NCBI GenBank assembly: GCA_037951105.1 | Contig: JBAMJV010002070.1 | Location: 1 to 64,000 of the forward strand | Reading direction: 5' to 3' | DNA length: 64,000 nt | Source of the DNA: Echinarachnius parma | Lineage: Eukaryota > Echinodermata > Echinoidea > Clypeasteroida > Echinarachniidae | Part shown: positions 1 to 64,000 of the stretch, in pieces | How positions within the stretch are numbered: the first letter of the stretch is position 1 | Layout: every line of letters begins with the position of its first letter | Position numbers and translations under genes: made by a program | The notes under the pieces: model-generated | Databases searched by the model: none | What the model saw: only the letters and a program-made list of their open reading frames with translations | Told to the model about the DNA's origin: nothing

Positions 1-2927
1 TTTAACTCTATGCGGGATGACAACAATGGAGGGGCAAGATTGTGTAGTAACTTAAAAATAAAAACCAAAGCTTGTTTCTTTCGGCGAACTTCCAGTTGAT
101 CGACACCAAGTGTTCTATATAAAGTTTCTCTATTGAAGCGACTATTTACACCAAGTACCAAACGTAAGCATCTATTTTGTATAACCTGAAGGCGACTTAA
201 CTGTGTAAGATGCCCATTCATCCAAATCAAACTATTATTATCAAAGTGGGGTTGAATCAAAGTCTTATAAAGTACAAGAAAAGTCGTTTTATCTACGAAC
301 TGCCTCACTCGTCTGAGAGCGTGGAATGTTTTTAGTGCCTTTTTCCTTACAAAGTCTATTTGCTGGTCCCATGAAAGATTACAATCAAGCATGACCCCAA
401 GATGTTTACACTCCGTAACTTTCTGTAATTTTGTATTACCAATACTTATTATAACATCAGAAAACTGGCGCAAATTGTGTTTTGATCCAACTAACATAAA
501 TTGACTTTTGGGTATATTAAGCAAAAGTTCATTACTTGAAAACCAACGCATTATAGACTTCAAGTCATCATTAATTGATTTCTCTAAATCTTTGGGATCC
601 TTTGAAGCATAGTACATACATGTATCATCAGCGTAAAGATAGATTGAACATTTATTAACAGATTTATGTATATCATGCAATGTAATAATAAATAATAACG
701 GCCCAAGTATACTACCCTGGGGTACACCACTTTTTACAGTTCGGCTCGAAGATAAACTTCCATTTACTAATGTGGATTGCTCTCTACCCAAGAAATAATT
801 CTGAAACCATTTAATAACTGTTTGGTCAAAGCCAAAGTATTTTATTTTTTTCAATAATATGTCGAAAGATATCAAGTCAAAAGCCTTTTCTAAGTCTAGT
901 GTAACAACACCAACTACATTTCCTTCATCTATAGATTTGATCATGTCATCAGTCAAAGACATAAGGGCAGTTAAAGTAGAATGGTTAGGGCGAAAACCAT
1001 GTTGATTTTGATTCAGTAAATTATTTACCGACAAATAATCATATACTTGATTAAATACCAATTTTTCCAATACTTTTGACAAAATAGGAAGGATCGAAAT
1101 CGGTCTATAATTTGTGGGGTCTGAGGTATCTCCACTTTTGTGTATGGGAGTTACACGAGCCTTTTTCCAAGCATCGGGGATTTTCCCCGTCACTAGTGAT
1201 AAATTGGTGATGTGTGTAAGTGGTTGAACAATACATTCAATAGAGTCTTTAACAACGCTAGCGGGGATTTGATCAAGGCCAGTGGCCTTGTTCCTTGCAA
1301 TACCATGTATACATTTCAAAACATCCTCTTGGGAAATTTCTTTAAACCTAAATATAGAATCAACGGGAGTCATATACTGCTCCATATTAGTACCAAACTT
1401 TCTGGTCTCTTTCCTTCGTGTAGCTAAATCAACAAAATAATCATTAAAACATGATGCTATATTTTTTGAACCTGTTTTTTCTTTTCTATCAACAGTAATT
1501 TTTGGAATAGAGCCAACATTTTGTTTTTTAGGCATTATGCGCCTCAATGACTTCCACATTGCTGTGCTATCACCTGTATTATTCAAAATACTTTCAGAGA
1601 CGTATGAACGTTTTGCTCTCCTTATCATTGCCGTCACAGAATTTCTTGATTTTTTATACAAAGTCCAATCACTATCTAGTTTAGTACGTTTAGCTTTACG
1701 TTTCATACGGTCTCGTTCACGTATTTTATTCAATATATCATCATTAATCCAGGATGACTCTTTTTGACGCACTCTTTTTCTTTTTAAAGGAGCATGTTTA
1801 TTCAAAACTATATTATACTTAACAGCCCAAGTTTCATACGCAGTATTTGGATCAGAATCTTCTAAAACATCATCCCAGTTCACTTGACGTAAATCATTTT
1901 TGAATTTATCTACGTCAAATCTACGCATATTGCGAGAATTAACATATTTATGCTGTGCTTTAGGATATTTTACTCTTCCGAGAGAGTATACTATCATATA
2001 ATGATCACTCAAGCTCAGTGGGATGACGTCACAGAAGGTAACTTTGTCATGATTTGAAGAAAATAGTACATCAATTAAGGTTGAAGAAGTTGGTGTTACT
2101 CTTGTTGGTTTATCAACATGCTGTTTTAAATCATATTCCTCACCCAAACGTTTCAGTATTTTCGTCTGATGATTTAATGGTTTTTTAATAAAATCACAAT
2201 TTAGGTCTCCCATAATTAAAACATCTTTCGATGTTGATTCCAATAGCTGAAGTAATGCTTCAAATTTATCAAACATGATATTTTGGGAATTCGGTGTTCT
2301 GTACCAATATACAACCATAAATGTTTTTTGTTTGGGTAAGGAAACTTCAATACACATGAGCTCTAAGTCATCAACCATGAGGTCCTGTTTTACATTGAAT
2401 GGTATATTATCTTTAATATATGTGATAATCCCACCTCCATTTCTGTTTCGGTCTAGCCTTACACTTCTATTACCTGGAATACATATTTCTGCTTCACTAA
2501 CAGACTCATCTAATCGTGTTTCACATAAAGAAAATATATGAATGTTATTATTTATCAAAATATGTTTCACCTCATCAATATTTTTTAACAGTGAGCAGAC
2601 ATTCAAATGGGCAATATTAATGCCTGAAGAAGATTTCAGTTTATCAAAAGTGTTCTCAACACTGTCATACTTATATCCATCCACTCTATGTTGTGATGGA
2701 TCATAAGTGTCAATTTCATTAAAATGTACAGTTTGTGGTAATTCTTTAAAAAGACATATGTCACAAGTCCAGTTTCTGTCGGAGTTGAAGGTGTCCCAAG
2801 AAGCTCTTGAACATTTAAAATGTGCCCATTTGTTGCATGTAACACACAACAAAGCATTATGATTCTCCTTTACTTCTTTGCGGCAGATCAGACATGGAAA
2901 ATCATCGTTAGCAGCATTGCATGACAT
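1..2927 (-). CDS. Non-LTR retrotransposon ORF2 (PHD finger, AP endonuclease, reverse transcriptase), 3' end off the left edge
   Basis: Reading the minus strand from the ATG at 2927 gives 975 codons with no stop, running off the window at base 1. Seen directly: an N-terminal C4HC3 PHD-type finger (C12, C15, C28, C31, H36, C39, C55, C58, with W53); an exonuclease-endonuclease-phosphatase domain with N-x-C-S near residue 100, MGDLNCD at about 240 and SDH at 307-309; then a reverse transcriptase with a GVPQGSILGPLLF motif and YADD at 765-768. The order and motifs fit the CR1/Jockey group of LINEs. It starts 51 bp after the ORF1 stop. The lack of stops or frameshifts implies a young, possibly active copy. 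The exact clade cannot be settled by eye. Confidence 0.93.
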   Translation of the reverse strand, partial: MSCNAANDDFPCLICRKEVKENHNALLCVTCNKWAHFKCSRASWDTFNSDRNWTCDICLFKELPQTVHFNEIDTYDPSQHRVDGYKYDSVENTFDKLKSSSGINIAHLNVCSLLKNIDEVKHILINNNIHIFSLCETRLDESVSEAEICIPGNRSVRLDRNRNGGGIITYIKDNIPFNVKQDLMVDDLELMCIEVSLPKQKTFMVVYWYRTPNSQNIMFDKFEALLQLLESTSKDVLIMGDLNCDFIKKPLNHQTKILKRLGEEYDLKQHVDKPTRVTPTSSTLIDVLFSSNHDKVTFCDVIPLSLSDHYMIVYSLGRVKYPKAQHKYVNSRNMRRFDVDKFKNDLRQVNWDDVLEDSDPNTAYETWAVKYNIVLNKHAPLKRKRVRQKESSWINDDILNKIRERDRMKRKAKRTKLDSDWTLYKKSRNSVTAMIRRAKRSYVSESILNNTGDSTAMWKSLRRIMPKKQNVGSIPKITVDRKEKTGSKNIASCFNDYFVDLATRRKETRKFGTNMEQYMTPVDSIFRFKEISQEDVLKCIHGIARNKATGLDQIPASVVKDSIECIVQPLTHITNLSLVTGKIPDAWKKARVTPIHKSGDTSDPTNYRPISILPILSKVLEKLVFNQVYDYLSVNNLLNQNQHGFRPNHSTLTALMSLTDDMIKSIDEGNVVGVVTLDLEKAFDLISFDILLKKIKYFGFDQTVIKWFQNYFLGREQSTLVNGSLSSSRTVKSGVPQGSILGPLLFIITLHDIHKSVNKCSIYLYADDTCMYYASKDPKDLEKSINDDLKSIMRWFSSNELLLNIPKSQFMLVGSKHNLRQFSDVIISIGNTKLQKVTECKHLGVMLDCNLSWDQQIDFVRKKALKTFHALRRVRQFVDKTTFLVLYKTLIQPHFDNNSLIWMNGHLTQLSRLQVIQNRCLRLVLGVNSRFNRETLYRTLGVDQLEVRRKKQALVFIFKLLHNLAPPLLSSRIEL

Positions 2928-2978
2928 ATTTAATGGTACGCTATAATATTAAGACAAGTTATGAAGATGAGTATTTTC

Positions 2979-3734
2979 TTACAAATTTTCGATGTCATGG
3001 GCGTCGCTGATTCTCACTTTCTTGGAGTCTCGCGTGAGGGCGAAGATGGACCCATCTTGGGTCCAGCATGTCTTTGTTTTCTTGCTGTTGACCAGCTCCC
3101 AGTAGAGTGTGGCCCGCTTGCTTGTCAGATCTTCGCGAATGTAGATTTTCGGGCCCTGTACGTCTTTCAGCTTGGTTCTCGCTCTGTAGACTTCGTTACG
3201 TGCGTTGTCGTAACGGCTGAAGCGAACGATGACTGCTCTAGGCTTCCTTCTCCGTGCCGCGTCCGCGAATGATGTCGATGGCATGGATGGGTCATGGTCT
3301 CGGTTTCCGTCCTGCCTCTGACGCGGCGTGATACGATGGCTGCGGTCGATAGCTTCCCGGGGTATTCCGAGACCGAGTTTCGCGTTGAATACATCTAAGA
3401 CGAGATCGTCTGTCTTTTCATCTGGTCCCTCTGGGAGGCCGTATATGCGCAGGCAGTTTCTTCTGCTGTATTGCTCAGCGTCGTCGGTCTCATTTTTCAT
3501 CATCTTGATCTCCTTCCTCATTTCAGTCACTTTCTTCTCCAAGGCTCCTATTTCATCGCTGTGCTTTTTCATATCCAGGCTTACAGCGTCGTACACCTTC
3601 TTTGTTACTTTCTCTTCGAACGATGTCGCAATTTGTTTGATAAGGTTCGGTGAACGCAATGAATGGCCGATTTGACGCAATGACCTGCGTTGCGCGTTCT
3701 TTTGCACACGAATGTGAGTTATAGTTTTACACAT
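2979..3734 (-). CDS. Non-LTR retrotransposon ORF1 (coiled coil plus RRM-like RNA-binding protein)
   Basis: 251 residues, minus strand, directly upstream of ORF2. Residues about 35-90 form a charged coiled coil. They are followed by the segment RRNCLRIYGLPEG and a basic region with ARRRKPRAVIVRF and IYIREDLT, which resembles the L1 ORF1p (transposase_22) RRM and C-terminal RNA-binding domain. By family, such proteins coat the element RNA as trimers and chaperone target-primed reverse transcription. Its codon GC content is much higher than that of ORF2. The start is the first ATG; translation may begin elsewhere. Confidence 0.85.
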   Translation of the reverse strand: MCKTITHIRVQKNAQRRSLRQIGHSLRSPNLIKQIATSFEEKVTKKVYDAVSLDMKKHSDEIGALEKKVTEMRKEIKMMKNETDDAEQYSRRNCLRIYGLPEGPDEKTDDLVLDVFNAKLGLGIPREAIDRSHRITPRQRQDGNRDHDPSMPSTSFADAARRRKPRAVIVRFSRYDNARNEVYRARTKLKDVQGPKIYIREDLTSKRATLYWELVNSKKTKTCWTQDGSIFALTRDSKKVRISDAHDIENL

Positions 3735-4050
3735 TTTACTTCCTCTGCCATTTTCTTCAGAATGGCATGAATTGTGTGTAGTGCGTGGTTTGTGAAATAA
3801 TTTTCAAAACTAGAACAATACGATGCCAACAATTCATCGTCTTTAAAACTTGTTCCTCTGGCCTCTGCATTATTCACATAATGTATTACTGTGTTCGGAC
3901 CGATGTGTAACGAAGGAGATTATGATTACAATTTTGGACTGAAGTTTCATTTGCATACGAACAGGAAACATCCTATCATATATTATAGTAAATGCAGCAC
4001 TTGGGCTTGTCGACAGCTCATACAGCCAACGCAGTAATTATTTAAGCGGG
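3735..4050. other. Retrotransposon 5' flank and sulfotransferase upstream region
   Basis: This gap holds the 5' leader of the minus-strand retrotransposon and the sequence upstream of the plus-strand sulfotransferase. I see no TATA box at a useful distance and cannot place the element's 5' boundary. The element's internal promoter and the gene's promoter would both have to lie here. Confidence 0.4.
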
Positions 4051-5217
4051 GTGCAGCATTCGTCCATGATGAAGCAATTTTCTTTTAGGACATTTTGCCT
4101 CCTCAAAGCCCTCGTTGCATTTGTAGTTTGCACAAGTTTATACTGTACAATAAAGCTAACCCCGTTGTTAGACGGGAGCAAGCCAGTTGAAGCGAGGTGC
4201 CGGAAGATAATCGTGGTCGATGACACCGTAACGTCAGGAGCTAGCGTTGTGCGAAGTCATCATGGTGAGTCTTCTGAATATGCTCCTGTGTTCATAGTCG
4301 TCATGGCGCGGTGGAGGTTCGGTTCTAGTATCATCGGTGAGCTCTTTAATCAGAACGACAACCTGTTCTATATGTTCGAGCCTCTTTTTTCAACTGCCTT
4401 TTTACAAGAAATGAAGGACTTTACTCCCAAGAGCACGAACATACCCAGAGAGGTCCTTCGCAATATAACTAAGTGCGAATTCAGCCCAGCTTTCCTTCGC
4501 ATTATGAATGAGTGGCCAGGGAGGGTAAAAAACAAGGCTATCTGCAATAATAATTTGTTGGGATGCCGCTCGGTGAATGCAGAATGGCTACACGATCTGT
4601 GCACGATGTACAAGGGTAAGTCAGCGGCAAAGGTGATACGTGCAAACCTGGAGCTTCTTCAGCCGTTGGTGGTCGAGGACGGGATCAATCTCAAGATCAT
4701 TCATCTTGTCCGTGACCCGCGTGGATCGGCGGCGTCGAGAATACGATACGAGATGATCGAGAGACCCGAGGAAGACGATGTGAAGAAGATTCAGCAGCAA
4801 GGTATTCCCGCAGGAGGCCGTCTTCAACCGTTGGGTCTACTCGACGGGCCATATAGAGATACCATAGCGCTGACGTGTCGCTGGATGAGACGCAACATAA
4901 GGTTGTCTCCCGAACTGCTTCCACCTTGGTTGAAGGGTCGATACCACTTGGTCAGGTATGAGGACTTTGCCGACGCGCCGCTCAGAGTCGCCAAAGAGAT
5001 CTACGAGTTTGTGGGAATACCCCTGCCCATCAACGTAAAGGAATGGTTGTACGTCAACACACATGCGGATCAAAATGCCGACGGCGTGTTTGCAATGCGC
5101 AGAAATTCTAAATCCACTGCCACCGCATGGAGGAATACCTTGACTAAGGTAGAGATTGAACAAGTTGAGGCGGAATGTAGCGACGTGATTGAACAACTAG
5201 GTTATAAACCCTATTGA
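4051..5217 (+). CDS. Carbohydrate 6-O-sulfotransferase, single exon (CHST1/CHST3-like)
   Basis: 388 aa type II Golgi membrane protein. Residues about 12-36 are one hydrophobic signal anchor after a short cytosolic tail. The 5'-phosphosulfate-binding motif is at 86-93 (ARWRFGSS), followed by GELFNQNDNLFYMFEPL-type sequence. The 3'-phosphate-binding motif is at 217-230 (IHLVRDPRGSAASR). The C-terminal part has the RYEDFADAPLRVA segment typical of the Gal/GalNAc/GlcNAc 6-O-sulfotransferase family. The reaction is transfer of sulfate from PAPS to a sugar 6-hydroxyl on glycans in the Golgi lumen. One N-glycosylation sequon is visible (N138). Length matches the family. M6 and M7 are alternative starts. 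Which sugar it modifies cannot be told from sequence. Confidence 0.88.
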   Translation: MQHSSMMKQFSFRTFCLLKALVAFVVCTSLYCTIKLTPLLDGSKPVEARCRKIIVVDDTVTSGASVVRSHHGESSEYAPVFIVVMARWRFGSSIIGELFNQNDNLFYMFEPLFSTAFLQEMKDFTPKSTNIPREVLRNITKCEFSPAFLRIMNEWPGRVKNKAICNNNLLGCRSVNAEWLHDLCTMYKGKSAAKVIRANLELLQPLVVEDGINLKIIHLVRDPRGSAASRIRYEMIERPEEDDVKKIQQQGIPAGGRLQPLGLLDGPYRDTIALTCRWMRRNIRLSPELLPPWLKGRYHLVRYEDFADAPLRVAKEIYEFVGIPLPINVKEWLYVNTHADQNADGVFAMRRNSKSTATAWRNTLTKVEIEQVEAECSDVIEQLGYKPY

Positions 5218-5926
5218 AATCATCTAAATTAGCTGTCCTGCGATATCTGTACATTTTAAGGCATCATTTTTTGGAATAATTGAAGAGTTTTCAAGCAAAT
5301 AACGATAAACGCCATTTTGGTCATTTGTAAAGGAGGTGTTCCATCATAAAACATACCTTCTCATTGTATAGATCAAGGTTTATTTTCAAGGTGTGATTAA
5401 AATTATCACATGACACATTTTTGAATTATTTTCATAGTGTGTTTTTCTCCAATCATCTCGAATTGGTACAAATGGTGTTTTCGGTTTTTGCATTCTAACC
5501 CTTCAATTATTTTTAGTTCACGATCCGGGCATTGCAAATGTGCAGTGCCTGCCAATAATCATTTATCAGTTTAAAGGGAAGTTTCACCACATTTAATGGA
5601 CTTTCCATTTATTTATGTTCTCTACAAAATAATTGAAACGGAATTTTATGATAATATTTCCAACATTTGCACTGAGAGCAAGGGAGGAGTGTCGTCCAAA
5701 GTCACTCTTCCGGGCTAATTTGTTAAAGAACATGTTATATTATTAATGATAACACATATAATACCGTGGATGTTCCTGATGATACACATAGTTTAAGACA
5801 TAATTATAGTCTGAAATATGATGGTTTATGTGACAAGGGATTACAATTTCTACATTAAATGAAGTAAATTTGTTGAAGATTATAGATGAAATACGCTGTA
5901 TTTTATATGAAAATGATTTGCCTTAA
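5218..5926. other. 3' flank of the sulfotransferase
   Basis: AT-rich sequence, probably 3' UTR then intergenic. I found no canonical AATAAA signal and no conserved reading frame. Confidence 0.4.
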
Positions 5927-6751
5927 AGGGATAGTTGAGTTCTGGTAAAGCGAGTACAGTTTAAGTCAAACTGAATTTTAGTAACCAAAACTGCACCATT
6001 ACATTACAAACTAATAGTTATAACTCCACCATCCTCGAAAGGAATAACAAAATTACAAATGACTAAGTTAACATCCTGTTATCATTAAAAAAAGAGCCGT
6101 TAAAACTCGTGAGGGCGTTCTCTAAACACTCATCGGTTTCAACCATTTTAAATAAATTATTGTGCATGTGATGTTTTGATGAAATAGTGATTAGATAGAG
6201 AGATAATACACAACTATTTAAAAACCTCTTTTTTAAATGTTGAAAAGAGGAAGCGTTACAAAAAGAAATTAACGACTGGTTCAAAATTATCGAATAATTG
6301 TGGAGACCCACAATTATTACAAATGGTTATGTTTTTGGATATTTCAGCCATTTCTGAACTGATTTTGATCAAATAAAGTTTATTCTGTCATTAAAATTGT
6401 ATGCTCTTTCGAATTTGACACTCAGTTTTTCATTATCTCACAACAATTTTTTCTTTTCTTTTATAGGCAATTGTTGGATTTGTATGTAACTTTTTATAAC
6501 GGGGACTGCCTCGACAGAACCTTACGGTTTTATATGCAGTTACCCAATTCACTTCTATTGAATAACTTCTTACAATTCTGGTATTTTTGTAAACATTTGT
6601 TTTCATTTTGTGTGTTGTTATATATTGTTTTACATTGTAATCTGTATTTTATACTCTTTGGATTTGAATTGAAATGAACTTGAAACTTGAAACTTGAAAC
6701 TTGAAACATTATTTTGTGTAGCGCCCTCTATACCAAAACTCAACTATCCCT
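5927..6751 (-). mobile_element. TTAA-type MITE, family A copy 1, split by a LINE 3' end
   Basis: The ends are inverted repeats (AGGGATAGTTGAGTTCTGG at left, complement of CCAAAACTCAACTATCCCT at right). The left flank is TTAA and the right flank TGAA, a decayed TTAA target duplication. The body matches, in opposite orientation, the copies at 23689 and 48396. The extra length comes from a block near 6400-6710 ending in four CTTGAAA units, which looks like the 3' UTR and tail of a LINE inserted into the MITE. TTAA targeting suggests mobilisation by a piggyBac-type transposase; no transposase is encoded. Confidence 0.8.
6400..6712 (+). mobile_element. LINE 3' end with (CTTGAAA)n tail
   Basis: This block is absent from the two sister MITE copies and ends in tandem CTTGAAA units. 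CR1-like LINEs often end in a short microsatellite rather than poly(A), so a 5'-truncated LINE insertion is the simplest reading. The left boundary is approximate. Confidence 0.55.
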
Positions 6752-6755
6752 TGAA

Positions 6756-7019
6756 ATGAAACTAGGCTCGATGAGATTGTAGAAGAAAATTAAATTAATA
6801 TACCTTGTTATAATATATTAAGGAAGGACCGCTGTTGATGTTTATTGATGAGAGTATTACTTATACAGTTATAAAACATGATTCTTTCAGTGCGTTAGAA
6901 GCTATTATAAAACACGTATAACCAAGATTATTTTGTAAGTGGACTTCGCCCATGCACCTAACTCGAAAAGTGCAGTGTTTTTAATTCTTATGAAAAGTTA
7001 TTGAGCTTCGCAGGAAGTT
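6756..7019. other. Unremarkable AT-rich spacer
   Basis: No reading frame, repeat or RNA gene recognised. Confidence 0.4.
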
Positions 7020-8890
7020 TTGATTGTGAGTTTGTTATAATGGGTGACATTAACTGTGATATAAAACAAACCTCGTAACATTGGTAAACAAGAAATATAA
7101 TATTAATTATATAATTATATATCATGAATAAAATTAAAACTCATGAACATACACGCATAACAAAAGACTCATCATCTTTGATTGATCACATGTTAACAAA
7201 CGATCTTGAAAAAGTTAGTTCCTTTGGAATATTGCGCAATGGCCACAGTGATCACTCAATGAGTTACCTTGTATGGAAGTCTTGTGATGTTAAATTAGTT
7301 CCTAAATATATTACTTATTATACAAACTAGAGGAGTTGATTGTGATGCTTTTAATCATGATCTTAGTCAACAGAATTGGAGAAAATAGAAGAATGTAAAA
7401 TCATTGATGAAGCAGTTGATGTATGGTGAAAACTTTTTAGAAGTAATCAATAAGCAAACGGTAAATCTATTAGGACTAAACGAGTTCGAAATAAACAATC
7501 TCCATGATTGAATGAATCAATTTTGTTTCAATGAAAGAGCGTGATAAAATTACGAAAAAGCTTTACGAACTAAAAAAATGATGAGGATTTGAAAGCATTA
7601 CAAAAAATGAAAAATATTGTTACTTTACAAAGAAGAAAACAAAATGAAAATATGTTATTGAACAAATTGTAGGAATAAAAGGTCGTTCACAATCATGGAC
7701 GATTCTATCGTCTTTATTGTCTAAAAAGAATACATCGTACTATTTTCAGGTACCTTTCGATGATTGCCATAAAATGGTAAATGAGTTTAAAGGTGTACCT
7801 GTAAAGTGTCAGATATTGCCCAAAATGACATTTGAGACTTCAATCCTGTACCGAAATCATTGTAAGATAATTATGTCCGAATGATGTGTGAAAGTTTCAT
7901 TGAAAAAGAACACTGCTTTCCTGGTTAAAAAACGAAAATATGCGTCAGCTTTTACAACGAATTACTGTATGACGTTTATGAGGTTTATGACCGTTCATTA
8001 ACGCTCTTGAGCTGAATGATAGATATCGTCATAATAAAGGGGCATTTGAAAAAATCTAACCCTACTTTATTATTCTCTTATATAAGCTAATCAACACGGT
8101 AGAAGAGAAACGAGGAAGCTCCAAGTAATTTTCGTGGAGTTATACACTTTGCAGGCATCCCTTTATGAGCACTTTGCGTATGTTGCTAAGAATATGAATA
8201 ATGATCGGACTCGATACTGATCATGTTTTATTTGATGAAACAAAATAATATAATTTATTATAGAATGATCCCCTGCAACTGGATCTGATGTTCTTAAAGA
8301 AATAATAGCATTTCCTAGTAAGAGTTCAGCTGATGTTGATGGTATTTCAATGGAAATGTTGATGAAATAAGTCGATGTTATTATAAAGCCATTAACATAC
8401 ATTATTGATATGTATTATATTTTATAAACGGAGGTTCCTAACAAATTGAAAATAGCAACAATTATACCTTTACATTCAAAAGGGAGAAGCTTATTCCCAA
8501 TAGTTATAGACCCATATCATAATTGATATGTGCTTCGAAAATACCTGAAAGAATTGTTCAGAATCGATTGCTGAATCGCTTAAATTTAAAAGAACTTCTT
8601 TCTCCACGTCAATCAGGTTTTAGGAAGAAACACTTTACAGTCAGCGCACTTGTTATTAGTAACAGATGACTGGCCCCCGATTGGCCATGGATGAAAGTCA
8701 TTACACAGTACTCGTGTTGTATTTTGTAGATCTACAAAATTGATATGGTAGTTCCGGTTTGTCTTTTGAAAAAGCTCTCTTTGTCTGGTCTTTCTGACAA
8801 TACGTTACAGTGCTTAAACAAAATTATATTATTTGTATATATGTATCTTCCTGTATTAATTAGATGTTGACTTTATTATGCGGAATACAA
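7020..8890 (+). pseudogene. Decayed LINE (endonuclease and reverse transcriptase fragments)
   Basis: Plus-strand fragments in several frames. IMGDINCD is near 7040 and SLIDHMLTN followed by HSDHS is at about 7180-7260; both are AP-endonuclease signatures. Near 8535-8630, SKIPERIVQNRLLNRL then SPRQSGFRKKH matches the palm entry of LINE reverse transcriptase. Many stops and frameshifts separate them, so the element is dead. It has the same domain order as the intact copy at the left edge but is clearly divergent. Confidence 0.7.
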
Positions 8891-8958
8891 AATAATAAAA
8901 AAAAACACCCCCCCCCCCCTCCTGGGTACGCCTTTATGATAGCAACTAAGCGAGAAAT

Positions 8959-9168
8959 CCTTGTTCACACACGAAATGAGCGTGATTCTATAGTCAGCTC
9001 TCGTACGAAACGACGATAAAACCCGTGTTTCGTTAGTCATGACTAACGATACGTCGTTTCGTTAGTAAGCGTTCAGACACACGAATTTTTAATGAGAAGC
9101 TGATTCTATAGTCAGCTGCTGATTCTTTAGTCATGATTAAGGGATGAAAATGTTGTGTGTGAACACGG
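8959..9168. mobile_element. Possible MITE with GTTCACACAC / GTGTGTGAAC ends
   Basis: An inward-facing pair of CTTGTTCACACAC and GTGTGTGAACACGGGG flanks sequence rich in palindromes such as CGTTAGTCATGACTAACG. Target duplications are not clear. Confidence 0.4.
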
Positions 9169-9372
9169 GGTATTCATAAGTTGGCACACAGTTTTGTGGA
9201 CAGTTCCCCATATGTTTTTTTCATGAAAGAGCAAAAGTGGCATATAGTCACCTCCCAATATTATTCTGAGGACTCTCTTTAGAATTCGTTCTAAATTTAA
9301 TATTTGCTTTTGAGTAATATTTCCATTCAAAACCGGGACACAATAATTAAGTACTGGTCTTACGTATCCCAT
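9127..9372 (-). pseudogene. LINE reverse transcriptase C-terminal fragment
   Basis: The 81-residue minus-strand frame contains YVRPVLNYCVPVLNG and LERILKRVLRIILG, the typical region after the reverse transcriptase palm in CR1/Jockey-type LINEs. A related 30 bp exact stretch (GTGGACAGTTCCCCATATG and following bases) recurs at 10256-10285, so parts of two related copies are present. Confidence 0.6.
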
Positions 9373-9699
9373 GTATAGTTAAACGATCATTAAGATGATA
9401 ATATTGTAGACTTAGATTGTTTTTTTTATTTATGTAATATGACAAATACTCATAAACTTGCAGTTTGGTACCTTGAATTTTGGTAAAATATTGATATTAA
9501 ACTTATAATAGGTACATAATTATTCATTTTTAAATTATGCTTAATTAATTTTAATTGAAATATTAATATTAAAATAGTCTTGCTCTCATATAATAATAAT
9601 TTCACAATAGGTATTCAGCTGATAGGTATAAATGATAAACATATTATAATTAATTAATTGCTTGGTGATTAATAACTTAGAACAGTTTTAATTATGAAT

Positions 9700-10012
9700 T
9701 ACTTTATATTACCTATATAGTTATGAATTGCTGTATACAATTCAATGTTGGAAATGTGGTTGATTAGCAATTATGCACAATGATCTGATATTTGTTCTTT
9801 GTGTAATGTAGCTTTGTTTATTTTATAGTGATTTACTTTTGTAAATTTTGTTGTTCCAATTCATTCAAATTCGAATGTAACAATTGCTATATTGTATTGT
9901 TTATACTATGTATGTTTTGATGTTCAATGTACACTGATCCTTTCAGCACTGCTGCTGATCAGTTTGAAATGTATACCAAAATAAATAAATAAATAAATAA
10001 ATAAATAAACAA
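9700..10012 (+). mobile_element. LINE 3' UTR with (AAAT)n tail
   Basis: AT-rich sequence ending in seven or more AAAT units at 9980-10010, after a palindromic GCTGATCAG stretch. Such tails terminate CR1-like insertions; the same tail type ends the LINE at 15288-16090. Confidence 0.5.
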
Positions 10013-11300
10013 TGCATAACCTTGAATATTTAGGGTTAGCCTCTAAAAATCTACTCAGTATAGTATGCATATCAATGAGAGTGTATATGAGTGTGTGGGA
10101 GACTATAATATTATAGTCCCTCAATTTGTACAGAAGGTTTTTCCCCTATTTTTTTGTACTTCAATATGAATAAAATACCTTTTGAATTATTCACAATAAA
10201 AAGTGTCAACAGATGTGATTACCACCCAGTGTTTGACACGCACTCTGATAAGTTTGTGGACAGTTCCCCATATGTTTTTTTCATAATCACACTTTTCCAT
10301 TCCCCAAACTCATACTTTGTGTATAGTGTATTTAAAAAAAAACCTTTGTTGAACTCAAACGAAGGGTAAATAAACCCCGCACAAAAAGTTCCGCAATTCA
10401 AGTTTTAGCGTTAATCTATTATCCCTATATAATATTGGATGAATTGGTATCGTTGAAAAGCCCGTTTATTCGTCTTTACATTGATAACCCATTTGTAATT
10501 ATTATGGAATTATGGAATGTGAAGTACACCAGTCCTAATATGGTTAAAATAAGGTTCAAGGTTCAAGGTTCATGTATTCCTTCTTTCACAAAACATTTGT
10601 ACATAGAATATCAAATAAGTAACAGGAAGAACAGATTATCAGCATAAGCATAATTTGAAGTGCAATAGTTAGTCAATATACAACCAATTTACCCAAACGT
10701 GTTCTTCTAAACAAGTCATGAAAGAAAGAGGAGACCTTAAAGAAGCTGGGCTTGTTAGAGCAAGGTCCCCAAAGAAAATATAATACATTAATGTTTAAAT
10801 TACTTTGAAACATTTAAAAAAGTAAAACTACCTTATAAGACTAAACATGATTAAACGTGGGAAAAAAGATTTACAAAAGGGATAGCTAACAAACGAAACA
10901 AAACAATGCATGTTATCAATAACTTATAATAAATAAATAATTACATAATATCATGTGTGATGATATGATTTTTACATTAAATATTTTCAGCATAATTACT
11001 CAATAAATGTAGTTTCAATTTGCGTTTAAAAACAAAGACACTGACAGAACTAGTTACATCAATAGGATGTGAGTTCCAAAACTTGGGATCAGTATAAGCT
11101 AGCGTATTCAGAGCAAAAGCAGTTCTTACACGTGGTATATGAAGTGCAGTTGCCTGCCTTGTATATTGTATTATAGCTATGAAACACCCCCTGGGACGAA
11201 AACATTACTGTTTTGGGGTGTTCAAACACCCCCTTTAGTTTTTCGTCGGTCTAGGGTGCACTTTTTGCGGGTCTCGAGTGCACTTTATATCGGTAGCAGT
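10013..11300. other. Gene-free interval
   Basis: Contains the second copy of the LINE-like 30 bp stretch (about 10256) and a short GGTTCAA triplet at about 10551. Otherwise no feature I can support. Confidence 0.4.
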
Positions 11301-11302
11301 TG

Positions 11303-11640
<338 letters not shown>

Positions 11641-12460
11641 AATAGTAGTAGAAGTAGTAGCAGTAGCAGTTGAAGTAGCAGGAAATAGTAGTAAAAGTAA
11701 CTAGTAATGCAGCTATTGTACTAATGATAGTGAGAGTGCCTAGCCTGTGTATGTTTTTTGCAAGTCTTCAACGACTCTCCCTTTTCTCTGGTGGGACCAT
11801 GCCCCGGGAATTCCCTTATTATATAAGGGTCAGGTGTATAAACATGCTATGACCTCATATAAAGCTACCTGCGAACCTTTCTCTTCTCTATTTGAATCCC
11901 AACTGTCCAACTTATAAGGAAATATACAGAATTGCTACTACAGCCACGATATTTTGTCGAATTGGATGGAGTGCATTTCTCTTCTCCTGTTTACAGCTCA
12001 AAAATTAGTGGTTTGAAACGCATTTTATTATTTGTATTTCACTTGAAGATATTTGCAAAAACGCCTTTCATAGATGATTGTGTAGAATGTGGAATATTGA
12101 AATAACGTAAACACACCCTGGAATGAAAGGGGGCAGTGTTCAATTTAATCAAAAGTAAGAATTCAAGTAAGTTACATAATTATATCAATTGACCTAAATT
12201 AATTGAGAATTCAACTTAAAATTTGTATCAAGCAAATTGTAATTGTAATAATGCGCTCTGCGTATATTAACATCATCTCACCTATTCCGTAGTCAAACGG
12301 CCAGCATAGAGGGGCAACCAATTCCCATCATCCTTCTCTGCCCCTCGCCTCCTTCAGAGCCTCACTCAGCTTTAAGTCTGTCCATTCAATGTTATTATCC
12401 TCTCATCTATTCCATAGCCATGCCCCTAGGCCCAATACATTGTTAAACATTTACTTTTAA
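11641..12460. other. Gene-free interval
   Basis: Two loosely similar stretches (around 12265 and 12395, both with CATCT..CCTATTCC-like text) hint at an old local duplication. Nothing else recognised. Confidence 0.35.
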
Positions 12461-12689
12461 TGGCCCGGTCAGATATCAACGGATAGCGGAAACGAATGCC
12501 CAACGAATAGAAAATTTGCGAAATGAAATTATCCGGTGATGAAAGTCGTCTCCATTGCTTTATATACAAAACATAGAACAACGTACCTCACCGGACAAGG
12601 AACGGACAAGAAACGGAGACGAACGGATGGAAAATTTAGCTCTCCGTTTGACGTCCGTTTACGCAATCCGTTGATATGTGACCGGGCTA
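12461..12689. mobile_element. MITE with GGCCCGGTCA...TGACCGGGC ends
   Basis: Inverted ends TGGCCCGGTCAGATATCAAC and GTTGATATGTGACCGGGCTA, with subterminal ACGGA / TCCGT repeats throughout. About 229 bp, non-coding. The superfamily is not certain. Confidence 0.75.
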
Positions 12690-13437
12690 TAAACGGTAGG
12701 TATCCATGCATAACAGGTGCATGTGATGTATGGAGGATATCTTTCACTTCGTTGCGATCTACCGTAGATGTTGATCTCGTATTCTCGGTCAGGTCATGTA
12801 TAGTAGAGAGTCATGAATCCGGTGGTGTCTGGGGGGGGGGGGGGGGGGGGGGCTGGGTAAGGTCGTCTTGATTGTCTCGGCATAATTATATTTGCTTAGA
12901 GAGAAATTTACCGTCTCTACATATCGGATTTTTAATTACTCTTGGCGATCCGACCGTCCAGTTAGCGGAATATGAAGACTGATTTTCGGTCTAAAATTTG
13001 CTGTGACTTCTGAACAGCTATCATAATCTTGTGCAAACGTTACATTTTGAAGAAAACAATCCAAATTTCTCGTCGGTTAGGGATTTTTAAGAGCTAAAAT
13101 ATGTGTTTACTTATCAATATCTGATTCATTTTCACAAGATAGTGAAGTTTATTGAATCGAATCGCTGTACATGTATCTAATTGAGAATACCTGAAATACT
13201 GTGACATTGGTAATGACAGAAAACACATGTATTATGTCACCTAAAGCAACAAATATTGTAATAGAACTTGCGAAGTAAAGACAACACAAAAAAACTCAAC
13301 GTTACAATTATCGGTTTATATCACTTTATAGTTTGTTTGATGATTCATCTTATCCACCTTTCTATTCGTCGTTGTTCGCAAAATGATATCCAGGACTGAC
13401 TTATTCCTCGATATCAACACACCTGCCATGCCACGAC
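12690..13437. other. Gene-free interval with a poly-G tract
   Basis: A run of about 22 G lies at 12831-12852. No gene recognised. Confidence 0.4.
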
Positions 13438-13569
13438 GTCTGTAATCCGTCTTTATCCGACTAGTATTGGGTCTGTAATCCGTCTTTATCCGACTAGTAT
13501 TGGGTCTGTAATCCGTCTTTATCCGACTAGTATTGGGTCTGTAATCCGTCTTTATCCGACTAGTATTGG
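13438..13569. repeat. Four exact 33 bp tandem units
   Basis: The unit begins GTCTGTAATCCGTC and ends CTAGTATTGG, repeated four times with no mismatch and no spacer. Perfect identity indicates recent expansion. Confidence 0.97.
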
Positions 13570-13849
13570 GTCGAGGTGCTAGGGGTGTTTACCGTATAGA
13601 GTCTTCCAATATGAGGGGGGGGGGCAAATTTTTTCCCGGCCGAGACCGCCTGCCTAATTTTTTCGAGACCGAGAGTGGTGGGGCTCGTCAAATGTTTTTC
13701 GCAGCCAAGATCATTCATTAAGATGGTCGAGACCAGGCGCGCCGGAAGCAGTTTTGGATTGGGGGGGGGGGGGGGGGCAAACACCTAAGGGGTCTCACGG
13801 TTTTGTGTGTGTAGGGGGCTCATGCCCAACCATGTGCACAGGGCTGCGC

Positions 13850-14345
13850 GCCAACTTTGAGCCAGATGTGAGAGTGATACATTGCGAGGGAGCGAAGTGA
13901 CTGAGCGGGGGAAGGGTTTGGGAGGGGGGTGTCCCCCCTCCCACGGTAGGGAGCTTTTGCATTTTTGGACTTGAAATTGTGCAATCTGGTGCTTACCTAG
14001 ATATGAAATTCGGGCTTAACATTGACTGTATCTGAGAAAGCGTGTTATGATTTGATCGACCAGAAATTTTAAATATATTTTCACGAAGAAAACAAATAAT
14101 TGACACACTAATAAATATGCACCCCAACGCACACACAAATATTGTATTTATATTTAGTGTCATACACAGTTCCAACATAAACCATATGCCACATTATGTA
14201 TGATCCAACAACATAGCCTATAGCCAAGAATGAGTCCCGAGGGGGCGAAGCTACCGAGGGCTTGGGCAGAGCCACATAGGGAGGGTTTGGGAGGGGGTAT
14301 CCCCCTCCCACGGAAAAGATTTTGCATTTATCTGCTTGAAATGGT
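13850..14345. repeat. Two adjacent copies of an interspersed G-rich repeat
   Basis: Copies at about 13885-13995 and 14230-14345 share GAGGG..GCGAAG, TTTGGGAGGGGG, CCCCCTCCCACGG, TTTTGCATTT and TGGTGC elements in the same order. A third copy lies at about 61355-61475. The inner GGGAGGGGG / CCCCCTCCC pair can fold into a hairpin. Non-coding. Confidence 0.75.
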
Positions 14346-14552
14346 GCAATTTTGTGCACGTCATACAAGCAGCCAGAGCACTGGTCGGTTCAGCTCAGTA
14401 TGCGTTGCCTCAGGACTCATGTTTTGCCGGTCAATAGCCAGTCGGAGATCATCATGTTGAATCGGCTACGACTGAGTGAAACCGACTCTAGCCTGACTGA
14501 AAATCAGTTGGATCGGGTCGAGTCGGCTCTGTGTGCGGAGGGCTTAACTTAA

Positions 14553-14987
14553 AGGGGACCACCAGGCAAAGGACAACACATTATTATATGTTTTGGTACC
14601 GTTTTGTGATATCAAATAGATACCCAACATTTTGCAAAGGGTTGTGTAATTCATAAACAAAGCAATTAATTTCCACCACTTACGGAACCACTGCTATTTC
14701 CTGGTCCCATACGGGCCAAGCATTTGCGAGTGCGCCAATGCTTTCACGCGTACGTCAATAGATTCCCGGATGATTCATTCGCTCTGTACATAACAGTGCG
14801 CTCTGGCTCTGCACGCATATAGTCTACGCAATTCAGACCGCATGAACGCATGGTTGAGAATGGTGATGCGTTTTCCAATTATATATTTTTTTCTGAAAAC
14901 ATATTTGTGTGAACTTGTTGAAGGAATGGAATACTAAAGATGGTACCTTTCTATAATAAGAATATTATTTTTGGGTGGTGGTACCCT
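14553..14987. mobile_element. TTAA-type MITE, family D copy 1
   Basis: Flanked by TTAA on both sides with ends AGGGGACCACC and GGTGGTACCCT. Its first 140 bp are nearly identical to the element that enters the window at 63877 and runs to the right edge. Confidence 0.8.
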
Positions 14988-15156
14988 TTAAGTTTGCTCC
15001 AATTTCTCTATCTTGTATTTAGGCTATTTGAATCAATTGGAGACGAGTGTGAAATGCATTTAATGATGTCAAAACACTGCAGATTAGTTAGATCGATCGG
15101 GCAACAGATCTCTAGTAAAATAATAATTCGATTATAAACAATGAGCAAATATAATT

Positions 15157-15234
15157 GGACCTCGCCGGAAATCAAACCCGAGTCCTCCGGATTTCTTTAT
15201 AGAGCGGTGCTCTAACCGTTGAGCCACAAATCCC
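15157..15234 (-). repeat. tRNA-derived sequence (pseudo-tRNA or SINE head)
   Basis: Minus-strand A box (GGCTCAACGGTTAGAGC) and a B box-like GGGTTTGATTTCC at tRNA spacing. The acceptor stem and anticodon arm do not pair properly, so this is not a functional tRNA. It lies just upstream of the truncated LINE. Confidence 0.6.
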
Positions 15235-15287
15235 ACAATGCCTGTTGATTGGTCTCCTATCTCGTTTACGATATAATATTATTTTTT

Positions 15288-16090
15288 TTAACTTGAAAAT
15301 TGTGTATAATGCAATGATTCTCCCAATATTTGCTATGGAGACTTGGTATATGGAACTGCCTGTGCTAAACACACTGATTTATTGCAGAAGCTCCAAAACA
15401 GAGCTTGCCGAATTATGTTAGGGGTTAGCCCTTACAGACATATAGCAATTATAGAGTTGCATGATCGAGTTGGTTTAAAATCATTAGCAGCAAGGCGAAG
15501 TTCTCATTTAAACTCAATGGTATATAAGGCAACACATGAGTTAACTCCGCTTTACTTAAAAAGATCCTTTCAATTTTGTGATTATAGTTATTCGCTAAGA
15601 TCAAATGGAAATTTATTTTTACCAAAACCAAAAACAGAATTTCTTAAGCGCACATTTCTTTATAGAGGCGCGCATGAATATAATATTCTTCCCTCTGTAA
15701 TAAAATCCTCGCCAAGTATTTTTGTATTTAATAAGAAATTGCATTCTTTTGTACCAAGTTTCGTTTAATCCTCTTCGATGATATTGATTGATTCAGTAGT
15801 ACAGATTGTAGGCTGCACTCGTAGTTGTAGCTTGTAATCATAATAATTGTTGAAATTCATTGTTAATTGCTGTTAATGGTTAATTGTTTGTTGAAATTCA
15901 TTTTTGGTTATATTGTTAATTTATTGTTTATACTAATAGTATATTGTTGTTAAGGGACCCCATGGTAGGACAGCAATGTCTGCATAGACGGCGCTGAATG
16001 GGCCATCCCTCCGAATCTTTTGTATTTACTGTTTTTACTTGTGTTTCGGAAAATAAATAAATAAATAAATAAATAAATAAAAATAAATAG
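15288..16090 (+). pseudogene. 5'-truncated CR1-like LINE with (AAAT)n tail
   Basis: An open frame at 15343-15768 encodes the C-terminal end of a LINE reverse transcriptase (LLQKLQNRACRIMLG, then AARRSSHLNSMVYKATH), followed by a 3' UTR and an AAAT tail at about 16053-16090. The preceding RT segment (KIVYNAMILPIF) is one frame off. 5' truncation is typical of target-primed insertion. Confidence 0.8.
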
Positions 16091-17352
16091 ATGGGGGTCC
16101 CAGAGCCATATATAGACATAATTATACGACTCCTGGTGGTCCTAATTCACAGAAACCTTTCTCGGGGAATTCAAGTACATCTACCCTCTACCCCCCCCCC
16201 CCCCCCCCTTCCTCTTCTTAACGACAAAACTGGATTTATATTAAACAAGAATATTTAGTATTTCGAGTTTAATTTGTCTTTGGTCGGGTAAAACGAAAGC
16301 AGTAGCGATGCTAAGGACTGATGATGTTAGCTAAGGGAGGAGGGGTGCAGTTGTGCTCCCTTCGTTGGAATCTTTGTGATCATGTTCGATGGGAGTTTGT
16401 TTTAAGTTGATCTTATGAGAGGATTGCGGGTTCGAGTCCTGCAAAATATGAGGTATCGCTCTTAGGTATAAAACTTGATCCATAATATTAATCTCTCTTA
16501 TCCCAGGTGCAGCATTGTGTACGTGGTAGGTTTTTTTTTTGCTCCTTGAAATGTTTGATACCATGTGTTTGATATCCCTTTTCAGGGTAACTTGCTAACT
16601 TTCGTTCGTTTGATGAAAGGTTAAAACCTTCATGATCACTATGACGTGAACATCGAAGATTTGAAGGGCTTAAATCCAAAAAGGATATATATCCATTTAC
16701 ACATAAATTGATTAAACGCTATATATGAGTGCAATAAGGATTTATTCAGCCATGCCTACACCCAAAGCAAAGAACGCAATCGAAAATAAAATATTGAACA
16801 TTCCATGATTATTTACCCATGGACATATAAAGGCATCAAACACACATTTTTCCTGTAATGGTTATAGGTGGATTCTAGCGCTCTTTTGAAATTAAGCTCG
16901 TCTTCATTTGCACAACTCAGATCTATGATTGGTTTACTCAGCGCTGCTGATTACACAACAACTACTGCGAAGAACACACACACGACATCATTCGACCCGG
17001 GCTGGCAGGCGACACGATCGCTAGCCGCCGATCGCGAGCTGCCGCTTCTAATTCTGCGATGGGAGATGCTCGTCGACGCCGTTAATTGACGGCCTAATCT
17101 ATCAAGATACGACGTTAATCAAAGATTGAGATCGATGTTGCAATGGGGTAGATTTGGGGATCGGATGGGGCATGGGGAGTGGGGGAGGGGGGGGGGGGGG
17201 GCATGCATGTGCAGGCCCAGTGGGAAGGCAAAATAAACATCTGTTATTATGCAGGGCCACATATACTGTTTCTGGTGGCCCTTTTGAATGCAGCACTCAG
17301 CGTTGATGTTACTGGGGGGTGGGGTGCGTAATTTACAAAAATAAGTTTACGT
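16091..17352. other. Gene-free interval upstream of the SLC32A1 exon
   Basis: Poly-C near 16191-16208 and a poly-G-rich tract at 17173-17201. The 5' exon of SLC32A1, which should encode the cytosolic N-terminus, is not recognised here; it may lie elsewhere in the window or be too diverged to see. Confidence 0.4.
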
Positions 17353-17430
17353 TCGCCTCTCTCTGTTCTTTCTATACCAGGGTATGTTGTGGTGGCTCTT
17401 CCCTGCCATGCCTTTGCGGTACTTTACGGC
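17353..17430 (+). pseudogene. Decayed copy of the start of the SLC32A1 3' exon with its acceptor
   Basis: A pyrimidine tract and CCAG are followed by GGTATGTTGTGGTGGCTCTT, parallel to CCAG then GGTATGTTCCTGGTGGCG at the true exon (17543). After one base of shift it reads VVALPCHAFAVLYG against LVALPYAVLHG. It dies out after about 50 exon-like bases. Confidence 0.75.
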
Positions 17431-17542
17431 TTGTTTAATTTGTTTTAACATTCATCCTTAATTTAATATGTCAACATTACATTATTAAGCTCACGCTGGT
17501 CATTGGTTGAATATTTTCTTTCTCTCTTCTTTTAACCTCCAG

Positions 17543-18718
17543 GGTATGTTCCTGGTGGCGCTTCCCTACGCCGTGCTTCACGGCGGCTACTGGAGCATCC
17601 TGTCCATGGTCCTAGCCGCGGTCATCACCTGCTACACCGGACTCATACTCATCCAGTGTCTCTACATCACCAACTCCGCCACGGGGGAGAAGGTGCGTGT
17701 CCGGGACACCTACGTGTCCATAGCGGAAGAGGTCTGGGGGAAGCGGTTCGCGTCAAGGATCGTCCACACCGCGCAGTTCATAGAGCTCATCATGACGTGC
17801 ATCTTGTACCTGGTGCTGTGCGGGGATCTCCTGTCCAGCATCATCCCGCACACGCCCCTGCGGGAGAACGCTTGGACCATCCTCGCGTGCTTCTTTGCGC
17901 TTCCCTGCGCCTTCCTGCGCGACCTGAAGGCGGTGTCCAGGTCGAGCTTCGGTAACGCCATCGCCCACGTCATCATCAACGTCATTATCATCGGCTTCTG
18001 CTTCGCGCAGGCGGGCCACTGGCACTGGAAGGCGACGAGCATCCGCATCCACATTCACTACTTCCCGGTGTCGCTGGGTATCGTGATCTTCAGCTACACG
18101 TCGCACATCTTCCTGCCGAGTCTGGAAGGCAGCATGGAAGACCCCAGCAAGTTCAAGATCATGATGCTATGGACGCACGGCCTTGCCGGGTTCTTCAAGG
18201 CCTTCTTCGGATACATCTGCTTCCTGACCTTCGGAATCTACACGCAGGAGGTCATCACGGATAACCTCCACCTCCACTCATTCCGGTCGGTCGTCAATAT
18301 CGCGCTCGTAGCCAAGGCTCTTCTCTCCTTCCCGCTACCCTATTTCGCGGCCGTAGAGCTCTTAGAGCGGGCGTTCTTCCAGGGTCGCCCAACGACTGCG
18401 CTGCCAACCTGCTACGCGCACGATGGAATGCTCAACGTGTGGGCGATCGCACTGCGCATGCTCCTCATCTGTTGTAGCCTCGTTTTAGCCGTTTTTATCC
18501 CGCATTTCGCCATCCTCATGGGACTTATAGGTAGTTTTACCGGGACAATGTTATCCTTCGTATGGCCTTGCTGGTTTCACCTCAAGTTAAAGTGGCACGA
18601 AATGAAATGGTGGAACCGAATCCTTGATGTCGTTATCATCCTATCTGGAGCCATATTTGGTTGTATAGGCATCATCTACTCATTTGAAGCTCTGGTGAAA
18701 ACGTACATTGACAGCTAG
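17543..18718 (+). CDS. SLC32A1: Vesicular inhibitory amino acid transporter, 3' exon (GABA/glycine vesicular transporter)
   Basis: An acceptor AG at 17541-17542 opens a 391-codon exon ending in TAG. It begins GMFLVALPYAVLHGGY, matching the first transmembrane segment of VGAT. Also diagnostic are ELIMTCILYLVL, FSYTSHIFLPSLEGSM, KEVITDNL-like QEVITDNL, ALLSFPLPYFAAVE and HFAILMGLIGS. By family, this H+-coupled transporter of the amino acid/auxin permease superfamily loads GABA and glycine into synaptic vesicles. About nine to ten membrane helices are visible, as expected. An in-frame upstream ATG at 17507 lies in the intron and is not the start. The exon is far more GC-rich than its surroundings. 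A partial decayed duplicate lies 160 bp upstream. Confidence 0.94.
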   Translation, partial: GMFLVALPYAVLHGGYWSILSMVLAAVITCYTGLILIQCLYITNSATGEKVRVRDTYVSIAEEVWGKRFASRIVHTAQFIELIMTCILYLVLCGDLLSSIIPHTPLRENAWTILACFFALPCAFLRDLKAVSRSSFGNAIAHVIINVIIIGFCFAQAGHWHWKATSIRIHIHYFPVSLGIVIFSYTSHIFLPSLEGSMEDPSKFKIMMLWTHGLAGFFKAFFGYICFLTFGIYTQEVITDNLHLHSFRSVVNIALVAKALLSFPLPYFAAVELLERAFFQGRPTTALPTCYAHDGMLNVWAIALRMLLICCSLVLAVFIPHFAILMGLIGSFTGTMLSFVWPCWFHLKLKWHEMKWWNRILDVVIILSGAIFGCIGIIYSFEALVKTYIDS

Positions 18719-18759
18719 TCCAATTCGATAATCAGAACCAACTTGGGAGCGAAGAAAAG

Positions 18760-18833
18760 TTGACTGTAGGGGGTTCGAACCCTCGACCTCCTGATTGCCG
18801 AACTGGTGCTATAGCGATTAAGCTATCCAATCC
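18760..18833 (-). repeat. tRNA-derived sequence (B box intact)
   Basis: Minus strand: a good B box (GGGTTCGAACCCC) and an A-box-like TAGCTTAATCGCTATAGC at tRNA spacing. The anticodon loop could read GGC but the stem mismatches, so a SINE head or pseudo-tRNA is likelier than a functional gene. Confidence 0.55.
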
Positions 18834-18937
18834 ATACATCAGTGGTCTCCCCATCGATATCGATTGGGCTCCTTGATTGTCAATTTATATGCTAAATTTG
18901 TAATTGAACCAATATTCAACAAATGTATAGGAAATCT

Positions 18938-19113
18938 GAGCCCCGTTGCAGAAAAATACAATCGACTGTAAGCTATAATTAATTGTAAGTCAGATAATAT
19001 GTTGCGCGTTTCAACCAATCAGTTTTGCGCATTTAGAACACGTGATCTGATTTACAATTAATTGTAAGTTCTTATAATAATTGATTGTACCGTTTTCTGC
19101 AAAGCGGCCCTGG
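18938..19113. mobile_element. Palindromic MITE (GCAGAAAA...TTTTCTGC ends)
   Basis: Ends GCCCCGTTGCAGAAAA and TTTTCTGCAAAGCGGCCC, with inner AATTAATTGTAA palindromes in both arms, so most of its 176 bp folds on itself. Confidence 0.7.
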
Positions 19114-19372
19114 ACTGGATCAAAGCCAGATGAATCGTGTATGTGTATTTAAGGGAAATTTGCATTATTACAAAGTTGTCTTGTGATGTTATGTATGAGA
19201 AATGTAAAAGAGCAAGGGTATTGAAGAATGTTTTCCCGATTTCCTTTCACTTCAACTTTCATACATTATTTTTTTGATTTTGAGGTGGGTGTAGATATTG
19301 CCCGACCGTCTACAAACAAAGCAATGCATCAAGGATTATATTATATATATTATTTTCCAAACTTAACGATCT

Positions 19373-19819
19373 CTGACCCCGTTTACAGTGCAGGGCCGGG
19401 CAGAGACGCGTCTCGGCCCTGCTTAAATTGCGGTACTCGGCCCCCCAATTTTGGTGCGTTTACAGTGGCGGTCTCGGCCCTCGCGGCCCGGCCGCCCTTT
19501 CAATATCTTGTCGTAGTGGCGCTCTGCATGTAAACAAACCATTATTTTGGAGGCACGCCGGGGTCACAGAACAAAGGCGCGTTATTTGCAATGAATTGTT
19601 TTCCCAATTTGGTACCGCATTTGGCCCTGCGTGCGTTTACAGTGAGAAAAAGCGGGGCCGAGACGCGTCTCGGCCGCGGCCAAGACTACCTCCAGAGCGG
19701 GGCCAAATGCGCGGCCACTTTTGGCCCCGCATTTGGCCTTTTGAGCGTTTACAGTGAAAAAAAGGCCGGGCCGAGACGCGTCTTGGCCCGGCCTTTTTTT
19801 CACTGTAAACGGGGTCTGA
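19373..19819. mobile_element. MITE with GACCCCGTTTACAGTG ends and internal GTTTACAGTG repeats
   Basis: Inverted ends GACCCCGTTTACAGTG and CACTGTAAACGGGGTC. GTTTACAGTG recurs inside at about 19459, 19634 and 19748, each near GAGACGCGTCTCGGCC-type palindromes. GC content is sharply above the background. Open frames across it are by-products. A hAT-like origin is possible but no target duplication is clear. Confidence 0.75.
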
Positions 19820-20200
19820 GACTGCTAAAATGCAAAAAAACAACAACTGAAAAGGGACGAAATAAGAAGATGGAAAATATACACTTTACATGATAAAACA
19901 TTCGAACATTCCGCTCGTATTGTTCATGAATTTAATCAATATTGCCATTTTAAGTCTGGGGTATTAAAGGTAAAAGCTTTTGTATATCTCTCATAGCAAA
20001 ACAAAAAAACCCAGAAAAATGACAGGACTATATACTTATTTCTGTTTTAAATATGATGTCAGTATCAACTTATCAGCTAATTATATACAAACGAGATTTG
20101 TTTTGTAAAGTAATGTGGTTTTAATTAGTTAGCACGTTTATAAGTTCTATTTGTACTTGTCGATACTGTTATAGGTGTTGAATGAAGAAGAAACATATCC
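19820..20200. other. Gene-free AT-rich spacer
   Basis: Nothing recognised. Confidence 0.35.
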
Positions 20201-20931
20201 GGGTGCGTTTAACTTATTTGTCTAGCCCTAAACTAAGCAGCATTTTGAAAATGTGATCCAGTCTTATCAATTTGTACTTGAAATATCCCTACCGGAAACA
20301 ACACAGTGTGAACACGCTGTGTTCTACAGTGTGAACCATAGCGTGAGCACACTGTGTATACTATGTTGAATTAGAGAGTTTTCACAGTGTGAACACTCAT
20401 CACACTGTGCACAAACTATGGCCCGTATTCACAAAGGAGGTTTGTACAAACCCCGGTTCAAACCGCGGTTTACATCTATGGAATGCCAATACTGATGGAG
20501 AGAGAATGTAAATTCCTTATATTACTTGTTGATTACAATGTTGATGGTACACATTCTCTCTCCATCAGTTTACAATTGGCATTCCATAGATGTAAACCGC
20601 GGTTTGAACCGGGGTTTGTACAAACCTCCTTTGTGAATACGGGCCTATGAATTTGCTGAGATACACAGAGTGAGCCCACTATTGTACACACTGTGAATGC
20701 AGGCAAGTTCACAGTGCGCTCAAAGTGTGTTCACAGTGTGATTTGGTTTTCACACTATCTAAAACGCTCCAATTTAATACAGTGGTCCACACTATGAAAC
20801 ACAGTGCGTTACACACTATGAAACACAGTGCGTTCACACTCGGGAACGCTGTGTTAGGGAAGGAACGTTGGCCTGAATCATGTTTCCTAAAGCGCTGGTT
20901 CTGTGCTAGGTAAGTCTAGGTAAACGCACCC
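20201..20931. mobile_element. MITE with GGGTGCGTTTA ends and CACAGTGTGAACAC repeats, carrying a nested MITE
   Basis: Outer ends GGGTGCGTTTA and TAAACGCACCC. The body holds many variants of the half-palindrome CACAGTGTGAACAC in both orientations. It is interrupted at 20420-20645 by a different palindromic MITE. Confidence 0.7.
20420..20645. mobile_element. Nested long-hairpin MITE
   Basis: Starts GGCCCGTATTCACAAAGG and ends with its complement. The arms of roughly 80 bp are nearly perfect inverted repeats around an unpaired centre. Flanking TA fits a TA target. It sits inside the CACAGTG-rich element, so it is the younger of the two. Confidence 0.85.
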
Positions 20932-22009
20932 TCAGACAAAAAGTAATAATCTCCGAGCTACCATAGCTGTGCGTATCGGAAAAGCACGTGTATTCTAGAC
21001 AGACGCAATAAGAAAAGGTGAGAAAAAAATAAACAAATAGTAGGGTTCCATGACATTTTATGCTCTAACGACATAATGTAATTATTTTATTGTTTTGCGA
21101 CAATTGTTTTGCGACAATTGTTTTGCGAAAAAAAAAACGGTTAACGATATCCGTGGCCGGCGATAAAACCATCTGCATACGATCACCCCTGCCTGTATGT
21201 TTTTTTTTTGGTATTAAATATCCGTATTCAAAACATAACATTGTAGCTTTAAAGGATAATAATAGAGGAAACAAATAATTTATTGGTGTAGCTTGAAATT
21301 TTGTCGTGGAGCAAAATAAATGTCCTCCATTTTTTGCAGCAAGTGTCGCCGTTGCATTCTTTTTCATGGAACCAGTATAAACGGTAGATGTATAGTTTAG
21401 ATTGTGAACTAGAGCAATTTGTTAAAAAGGACCAACTCGACAAAAATATGAATGCTTCGATTCATGTATGAGAAAATATCCGCCAACAATTCAATACAAT
21501 TACGGATAAGATTTTGTCGGAATTAGAAATTTATGATTACTACTAATATTTTGGGAGGAGTCTAAACTAAAATACTGTATGTATCATTCATCAACACAGG
21601 AACGAATTCAATTGTACTGTTGTTTGTATAGTAATTAGGAGTTTTCAATTTTTTTATGAAATATTTCTGGAAATATTGTTGTTCGTAAATTTTGGCAAAA
21701 TTCACATTCGCTAAGAACATTTTGCATTCACTTTTTCAAATAATTATAATTATTCTGTGTTGGTTCCTTTTGAGTCAAATTGGGTTTCAAGAAACTGTTT
21801 TTGTTCTAGAGAAGTATGCATTGCAATAAGATTGAACTAATTATACCTTAAATCAATTTACTTTTACGATGTATTGTTTTATTGAATGTATCACTTCAAT
21901 TTTTCTACCCAAACCATCTCTTACTTTTACATAATTTTTAAATTATATTAATATTTTTAAACAGTATTATGATTAAGGTCTTTATCGTTATTTTCTTTAT
22001 CCTTATCAT
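20932..22009. other. Gene-free interval
   Basis: Contains a short CGACAATTGTTTTG tandem at about 21098. No gene supported. Confidence 0.35.
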
Positions 22010-22135
22010 CATCCATCATCATCAACTGTTATTATTAATAATATAACTACTATTATCATTATCATTATCATTAACATTATTATTATTGTTATTAGTATTA
22101 TCATTAATATTATTATCATCATAATTATTAATTTT
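22010..22135. repeat. Imperfect ATT/ATC microsatellite
   Basis: Interrupted trinucleotide runs of ATC, ATT and related units. Confidence 0.8.
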
Positions 22136-22339
22136 TATTGTATATAGAGATCATAAATATTGGAGGTAAATTGAAGTCATCTTCTGAGAAGGACTGTAGG
22201 TTTATTGATATGTAAATGAATGTTGTATTTCTTGCAATTTGTAATGATTTAAAGAGAAATACTGTAGTAGGATTTATTTCATGGGTTGATACCACAATCT
22301 ACAGGCAAATATTTGTATATATAGTAAAATGTTGATTAT

Positions 22340-22975
22340 TAAAGTGAATAGTTATATGAAGAATAGTTAATCAATAAATTCCTTCATTTTGATTTAGAAA
22401 AAAAATCTATTATCTATGATTATTTATGTACCATAAACAAATACAAATTCACATACAAATGATTATGAAGATGCATAAATAAAAAACAAAATCATCCACA
22501 CTTTAGTTTAAAGGGATCTAGTAACATTGTCCAAATCTAAAAATCTTTCGTAGAACTCTAGTTGTTCTCTCATACCTTGTTGTATTCGTATTAACAATAG
22601 AAGCATGGAACAGGTTTTTTTTTTTTTTATTTCCCTTTCCTTTAAAAAGATATTTACAATCAAAGCGTTCAGACTTTAATTATCCACTGGAAACTGTGAT
22701 TTTGCGCCCGGGACTCGACATTTTTCGGCGGGACCCGGGTACCCGTGACTCGTCAACAGCACTAATCATTACTTGGCCATATAATATCCATCTAACGTAA
22801 AATGTTCACACGATACCAGTGGACATATCAGATCACACCCAATACATTTTATTAACCATTCATCACTTTTTGCACATGCCAACAAAGTTACTAGATCCCT
22901 TTAAAGTGAATAGTTATATGCAGAATAGTTAATTAATATAAACCTTCATTTTCATTTAGAAAAAAAGTGGTTGTG
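22340..22975. repeat. Local tandem duplication separated by a MITE
   Basis: AAAGTGAATAGTTATATG and about 50 following bases at 22340 recur at 22904, with a TTAA-type MITE between them. The duplicated sequence is AT-rich and non-coding. Confidence 0.7.
22512..22900. mobile_element. TTAA-type MITE, family B
   Basis: Flanked by TTAA on each side with ends AGGGATCTAGTAAC and GTTACTAGATCCCT. 389 bp, non-coding. Confidence 0.85.
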
Positions 22976-23395
22976 TCCATAATCTGTAATAATATCTTTT
23001 TTTTAAATGAAGGTACATATTTGCATATCAATTACAAACAAAAACATCAACAATTAAATCTAAACTTCACATCTGCAAATAAAATAACTCAGATATTATA
23101 CAGTTCTAATTTTTTTTCTCCAATTAAAATATCAGTTTATTTACAATTCTTAATCACTTTTCACAAGTAATCAATTTGCATATTTATATACAAGACTACA
23201 ACTTTACAATCATATAGTGACATGAGTAAAATATAAAACAAAGAAATACAGCACTCACAATATATTCATCATAATTTGGCCAACAATCTCTTATCGAACA
23301 GCGCCTTTTTTTTTGTATAAACAGGAAAGTAGGCAAGAGTTCCACATCAACCTTTATCTGTGTGTGTGTGTGTGTGTCCCAGTTGAGCCAGTGAA
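22976..23395. other. Gene-free interval with a short TG run
   Basis: A (TG)9-like run at about 23359. No gene recognised. Confidence 0.35.
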
Positions 23396-23559
23396 TCAAT
23401 TTTGTCTCAATATTTGCTTTTCAAGATATTTTGGACATGTAAACAGAATGAGCCCATGAAGATATCCACATTCAATTTTGACTCCATATTTGCCGAGATA
23501 TTTTTGACATGTAAACAGAATGAGCCCCCAAAGATTTACACGCATATTCCTGAATAGTA

Positions 23560-24310
23560 GAACTAGGTATACAGGTGAACAGACCACGAGGCAGACCAAC
23601 CCAAAAGTGGACAGATTGTATAAATTGTATAACAGAAGACTGCGCCATTGTAGACGCAGTAATTCCCTGACCCAAGCCAAAAGGTTAAAGGGATAGTTGA
23701 GTTTTGGTAGAGAGGGCGCTAGACTACTTATTTTGTTTGTGAGGTAATGAAAAACTAAGTGTAAAATTTGAAAGAGCATAATATTAAAAAAATAAAATCA
23801 TCTTTGTTTGATCAAAATCGGTTCAGAGACAGCTGAAATATCCATAAATATAACAATTTGTAATAAACCTGGGGCCCCAGGTTTATTAGAGAATTTTGAA
23901 CCCGCCGTTAAAAATTCAAAAAAATGCTTCCTCTTTTCAAAAAGTTACAAAATAGGTATTTAAATAGTTGTTGGTTATTTCTCTATCTAATCACTATTTC
24001 AACAAAGCATCACATGCACAATATTTTATTCAAAATGGATGAAACCGATGAGTGTTTAGAGAGCGCCCTCTTACGTTTTAATGGCTCTTTTTGAATGATA
24101 ACATGATCTTTACTACGTCATTTGTAATTTTGTGTTCCTTTCTAGTTATAACTATTAGTTTGTAATGTAATGATGCAGGATTTGGTTACTAAAATTCAGT
24201 TTCACCAAAACTGTACTCTCCTTACCAGAACTCAACTATCCCTTTAACAGAAGACGGGAAGATGTGCCAAGCCATCGTGAAACACAAGCCATCACATATC
24301 CAGGCGATGT
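23560..24310 (+). pseudogene. LINE C-terminal relic interrupted by a TTAA-type MITE
   Basis: On the plus strand, GRPTQKWTD near 23591 and a frame ending in SLTQAKRL at 23685 resume after the MITE as LTEDGKMCQAI (24244 onward). This resembles the LTQAKRL-D-R-x-W tail found at the C-terminus of some LINE polyproteins. Removing the MITE and one TTAA restores the frame across the junction. Confidence 0.65.
23689..24243 (+). mobile_element. TTAA-type MITE, family A copy 2
   Basis: 555 bp with ends AGGGATAGTTGAGTTTTGG and CCAGAACTCAACTATCCCT, exact TTAA on both sides (23685-23688 and 24244-24247). Closely similar to the 48396 copy along its length. Confidence 0.93.
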
Positions 24311-24515
24311 TATGGACAAAAGTACTAAAAGTCATTTGGTGGTCCCTTATTTATAATATTCCATTTATAATCTAAATACTGTTCAAAATTGAATTCCCTT
24401 TACTGATCATAGTGATACACATTTTAGATTAGCGAAGTAGTGGCATCACACGCTTTTGTGCTAAATGGTTCTATACAACTCCCTTTGGTTATTAAGCATA
24501 TGCTAGTGGGTTAGA

Positions 24516-24764
24516 CCTGGCCCCATATTCATAAAAGCCTGCTAGCTCAGTTCCTTGCTAAGTCTATTTTGGATGGCATGGCTACGAATTAAACACAAGT
24601 TATTTTAGTTGCTAACTAGGGTTAACCTAGTGGGTACCTAAAGCTTGCCCAGCTAACCCTAGTTGGGGACTAGGAAAACTGTTTGTTGCTCAATAAACTG
24701 GGCATTTAGAATACACTTAGCAAGGAACTATTAGCTAGCTGGGTTTCATGAATATGGGGCCAGG
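24516..24764. mobile_element. Palindromic MITE (CCTGGCCCCATATTCAT ends)
   Basis: Inverted ends CCTGGCCCCATATTCAT and ATGAATATGGGGCCAGG, with internal GCTAGCT and CTAACCCTAG repeats. About 249 bp. Confidence 0.85.
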
Positions 24765-25419
24765 ACGATTGCCTTCTTAGCAACTGCTATACCACAAGTT
24801 TTGGGCTTGCCTGACATTGTCTAAAACCAGTTAGTTACACATGGCAATGAATAGCTGTGACTTGTTCTCTCGTTTGGTACAGAATAGAAGATAATTGCTA
24901 GCATATCGGCAGGTGAGTGTGAGAATAGCGTTAAGTTGAATTGTTTTGCTAAATTGAGTTCTGCCCCCCCAAAAAGAAAAAAGATTATAATGAATTCTCA
25001 TTTCTAATTTGGGGGAATATTCATCAGAAATAGAAGATAGATATAATAAGCTTCTACAAGGCTCCCAAACTTCAAACATGATTATCTCCAAAGTACATAT
25101 AATCACGGCCTTCTCTTTTCTGACCAATGATATTACCATAAAAATCAGTAGACCAGACTGGGGGAGGAACAAAAAACATATGTAAGTAGCAATTAACATA
25201 TTCTTATTATGGAAATGTTTGCATCATGAAATTTAATTCAAGTACTGTATATTGCAGATATCAAGATACTTCCAATCTGCAAAGTACATGTAGCTTTTGA
25301 ACATCAGCATATCCAACGATTGAACAATCACAATGTATATAGGTTAGCTGAGATGAAAGAATCCACAGTACCAAGCTAGCACCCTTTTGGGAGGGGAGGG
25401 GGGGGGGGTCCTAGTCTTG
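24765..25419. other. Interval downstream of ARMC1
   Basis: Poly-G at about 25397-25408. No gene; probably intergenic beyond the ARMC1 3' UTR. Confidence 0.35.
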
Positions 25420-26084
25420 ACTCTTGAACCACAAGAGACTGCATTTTGTTCCAAGTCCAAATGGAATAGTATTATACATAGTAAGAAGTCGACGTGAACA
25501 ACGTCGCTGCGCTGAGATTGACCTGTCTCCTTTTGGTCCTGGACTTGGCTCTGGTACCACAAGAGATTGTATTTTGTTTCAAGTCCAACATGGATCTGAC
25601 ATTTTTCTTGTTCACCAGTAATTTGTCCAGATGAATGAGGCTGCAATAGCCAGCCAGCCTTTTTTTATATCTGGTCTTGGTATCACAAGAGATTGTCATT
25701 TTTTACAGGTCCTGAAATTATATGTCAGATATCTTGGTCACCAGTAGAAGTTCGGCGATATGGAGAAAGTCACAGCCTTTTATATTGTTCTTTGTTTCAA
25801 GTCTCAATGGGATATGGCGCATATATCATTGTTCACCAGTAGAAGTTTGTTGAGATGAATGAGGCTGCATCGCTGAGCCAGCTCTTTTTTTTCTTTTCTT
25901 TTTAGTCCTGATCTTGGCTAAGGTTCCACAAGAGATTGTATTCCGTTTCAAGTCCAACACTGATCTGACATTTTTCTTGTTCACAAGTAGAAGTTTGTTG
26001 AGGTGAAGAAAGCAACAGCGCTGAGCCAGCATTTTGATATTGTTCTTTGTTTCAAGTCCCGATAGAATGAGACATACATCTCTT
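25420..26084 (-). repeat. ARMC1 3' UTR array: decayed copies of the stop-codon region
   Basis: On the minus strand, variants of GGCTGGCTCAGC, then TCATC(T)CAACAAACTTCTACTGG, then TGA, then a GGACTTGAAACAAA spacer follow one another at about 25990-26035, 25840-25890, 25730-25770 and 25600-25640, with the spacer alone continuing to 25430. The true coding end is the first unit (26085-26133). Unit spacing varies from about 90 to 150 bp and divergence grows with distance. Confidence 0.85.
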
Positions 26085-29000
26085 TCACCAGTAGAAGTTT
26101 GTCGAGATGAAGGAAGCCGCGGAGCTGAGCCAGCCCTTGCTCCCCTCCTGGTCTGGTTGTCCAATGCGCTTGATAGCCTTGTCCCGAACTGGGCTGTCGT
26201 CCTCGGGAAGGTAGTCGGGCAAGCTGGCATTCTCCTTGTTAGCCATCGCTGGGTTGGCACCAAATGAAAGGATCACCTGAAGACAGATAAACAAACAGTG
26301 ATCAAAGATGTTAGTGTTACCATCCATAAACCAACAAACCGTAAACAAAATCATTAATGTTTAGCATGATAGTATGTTTGATAGCCTTGTCCCTAACTGG
26401 GCTGTCTTCCTCGGGAAGGTAATGTAGTCAGACAAACTGGCATTTTCCTTGTTGGCCATCGCTGGGTTGGCACCAAATGAAAGGATCACCTACAGACAGA
26501 CAGACAAATAGCCAGACAAAACAAATAACAACCAAAATGTTGGATGTACAAACAGACAGACAGAAAGATAAGATGTTTGTCTTTGATGAATGTCTACCCC
26601 GTAGCTATGATATCTTTTGTTTCAACGTTCGCTCATCTGCTTCGTCAGAAAAATATTTGGAAATCATCATTTCCGTCTCATTCAGCCTAAACTTATAGTT
26701 TTGTATTGAAGGACATCAATCATATATAAACATTTCCTTATGCCCTAGTCTCATTCTTGGTGACTTTTTCCTGCCGAATACATTCTCTCATTTTTTGCCC
26801 TTCATATTTGTTCGTCTTCTGCCAGAAAATACTGGGTGAATCGATATTTCAGTCTCATAACCTTCTTATCATACCATACACACATTTTCTCTGTGTTCAT
26901 TCTTGACAAACTGTTCTGCTGAGTAAATGTTCCTCTTTTTCTTTGCTTTTTCTATTTCTTAGCTATCTTGTACGAAAAAATAGGCTAATCAATATGTCTG
27001 GCCCATAAAATAGATGGATCTCTGTCTCATAATGTTCATTTGATAGCATACCTCTTCTCCATGTTCATTCTTGATGACTTGTTCTGCCGACATTCTCTCT
27101 GTCCGTGAGATGGCAACAACCAGCACCTGAAATACGATGGACAAAGATATATTATTAGATGTCATCAATAATACTCGTAAATGCCTCTTCAAGCCCATCA
27201 CACTTTGATTTGGTCGAATCCAATAAACGATTCAGGATTTGAACTACACTACATGCCTTGAATGCACGTTTCACTTTAGTTCAGATCTAGACAGAACGTG
27301 ATCAGATCATGTAGAAAGAAATCCTTGGGCAAAGAATGAATTTAACTAAATATTGTGTAAAAATAAAAGAAGAACGTGAAGAATGAAAATGATGTCTAAG
27401 CTCACCCATGGCTTTAATAGCAACTGGAACAAATTTATTATTGAAATAAGCTATCTTTTTCATTTCCCTTTTATGTCATAACATTTTCCTCAACTGAAAA
27501 ATACTGCATTGACAACTAGTTTACAAAACAGCTGCACGTAATTCCATCACCATCTGCCTATAAACCTGCCTTGCAGTATTCAACTCATGCTTGTTTTTAC
27601 ATCAAACTGAGAGAGTATTTAGACAGCCTTGCTTCTAAATGGGACAGTAATCGAATGAAGGGTGTATGTGCAAAAAGGTGATAAGACCTATTTTGACCAA
27701 TTCAAGATATTTGCTTGTCAAACCTGATGAAGAACAATGAACACAATAAGAAAATATGAGACACTTTTGATTCATATCTTCAAAATTGATACATTGATAT
27801 GCAAAGTTTAAGCAAAGGTTCCATTGAATTTTTTTTTTTTTGGTCACTATTGTGATATAGGGTGGTAGATGTATCTTTAAACTGACAAAAATGGCGTTTG
27901 CATCGGTTTGCATGTAAACTCTTCAATCGTCCTTCACATATTAGATCTATATTAGTAGAATAAATAGTAGCCCTTTTCTGGGTTTTCCCCCTCTGGGCTT
28001 GTCTTAAAAACTGATCCATTTTCAAGAACACTGTAACGTGAAACAGGTGATTTGACACAGGCCACTGATCCTCATTCCGTATTGTTCGAATTTCATCTTA
28101 TTCTTGTTTACTTATTGTATCATTTCTGATTTTAGAAAAGGTATCCAAACTTACAAAATGAGGTATGTTTTTGTGCGCAGTACCATCTCTTCTTTTTTTA
28201 TCAGTCATCTTGTTTACTCACTCTCTGAACTGACCATCCATAAAAGCCAAACCTGTGCATAAAGACCATCCTAAAAACTACAGGGGAAAGTGACTAACTA
28301 TAGACAGGATGTCTCTATGACAGGTTGGAATGTACTCAGTGGTTTCAAAATTTTCCCCCAAGCACTGTGTCTTAATGATAATAGGTTTGATTTATATTGC
28401 ACCTTTATATGATACAATATCATTGCTAAGCGCTTTACACTATTATTACCCTGGTTTATACTACATGTACATGTAGGATACAATGCCAGCAAGCACACAT
28501 TGTGTGCATTGTGCAATCTCCACTTCCTGGGGAGCATTTCTTCCAAGTGGCTCGTGGGCTCACAAAATATAATATAATTCTTACCTCTGGTTTGAGGTCA
28601 GTCTTGGTGCGCAGTAAGCATCTCTTCTTGATCATGTCAAAGGTGAAGCTAATGACCCCCTTCACCTGCAGTATCTCGGCTTCACATGCCTGTCGACATT
28701 CCTGAGAATTAAAAAAACAACATTAAAATCAATATATTAGTGATTAAACTCTTGTTCTGATAGGATATAAAAGAGAAAATTCATTATCAATAGATTAAGA
28801 AAAACATGCGATCACATCATTATCGAATTGGAAATGTTATCTTGTGATTTGTTTCAATTAAATACGAAATGAGGAACTAATGACCTCTTCACCTGTAGCA
28901 ACACCCTCTACACAATTGTGATTTGGATCCAAGACATCGTTACTTCTCCTTTTTTCATAGCTCATTTTATGGTGTTATATTCAATTATCGTAGCTGAGAA

Positions 29001-31199
29001 TGCTAAATTGCAATAGAAAAAAATACATGGGGATCACGGGCGAATTTGCCCCCGAAATGCCAAAAAGAGCCCCCAAAAAATCTTCCCCCCCCCCCCGATT
29101 TTTCTGCATGATCGGATCGTGATGGAATGCCGATCCGATGATCATTTACAGCATTAGAGCTAAATAGTAGCCCTTGAAATTCGAGAAAAAAAGAGAGCCC
29201 TGGAAATTTGTAGCCCCCGATAACTTTGGGGTTTGCAATCGACATTTACAGTAATACAAGCATTAATACTTACAGTGGTGCACAATCCTTTGATCTGCAG
29301 AATGATAGTCTTCCACTTCTTATTGCCCATGAAGAATTTGTTGGGATGTTTGGCATTGGTCCTGGTCCTAGGTCTGTTTGGGTTCTGGGTTTCTTTCAGC
29401 GGGCTAGGAGAGGGAGGTGCCGTCAAGCGATTGTGAATACTCCGAGCCAAGTTCTTGCACTTGGTTTCGCTGTGGGGACTAGGATGTAAGAAACAAACAA
29501 ACAATAAAGAACTTGTTAGGTCCTAGTTTGGCACTGGCCCTGCGGGTCCTAGGTCTGTTTGGGTTCTGGGTTTCTTTCAGTGGGCTAGGAGAGGGAGGTA
29601 CCGTCAAGCGATTGTGAATACTCCGAGCTAAGTTCTTGCACTTGATGTCGCTGTGTGGACTATTACAAAACAAACAAAAAAGATATTGTTAGGTCCTAGT
29701 TTGGCACTGGCCCTGCTGGTCCTAGGTCTGTTTGGGTTCTGGGTTTCTTTCAGCGGGCTAGAAGGAGGTGCCGTCAAGCGATTGTGAATACTCCGAGCCA
29801 AGTTCTTGCACTTGGTGTCGCTGTGTGGACTATTAAAAAACATTTAAAGAACTTGTTAGGTCCTAGTTTGGCACTGACCCAGCTGGGATCCATCCTATTC
29901 AGGTTCAAATGAATTACAAATCTTACAAATAATAAGCGTAACCAATAAATATAATATTCATATTTTGCACCTGTCACCTGACATTTTCAAGTTCAAACAT
30001 CTGACAAAATTGTTATAAAAAGAAATAATTGAGTACTGGTTGAGGTTTTAAAAGATACAAATTGCATGATGTAAAGCATAGAAGATAAAGAAATATTCTT
30101 ACATGTACACTATTTATCAAATAAAGGGGTTATATAAATTTGCCTGATTTAAGCTGTGTTTCAAAATAACAAATAGCAGTCAATTTCTCAATCTACTTAA
30201 TATCATTGGGCAGTGAAAAGGACACTGCCTTCCAAGTTAAAGACTTACAACAAATGTAAAAAAACAACAACAGATTTCAAGTATAATATCTTACTTGGAC
30301 ATGATCCCTTCCAGGCTGACCAGCATACCAAGTTCTCTCTTCATGAGTGGACGATTCGCAGCACTCTCGGCAAGATATTGAAGTGCCTACAAACAAAAAA
30401 TAGATGATAAATTATTACAAACATTGTAATCGATATCACCCTTTATCATATTGGAAACAAAAAAACATTTGACTATAGAATAACGTTCTCAGGAAAGAAA
30501 TTTAAAAAAAAATAAGTCTTGAGAACTGTAGATATTTAGTCTTGAACTTGTTTTGTATGTTTTTACTCTAAGTATACTTAGTATACATACCTCAAGAGCA
30601 ATTGTTACAACAACTTGGTCATCGTTGTCGAGGAAAAGGACCAGCCCTGGCAAACAACCCTGATCCTGCAAAAGGGAAAACAAGAGGGAAATCATTTCTG
30701 CAATAAAAAAAAAGTGATAAGATATGGTGCTCATTTACATATTAACATTCATGATTTTCTATGAAAAATTCACAACACAAGCGGTTTCTTTAAACTATGG
30801 ACATGGAAAGATTCATGTTTGCAATTATAAAATATAAATGAAAATAAGCAAAGAAATACAAAACGTGTTGTCTTGTTTGAATCTAAAATATTCTTTCACC
30901 AGCATACATAATACAAGCATACAAGAGAATAATCAAACATGTCTATGATAGTCAAGCCTCCAAATTAACTTTATTTTCTACTTGCCTGCAATTATATTTT
31001 CTCTCGTTTTCTCAGGTTTCATATTAATTATCTTTGTCTGCAGGGGACCACTCTTGGCGGCCACCAAAGACAAGTTGGTTGCTTTAAATACAGGTGGCCG
31101 CTAAGATAGGCATGAGTGTATTACCTTGACAATCTTTTCCCTGTTCTTGGGGTCTGTTGCCAAGTCCCTCAGCTGTCTGACGACTCCTTCAACAGCCAT
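26085..31199 (-). CDS. ARMC1: Armadillo repeat-containing protein 1, complete (7 coding exons)
   Basis: Coding exons: 31125-31199, 30591-30665, 30295-30386, 29274-29478, 28585-28701, 27052-27126, 26085-26276. All junctions are GT-AG and phases agree, giving 276 aa (human about 282). It starts MAVEGVVRQLRDLATDPKNR. An armadillo-like N-terminal half follows (DQGCLPGLVLFLD, ALQYLAESAANR). Then comes a divergent heavy-metal-associated-like fold (WKTIILQIKGL, KGVISFTFDM, RTKTDLKPE). The conserved tail is LPDYLPEDDSP and SAASFISTNFYW-stop. Human ARMC1 associates with mitochondria and affects their distribution; I infer the same here. Five of its exons have decayed partial copies beside them. Confidence 0.95.
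26367..26496 (-). pseudogene. Decayed duplicate of the ARMC1 last-exon acceptor half
   Basis: Minus strand: an acceptor-like CTGTAG is followed by GTGATCCTTTCATTTGG, the same opening as the true exon (26276), and it stays similar through the DYLPEDDSPVRDKA-coding stretch. A six-base insertion lies near the middle and it stops before the C-terminus. Confidence 0.85.
26590..26940 (-). pseudogene. Decayed copies of the ARMC1 exon 6 donor end
   Basis: The plus-strand text TGTTCATTCTTGACAAACTG then TTCTGCTGAG at about 26897, and TCATTCTTGGTGACTTTTTC then CTGCCGAA at about 26751, parallel ATGTTCATTCTTGATGACTT then GTTCTGCCGACATTCTC in the true exon (27052-27126). Flanking intron sequence is duplicated with them. 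Confidence 0.7.
28165..28210 (-). pseudogene. Decayed fragment of ARMC1 exon 5
   Basis: TGTGCGCAGTACCATCTCTT at about 28175 parallels GGTGCGCAGTAAGCATCTCT in exon 5 (28605-28625). A second faint copy of the other end of the exon lies at about 28868-28910 (AACTAATGACCTCTTCACCT). Confidence 0.6.
28370..28450. repeat. Short interspersed element-like sequence
   Basis: Contains ATTGCACCTTTATATGATAC and AAGCGCTTTACA, a pattern recurrent in repetitive DNA of marine invertebrates. No target duplication seen. Confidence 0.4.
29479..29905 (-). pseudogene. Tandem partial copies of ARMC1 exon 4 with acceptors retained
   Basis: Two copies (acceptor ends at 29659 and 29829) and a partial third (to about 29905) repeat the first two-thirds of exon 4 at periods of 181 and 170 bp. 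Each of the two copies keeps an AG acceptor and an open frame (NLARSIHNRL, PLKETQNPNRPR). None keeps the exon's WKTIILQIKGL part or its donor, so they could be used only as alternative acceptors or are relics. Confidence 0.88.
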
Positions 31200-31365
31200 G
31201 ACTGAAGTGGTTTTATAATGTTGCTGCTAAGGGGGGATGACCAGACAAGGTAGTGAAGTGCTGCAATGATAGCTTCTGTTGCTGCCTTACTGGATCGATG
31301 CACTCTAGATGGACCCGTTACTTATAGCCGTTATTGCTGAACAAGAATTGTCCAGAAATAGTGAC
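31200..31365 (-). other. ARMC1 5' UTR part of coding exon 1
   Basis: The exon containing the ATG probably begins at 31365, where the minus strand reads TTTGCAG then GTCACTATTTC. The 5' UTR in this exon is therefore about 166 bp. A decayed copy of it lies in the upstream intron at about 31470-31620 (shared GTTGCTGCCTTACTGGAT and GAATTNTCCAGAA on the plus strand). Confidence 0.65.
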
Positions 31366-31469
31366 CTGCAAATACTAAATACATGAGAAAAAAAGAAAGA
31401 CAATGCATCATACAATTAAAAAAGATAATTGATATATCATTTTGTAATTAGTTTGATAACTTTATTGGC

Positions 31470-31620
31470 AGGGCCAGGGGGGACAAGGTACTGGTATTGG
31501 TAGTTTATGTTGCTGCCTTACTGGATAATGCACTGCACTCTAAAATGGCCACTTTTGCTTATTGTTTTACTTGTAGTCGTAGAGCTCTGAATAAGAATTT
31601 TCCAGAAGGAATCAGAAAGT
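31470..31620 (-). pseudogene. Decayed copy of the ARMC1 5' UTR exon
   Basis: GTTGCTGCCTTACTGGAT recurs about 220 bp from its counterpart, followed by GCACTCTA and TAAGAATTTTCCAGAA in the same order as in 31240-31365. The acceptor equivalent is degraded. Confidence 0.75.
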
Positions 31621-32930
31621 AAACGAGAAACAAGAAGAAATGGCATCACCCAATTAAATAAGCTAATCCAATTAATTTTAAATGGATTGTGCAAAATGAT
31701 GGCTAAGCCAATTCTTAGTATGCATACATATTGAATGGATTAATTTTAGTTTGAATCTTGAGATTGTCAAACAAAGTTCAAAATATTGTTTGTCATTTTA
31801 AATATCATTCAATTTTTCCCAAGCTTCTAATTTTGTGTATCTTTTTAATACCTAGCTTCAATTTCTCCGTTCTTGGTTGATTTCATGTAATAATTGCTAA
31901 CTAGTATAAAAATTGTGTGGTCTTCTCGCCATTTAATATTGATGCGACTATACTAGTTACTACATCTTTTATTTTTTATAGTTTAAAAACTTGAATCTGC
32001 ATGCATGCATTTTAGGATCAAATGAGCAATCTTGAAATCACTAAGTTAACCTTCTTCATCAAAACTTTTGTTATTTTCGGCTATTTTTCGCTCTCAAATC
32101 TAGTAATTTATTAATATTAGAACAAATATATCATTTTCATGGGCTCTTTTACATAAATCTACTGCAGTCTTTTACTGTCGCTGTCGGCCCTCTTCATGAT
32201 GAAAACGATAGATCATTAATTAAGTTCATTGTCCATTGAATCTTCCAAATATATTTTCCCCATTCATATTGACTAATTTAGCCATTTTCTTTGTCCTCTT
32301 TGGCTTTTTCAATTATTTATCTCATTCTCTTTTCGCCTTCCTGAGTTTTTCTTTTTGTTTTCATCTTTGTCTTTAGACCTTAGTTTGACTTTTAGTCTTG
32401 ACTTTTTTCTTTTTTTTGTAATTGCAATTTTGCAGTTTTAGTTTTACAAATTACAGACTACACTTTGACTTTGACTTGTTGTGTCTATTCTACTAACTAT
32501 AATTAATGACGTATTTCTCCCCTTTTCTTCTAAATCTAAGAATACGTCGGGCTAGATTTTCATCAGCCTCTGGTATATGGCAATTTTAATATCTGAGCAT
32601 GCCATGATGAGTCTTGAACTGAAAGTTGAGGCCCTTCCCTACTCACAATAATATATTATTACGGCCGCGGCAGCATAAAACAAACCCACCACGGCCACGC
32701 ACCACCAATCTAATCCTCACCGACCGGGCCGCTGCAGCACACGCATGGCCATGGATCACCAGCCGCTGAATTTGATCCCGATCGCTCAATCACTCACAAG
32801 TTCACTCGCTACCGTCATCTAATTTCATTGCACACGCAACATTCATAAAACGAATCGACACATTTTCTTACCAAACATTATCTTTACAATGTTAAAATGA
32901 AAATGTTGCTTAAATGGAATGAGGTCTTAC
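31621..32930. other. ARMC1 first intron
   Basis: AT-rich with one GC-rich stretch at about 32663-32760 (CGGCCGCGGCAGC and GACCGGGCCGCTGCAGC). No coding sequence recognised. Confidence 0.45.
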
Positions 32931-33184
32931 CTGTTTAGGGTTGAAAAACACCAATAGAAATCAGTCGAAAAATGGCAAAACAACAACTTTGTGTACGTAC
33001 GTGTACGATCGTGCGGGGCATTTAAAAATGGCGGTGTGCCTCAATCCCTTGATTCTGATTGGCTCGCGGAAGCTCAACAGCCCGTGAAGTGATACGCGAT
33101 TGGTCAATTTACCAGCGGCCTTTTAAATTTGTTTGCAGCTAAATAACAATTGATGCTCCGCTGCACGACACGCCTTACCGAAAA
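32931..33184. promoter_or_regulatory. Compact bidirectional promoter between ARMC1 and MTFR
   Basis: A minus-strand donor (AAACAG then GTAAGACC, exon boundary 32931) marks the first, non-coding ARMC1 exon. A plus-strand donor (CCGAAAA then GTAAGTTG, exon end 33184) marks the first, non-coding MTFR exon. The two transcription starts must lie within about 250 bp. Between them are two ATTGG (inverted CCAAT) boxes at 33058-33062 and 33099-33103 and an AAAAATGGCGG stretch at about 33025, a YY1-like site common in housekeeping promoters. No TATA box. Exact start sites are not determined. Confidence 0.75.
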
Positions 33185-34964
33185 GTAAGTTGATATTTTC
33201 GATATAAGAATAGTATTTGCATCTTAATTTAATAAATAAGACTATTAATAGTAATTTATAGATGTATGTCTACCTACCTGTTAATGTATGTACTCGTTAA
33301 ATACTTCAATATTCATGAAATTATCAGTTGAAATGAATTGTTTATTGCATTCGCGTGGACGCCACTAAAGTCCAATGACCTGTTTGATGGCAGCACGTGC
33401 CCCGGGTGACTCGGGCTGACTGAAGTAAGGAGATCGGGATGCACATAAAGCAGCTGAACTGCCGTTTTGCTCCACGCAAGGCAGTCGAGTCGTCTGAAGA
33501 TGATAATGCAACATTTTATCATTTCCGAACCAAATGAACAACTAATTCATAATTGATGATATTGGCCAGTTATGAAATTTAATCTTAGAAAAATAAATGA
33601 GAGAAAATAAATTTACCAAAATCTTTTAAAAATCATGAAATCTTGTCTTTTAGAAAATTTAGTTTTAAAAGTTTATTTTACGAGTCTGACTCTGACAAGG
33701 TCAAGCCCCAGGACATATTTTGCCATTTATTTGCCCTTCAATTACCAGTATTTTCAACAGGTTCAACTTTCAAGGAGAGGTGTCTGGTGTGGCGTGGCAT
33801 GCCGCACCCCTACAAGACAAGGGGTTAACAACATGCTGCATTAACCCCTTACTCCATTGCCTTGAAAAAAGCCTGATAGTCAGCTGCCTTCATTGTCCAA
33901 GTAAACACTGGGGAATTCCCCTGTCTACCTAGCCTTAAAACTAGATGTTTTTCACACTATTGATCAATTTGATGCTGTGTATGTCTGTATAAATTGCATA
34001 ATTGCTTTGGCCTTTGTTCAACAAACAATTATAGCATGCCTTCATCATTGAATCATTGTGTTAATCTGTTCAAAGCTGGTTGTAAAGAATTCCTTAGAGT
34101 CACAAATTGACCTATATTCATTGTTATATACTTTGGAATGTGATACAAAAGCCACATGTATTGACTATTGTCTTGTCCAGACACCTATTGAAATGCTGCA
34201 CCCCTGCAAATAGTACAAGTCAGAGTACTTTGCAGAACCCATTGTCAGTTAGGTCATTCAGACACTAATCTCTGAAATAATCCCTTCAGCCTTTTGATAA
34301 TACTGGCTGGCAGACAAGCCTAAACATGTAAACAACTGTTCTAAAACCTGTGGTTGAGGGCTGCACAGTCAGAAAGCTCAAGCTCAGATTGGAGCTTCAA
34401 GTCATAGATCAAATAATTTAAAAACTGGAATTTAAAGTGCTTATGACATTGGAAAGCTCATGTAAGTTTTAAATTATATTCAATTCTAACCCCCTGTTAT
34501 GTTAAGTTTGATTAATTGGTGAGATTTTAGCTAGAAATGATTTTATGATTTTTGCCAGTCTCACAAATTTGTTTACTGCAGCCTGCCTATGAGAGTGACC
34601 CTAGGGTGGGCATGCCGCCCATACCCATGGCATATTAATTCGTTAGCTTTTGACTTTTGTTGTTGACGTTTTTTTTTTTTTTTGATATTAACAAATATGA
34701 ATTATTACTCATTTATAGTAATAATATTAATATAAGCCTGATGAACATAATGAATGAGTCACGAATGATTACACAATATTACAGTTCTTACAATTTTTAG
34801 AAGTACAAATTAACTGTATTTAAAAAAAAAAAATTTAAGTCAGTAGGTGCTAGCCTAGGTCTACCAATTTCAGTCAAACGCAAAAGCACATCCACGGCCA
34901 TGGGTATGATAGTTCTTACAATTTATAGAAGAATACATTAAATAATTATTTTTTTTAATTTCAA
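33185..34964. other. MTFR first intron, 5' part
   Basis: AT-rich; no exon recognised. Open frames near 33635-33932 have no conserved content. Confidence 0.4.
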
Positions 34965-35939
34965 TTTAGCAGGTCTCTATCTGTGTGATGCCAAATAGTC
35001 CTGGACTCTTGCAAAAACAAGAGGTTCTGAAACTTGGACTTGGGACTGTTTTGTGTTTCCTGCAAGGTCTCAACGAACCTGTGCCTATTTATGTCAAAAT
35101 ACAAAGTGCACAAATATCTAAATTACAGTAAAAGGTAAACAAGGCTATATTAAATCATATGCATTCCAATTATCCAGGTCTGTGTGATGCCAAATAGCCC
35201 TGGGGAATATTGCTTGACGCTTGAGAACACAAGATCCTATTCCTAAGTTCTGAGACTTGGGACTGTTGTGTTTTCTGCAAGGACAAGTGCTATGCCCCAG
35301 TCAGTACAAATTTCAGTCAAACGCGAAAGCACATCCATGGGTATTACTTTAAAAATAGATTTATTACAATTTATAGTCCGAGGATAAATTAACTAATTTC
35401 TATTTTTTTTCTTCCAATTTACCAGACCTGTCTATCCGTGTTATGCCAAATAGCCCTTGTCTGTTGAGAACGCAAGATCCTAAGTTCTGAGACTTTGGAC
35501 GGTTTATGTGTTTTCTGCAAGGACACTATGACCCACGGGGCCAGTCAGTACCAATTTCAGTCAAACGCAAAAGCACATCCATGCCTGGGTATTACTTTTA
35601 GTTTGAATATAGTTCTTACAATTTAAGGATACATTAAATAATGTTTTTCTTCTTCAATTTAGCAGTTCTATCTGTGTGATGCCAAATAGTCCTGGACTCT
35701 TGCAAACACAAGATCCTAAGTTCTGAGACTTGGGACTGTTTTGTGTAACGACCCTGTGCCTATTTATGTCAAAATACAAAGTGCACAAATAGCTGAATTA
35801 CAGTAAAATCTGAAGTAGACTGTTAATCTTTTTTTGCATTTAAATTTACCAGGTCTGTGTGATGCCAAATAGCCCTGGACTCTTGCGAACACAAGATCCT
35901 AAGTTCTGAGACTTGGGACTGTTGTGTGTTTTCTGCCAG
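34965..35939 (+). repeat. Five tandem copies of the MTFR exon 2 acceptor region
   Basis: Units begin after an AG near 34973, 35178, 35426, 35666 and 35853 with variants of TCTGTGTGATGCCAAATAGC, and continue with CAAGATCCTAAGTTCTGAG, GACTTGGGACTG and TTTTCTGC-AGG. The last unit runs into the real exon 2. Earlier units retain faint versions of its first bases (for example AACGACCCTGTGCC against ACTACGACCCTGCGCC). Periods are about 190-250 bp. Confidence 0.9.
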
Positions 35940-35957
35940 GACTACGACCCTGCGCCA

Positions 35958-38900
35958 ATGGTTGAGGCAGTGTTGATAGAGATCATCAGGATGGTTCTAC
36001 AGATGCTTGCAAGGGCACCAGAAGACGACCACGACTCCCAAGATATGGTAAACAATAACTATGTTAGCAAACCATTTTCAAAGTGGTGAAAGATATAAAA
36101 TACATGTAGTTGTAGGGAGTTTAAAGTGATAACTCTTTAGTTTTGTTAATCAGTTTTAATGCAAAATTGCAAACAAAAAGTACTAAAAAAGGGTGGTCAT
36201 TGACTTACATGTGTGGTTTTAGTTTGCAAGTGCACCGGATCACCATGACTTACAATGGTTGAATTAGCAAACATCTTCTTGTTCTTGTAAAGATTTGTTG
36301 ATGTGTTTTTAAAATGAAGGAGAAATTATTCTTTGATTTCTTAAATTCTTAATCTGTTTTACACTGCATGGTACTCAAAAGAAAAATTTATGGTGTTGTT
36401 GACTTGAGTAGTTTTGTGTATTAAAAAATTGAAGTTTTGACTAAGAGGAAATAGAATGTTCAGGCATCATGTTGTAGACCAAATGGGCATTGAAGTTGAA
36501 CAAAAGAACATAGACCAATTCTTTTTAATAAATTCTTTTATTTGTTTACACACAGAAGACTGAAGGATCTGAGAGCAAGGGTAAGAACCAGACGACAAGG
36601 AGAAGACGAAGAAGTCTCATCAGGGCCATAGGGTCCAGCTTGCCACTAGCACCAGTACAGAGGTTTCATTTTCAGGTATAGCATCTTTGAAGGGTGACAG
36701 AAACTTGACTACCTGGGCTGTTGCATCAAGATTTGCAAGGGTCGCAAAATTGTGATTAAGTTTAAATAGAAAATCTACATATTTTTAGTTTAAACCCTAT
36801 TACCATTGTCAGTTAATGTGAGGAACACTGACAATTTTGTTTTTTTTGTTAGAATTCCATTTGAACTCTTTGGAATAGTAATTGCTTTGATTTCAGGACA
36901 ATTGTTTTGTTATTATATATGAAAACACTAACTTGTGATGTTTGTAATTCAAATCTTCTTTGAAATACAATTTACTCTGTTTGAAGTTGTTTAATAAATA
37001 TTTTCAGCAAATTAATACTGTGCTGTATGTTTTGTTTTTCCACGTGTTAATTGAAATTAATTTGTGTTTGTTTGTTTTATTTCAGTGTGTAAGTGCAAGG
37101 AGGTCGGAGCCGCCGGCTTGGCTCAGCCAAGGATGTCAGTTCTATGAGGTAGATTGTGAGCCTGCATTCATCCCAACTCTGTCTGATCTACCTTGGATCA
37201 TAAAGGCTAGCCCTGATAAACTGATCAGATCTAGGTAAGTGAACATACAAAATATTGGATGTGTGATCCCTGATGTTGGATTGATCAGTGTGTAAGTGCT
37301 GGATCAGAGCTTTGCTCAACCTCGTATGTAAGTCCTCAGTTCTATGAGGAGGATGTGACATGTGAGCCTGCATTCATCCCAACTCTCCTTGGATCCTCAA
37401 AGCTAGCCCTGATAAACTGATCAGATCTAGGTGAGTACATATTTGATTCAGCAATTTGTTCATTCTAGATCAGAGCTCAACCATGGATGTCAAATCTGTT
37501 TACAAGATTGTGAGCCTGCATTCTTCCAAAGTCTCTCTGCAGATCAAATCAACCAAACATAATAAAATATTTCATGGTTGGTTTGTCCATTTGAAATATA
37601 ATCGCTAAAATAGGGCACATTTACATGTTATAGAATAAACATGGAATATAATTGTATTATTATTTATACAAGAAAACAATCATCTCACAAAGTATAAAGA
37701 AACCTTCACATGAATGCCAGGGAGAAAAAAGGGAAAATTAATTAAATAACTCTTCCCAAAGGTCATCTTTCCTATTTATATAATTGCAAGCTTCCTCAAA
37801 ATATATTGCATACTATAAACTCAAGATGAAATATATATTTATTGTATCCATTGTTCTACAGATCAGAGTACAGGCCGGTGAAGAACAGGAAGAGGCGTCG
37901 GGTAACCATGGCAGTACGACCTCTTCACCACACCCCTCCCAGCTCACCTAGACCATCTGTCTCTGTCACCCCCAACAACGTCCGCGAGCCATCAGAAATC
38001 AGCTGTCACGTGACACCAACAAAGCTTGAGGTCACAGGTCAATCGGAAGTCGATCATGTGACTCCTATAAAGCCAGAGGTCAAAGGTCAATCGGCGGGAG
38101 AGGACGATAACCCTAAGACGATGAAGAAGATCTCGGCCCTCGAGGATGAGCTGGAGAAACTGAGAGCGCAGATCGCCATGATCGTCACCATGCAGTCGCA
38201 GCCACAACCTACAAGTGAGCTCTCTGAGGATTACGGAATCCATGTTTTGGTTAATGTTTGAATTTAAATTTTATTTGGTTGCTAAAGCTACTGAGATTGC
38301 AATGATCGTCACAGCCACAACCTACTAGTGAGCTCTAATAGGACTATATTAGTGAGCTCTAACAGGACTATATTATGGAAGTCATAGTTTGCTTCACGGT
38401 TTAAATCAGTTATGCAACATGTATATTTTGTTTTGATGCTTTACATACATCTTCGGGGGGGGGGGGGGGGGGGGGGTACCAATATTTAACAATAAAAATG
38501 TGCATTTACTTATGTATAGTAGTTAATTATTTATTTAAAAGAGTCACTTGAGTGAGATACTTTTTTTTTTTACAGCAAAGCAATCCAATATATATCTTGA
38601 CACTTATTCCTTTCAGTAAATGTATTTTTTGCATCTTCTGTTTCTTTTTTTTTCTGTAGATTCTTGCCAGTCAACTCCAGTCAATGGAATGAGTGTGGCT
38701 CCAATGATGGTTCCCCCTCCTCCACCCCCACCTTCAGGGGGAGCCCCTCCCCCGCCACCACCACCACCCTGTGGGGCACCTCCTCCACCCCCTCCCCCTC
38801 CCCCTCCTGTTGCTGTTCCAAAACTCAGCGCTATTGACCTCATCAAACAGGTTTGTATTCTTTTATAACTTTGTTTTACTTTTTTTATGAAGAAATACTT

Positions 38901-41900
38901 TTTGATATGATTCTCAAAACTGTATACATTCATACCTGTATGTATTATATAGTACAGGGGGGTTGCATATTGTTAAGATTGGAAGAGATAAGAATGTTAA
39001 AGGTCTGCTCAATTGCAATTTTCACTTGTGATTCTGAAGAGATGAGACATTTTTACCAGGCTTTTTTTCTCTGAAATTCCTCTTTTTGTGACATTTTGAA
39101 TTGTAACAGCGTTTAAAATTAATCCATTGGAGATTTCATTTTGTTAATACATACCATGCTTTTATACTCCAAATCAGAGAATTTGGGGGATGGTATTGAA
39201 TGGGTACAGTTAATAAAATGAATGCACAAACACCTTATAATTGAAGTTCTGATAGGGTAACTGCCATCACGACTGGCTATATGTTTTTTCCCAGAGAGTT
39301 GAGATATGTAGTCTAAAACAGGTCAACCCCTTGCTTACAAGAACCGAGTGGGCTATGTACAAAGTCTATGGGAATTTCAAAATCTTGAAGCGAATGGGTT
39401 AAATTTGACTAAACGTGTATATTTTCTTCTGATATCTATTGCATTACAGAACAGAAATAAGAACAAGAACAAGCCCAAGGCATCGGGATCTGCAGCGATG
39501 CCCAACATGGCCGACATACTCAAAGGCCTGGGAACGGTCAAACTCAAGTCTGTTGCTAGGTGAGGCATTTTCACCCCGTTTATAATTGACTATCTACATG
39601 TTAGAGACTCTTAGCATAAAAAGTTGAGAACAAATTGCAACATTGCATCTATAGGGGCAATTCCACGAAAAAGTGGACATGAACTCAAAAAAACAATTGG
39701 CTCTATTTCAAATCCTAATATGATTTTTTTCTGGATTATTTTTCCATACAACATGATCCTATGATTATATCTTTCAGTTCACATGATTTTTTGTATTCTC
39801 TGGTGTCTCCTTATAGGAGAAACGGAAAACATACATGAAACTCCACACATGGGACTACCCTCTGCAAATTTCAGGAAAATCCTTATATTTTCCAAATTTT
39901 CTGGTATTTTTATTATTTAAGGCATCAAATTTGATGACTGATAATCAAAGTACCTTTTCAGATTAAAATTTCAGTCTTTTGAGTGCTCTAAAGTATATAT
40001 TTTAATTAATCAAATCCTCCGGACAAACTGTAATGTCCGTGACGCTGAAAAATGTAATGTCTGTGACGCAACATTTTGTTGTCTAGATCACATATACCTG
40101 GCCCGTTTCGCAAAATCCAACTTGGATTCAATTCATCATTGCCTTGTCTATAATTGAATACCTAAATCACCTTTGTGAGGTCTCAGAACTCACAGATTTT
40201 TGCAAAGATGTATATGGATGCAAAAAGTCATGTCCAAAAAATGTAATGTCTGTGACGGCGCACATTTTGCAGAATTACTCAGTAACGATTTGGATAAATG
40301 TTCTGAAACTTTGTTTGCATACTTAACCAGGCTATTGCTTTGTAATCAAAATAAAAAGTTAGACATTAGGTAGAGATATAAATTAGTAGTGGCATTGGAA
40401 AGTCATGAAAATAATGTCTGTTTGTAATGTCCGTGACGCTGGAGTTGCCCATAGGTGATGTAGTTCCACCTCTTCATATATGTACACAAGTACTTGTGCT
40501 AAAATCTTGGACTTCTTGTATGAAGGATTGAGATGAATTGCGCAAATCATAAGATACACAAGACTGGTAATAATTTTTGTGTTTTACAGCAATCACAAAA
40601 ATTATCCATGTTGGGGGGGGGGGGGGGGGGATGACCAAAACAAAAATTCCCCACCCCCTCCTTATTAATTTTGGGGTTAAATTTGAAGAGTTTAGATATT
40701 GCTTGTTTTACTATTTGCTATATAAAATACAACTGAAACATGTATCATTACGTATTTAAATAGGTCTCCAGGAGGTACCCCTGTAAGGCAGGCCCCCCGC
40801 TCCACCGAGGCGACCGACCCTGCGGCCATCATCGCCAGGGCCTTGAAGAGGAAGTTTGCCCATGCCCGGCTCAGCTGCAGCCCCCAGGCCCACACAGCCA
40901 ACAAAGAGAACATCGACTTCTCAGGCTCCCCCGTAGGCAAGGCTAGCCCTCTTCATGCAAGCCCAAAGGTAAGCTATATTGTATATGAAATCAAACACAA
41001 CTTCCTAAAAATTATGCAATGGACAGTTGCCTTGATTTGCAAAATGATGTTAGATCGCAAAGTTGCAAGTTAATGTTCTATGCAACACCTCCAGATAGCC
41101 AACAAAGAGAACATTGACTTCTCAGGCTCCCCATTAGGCAAGGCTAGTCCTCTACATGCGAGCCCAAAGGTAGGTGTAGGTGTAGGTTATTGAGATACTG
41201 TACTATCTCTGTATTAATTATTGGCTGTGTTTAAGTACATATTAGCAAATATTAAAATTTCTGTATGCTATCTATAGCCATCAGCATGACAAAATGGAGA
41301 TGTTCATCAAAGTTTAGCCCTCAACCATGTTTTAAAAGGCTAATGCTTGACTAGACAATCATTTAAACTCGGCCATCGACCTTTGTTAAGAGTAGAAATC
41401 ATCTGGAGCCCCCAGGCCCAACAACCAACAAGGAGAACATTCACTTTTTACGGTCCCAAGTAGGCCAAGTTGGCTAGCCTTATGCATTCAAAACGAATGG
41501 TAGGTTATTGATCTACTAACTTCAGATCGAGCAATGAAAAGGCATTCATGGGAACATCCCCCATTCAAGGGTCTAGCAATCTGGAGGTCTCAGGTTCGAT
41601 TCCCGGCAAAGCCTATTTTTCTTTGCTCATTTTCAATCATATTTGATTTCAAATTACTTTTTTTTCACCATGTATTCACTACTGCTTAACCCGTTCCCTT
41701 CAAGATTCTGCAATCTCCATAGACTTTGTACGCAACCCACCCGGTCCCCGTAGTCAAGGGGTTAATTAAATGTTGTCTTTGCCATTTATTCAGTGTCAGG
41801 AGGCCAAAAAGCAGATCTACTTTGGTGCAGTAACATTGCAAAAATCTTTCTTCTTTTGGTAATTTTATGCATATATTTCACTCCCCTGTTATATGATACT

Positions 41901-42079
41901 AAACATAATACATGTAGTACATGTAGTGAGAAAGGAACCGTAAAGTGAAATGTTCTCAATATTTTTCTTTTCTCTCTCATTTTCTATTTATGCAGTTTGG
42001 ACCACATTTATTGAAGCCTATGAACAGAGCTCAGCCCAACATCAGGCAGCCACGCCCACTTTCTGATATCAATGCGTGA
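35958..42079 (+). CDS. MTFR1: Mitochondrial fission regulator, MTFR1/MTFR2-like, complete (8 coding exons)
   Basis: Coding exons: 35958-36047, 36556-36675, 37086-37234, 37862-38214, 38660-38850, 39450-39559, 40764-40968, 41996-42079. All have GT-AG borders and consistent phases; the product is 433 aa. Diagnostic parts in order: IIRMVLQML; SLIRAIGSSLPLAPVQRFHF; a coiled coil ISALEDELEKLRAQIAMIV; a polyproline stretch in exon 5 of the list (PPPPPPPSGG repeated); AIDLIKQ; MPNMADILKGLGTVKLKSV; TDPAAIIARALKRKFAHA; FGPHLLKP. These match vertebrate MTFR1/MTFR2, which act at mitochondria to promote fission and respiration. Whether it is the single ancestor of MTFR1/2/1L cannot be told by eye. The CDS start is the first ATG of exon 2, in frame with the conserved helix. 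Confidence 0.93.
37286..37550 (+). pseudogene. Two decayed copies of MTFR exon 4
   Basis: The first copy (37286-37431) repeats CAGTGTGTAAGTGC, TCAGTTCTATGAGG, GTGAGCCTGCATTCATCCCA and AACTGATCAGATCTAGGTGA, keeping acceptor and donor but with internal deletions. The second (about 37465-37550) is fainter (GATTGTGAGCCTGCATTCTT). Confidence 0.85.
38285..38362 (+). pseudogene. Decayed copies of the MTFR exon 5 donor
   Basis: CAGCCACAACCTACTAGTGA at about 38310 repeats the true exon end CAGCCACAACCTACAAGTGA (about 38200-38219); AGTGAGCTCTAACAGGACTA repeats again at about 38349. Partial tandem copies straddling the splice donor. Confidence 0.8.
38456..38477. repeat. Poly-G tract in MTFR intron
   Basis: About 21 consecutive G. 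Similar tracts lie at 40613-40630, 12831-12852, 13756-13776, 17176-17201, 61948-61962 and 61994-62009, and poly-C at 8906-8920, 16191-16208 and 29086-29097. Confidence 0.9.
41093..41512 (+). pseudogene. Two copies of the MTFR exon 8-region donor end
   Basis: The first copy (about 41097-41169) repeats GCCAACAAAGAGAACATTGA and the following GSP-coding stretch. It stays in frame and keeps its GTAGGTG donor, but lacks the upstream part of the exon. The second (about 41405-41512) is more decayed (CCAACAAGGAGAACATTCAC) and followed by GGTAGG. Confidence 0.88.
41561..41614 (+). repeat. tRNA-like B-box fragment
   Basis: CTGGAGGTCTCAGGTTCGAT then TCCCGGC is a good tRNA T-arm/B box, without a recognisable A box or acceptor stem. 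Probably a SINE or pseudo-tRNA fragment in the MTFR intron. Confidence 0.45.
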
Positions 42080-42412
42080 TTGAGAGCCAAACTCACCAAT
42101 CACAAATGTCCAGTATTAGGTAGCCCTGCCCACTCTCTGATGTCAATTCATGATTGACAGCCCAAGTCACCAATCACAATTGCCTGACATGAGGTAGCTC
42201 CGCCCACTCTCTGATGTCAGTGCATGATTGACAGCCAAACTCACCAAGCCCATCAATCAGATAACTGCCTTACATGAGGTAGCCATAATCACCATGTGAT
42301 ACCAATACATGATTGGCCAGTCAACTGACCAATCCCAAGTGCCCCAGTGAGGTAGCTCCACCCACTCTCTGATTTCAATGCATGATTGACAGCCAAACTC
42401 ACTAATTATTTT
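42080..42412 (+). repeat. MTFR 3' UTR array: copies of the stop-codon region
   Basis: The coding end (GCCCACTTTCTGATATCAAT then GCGTGATTG) is repeated downstream at about 42123, 42199, 42284 and 42356 as variants of GCCCACTCTCTGATGTCAAT then (G/T)CATGATTG, each followed by ACAGCCAAACTCACCAATCA-like sequence. Period about 73-85 bp. Confidence 0.93.
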
Positions 42413-43359
42413 TTAGTATCTGGCAAATTCCATCTTTGTCAGCTTCTTTCATGAAAGGAATTGTTTGATATTTATTTTATGAAGATTATCAAAGAACATT
42501 TTATTTTTTGTATATTTCATGGGAAGGTTTATAATGGGTTTTTTTGGAGAGAGACAAGCCCAATGTCTTCGGTTATGTGTAGTGATGTTTTTATTTCTTG
42601 TGATGGTTTGTTTGTAATATTTGTTTGTCCCTGTACCATGTTATATTGGTTAATTTTAAATTATTGTTGCGTACAAATGCTTCCAGGTAAATGTTATTTA
42701 AAAAAAATACTTCTTTTCAAATCTAAATGCTGAATCGAACACAAATTGTCTTAATAGTTCTCTCTATTGTTGCAGAAATCTATATTTCTAACCCTAAGTT
42801 TACAAATATATGTAAACACATGAACATTGGTACAAACATATCATTTTTATTTGACACTAATTGTGCTTTTATAGAGACTAGCCTTTCAGTGTCCTTGTTT
42901 ATGTGTGATATATGTTTTATTTCTTGTGTTATATTATTTGTTTTATTATTTGTTTTATTGGTTTCCTTCAATCTGAAATTTTTATTTTCTCTTGAATGTT
43001 TGCATTTTTAAAACTTTATATTTATTTAGGTTAGCATGTATTTCTAAATTGGAAAGTCAGAAAACATGCTACCTTTTGTTGTGGTTTACAGAAGTCATGT
43101 AACCAAATAACTCTGATATAATAGTACTCGACTCTTACTATATACACTGATGATAACGCTGTTTTTTTAAAAAGCAATAATTAATTTAGCAAGTGTCGGT
43201 CAGTTAGTAGCTTAAGCTTTCGATTCTAGCAGAATCTCCTTCAGGGGCAAAAATGACCAAATGACCTCTAACGTAGATTCTACTATGATCAAAGCTCAGT
43301 CATCTATTACTATCATACAATTTTGTAGTAGATAGAAGTTTTCAGAAGTATATGTGACA

Positions 43360-43938
43360 GGCTATAGCAAAACCCGGCACTTGTCGGTAATTCATGTTTT
43401 GAAGAAATGGGCGTATTAAATTCACATATTGGGCCGTATGCATAAAACGTAGCAATTGCTTATAAGCAATTGCTTCAAGCACAAGCAAGAAATTGTCAAG
43501 CAAAAGATCAAGTTCAAGCAATTGCTTAATTTCGTATGCATAAGCTTTTGCTTGTGCTGAAACCTTTTGCTTACACTGCCTAAGCAATTGCTTATGCCTA
43601 CGGTTTTAAGCAATTGCTTGTTTGGTTAGCAGTTGTTTACGAGCAGTAAGCAATTGCTTGTGCTTGTAAGCAAAAGCTTTTGCTTGCAAGCAATTGCTTG
43701 TTTGTGTGCATACCGATTCAAGCAAAAGGCTAGCACAAGCAATTGCTTGTTTTTATGCATACGGCCCATTGTGTGTAAAAGACTTATGATTGTAAAATTG
43801 AAACAATCATATCTTCGCCAATTATTGACCAATTTATAAGAACAAAACATCAAATGAAAGCTTGGTACGAAGCCTTTCCAATGGTATGAAAATCTACATT
43901 TTGATTTTTACTGACAAGTGCAGGGTTTTGCTATAGCC
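43360..43938. mobile_element. Outer MITE (GGCTATAGCAAAACCC ends)
   Basis: Ends GGCTATAGCAAAACCCGG then CACTTGTC, and the inverted GACAAGTGCAGGGTTTTG then CTATAGCC. Carries a second MITE inside. Confidence 0.8.
43431..43767. mobile_element. Inner MITE packed with AAGCAATTGCTT palindromes
   Basis: Ends GGGCCGTATGCATAAAA and TTTTTATGCATACGGCCC, flanked by ATT on both sides (43428-43430 and 43768-43770). The 337 bp contain about nine AGCAATTGCT palindromes plus AAGCTTTTGCTT variants. The 3 bp duplication suggests a Harbinger-type element, tentatively. Confidence 0.85.
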
Positions 43939-44689
43939 GGTTACATATTTCTTCATTCAGGAGTTTCCAAGTAAGATCTGTCACCCTACAGCTTGTATAG
44001 TCAAACCTGTCTTAGTGGCCACCTGTTTATAGCAGCCAACCCGACTATAGTGGCCACCAATAGTGATCCCCGGCAGGGAAAAAAGTGTTATGGAACCTGT
44101 CTAAAGTGGCCACTTTCTTGTTTCCCATAGGTGGTCACTATAAACAGGTTTGCCTGTATGCTGCTTGTCTGATTCATTAAACTCGATAGTCTAGCTCAGT
44201 TTTTAACAAACTAAATATCAGAATAAATAGAAGTATGTTTCTAAAAATTCATTAATTTAATTGTAATGATCCTGATTGTAACTCTCTTGGCCAATCAAGC
44301 ACTAGCTAAGTGTATTACATTATGATGCATAGCTTGTTTTCATAATAGTAAGGAAACATGCCCCAATATGGTGCGAAAATACACATAACTGAGCATTTTA
44401 TGCTGTATTATTTTCTATAATTTTAAATTTTGAGCTTTCTAAAGTGGGTTGAATCAATGAAAACACTGCTAGTACGCATTCTCAGTAAAACAATATATTG
44501 ACCTCAATTTTGTAAATACACTTGTAAATATATAATTATGTAACATTTGTTCTAAAAAATAGTAATGTTTTGGACAGTTTTTTTGTAACTTGGCTTATTA
44601 TATTTATTATATACTGTAAGATCAAGGGCAATAATAAATCCATTTTATCATTTATTATGTAATTTTCTCTGAATCAGTGTTATTATGCC

Positions 44690-45801
44690 TCCGCAACGAA
44701 GTAGCCGGAGGCATTATGTTTTCGGGTTGTCCGTCCGTCCGTACGTCCGTACGTACGTCCCGTTCTCGTGATCGCGTTATCTCAAGAACCGATTAACGGA
44801 TTTTCACCAAACTTGGGTCATGTATGTATCTTGGGGGGCCAATGATCTGATTAGATTTTGGGGTCATGAGGTCAAAGGTCAAAGGTCACAGAGCTCATTA
44901 TATATGCAAAAATAGCTCGTGATCGCGTTATCTCAAGAACGGATTGACTGATTCTGACCAAACTTGGTACATGTATGTATCTTGGGGGGCCAATGATCTG
45001 ATTAGATTTTGGGGTCATGAGGTCAAAGGTCAAAGGTCACATTATATATGCAAAAATAGCTCGTGATCGCATTTTCTCAAGTACGGATTGACAGATTCTG
45101 ACCAAACTTGGAACATGTATGTATCTTGGGGGGCCAATGATCTGATTAGATTTTGGGGTCATGAGGTCAAAGGTCAAAGGTCACAGAGCTCATTATATAT
45201 GCAAAAATAGCTTGTGATTGCGTTATCTCAAGAACGGATTGACTGATTCTGACCAAACTTGGTACATGTATGTATCTTGGGGGGCCAATGATCTGATTAG
45301 ATTTTGGGGTCATGAGGTCAAAGGTCAAAGGTCACAGAGCTCATTATATATGCAAAAATATCTCGTGATCGCGTTATCTCAAGAATGGATTGACAGATTC
45401 TGACCAAACTTGGTACATGTATGTTCCTTGGAGAGCCAATGAACTGATTAGATTTTGGGGGTCATGAGGTCAAAGGTCAAAGGTCACAGGGCTCATTATA
45501 TGTAAAAGTAGCTTGAGATTGGAAATCTCAAGAACTGAATATCAGATTTCAATCCAACTTGATACCTGAATGTATAATAGGGAACAATTGTAGTCATTAG
45601 ATTTTGGGGTCATGAGGGCAATGGTCAAGGTCACTTATAGCTCATAATTGTGATACGTCAAGATCTAAAAGACAGAGTACCATCAAAATTGAGTTGACAG
45701 AATTAATTCTGTGTACATGTTGATTTGGGCTTGACATAAATAAATTGCGTAATGGCGGAGGCATCATTTTCGACTGCGCGCAGTCGAAGATCCATCTAGT
45801 T
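44690..45801. repeat. Interspersed element with five or more 150 bp tandem units and AGGTCAAAGGTCA motifs
   Basis: Ends TATGCCTCCGCAACGAAG and TGGCGGAGGCATCAT. After GTCCGTCCGTACGTCC repeats come units starting at about 44765, 44916, 45060, 45211, 45362 and 45512. Each has CTCGTGATCGCGTTATCTCA, CTTGGGGGGCCAATGATCTG and GAGGTCAAAGGTCAAAGGTC. The first five are highly similar; the last is degraded. Confidence 0.88.
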
Positions 45802-45861
45802 TTTTTCCAGGATTTAGTAACATGTACGCTTTCACCATACTTGAATGGTAGAAGGCATTAA

Positions 45862-46061
45862 AGTGATCCATTAAATTCATGAGATGTTTCCAAAAGTGAT
45901 ATTTGAGACCTCAATCAAATATCATTGTAAGATTTTTCCATAATTAGGAGACATTAAAAAAATACAAACACATTTAATTTTTCTGTTAACAATAAGCCAA
46001 ACAACGAGAGAAGTGTGAAAGCTCAAAGTGATTGTGGTTGTGATAAATTTAATGGATCACT
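45862..46061. mobile_element. TTAA-type MITE, family C
   Basis: TTAA on both sides; ends AGTGATCCATTAAATT and AATTTAATGGATCACT. 200 bp. Internal sequence (ATTTGAGACCTCAAT) resembles part of 7830-7870. Confidence 0.85.
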
Positions 46062-46153
46062 TTAATGGCTAAGTAAGTAGGCTGTTTTTTAAATTTTAAA
46101 TAAGCAAGAGGGCACCCTTCAGTTACCTGAAAGTATATTATTCCTGATATATA

Positions 46154-46900
46154 CAGGGTGTTTATAAAAAAGCGGAACCCAACTTCCATCCGCAATAATT
46201 TATTTAATAAACAATTATATTTATTGCAATATGTCATACCAAAGGTAGATTCATACTCTTTCGTTTGATACCAAATATGTTGTGGTAACGTCATGCATGA
46301 TTGAATAAAACTTACTTTGAAAGGGTTATGTAAAAAGTACTTTGCGCACAAGAGTAGAAAGTAATTGCTAAATGCAGTGTAAATAATGAAACGGTAGATA
46401 AAGTCAAGTGACATTTCAGGATGTTTCTTGATTCATAGTTTGACATTTATTCAACTTTGAGAAGAGTTGAGGGTCCATAATCATCCCCAACATCCTTCCA
46501 CATGCCCCCATGTCTGTCTGCACAGGTTTGTGCTCGTGTTCAGTGGTCAGTTGAATGGTCAGGCAAGGAACCGATTTAAAAAGTATCTCCATGTTAGCTT
46601 AAGAACGATCGGAACAAAAGGATTACAAGACAAAAGAACACAAGGAGAGGTTTCAATGAATTACTATTGATGAGACCGGGTTGATGAATAGATCTAAATC
46701 TTGTGCGCAAAGCAATTTTAACATTGCTCATTTAAAATGGTTGCAATTCGATAACTACAAGCTTAATTATTACAAATATGGTACCAAATGAAAGAGTATT
46801 AAATTATCTTTGCGATGATATATTGCAATAAACATAACTTTGTTTACTATTTAAGATATAGCTGGTGGAAGTTGGGTTCCGCTTTTTTATAAACACTCTG
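46154..46900. mobile_element. Tc1/mariner-like MITE with long inverted repeats
   Basis: TA flanks; ends CAGGGTGTTTATAAAAAAG then CGGAACCCAACTTCCA, with the complement at the right end. Similarity between arms extends over 100 bp (TATTGCAATA, ACCAAATGAAAGAGTAT). No transposase frame in the 747 bp. Confidence 0.85.
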
Positions 46901-46981
46901 TATTTATGGATATGTCCTTAAAATTACGTGTTTCTTTTTCTTCAAAAATTACCCTTTTTTTTCATCACCTCACAAGAAAAT

Positions 46982-48391
46982 ATCTCTTGAAGTGCCCTCC
47001 CAATCTACTATCCCTTTAACAACAGACATACATTATAGACGCATACACTCTCAAACAAATAAGCAAATGATAACTCACAAAAAACATAAAATCATTTAAT
47101 TTTGACTGTATTTATTAATTCCTTTAAAAGGCTCCTTTCTACACGGCTGCATATTATGCAATAAATTCACCTCGTTTTCATCTAATATAAGAAATATTAT
47201 AGGAAAAGGTCTAAACAAAAAAGCAAATGTTTCAACATACCTATCAAATGTTGTTACCTAATTCCTCTAAAACAACAGAGTCTTAAATAGATATGTACAA
47301 TATTTTTGTCATTGCTCATTCTAAATATATATTACAAACGGTAAAACAAGCCATTCATATTTTGTCGTCATAAACATGTGCATACCTTTTAACACACAAG
47401 CAAAGTGTTCATTTTTGGAATGTTTCAGTTGTTATTCGACTCCATATTGACATATACATGTATATAATATATATAAATCTCGACTCCAGTTTTTATATCA
47501 AAAAGACATAACTGAGATTATAACCCAACATTTGACAATCCAGTTGCATCAAATACACGTAGAGAAAGCTTGCATCGCAATAGGTTTTTTTTCAATCACT
47601 ATTCATATATTATTTTGTTTCATCGTTCAAAGAAATATAACAAAACTACAACATACACAATGTCTTCAACAATTTACATAGATCAGACCATCGTGTGCTC
47701 AATTTCAGAAAGTTAAAATACTAGGCTTCTTATGCCCTTCACACATTATTACATTCTATAAATTACTGTAACTTCAATAAAAATACCAATTAAATCATCT
47801 TTTTAATACCATTCTGCATAGCATCTCTCACTCCCTAAACAAGTCCTTCATAATGCTCTTTAAAAACTATCACAATTTTATATGTTTACATACAGATAAA
47901 ATATTGGTAAAACATTGCGAAAATCAATTATTACATAATTTATGACGTCCATATTCAAACGGTCATACAAGACCCAACAGTTTCATGTTCATATGTATGT
48001 ATAGCCCTCAAATATAGAATGTCTAAATGTCTCGAGGATTTTAAGGGGAGAATTAAATGTGCTAAAATTGCTTAATTTTCTTTAGTATACATGTATCTGC
48101 ACACAAAATTTGGAATTGCCATTATAGTGTTTAATTTAATTCATGGATTATTTAGATATCATACGGTTAAATATCATTTTGAAACAAGAATTTACAACAT
48201 AAAGTGTTAAATTCAATTGATGGATTTGATATCATGGGGTTAAATATAACTTTGAAACAAGAATTACCAACTATAACATGTTAAATTAAATGTATGGATT
48301 ATTAAAATATAGGGTTAAATATAATTTTGAAATGAGAGTTTCCAACTTGGCGTGTTGAATTTAATTCATGGAATCGGATATAAACATAGGG
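46982..48391. other. AT-rich intergenic interval
   Basis: Between the MTFR and PDE7 3' ends. Between about 48050 and 48390, TTAAATNNAATTNATGGATT-like text recurs three or four times at roughly 90-100 bp spacing, an old tandem repeat. No gene. Confidence 0.45.
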
Positions 48392-48395
48392 TTAA

Positions 48396-48928
48396 AGGGA
48401 AAGTTGAGTTTTGGTAGAGAGGGCGCTAGACTACTTAATTGGTTTGTGAGGTAATGAAAAACTGAGTGTAAAATTTGAAAGAGCATAATATTTAAACAAT
48501 AAAATCATCAGAAACGGCTGAAATATCCATAAATATAACAATTTGTAATAAACCCGGGGCCCGGGTTTATTAGAGAATTTTGAACCAGCCGTTAAAAATT
48601 CAAAAAAATGCTTCCTCTTTTCAAAAAAGTTACAAAATAGGTATTTAAATAGTTGTTGGTTATTTCTCTATCTAATCACTATTTCAACAAAGCATCACAT
48701 GCACAATATTTTATTCAAAATGGTTGAAACCGATGAGTGTTTAGAGAGCGCCCTCTTACGTTTTAACGGCTCTTTTTGAATGATAACATGATCTTTACTA
48801 CGTCATTTGTAATTTTGTGTTCCTTTCTAGTTATAACTATTAGTTTGTAATGTAATGATGCAGGTTTTGGTTACTAAAATTCAGTTTCACTAAAACTGTA
48901 CTCTCCTTACCAGAACTCAACTATCCCT
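48396..48928 (+). mobile_element. TTAA-type MITE, family A copy 3
   Basis: 533 bp, exact TTAA flanks (48392-48395 and 48929-48932), ends AGGGAAAGTTGAGTTTTGG and CCAGAACTCAACTATCCCT. Same orientation as and closely similar to the copy at 23689. Confidence 0.93.
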
Positions 48929-48932
48929 TTAA

Positions 48933-50037
48933 ATTATCCCTTTAAATATAAAATTGTAATTAGAATTACATGTACCAACATACTGTAGTGTTTAAATTTA
49001 ATTCAGAGACTAAGATAAACTCGGGTTAAATAAATCCTCTGATGAAAATCTGGGACATTATTGTTCGCCCTATAAATATCAACGCCTGAGTTAGAGCTGA
49101 GGTGGCAGTTTTGATAATGTTTTCAAATTTTCATTGAATACAATACATGAGTATTAGTTATCTGAATTCTTGGTTACATGTATATCAAAAGCTTCCATGT
49201 TTCATACATGTACAGTTTCATTATGTGTTCCTTTTTTGAAAATCCATCCCATTTTTTTAATGAGAAGTTTCCAGTTTGATTCCTTTTCACAGCCCATGCT
49301 TTGTGAAGGTGAAATTGACATCATACACATGCACTCAATTTAAGTATAAAAATTACATTTTTATTTCAGGTGCTACTCTTCAAGCTCGCCTGCATAAAAA
49401 AGAGCTCTCTAAAATTTGTTTTGCATTGAACTCTATCCAAATTTTTTAAAAAGGGGCTTTTATTGGTATTTTGGGGGCTATAAATGCCCTAAGTTTATTA
49501 TTTTTTTTATTACTGGCACTCGTTCCCTGCTTAGATGTAGATATGGAATAAACACTATCAGTACATTATAGTGACAATTTGAATAAACGTACTGTACTGT
49601 AGTATCACGTTTTCTTTAAACCAAATTTTTCAAACATAAAGGAAACTGACCAGAACTAAATGAAATATATTCACTTGAGCGAAACAGAAACAAGTTATTA
49701 AACTGTTTCATTCTGGTGTTTGAGGAAAAACAAAGTATTCAAAATGGATCTAAATTGCATGAAAATTATCCATCGCAATTCATAAAAGCAAAAAAATGAT
49801 TCATAATTTGTAATAGTTCAAATATGTATCTAAATTGAATGAAAATGTATGGTCGCAATTCAAAAGCACGAACTGATTCATTATGTTTGTATAATTGTTG
49901 GTGGGAGGGAGCGGTTAATGCTTGCACCAGTAAAGTGTTTAAATTCATTGAGAAAGCATATATATAGTTTAAATTTTTTTGTTATCGTTGATTGAGAAAG
50001 AAGTCACTTTTTGTTCTTCGGAGAACATCATGCTTAA
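48933..50037. other. AT-rich intergenic interval
   Basis: No gene, RNA or clear repeat recognised. Confidence 0.35.
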
Positions 50038-50476
50038 AGGGGAAGGAACTCCTAGCCTTTTGACTTACTGGATGTGATGAGAGCATAACTCTTGTCATTT
50101 CTAGTCACTTATTTCCTCATGAATATTCCCAATAATGAAAATAATCAATATTTTATGGCCCACTGTCGTCTGCTTTCAATGCCAACAGGAGGCGGCCATT
50201 TCTTCGACTTCTCGCGGTGAAATGACGTATCAGGCGGAGAACACAATAGCGGGTTACGATAATGCTATTGTGTTCTCCGCCTGCCACGTTATTTCACCGC
50301 GAGTAGTTGAAGAAATGGCCGCCTCCTATGGGCATTGAAAGCAGACGACAGTGGTCCATAAAATATTGATTATTTTTGTAATCGGGAATATTCATGAGGA
50401 AATAAGTGACTAGCAATGATAGTAGTTATGCTCTCATCACATCCAGTAAGTCAAAAGGATAAGGGTTAATTCCCAT
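50038..50476. mobile_element. Fold-back element with about 200 bp arms
   Basis: TTAA on each side. Two long arms are nearly perfect inverted copies centred near 50257 (GGCGGAGAACACAATAGC and its complement GCTATTGTGTTCTCCGCC). The whole 439 bp could form one hairpin. Non-coding. Confidence 0.88.
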
Positions 50477-50524
50477 TTAAAGTTTGAAAGCCATGTAGAA
50501 ACCAAATGTAAATGTAGCTCTCTT

Positions 50525-50760
50525 TTATATTTGATGACATAAATGGTACCCTGGGGTACCAAACGAATATCCGCCATTTTGTTTAATTATTTATTTATTT
50601 TTTAGGGCTGTACCGGGGTATAGCGTGCATACAAGCGCGCGCTGCACTGCATGCACAACGTAATACAGTTGTGCTTTAAGTGGACACAAGATGGCGCTAC
50701 ACAACGCGGTACCCCGGGGTACCGCGTGTGTCATCATTTGATGAATATTCCCAAAATAGG
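50525..50760. mobile_element. Possible palindromic element (GGTACCCCGGGGTACC-like ends)
   Basis: GGTACCCTGGGGTACC at about 50547 and GGTACCCCGGGGTACC at about 50709 flank GC-rich sequence with CATACAAGCGCGCGCTG. No target duplication identified. Confidence 0.4.
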
Positions 50761-51440
50761 ACATAGTTTTCAGAAAATTTTGCATAGGGTAGAGGAGGCT
50801 CCGACCTACAAGATGGTATGAATAACTTATAATTCTCTAGCCAAAAATCTACTAAACACCCTTCTCGGTCTTACCCGACGATGACATAAAAGCCAAAATT
50901 CCTGTATTACAAACAAAATCACCCGACATGCAAACAGAACATCCTTGAGTGCCAAGCTCGCATTTTTGCGAGTTAAAAATAAACACAAATGCCATAGAGC
51001 ATTAAAATCCCTGGCACGTTACGAGTAAATAGATCTGATATTTCTTATTGTACACCAAAAATCAACAACATAGATTGGGCTTCTTTAATAGCATTATGTA
51101 TTCATCATCCTGTTCATAATAAGTCCAATCATAAAATTATTAAAACATTGGACTATACAACACCTATTTGGCACCATACATGTACATGTACAAACTGAGG
51201 ATTTACCGTTTGAATATTCACTTGAAAAACAGTTGTATCTTTCATTTTTTTGGCATAAAGTTAACTTTTATTCGAACACAAATGGAAGCATGATTATTTT
51301 TTTGTTTACACTAGTGCTACATTTATGGTGATTTTCTTTCAAATGAAATACATATTTTTGTTATTATTTCAAACATAAGGAAACTGACCCGAAGTACATA
51401 TATCTGTACAATATAAATGAAAAATGAACAAAGAAAATAA

Positions 51441-51513
51441 GGTTTCTATGGGATTCGAACCCGAGACATCCGGATTGCAGGACCGGGGCTCTACCAGCCG
51501 AGCTATAGAAAGC
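51441..51513 (-). tRNA. tRNA-like sequence, apparent anticodon TGC (pseudogene likely)
   Basis: 73 nt on the minus strand: acceptor GCTTTCT pairing with AGAAACC at 6 of 7 positions, A box TAGCTCGGCTGGTAGAGC, anticodon stem CCGG/CCGG with loop CCTGCAA, B box GGGTTCGAATCCC. Against function: one extra base between acceptor and D arm, and only three paired bases in the T stem. It could be a decayed tRNA-Ala or a SINE head. Confidence 0.55.
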
Positions 51514-53325
51514 CCTAGTGCTAGTGTTTGTCCCTGAAAACCCCTTAGCTTTTTCACTGCTCGTGTAGTAAAAAGTTATTATAAACCTGACACGAACCCA
51601 AAGGATTAAAATCAACTTATGGATATGTGCGAGGGATTGTACATATTCAAAAGAAGAGCGAGAAAAAATGGTTAACTTTCCACCAAACAATGGTTCAGCT
51701 CGATTTTGATTTCCAAATGAAATCTCAAACATTAGATGTAGTACGATTCTATATTTGTTGTTAATTAAATATCTCAAATTACAAGATGGTGCAGCAGAAA
51801 AGGGCAGAGCACTATATTCATTGCCAATTTTTATTATATTTTTTGGAATAACCAGAGCCAATAATATCAGGACTAATACATTAATTTAATATCAGGGCAT
51901 CTATTATTCTTAATTTTGTTAGCAGCATTTATGTTTGTACTTTTTTTTGTGTGAAAAAACAATCAATTTCTTTCACCCACTCACACACAATATGTTTACT
52001 ACTGCATATTTATGTGACAGCATAATAATAATAATAATAATAATAGGCATTGCATTACTTCAAAATGTACTGATGAACAAAATACCATACACACGGCTCG
52101 AACGTTAGCACATGGCCAGCAGCTACATTCGGGGCTACCAAAGATGAGCTTTCGGACACCAACATTTACTCTACATTCCATATTACTCTATTATAATGTT
52201 GGTAAGTGAATATATCAACATGCTTGTTGCCGACTAATTCCCTACTAATACTTCTGTATAAATTGCTAATGTAATTCTAATTGAGTTTAAACAGGACCCA
52301 CCAGGTTTCTGTAGACAATGGGTAAATGTTTTTCTTTGTTAAGGGCTACTAAATAATGAGTTCGGGCCACCAACATTTTAAAAGTTTTTATTTTCCTTTC
52401 CCAAGTGTATGTCAATTAATATATGTAGACCTCTAGCATTACAACCAGTACACAAATGTAAATTATGCCTCCCCCTTTCATATATGTATAACATATTCAA
52501 GAACATTTAATTCATTTTTAATAGGCTTCCAGTACTTTTGTAAATACTAAAACAGACCAAAGAAACGTTAATATATAATGTAGAATCAAAATTATAAAAT
52601 AGGTATGTAAAAACAAAAAAATGCCCTTCAATATTGTTAGAAAGATTTGCCCCGCAAAAGTTTCTCAACAGCAAATACATTTGTACCCGTTTGAGACTAT
52701 AATATTGGTATTTGCACAACATTTCTACAAAACCCAGCCCAAGCAAGTGTTGTCGGGACCAATCCTGAAAATAGTAAATAGGATATTAATGATATTACAA
52801 CCAGGAAAATATAATATTAAAAAAGGAGATAATAGCCAACAAATATATAAATATAGGATATTAAAACAACGGTACTGCTTCATTATGCAGCCAAGTGTAA
52901 CGTACATGTACATGGTTATCATTGCTATTATTAAAATTAGATCAAATATATTTCACCGTGTAGGCACCAAATAGTTCAAACTTCCTCCAAATCTCGAAGT
53001 GCCACATGGGTTGAAAATGTAATAATACTCAAAAGGTAAAATGTCACAAACATGAAAGCCATAAAGCCTTCAGCTCCATGTCATATAAATATTAACTCCT
53101 TCTAACGCTCACTCACTCACTTAACAAATCCTGATTTCAAAAGGAATTTAAAAAAACATTTCCATCAAATTTGAATAATTTGAACATCACCACCTCTCGC
53201 GACCTGGCTCAGAAATTTGTGCCCAATGATAAAAAGTCGTCGCTTGCAAACTGGCTGAAAACTGTCTTCAACAATCTTTCATCTTCTCTCATGTAGAGGT
53301 GAAACGACAAGTCAAACGTTCTCAT
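51514..53325. other. Intergenic / distal PDE7 3' region
   Basis: Holds a short ATA run at about 52023. Much may be 3' UTR of the minus-strand PDE7 gene. No coding frame with conserved content. Confidence 0.4.
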
Positions 53326-53783
53326 CATCTGGCAGGGTTGACCAGTCTAACTTCTGCAGCAGATTGATGATAATGCCCCTCCCTCATGCCTCGGTGCCAT
53401 ACCAGTCTAAGGCTCCTAGCTAGAGAAGTAGTACCACATAATAAAAGATCGCGACGGGTTGCTCACATCTTGCCTCCGCAGATTGGTGATAATGCCCCCC
53501 TCTCTCGTGTAATTGTCGTGGGCTGATGGCTTGAGAGGTGATTCTACAAGCTAAAAGTTCACATCACCGTGCCGGGTAGCCCCATCTCGTCTCTGCTGAT
53601 GCGTGGTACTAGCTTGCATATTGATGGCGCAACAATCTAAGGCTCTTGGCTACAGAAGTGATACTACAAGACGATACTACATCATCTTGCGTTCCGTTGC
53701 CATTCCAATCTTATGCACCTAGCTATACAGCTAAACGAGGTGGTAGAACTAGAGTGGTAGTACCACAAGGTAAAGAGTTCTCA
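53326..53783 (-). repeat. PDE7 3' UTR array: decayed copies of the stop-codon region
   Basis: The true coding end reads (plus strand) TCATCATCTGGCCGGGTTGC, CTTGCCTCTGCCGGTGGGTC and GGCGCACCAGTCTGGGGCTG. Decayed versions recur at about 53325-53420 (CATCATCTGGCAGGGTTGAC, ACCAGTCTAAGGCTCCTAGC), 53455-53540 (CATCTTGCCTCCGCAGATTG) and 53560-53665 (ATCTCGTCTCTGCTGATGCG, CAATCTAAGGCTCTTGGCTA), separated by GTGATACTACAAG-like spacers. Confidence 0.82.
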
Positions 53784-56700
53784 TCATCTGGCCGGGTTGC
53801 CCCCATCTTGCCTCTGCCGGTGGGTCGTACTGCCCCCTTCCCTCGCGTCCCGGTGGCGCACCAGTCTGGGGCTGCTATCAGCCAGGAAGCTGCCCCCTAG
53901 GCCCAGGGGGGCTGCGGGGGGCTCAGCCTCCTTCAGATGCTGCTTGTGGTGAGCGATGGACGCGATCTGGGAGCTGGTGAAGTCCTGGAACAGGGGCCCC
54001 AGGGCGGGCGGCACGGAGTAGGGAGGGGGTGAGGTGGGGGTGTGACAGGTGGGTGGGGAAGCGGGGGAGGGAGTGTAGGCATTGTTGGTACCCCGGGGGG
54101 TGATGCGGGGGGACAGGCTGCCTGACCGGAGCACTGCAGAGAGGATAGAAGCAAAGAGAAACAAAAGATGGGTTTAATTCAAGTTTCAGGATGGTAATGC
54201 TAACTTTTAGTTGTTTAGATGTTCAAAATTAGTTACAACCATGCTCACAATTACTACATATTTTTACTTCATAACAAAAAATCCACTTTGAACAAATAAT
54301 TTTGTAGCTGCTACTTATCCATAGTAATAATTGCTCATTTCAAGATACCAACAGGTCCATGGTAGAAACCAGGGGGTGTTTTCTGAAAACGATTTAAGTT
54401 CAAATTGATTGTATCTATGTCATATCTACGTCACTAAAATAGTAAAATGTACTTGAATAGCGATTTACTATAATATATTTTAGTGACGTAGATATGACAT
54501 ACATGTAGATACAATAAATTTGAACTTAAAATCGTTTTCAGAATACACCCCCAGCAAATGATGACATATAGGTTCCATGTTTCAAGTTCATATTCTTTCA
54601 TTGGCCCGAGTTTTCCCATGTACATTATGTTGGTTCAACCATTTCTACTCTCTCACTTATTTTCTAATATAAAACTTACATGGATTGTTGTCCTGTCCTT
54701 TTCTCCTGTCCCTCTCCTCCATGCGTTTCCTGATGAACGGAGACCCCTTCCCTCGCATGCCGTCCTTAGCCGACGAGTCGTTGTTGGGCACCAGGAGAGA
54801 CGAGCCTTCAGAAGTGGCGTGCCTGGATGACGGGGGGCTGAATGTACTCCTGCCCTCTCTCAGCGACCCCCCTATGCCGTCCCCATGCCGCACCAGCAGG
54901 CTAGCAGGGGTGGCTTTAGTCCTCTGGTCCAAGCCCCCGGCTAGCTCTCTGCTGCTAGGAGACAGCGCTGCCTTCATGAAGTGCCGCGAGTTGCGCTGCA
55001 GGACGCTGTTCTGCTCCGAGTACATGTGCAGGCCCCGCTCGGGCCAGTGTGGCATCTCCGTGCTGTCGTGCTGCTTGTTGTGCGACATGTTGTGGTGGAG
55101 GAGGCTCGGGCCGGACTTCAGATCGACGGGGATCGCAAAGTCCAGGTTGTTGTTGAGCCCCGGGCGGAAGTGGGAGTCCTTGCGGTCGTTGTGCGGGTCG
55201 GACAACCCCGGAGAGGTGTGGCTGTACTTGAGGTGATGCTTGGCACTATGGAGTAAGGAGGATTCAATGCACTGGGGGCTACCTAGCGGGCTGGTAAAGT
55301 GAGGGCTTCCTATAGGGCTGGTTAGGGGGCTGTTCAGGTGGGGACTTCCTACGGGGCTACCAATGTCCACTGGAGGACTCCTCAAAGAGGAGTCAGTGTT
55401 TTTCTCCCACGGATCGTCGTAACTCACGTTCTTGCGATTGGTGCACGGCGAGCGGGGAAGTCGTAAACTGAACGAGTCCAATCTCCGGCTGCCTACGAAC
55501 CCTGTATGCAGCATATTCTCGCTGCCTCCTTTACCCCGCTTGGATGCGTTCGGTGGCATCACGTCCCGTTTCTTTGCGGCGTCCGACGCCGTCCGTATGG
55601 GAAGCATGCTGCTCACCGATCCCGAGCTACGCAGGTTATCCGCACTCTGCGAATGCGAACTGATAGCGTTTGAATCGGACAACGTCACGTCAATAGTCCT
55701 GTGCACGGCGTGCACGTGTTGTTGCGTTTTTGGTGAAAGCACTGCCGAGAGCGGGCGGTCCAGCTCTGAATGTCCGTGCAGCCGCCCCGCAACTCCATGA
55801 GGATGTGTGATTGCACTAGGTTTGTGTCTGTCGGCGTCGGCCTGGTGTATACTATTAACACTCCCTGCCGATATCTCTATGTCGCCACGTCTCTTGTCAT
55901 TCACACTCAGCTTGAGCGTCTTACTCTCTGGTTCCTCGGCTTCGTCTCCCTTCCCAGGGTTCTCAGTACCCTTCCCAGAATCCTTGGCACCCTTCCCAGA
56001 GTCCTTAGCACCTTTCGCCTGAGGCACCGCCACGGATTTGCATACTACGTCCATTGGTTTGCATGCAACGTCCACTGGCGTGCATGCGCCTTTTTGTGGT
56101 CTACACACAGAATCCTGCGATTTGCACACATTGTTAACTGGTCTGCACACAGCGTCCGCAGGCTTGGATGCAACGATGTCCACTTTCTCGCTAGACACAC
56201 TTTGGATTGCACTAGTTTGACCGGCAGTGACCGCGGCCTGGAGCTCCGCCTCCTTCTGCTTTTCGGCCTCCAGCCGGGCCGTCCACGCCGTCCGGTTCTC
56301 GCCCATGTTGTGGAGCATGGAGCGGGACAGCTTGGTAGGCAGGAAGTGGGACCAATGGTTGAACAGGGGTTCTACAACAAACCCGATGAACCCTGTGAAC
56401 AAATGAATACATAAATAAAACATTAAATAGATAATTAAAGGTATAAACAAAAAAAATAGATAAATAAATTAATTAAGATGTAAATAAAGAGTTTGGTTGC
56501 TAGGAAGTGGGACCAGATATTGAACAGGGGGTTCTACAAAATAACCTGATGAACCCTGTTAAAAGAAGATACAATCAAATGATCAATAAATACATCAATA
56601 AATAACAATTAAATATAAATAAACAAACAGCATGGTGGACTAGATATTTAGCAGGGCTTTGTAGTGAACCAGATAACCCTTGTAGACAAACAACAACAAT

Positions 56701-59700
56701 GATGGTGGTCTTCTATGTTTGTTTTACCAATCTCTTCAGGTTCTTATACATCTCATTTCAAGTGGTGTTTGTACGAAGAAATATTTGTAACTTCTTAATG
56801 ATTATATGTGATTTTGAAAATGCACAAACAGAATAATCAACAAACAAACGTACGCTCCATCAACTTACCACATTGTATTTGAGGTATAGTTGTCTTGTGT
56901 CTGTCACAGTTCATGGACACTGGTATATTGTGTAACTTCTCTCGGTCTCCTGTAGTGATAACAATATCAAAGATCTTCATTAATCATTTTAGTTTGAACA
57001 TTGTTCCTGTCTTATTCTTTCTCCAAATTGTATTGAAAATCAATTTCCATAAAAATTATGTTGATTGATTACATTTTGTTTTTAAAACCGGCATGTCAAA
57101 GAATGCTTGAGATAAAAAGTAAACGGGTCCTCACATAACCACTAGGAAACAAAAGTATGGTTGGTTGAAGAAGAGAAGGACGCTTTGTCACTTTTTTTAG
57201 ATAATCAATAGCACAAATTGACTTAATGCCCTTTTTATCTTTCACCGTACGATATCGGAATGAAAGATTACTGTATTACATCTAGATTAGTCACAAACAT
57301 ACTGCTTTCGCTTCCCTATATTTCTCTTTATGTCCATATATTTTGTATAGTAGTTTGTATTCTGTTATATAAAGTTACTATGCTATATATAGTCCATGGG
57401 CCCAGACCAGAATTTTCACTTGTCGGTACCATCTCAGGAAACTAATCCTAGTTATGATTTTTTAATTGGTGTATATACATAGATCATATTTTGATGTGAT
57501 AACCATTTCAGACTGGCAGCTTATTGGTAGTTTTCATCTATGGAATGTATGGTGGCATTATAGGGACATTTTGGCCAAAATGTTGCCAAAAAAAAGAATT
57601 GCAATTTTTTTTTTTTTTTTCTGTTTCCACATGGGGCCAGAATGAACTACAAACCACAAATACATGTCTGAAATGCTTTATTTATACCATCCAAGTAATC
57701 CATTATGTCATTCCTGAAGGCAGAATTTGTTTTATGGCAGAAAGGGGTGAACAATAGGGCCTATCAAAATCTTGCTGATTATAGTGATTTTCAGTACATG
57801 TACATTTTAATTTATAATATTGTCATACAAGTTCCCTGGGTAGTGCTACTGAACCGCAGTAGCCTACAACATGCACATGTTGTATGAGAAAAACATTTAT
57901 AAACATTTTACAAGTTTTTACCACGGCACAGCTATAGGCATTGCCCTTCCCCTACCCTAGTTCCAACAAGCGTCCAAAATGTGAAATGTATGGATAACAC
58001 AAATTTCACCACGCTACTATGGCATGTTTATGTACTTTGCTTTTTGTAGCCATGAATGTCCTTGTGACTGTGCCCCAACATTCACACCATGGATCAGTAG
58101 TCTAGTCTTCATCACTGTTATCAGCATCAGAGTCCTCGAGGTCTACAACCTCTTCCTCAACATCAGCGGGCTGGTTGCTGCAGGTTCACAACTTGCACAT
58201 GTCAGTGCACTTCAGGCTATTGGCAATGCACGTGCAGTCTGGCATAGAAGAGTTAATTGTGGTCAGAGTTCATTGAAGTTTGTGGTGTTGGTAGACGGCA
58301 CATACATGTCACACGGTGACCTCTTGCAGCTTCTGAAAGAGCCCGGTGGATACTTCCCATGAATGACCGAGGTGACTGAAGGCCCCTTGGTAGTTCTTAT
58401 CCGGCTTCATTTGCTTCAAGGTGCCCATCTTTCCCCGGTGTGCAAAGGCACTAACTGTATCACAACCACATACACTGCCTCCCATCGATCTAGCGAGCTT
58501 GTCAATGTCTAGGAACCGCGTGCGGGTTTGCGTATCTTGTCATGGAATGGTGCAGTTGGTGGATTTGTCTATAGGTGTTTCTTCTTTGTCATTGGCAACA
58601 TCAGGAGGAGCAACAGTAGCGGTCGACAAGCTGACAAACTGTGCTTGATCAGGAATCAGTGGATCCAGCCAGCTATTCTCCATGACATCCACCAAGGATT
58701 GGATGTCAGCCTCATCCCTCCGGATCCTAGGTAACTGCAGATCTGGATGGTTCAGCTACTTCGACCTACCATATCCCTGAGGTGCCCAAGGTACATTCTG
58801 CGGTACTCTGACGTCAGATAGTAAAGGGTGACAGCTCCTGGATTCAGGCTGAATCCTTTCGTTCCTCCAGGTGTCTGTGTGTCTTTGTTGACAGTCTCCT
58901 CGATCGTCTGATCCAGGGGAATCCGTCCGAATGGGTTCGTGGTACCGATCTGAACCGAGAAGCCACCTTCCATGAAGTGCGCATGTACCTTGGGGTGGTC
59001 GAGCGGCAGTCGGGACATCTGTATGTAGTATAGGGTAGGAATAAACCGCTTCTGTAATGTATGTAAATAATATGCGTATGACATCAGACTCCCCTTTGGC
59101 AAGCTAAACAATAGTAACTAGGTCCGGCAAGCTCCGGCAAACTTAGCTTGCCGGACCTAGTTACTATTGTTCAGCTTGCCAACGTCATACGCATATTATT
59201 TGCATGCATTACAGAAACGGTCTATTGGGCGTAATTTAACTTGTCTTAGACAAATCACCATGGAATCATCTCTCGGATGGATGCTAGGTGTAGTCCCCTA
59301 TATAACGGTCCTTTTCCAGTGAGAAGAAGAAGACAAGACTTATGACTCTCAAGAAGAAAAGAGGAAAACAGCTGCAATGCAGGCAAGAGCAATGAAGTTC
59401 TGCGCATGTCTATGATTTTTGCTACTAGTAGACAGCTTCACATGTATGACTTCATGGACAAGCATGGGTTCAGTGATATATTTCACCTACTCTGTTCAAG
59501 GAACCCGGCAATATGTGAAGTGGTAGGAAGACTGCTTTCCTCTTAGTGCCAAACCAAATTTGGCTGATGTTTGCCTTCGGATAGCAGAAAGAATAGCAGT
59601 GGTCCTTTTACAAAGGTGAAACATTTTAAGCAATTCCAAAGTATGGAACCGCTTTCTTCATGTATAGCAACAGTTATCTGGCACCCGCCAACATGATATC

Positions 59701-62700
59701 ACCTTGCCCAGGCTTGATGTGTAGTTAATACTAGAACTTCCATCAATGAATGACTATCCAGACTCTATACATGATGGAATACTTGGCTTGGGAATGTGCG
59801 CATTCTTATGAATGATGGCGTCAGGAGGTCGTTTGAAACAAAGGAGAAAAGCGTCCTCACTATAGGAGGCAGTAGCTTCAAGAGAGCCGACTCGTTGTTC
59901 AAAAACTTTTAAGCTCTCAAACTTCCCAGATCGGAATCCTTAAACTGGTCTGCTTTGGTGATGTACACATCCATTCTTGTGTTCAAGTGATAATGTTATC
60001 TGTTATCGCATTGGCAGGTTTTTTTTACCAGCAGTGTCGATATGTGCCGATTCTGGACTGTCCTCACCCACAGCTCTGAGAGATCAGTGAGACGTGCTTG
60101 TGACATCAGTGGCATTGGCATGAATAACTACTCTGTCGACTATGCGAACTACTCTGTTGTAGAATGTATAAAGTAAGACACTTGCAACAGCCTCTTCGTG
60201 CCTGTTGTGTAGATCAAAGCCAACAGGAACCTCTATAGCAGACCCCACTGTGAGAACAATACGCTTTTCTTTCTATCCACCACCAATGTGCAGATGGCTT
60301 TGACCAAACTAAGGTTCAAGCTGTCCATAATCTCACCACCTTTCACAGGGTAAGCTCTAAAGGTTTGTTTTGGTAGCTTGATATACTGGCGCTGCACGTT
60401 TCCCTGACTTCATAGACTTTTTGCTCATTTTGTATAGGGCACACCACTGTTCCTGTTCAGCAGACTTCGGGCTGGCATCATTGTACATGTATACATTGTA
60501 TGTTCATTCAAGGTGTATGATATCAGTACAGAAATTATTTCAGCAATAGATTTGCGTGCCATTTAATGACTACGTCAAATTCTTCACCTAATATGAGATG
60601 GCCATTGACATATGGCACACATTGAATTAACAACCACTGTCTTTATACAGTTCGGTTGTCATTGGCTTTGACTACAACCACTTTAATAATAATAATGAAA
60701 CATTTCTATCAAGCGCATAACACAGAAGCAAAATTGCATGTCTCTTTATCCCTGATGACACGATTCTGATCAGGTGTATGGTGTGGCATGGATGAATGGA
60801 GATGTACCATATAGAGGGAGCATACTTTTCAAATCTTTTTGTAGAGATGGCTCCCTATGGTGGGTTTTTTGTAGATGCTTTTCAAGTTTCATTTCATGTG
60901 GACTTCCAGCACCTAGTCCAACTATCAGGGGCGTTGATCCGTTTTTGATATTGGGGGGCGAAATTTGAAAATTTTCCCGAGTGACCACTGAGAGACCTAA
61001 AAGCTCAACATTGGCATGCCCAGAAGTTTTTTATGCGCTCATTGAAAGTGTCTTGATTGCTCAAAGACCTGATTTGGTTGGCACCCACATTTGGGGACAA
61101 TAATGGGGGTCCAGGGGGCGGAGCCCCCAGAAGCTTTTAGATTTCAGACATTTGCAACTCCTATTGTGGGTATAAAATTGTATAAAATAGTCGCAACGTA
61201 TTTTTAAAGGGCATAGCGAGGAAAGCTTGAGCCTTGCATGATATGGATCGACGCGATCCTGTATTACTACATAGAGCCATTGATATAGTCTAGGGCATTT
61301 GGCTCCCATGAAACTAAGCAAGGGCGTCAACAACTTCTCAAAACTGGAGGGGAGACATTCCGAGGAAGCGAAGCGACCGAGCGGGGGAGGGTGTCTTGGG
61401 TGTGGGAGTGGGTGTCCCCCTCCCACAGTAGGGAGCTTTTGTATTTTTGGGTGTGAGTTGTGCGATTTGGTGAACAACTGAGACAGAAATTTCACCTAAT
61501 ATGAAATATATTATATGGTATAGTATGGAACCAAACATACATAATGACAAAGGGATGGGGACAATCTTCACCACTTTCAAATGTGGGGGGACATGATAAT
61601 ATTCCAATATGATTTGCATTCAGCGCATATGGACTGAATTGACTGAAAGATATATTTCAGATTATTTTATTTTCTGTGACGGCGGGCTATCTATAGATGA
61701 GGGTTTAATTAACTTCGTTTGAGGTGTGCGTTTGAGAAATAACACTGCCCAACACATGTGAGTTCCCGCAACCCAAATGAAACTTGTAATTTGAGAAACT
61801 GTATGCGCGCGAAGCTGCAAAAAAGAGATTTACAGTCCTTTTAAAACTAGCAAACGGCTATTTTGAAGATAAATTATTGATAAATGTGTCTTTCCCCTCT
61901 TTGGCATTATATCACTTGATTTTTTTCTTCCTCATTTTTAGGATTAATGGGGGGGGGGGGGGCGAAATGATATGTTCGCCCCCAATATTTGCATTGGGGG
62001 GGGGGGGGCAGGGGAGGGGGGGCGGTCGCATGATCGACGCCCCTGCCAACTATAAGTTGTGTTTCTAGAACGGTCATATGAGACATTTATGTGGGCCAAT
62101 CTATAACATGAACCAACTTTCACGATATATCTCCTTTAGACCATGAATTAAAATTGCCCTCAAACGTTTCATGTAGGCCTACAGACACACCAAACTGCCT
62201 GGGGAGACCTCGATTATAATTATGTTTGTAGTACATTGATGAAAGGCTGGTCTTTTGAACACCCCCTTCCCTCCTCCCTGGTATCTCATTCACGGGATGA
62301 GCATTTTGTAATTTTTTTGATATATTTTGTATTATTTGATTATAGTAATTTAACCACATTTAAACAAATTATAACATTAACAACTCATATTCTTATGTAT
62401 TTCAATGTTTTTAATGCTAATGTGTTTTATTGTTTATTAATTTATATGCTTAGTTTCATTATATAATGCTCTTAATAGATATCTAAAATGGATATTGCAT
62501 GTTTAAAGATCGAAAAATAGTCTATTCTTCATTTTTAAGAATTTAGTTGTCTTTTATACATACGCGCTGTATACAAATTTCACGTCCGTATGTGATGTAT
62601 CACGTTGTAACGACGTGTGACGCATTACCCAAAGATGCAATGTGCTCAAATTTGGTATCAAACCATGCGCATGACTTTAGGAAAGTCCTCCATGAAACGA

Positions 62701-63662
62701 CAATCTGGAATCAGAAGTGCATTGTGGTGTAATTTTGCAAGATGTGTGACTGGGTATTCATGACCCCTAAGGCTTAAACACATGCTATTTACTGTAGTAT
62801 AGGTAAAATGGTAAAAATGCAAAATACATACACTAAGCTGCTCTTCTGGAACGGTTATCACATATTGAAATAATCATATAGTCCCTACCAATAACTTAGT
62901 AGCCCTAAAGTTTAGTTTCCTCAGATGGTACCAATATATGCCTGGGCCCATGGACTAATACATTACATGTAGTATGCTGAACCTTTCTTTTATTTTCGAT
63001 TTCTTACAGCGCATAGAGACATATGTGACATGCACGTTATAAATTATACTGTATATTACGTCACCTTGTCTGAAGAATTCTTCCGAGACCAGGTTCCCCC
63101 ACTTCTCCGTGATCTGCCACGGCCGACACGGATTGCAGATATCAGCACACTTCAGCCCAATCTGAGAGAAAGAGAAAAACAAACACAGGAACAATTATCA
63201 TCAATACTAAAATAGAAGGGTAACCACATAACAAAATATCAAAACAAATGTCTGTACACTTATCCCGATCAAGAGTAAATAAGAGAATAAAACCCGAATC
63301 TGGTGGCCCCAAACGAAGAAAAACATTAAAACAACTGGTTATGTACATACATTTGGTTGGCGGTTTGGCAAAGTAAAATTTTGCATTATGAAATTGTGGT
63401 GGGCCCTTGTCTGCAAGCAGTACTTTATAGTTTGAAACCATGGTTTACATAAACCATCTTTGTCAATATTCCAGCCTAATTGAAATTGAAAATTAAAATT
63501 ACGGGGGACCACCATGCACATTACAACACATGCCTATATGTTTTAGTACCAAAATTGAAAGTGAAAATTGAAATTGATGAGACAAATCCAAGAACTTACT
63601 TGTAGGATAAACTTCCTCCTCTCATAGTCTGTGAGGTTGATGTCTTTCCTATTTAGCTGCTT
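53784..63662 (-). CDS. PDE7A: PDE7-type 3',5'-cyclic nucleotide phosphodiesterase, 3' half, with a long C-terminal tail
   Basis: Minus-strand exons: 63600-63662, 63065-63161, 56869-56949, 54680-56392, 53784-54133. All junctions are GT-AG with matching phases. The catalytic-domain end is clear: YERRKFILQ, then [15 protein letters not shown] (metal-ligand Asp of the ADICNP motif), [30 protein letters not shown]. This matches PDE7A/PDE7B better than other PDEs I know. PDE7 hydrolyses cAMP. The N-terminal half, with the other HD motifs, lies beyond the right edge. After the domain come about 680 residues of low-complexity Ser/Pro/His-rich sequence that vertebrate PDE7 lacks, ending at two successive TGA codons. 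Whether it is PDE7A-, PDE7B- or pre-duplicate-like is undecided. Confidence 0.88.
54372..54552. mobile_element. Palindromic MITE in a PDE7 intron
   Basis: Ends GGGGGTGTTTTCTGAAAACG and CGTTTTCAGAATACACCCCC. The inner GTGACGTAGATATGACATA also pairs with its complement in the left arm, so nearly all 181 bp fold. Confidence 0.88.
56490..56690 (-). pseudogene. Two decayed copies of the acceptor end of the large PDE7 exon
   Basis: Plus-strand AGGAAGTGGGACCAGATATT then GAACAGGGGGTTCTACAAAA (56501-56540) parallels AGGAAGTGGGACCAATGGTT then GAACAGGGGTTCTACAACAA in the true exon (56341-56380), including the acceptor at its end. A third, weaker copy lies at about 56627-56690. Confidence 0.88.
58030..59111 (-). 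pseudogene. Decayed transposon-associated protein with GCDTVSAF motif
   Basis: Minus strand, in order: [46 protein letters not shown] (58752-59111); then [17 protein letters not shown] and [20 protein letters not shown] at about 58330-58500; then, after a frameshift, [17 protein letters not shown] and an acidic tail with [11 protein letters not shown] near 58100-58270. This order (GCDT-x-SAF, then a C-x-C...L-x-C-T-D-x-C tail) is one I recognise from large uncharacterised proteins repeated in marine invertebrate genomes. The function is unknown; a transposase-linked role is inferred from the TIRs. Several stops are present. Confidence 0.65.
59048..59220. repeat. Inverted duplication, about 85 bp arms
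   Basis: AATAATATGCGTATGAC and CCGGCAAGC...GCTTGCCGG arms meet near 59136. The left arm is the N-terminal coding end of the GCDT remnant, so part of the coding sequence has been inverted and joined head-on. Confidence 0.85.
59221..60917. other. Interior of the transposon relic
   Basis: No frame longer than about 70 codons with conserved content. Probably more decayed coding sequence of the same element. Confidence 0.35.
60926..62045. mobile_element. Non-autonomous hAT-like element with perfect 8 bp target duplication
   Basis: Ends CAGGGGCGTTGATC and GATCGACGCCCCTG. CCAACTAT is present exactly on both sides (60918-60925 and 62046-62053). The 1120 bp interior holds poly-G tracts and a copy of the G-rich repeat also seen at 13.9 and 14.2 kb. 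No transposase frame. Confidence 0.9.
61355..61475. repeat. Third copy of the G-rich interspersed repeat
   Basis: GAAGCGAAGCGACCGAGCGG then GGGAGGG, CCCCCTCCCACAGTAGGGAG and CTTTTGTATTTTTGG match 13885-13975 closely. Confidence 0.8.
62056..62911. other. Right-hand interior of the long-TIR relic
   Basis: Nothing recognised beyond the inner part of the right inverted repeat. Confidence 0.35.
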
Positions 63663-63876
63663 CTGTGGGGAAAGGAAGAAAGGCCATACAACGTTATTTA
63701 TAGTTCTATTTTTGTTATTTACCCACAAAAATATCAATTTTGATATGTTTTTTATAATGATTAAATATATAACTTCAGAGGGGTGTTGCATAAAGAGTTG
63801 TGATTAATCGCAAGTCTGAAAATGTGCCTACATTAAATGCGCAAATCTGATTGGCTCAAGTGTTCATTTTTTTTTT

Positions 63877-64000
63877 AAAGGGGACCACCAGGCAAAGAAC
63901 AACACATTATTATATGTTTTGGTACCGTTTTGTGATATCAAATAGATACCCAACATTTTGCAAAGGGTTGTGTAAATCATAAACAAAGCAATTATTTTCC
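63877..64000. mobile_element. TTAA-type MITE, family D copy 2, cut by the window edge
   Basis: TTTAAAGGGGACCACCAGGC begins a stretch that is almost identical to 14550-14675 and continues to the last base. Confidence 0.88.

Follow-up and report, generated by a model that had tools for sequence, protein, structure and literature searches.

The window, a 64-kb stretch of an echinoid genome, carries four genes in which exons lie beside imperfect copies of their own edges: VGAT (SLC32A1), ARMC1, MTFR, and a gene that we take to be PDE7. A lancelet origin of the sequence, considered first, was rejected because the named proteins closest to its genes are echinoid. Exon models were obtained by tblastn with sea urchin proteins, after which the splice sites were read from the sequence. 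The query for each edge, made of 60 bp of exon and 30 bp of intron, was matched against the adjoining 1.5 kb of non-coding sequence; the null came from aligning the identical query to 150 unrelated flanks taken from this genome, with maxima of 28 to 39 across the queries. For three edges tested later (the acceptor of the MTFR ATG exon, the ARMC1 5′ UTR, and a candidate PDE7 stop), the null was taken over 300 flanks, with maxima of 30 to 32. Features of VGAT and ARMC1 are as follows:

17357..17419, + strand: decayed copy of the VGAT (SLC32A1) exon 2 acceptor edge (score 58, null maximum 35; 76% over 67 columns)
17543..18718, + strand: VGAT (SLC32A1) exon 2 with stop (84% to a Diadema setosum protein; Pfam Aa_trans)
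25478..26028, − strand: ARMC1 exon 7 end, four decayed copies (tblastn; stop edge 85, null maximum 30)
26085..26276, − strand: ARMC1 last exon (exon 7) with stop (tblastn; splice sites read)
26374..26489, − strand: copy of the ARMC1 exon 7 acceptor and exon start, two overlapping matches (tblastn; 126, null maximum 39)
26875..26937, − strand: copy of the ARMC1 exon 6 donor edge (tblastn; 64, null maximum 31)
27052..27126, − strand: ARMC1 exon 6 (tblastn; splice sites read)
28159..28194, − strand: copy of the ARMC1 exon 5 donor edge (47, null maximum 35)
28585..28701, − strand: ARMC1 exon 5 (tblastn; splice sites read)
29274..29478, − strand: ARMC1 exon 4 (tblastn; splice sites read)
29503..29664, − strand: tandem copy of the ARMC1 exon 4 acceptor and exon start (tblastn; AG kept)
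29679..29834, − strand: second tandem copy of the same (tblastn; tandem unit)
31482..31534, − strand: copy of an ARMC1 5′ UTR segment, original at about 31244-31304 (57, null maximum 30)

The ARMC1 exon 4 acceptor region is built of a 181-bp unit present in three copies, and the copies of the exon 7 end lie at 26028-25987, 25898-25836, 25683-25615, and 25534-25478 (the last at a tblastn E of 3.9), with more local matches around this end in self-BLAST. The copy of the exon 5 acceptor is marginal (33 against a null maximum of 32). In MTFR, the features are:

34862..35950, + strand: multi-copy local repeat upstream of and including the ATG-exon acceptor (self-BLAST)
35940..36047, + strand: exon 1, the ATG exon (tblastn; splice sites read)
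37086..37234, + strand: exon 3, taken as exon 4 of the original prediction (tblastn; splice sites read)
37334..37538, + strand: two partial copies of exon 3, 37334-37431 (frameshifted) and 37506-37538 (tblastn; donor edge 88, null maximum 32)
37862..38214, + strand: exon 4, taken as exon 5 of the original prediction (tblastn; splice sites read)
38308..38346, + strand: copy of the exon 4 donor edge (54, null maximum 28)
40764..40968, + strand: exon 7 (tblastn; splice sites read)
41098..41508, + strand: two copies of the exon 7 donor edge, 41098-41175 and 41399-41508 (self-BLAST, tblastn; 102, null maximum 32)
41996..42079, + strand: last exon (exon 8) with stop (tblastn; splice sites read)
42115..42406, + strand: copies of the last-exon end, array of a 74-bp unit (TRF 42039-42406; self-BLAST; stop edge 90, null maximum 31)

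The original prediction gave no per-edge coordinates, and we take its numbering of the MTFR exons to be one higher than ours. The best copy of the ATG-exon acceptor edge is at 35037-35088 (65 against a null maximum of 30), and the acceptor of our exon 2 has no copy in its flank (26 against 33). A copy of the whole of our exon 3 had been claimed; a copy exists, but it is partial and frameshifted, and the acceptor side of the exon is not significant (27 against 36). At the fourth gene are found:

53537..53610, − strand: copy, in three local matches, of the candidate PDE7 stop (53784) (74, null maximum 32; self-BLAST)
54657..56392, − strand: large open exon, PDE7 C-terminal end (ORF; acceptor read from sequence)
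56494..56573, − strand: copy of the PDE7 large-exon acceptor (89, judged against the nulls of the other queries; 99 in a second scoring)

The large exon presumably belongs to PDE7, a name taken from the original prediction. A Pfam search of this exon gave no match; PDEase matches lie upstream of it on the same contig. The expected copy at the PDE7 stop is borne out if the stop is the candidate at 53784, and the alternative stop at 54657 has none in its flank (20 against 36).

In total, 11 of the 32 window edges have direct copies that score above every null, and none of the 32 has an inverted copy that does so. The positive edges are the VGAT exon 2 acceptor; in ARMC1, the exon 4 acceptor, both edges of exon 5, the exon 6 donor, and the exon 7 acceptor and stop; and in MTFR, the donors of exons 3, 4, and 7 and the stop of exon 8. 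The existence of decayed copies beside exon edges, which had been claimed for at least twelve edges, is thus confirmed: copies are present at all 14 places listed in the original prediction and exceed every unrelated flank at 13 of them, while the score of 89 at the remaining one, the PDE7 acceptor, lies far over the nulls of the other queries. The claim that copies fall without exception on the non-coding side is almost correct, but when both flanks were tiled the partner overlapped a known exon in 12 of 106 exon-overlapping matches.

The pattern extends past the window and is apparently widespread in this genome, of which a modest number of edges was sampled, in this one echinoid. Among phosphodiesterase exons elsewhere, 33/106 coding-hit edges exceed the null in direct orientation and 0/106 in inverted orientation. 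Copies were found at 27/97 curated splice-site edges and at 243/2,500 intronic pseudo-edges scored exactly like true edges, a 2.9-fold excess (locus bootstrap 2.0–3.8). This comparison superseded one in which random non-coding queries were scored against a single flank (391/3,000 direct, 127 inverted); there, setting aside the queries with cross-locus matches left the control rate unchanged (306/2,409 for unique queries, 85/591 for dispersed ones). Local self-matches over 198,723 sampled bases cover 32,046 bases (16%) in direct and 7,212 (3.6%) in inverted orientation. One stretch without known exons, L033, has more inverted (18.7%) than direct (5.3%) coverage.

Of the edges whose copies span the splice site, 17 are acceptors and 9 are donors. 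The nearest copy is 117–223 bp away at 23/26 edges, the spacing being centred on 174 bp; background direct pairs have the same spacing range, with 100/215 at 60–240 bp. Identity is 70–90% in 20/27 edge copies. Pairs at least 95% identical are not enriched at edges (2/97 vs 53/2,500 pseudo-edges), and those of 90–95% are enriched about fivefold, on 5 cases. Whole-exon copies were sought at the 41 exons with both edges curated: there are 43 copies at 20 of these exons, and none of the 43 reaches both edges. AG is kept in 25/26 acceptor copies and GT in 17/20 donor copies, so no loss of these dinucleotides was seen as a sign of selection against decoy sites, in numbers too small for a claim of conservation.

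Codon changes were counted in 69 copies, many of them from arrays and thus not independent, over Pfam-hit stretches trimmed at stops, where a few intronic bases at the hit ends may count as codons. There are 146 non-synonymous and 113 synonymous changes; mismatches at codon positions 1, 2, and 3 number 68, 65, and 157, and the 3,531 bp contain 72 gap columns. Third-position mismatches are somewhat above the prediction for one free copy. At L016 and L023, a few copies differ almost solely at third positions, as if they had formed between diverged alleles or been refreshed by conversion.

Homologous contigs in the assembly are 5–6% divergent in non-coding DNA. In four pairs of them, 7 of the 43 printed insertions match adjacent sequence, 4 clearly (85–95%) and 3 marginally (75–77%); the pair L021/L026, which aligns poorly, was left out of this count. 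A 72-bp array beside an exon differs in copy number between L022 and L024, which are taken for haplotypes, and old copies recur on both at equal offset and identity. They also recur on L011 and L012, but at 99.2% identity these two might represent a single haplotype that was assembled in duplicate. Contig C2689, considered as a possible other haplotype of the window, was rejected for the 20 kb examined, where it gave only short matches, some of them to several places.

The best supported account is the plain explanation offered in the original prediction, that local tandem duplication is common and shows up where one of the copies is kept, given the predominance of direct over inverted coverage (16% vs 3.6%). 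We consider it likely that short direct tandem duplication followed by decay, with one edge held by selection, accounts for the copies. Such duplications, of units mostly of 60–400 bp and of about 170 bp at exon edges, would arise in many places in the genome and then decay, perhaps by slippage, template switching, or unequal exchange in their formation. A block straddling one splice site or stop would leave a complete exon and a spare edge in the intron or UTR, tolerated while the spare is unused. Since the functional edge would be held by selection, divergence and loss would be confined to the spare copy, whose fate would probably be neutral. An edge pair might then remain recognisable for about 1.5 times the span of a nearby intron pair, and for about 2.5 times that of a pair in fast-turnover distal DNA. 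Blocks within an exon or over all of it would in most cases alter the protein and be purged by selection, so that the survivors would be one-edged, on the non-coding side, and fading.

Another explanation is that duplication is biased to exon edges or to gene-proximal DNA (for example, via transcription, base composition, or nucleosome-sized units) and that edges are truly copied more. The excess of 27/97 over 243/2,500 and the spacing centred on 174 bp are in its favour, as is the fall of the pseudo-edge copy rate from 18.7% at 110–300 bp from an exon to 1.6% beyond 2.5 kb, with 6.3% in six stretches without known exons. One-sided decay alone predicts an edge excess of just 1.24–1.35-fold, against the 2.9 observed, and the remainder depends on the turnover of DNA. 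However, under a simple model with both one-sided decay and turnover, the corrected rate is 2.5–2.8 events per edge per substitution per site at edges and 2.4–2.6 in introns 110–300 bp away; these modelled rates being equal, no targeting of edges is needed. The lack of edge enrichment among pairs at least 95% identical also argues against an edge bias. An all-positions tiling with looser scoring gave no exon excess (exon/near 0.84, 0.65–1.09), although it includes coding-side flanks and is not like for like, and its near/far ratio of 1.49 (0.90–2.62) does not establish a gene-proximal excess. Distal DNA is without a counterpart on the homologous contig about twice as often, which argues against a gene-proximal bias. 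This turnover was measured in just two contig pairs, L009/L010 and L011/L012 being too alike for the rate estimate; L009/L010, whose exon region aligned at 96%, point in the same direction, with 1–2% without counterpart within 600 bp of the exon, 25% at 600–1200 bp, and 8% beyond. Even after correction, the rate in DNA without known exons is 2–3 times lower, which a uniform rate does not predict, so a gene-proximal effect may contribute. All in all, we regard a bias to edges or gene-proximal DNA as unlikely.

It is very improbable that the copies are an assembly artefact in which two haplotypes of a highly heterozygous animal were placed side by side. The 5–6% divergence of homologous contigs would fit such an artefact, and heterozygosity of 3–5%, close to this value, is reported for other sea urchins (PMC11310861); some pairs are 94–98% identical, and assembly error may explain the youngest of them. 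But 20/27 edge copies differ by 10–30%, which is above the divergence of the contigs (an argument that does not extend to pairs above 94%), the copies carry gaps and replacements, several may occur at one edge, and the old ones recur at equal offset and identity on L022 and L024. The largely intact splice dinucleotides, and the copies that differ almost solely at third positions (e.g., at L016 and L023), could instead suggest spare or alternative exons kept by selection. This is extremely improbable, given that 0/43 copies reach both exon edges and that non-synonymous changes exceed synonymous ones overall, with gaps in addition; an alternative exon needs both splice sites and an intact frame.

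The echinoid copies have their closest published likeness in the “mirage” minisatellites of amphioxus, described in Adh3, the globins BflGb6 and BflGb9, troponin C, and PGBD5, where tandem copies lie across an exon–intron boundary on the acceptor or donor side, often with intact splice signals; the globin units are of 150–160 bp, and BflGb6 copy number is reported to differ between haplotypes (PMC3087553; PMC3902484). They share with the mirages the direct tandem unit spanning the boundary (27/97 curated edges, direct orientation only), the involvement of both acceptors and donors (17 and 9 edges), the AG or GT kept in many copies (25/26 and 17/20), and the variation of copy number between presumed haplotypes (the 72-bp array of L022 and L024). 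Unlike the mirages, they occur in an echinoid, are mostly decayed, affect about 28–31% of sampled edges rather than single genes, and are seen as the exon-side view of a local duplication to which introns are subject too. The mirages are further reported to leave splicing undisturbed and to be somatically unstable in length; the echinoid copies are described here from genomic DNA. They are thus a new and apparently widespread case resembling the mirages, in another phylum.

Tandem copies carrying splice signals inside genes have been proposed as raw material for intron gain (PMC3087553; PMC4974935; PMC2891723). The copies described here are similar, seen as spare splice sites rather than as new introns; as in exon duplication giving alternative exons, coding sequence is duplicated within the gene, but as one-sided fragments. 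A bolder reading, which we hold to be quite doubtful, gives echinoids, like lancelets, an unusually active process of short tandem duplication. Its preferred unit would be roughly nucleosome-sized and its activity greater within and around genes, and it would steadily place spare splice sites next to at least a quarter of all exon edges, as raw material for new introns and exons.

A curiosity of a few lancelet genes is thereby carried to another deuterostome phylum, and mirage-like copies may be the appearance that a high rate of local duplication takes on next to conserved sequence. The model puts that rate, within 1.2 kb of exons, at roughly one duplication start per 60–110 substitutions per base. 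If it holds, the birth rate of spare splice sites, and how often the spares become introns or exons, could be measured in urchins, where the way in which the spliceosome passes over intact decoys would also be open to study. Gene annotation calls for caution, as partial copies mimic exons.

The source assembly comprises 1.2 Gb in 14,790 contigs, the window being bases 1-64000 of contig C2069. Exon models for VGAT (SLC32A1), ARMC1 and MTFR were built from echinoid proteins: the VGAT exon shares 84% identity with the Diadema setosum protein, ARMC1 is 75% identical to Diadema over two thirds of the draft and 72% identical to Lytechinus pictus, and MTFR is 64% identical to the L. pictus protein. 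The host is an echinoid. A large exon, which has no Pfam match, we take to be PDE7 from the original prediction and from phosphodiesterase (PDEase) hits further along the contig. The window also contains:

3-2948, minus strand: a 982-codon open frame that resembles, by eye, a retrotransposon-type protein
3943-5214, plus strand: a 424-codon open frame resembling, by eye, a carbohydrate sulfotransferase
18761-18832 and 51441-51512 (minus strand): tRNA family matches of 39 and 34.8 bits (gathering score 29), possibly tRNA-derived repeats
34862-35950: a region of roughly 1.1 kb, on the upstream side of the MTFR ATG exon, that contains several direct copies diverged from each other and ends at the acceptor of this exon
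44765-45648: a 151-bp unit repeated 5.8 times in an array (88% matches) outside known exons, the unit being similar in size to the exon-edge copies

Comparison of the window with itself reveals dozens of local direct matches. When exon edges (60 bp of exon plus 30 bp of intron) were aligned to 1.5 kb of their non-coding flanks, 11 of 32 window edges scored above every null obtained from unrelated flanks of the same genome; in the inverted control, none of the 32 did so. The MTFR ATG-exon acceptor, the ARMC1 5' UTR segment and the candidate PDE7 stop also exceeded every null, an alternative PDE7 stop had no copy above null, and the copy of the PDE7 large-exon acceptor scored 89, with no null of its own. 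In ARMC1, there are two tandem copies at the exon 4 acceptor and four at the end of exon 7, while in exon 5 the donor copy is clear (47 vs. a null of 35) and the acceptor copy marginal (33 vs. 32); the MTFR stop has an array with a 74-bp unit. From these edge-by-edge results (the 11 edges, the later-tested sites and the PDE7 acceptor), copies exist at every place listed in the original prediction, provided that its numbering of the MTFR exons is one higher than ours, as the other matches suggest. The MTFR exon described there as copied whole does have a copy, but this is partial and frameshifted.

Outside the window, twenty stretches around PDEase hits (198,723 bases) were sampled. Their local self-matches cover 32,046 bases in direct vs. 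7,212 in inverted orientation, and 2,009 of the 8,055 coding-anchor bases lie inside direct matches, with 14 inside inverted ones. Here, 33 of 106 edges scored above every null (inverted, 0), and the pattern therefore extends past the window. Without the stretches L012, L024 and L025, which duplicate other loci, 25 of 84 edges score at least 36, a count that retains L010 and L026 though they are homologous to other loci. Six additional stretches, which have no known exons, are covered to 5-17% by direct and to 0-19% by inverted matches; in one of them, L033, inverted self-matches cover more than direct ones (18.7% vs. 5.3%). The observation is confirmed, and it holds generally across the parts of the genome sampled here.

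The copies are direct, and the nearest one lies 43-725 bp from the edge (median 174), at 23 of 26 edges 117-223 bp from it; background direct pairs (n = 215) occupy the same distance range, 100 of them at 60-240 bp. At least one copy accompanies 20 of the 41 exons with both edges curated, and copies reaching both exon edges were 0 of 43. In a set of 69 copies, several of which are array members and not independent of each other, codon positions 1, 2 and 3 carry 68, 65 and 157 mismatches, codon changes are 113 synonymous and 146 non-synonymous, and 3,531 bp contain 72 gap columns. These changes and gaps fit a constraint-free copy set against an exon in which most accepted changes are synonymous. 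Third-position mismatches are somewhat above that expectation, with a few copies (in L016 and L023) differing nearly only there, and this excess may reflect unequal exchange between diverged alleles as a route of birth. In L016, two of the three copies located about 174-540 bp upstream of the exon have almost only third-position differences (1/0/5 and 1/0/7), unlike most. In L027, part of a PDE exon is present in two copies at 3682-4048 (gene orientation), with 95% identity over exon sequence and 81% over the aligned portion of the neighbouring intron; the match of the upstream copy ends within the exon.

The original prediction had offered either frequent local duplication, visible only beside a preserved copy, or a bias towards exon boundaries. 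Copies occur at 27 of 97 splice edges (window, 8/31; PDE, 19/66) vs. 243 of 2,500 intronic pseudo-edges scored identically, a ratio of 2.87 (locus bootstrap 1.96-3.79), for which simulated one-sided decay predicts an excess of only 1.24-1.35. Pseudo-edges have copies in 68/364 cases at 110-300 bp from known exons, 135/1,084 at 300-1200 bp, 37/870 at 1.2-2.5 kb and 3/182 beyond 2.5 kb, and in 57/900 cases in the six stretches without known exons. Between the homologous stretches L022/L024 and L023/L025, non-coding divergence is 5-6%, and the share of bases without a counterpart is 17-20% up to 600 bp from exons and 37-38% at greater distances; since counterparts are missing more often beyond 600 bp, distal pairs are also lost faster.

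A model combining one-sided decay with turnover from two homologous pairs gives rates, in events per edge per substitution per site, of 2.5-2.8 at exon edges (95% intervals, covering the sampling of edges only, of 1.6-3.6 and 1.8-4.1 for two indel settings), and 2.4-2.6 at 110-300 bp. At 300-1200 bp the rate is 1.5-2.8, varying with the turnover assumed; it is 0.8 beyond 1.2 kb, and 1.3-1.4 in the stretches that lack known exons. Because the modelled rates agree between edges and the introns next to them, an exon-boundary bias is not needed. Frequent local duplication, visible beside a preserved copy, is the best explanation. A uniform duplication rate does not predict the lower distal rate. 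A looser-scored tiling gives near/far and exon/near ratios of 1.49 (0.90-2.62) and 0.84 (0.65-1.09). Pairs of at least 95% identity are not enriched at edges (2/97 vs. 53/2,500) and those of 90-95% are (5/97 vs. 24/2,500), the edge counts being small in both cases.

Homologous contigs, which we infer to be haplotypes, bear on assembly error. L022 and L024 have the same old copies at equal offset and equal identity (87.8% and 80.0%), as do L011 and L012, weak evidence because these are 99.2% identical; sea urchin heterozygosity is reported to be 3-5% (PMC11310861). Other copies differ between homologous contigs: L022 has a longer version of the 72-bp array next to one exon than L024 does. Among the insertions printed for four homologous pairs, the poorly aligned L021/L026 being left out, 7 of 43 match adjacent sequence, clearly so in L022 (139 and 143 bp), L023 (220 bp) and L009 (164 bp), and marginally for three others. 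The copies are on the whole not assembly error; the youngest pairs could be artefacts of it.

Lancelets already provide examples of such structures. Amphioxus "mirages" are tandem duplications of exon-intron boundaries in Adh3 and globins, the globin ones having 150-160-bp units whose copy number differs between two haplotypes (PMC3087553); they also occur in troponin C and PGBD5, the PGBD5 copies being imperfect (PMC3902484). In searches of the sea urchin and echinoderm literature, exon-edge tandem copies in echinoids are described in none of the titles or abstract openings listed, which does not prove absence. As far as these searches show, the novelty lies in the phylum, in how frequent the copies appear to be and in the equality of the modelled rates for exon edges and adjacent introns.

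The splice dinucleotide is intact in 25 of 26 acceptor copies and 17 of 20 donor copies, among which no erosion of decoy splice sites is visible. Downstream of a PDE exon in L022 (about 1840-2000) is a spare donor, CAG|GTAAGC, which is nearer the donor consensus than CAG|GTATTT, the donor presumed to be the real one. In L018 (6168-7160), a 43-bp minisatellite begins at an exon donor, such that the donor motif is present 16 times in the locus.
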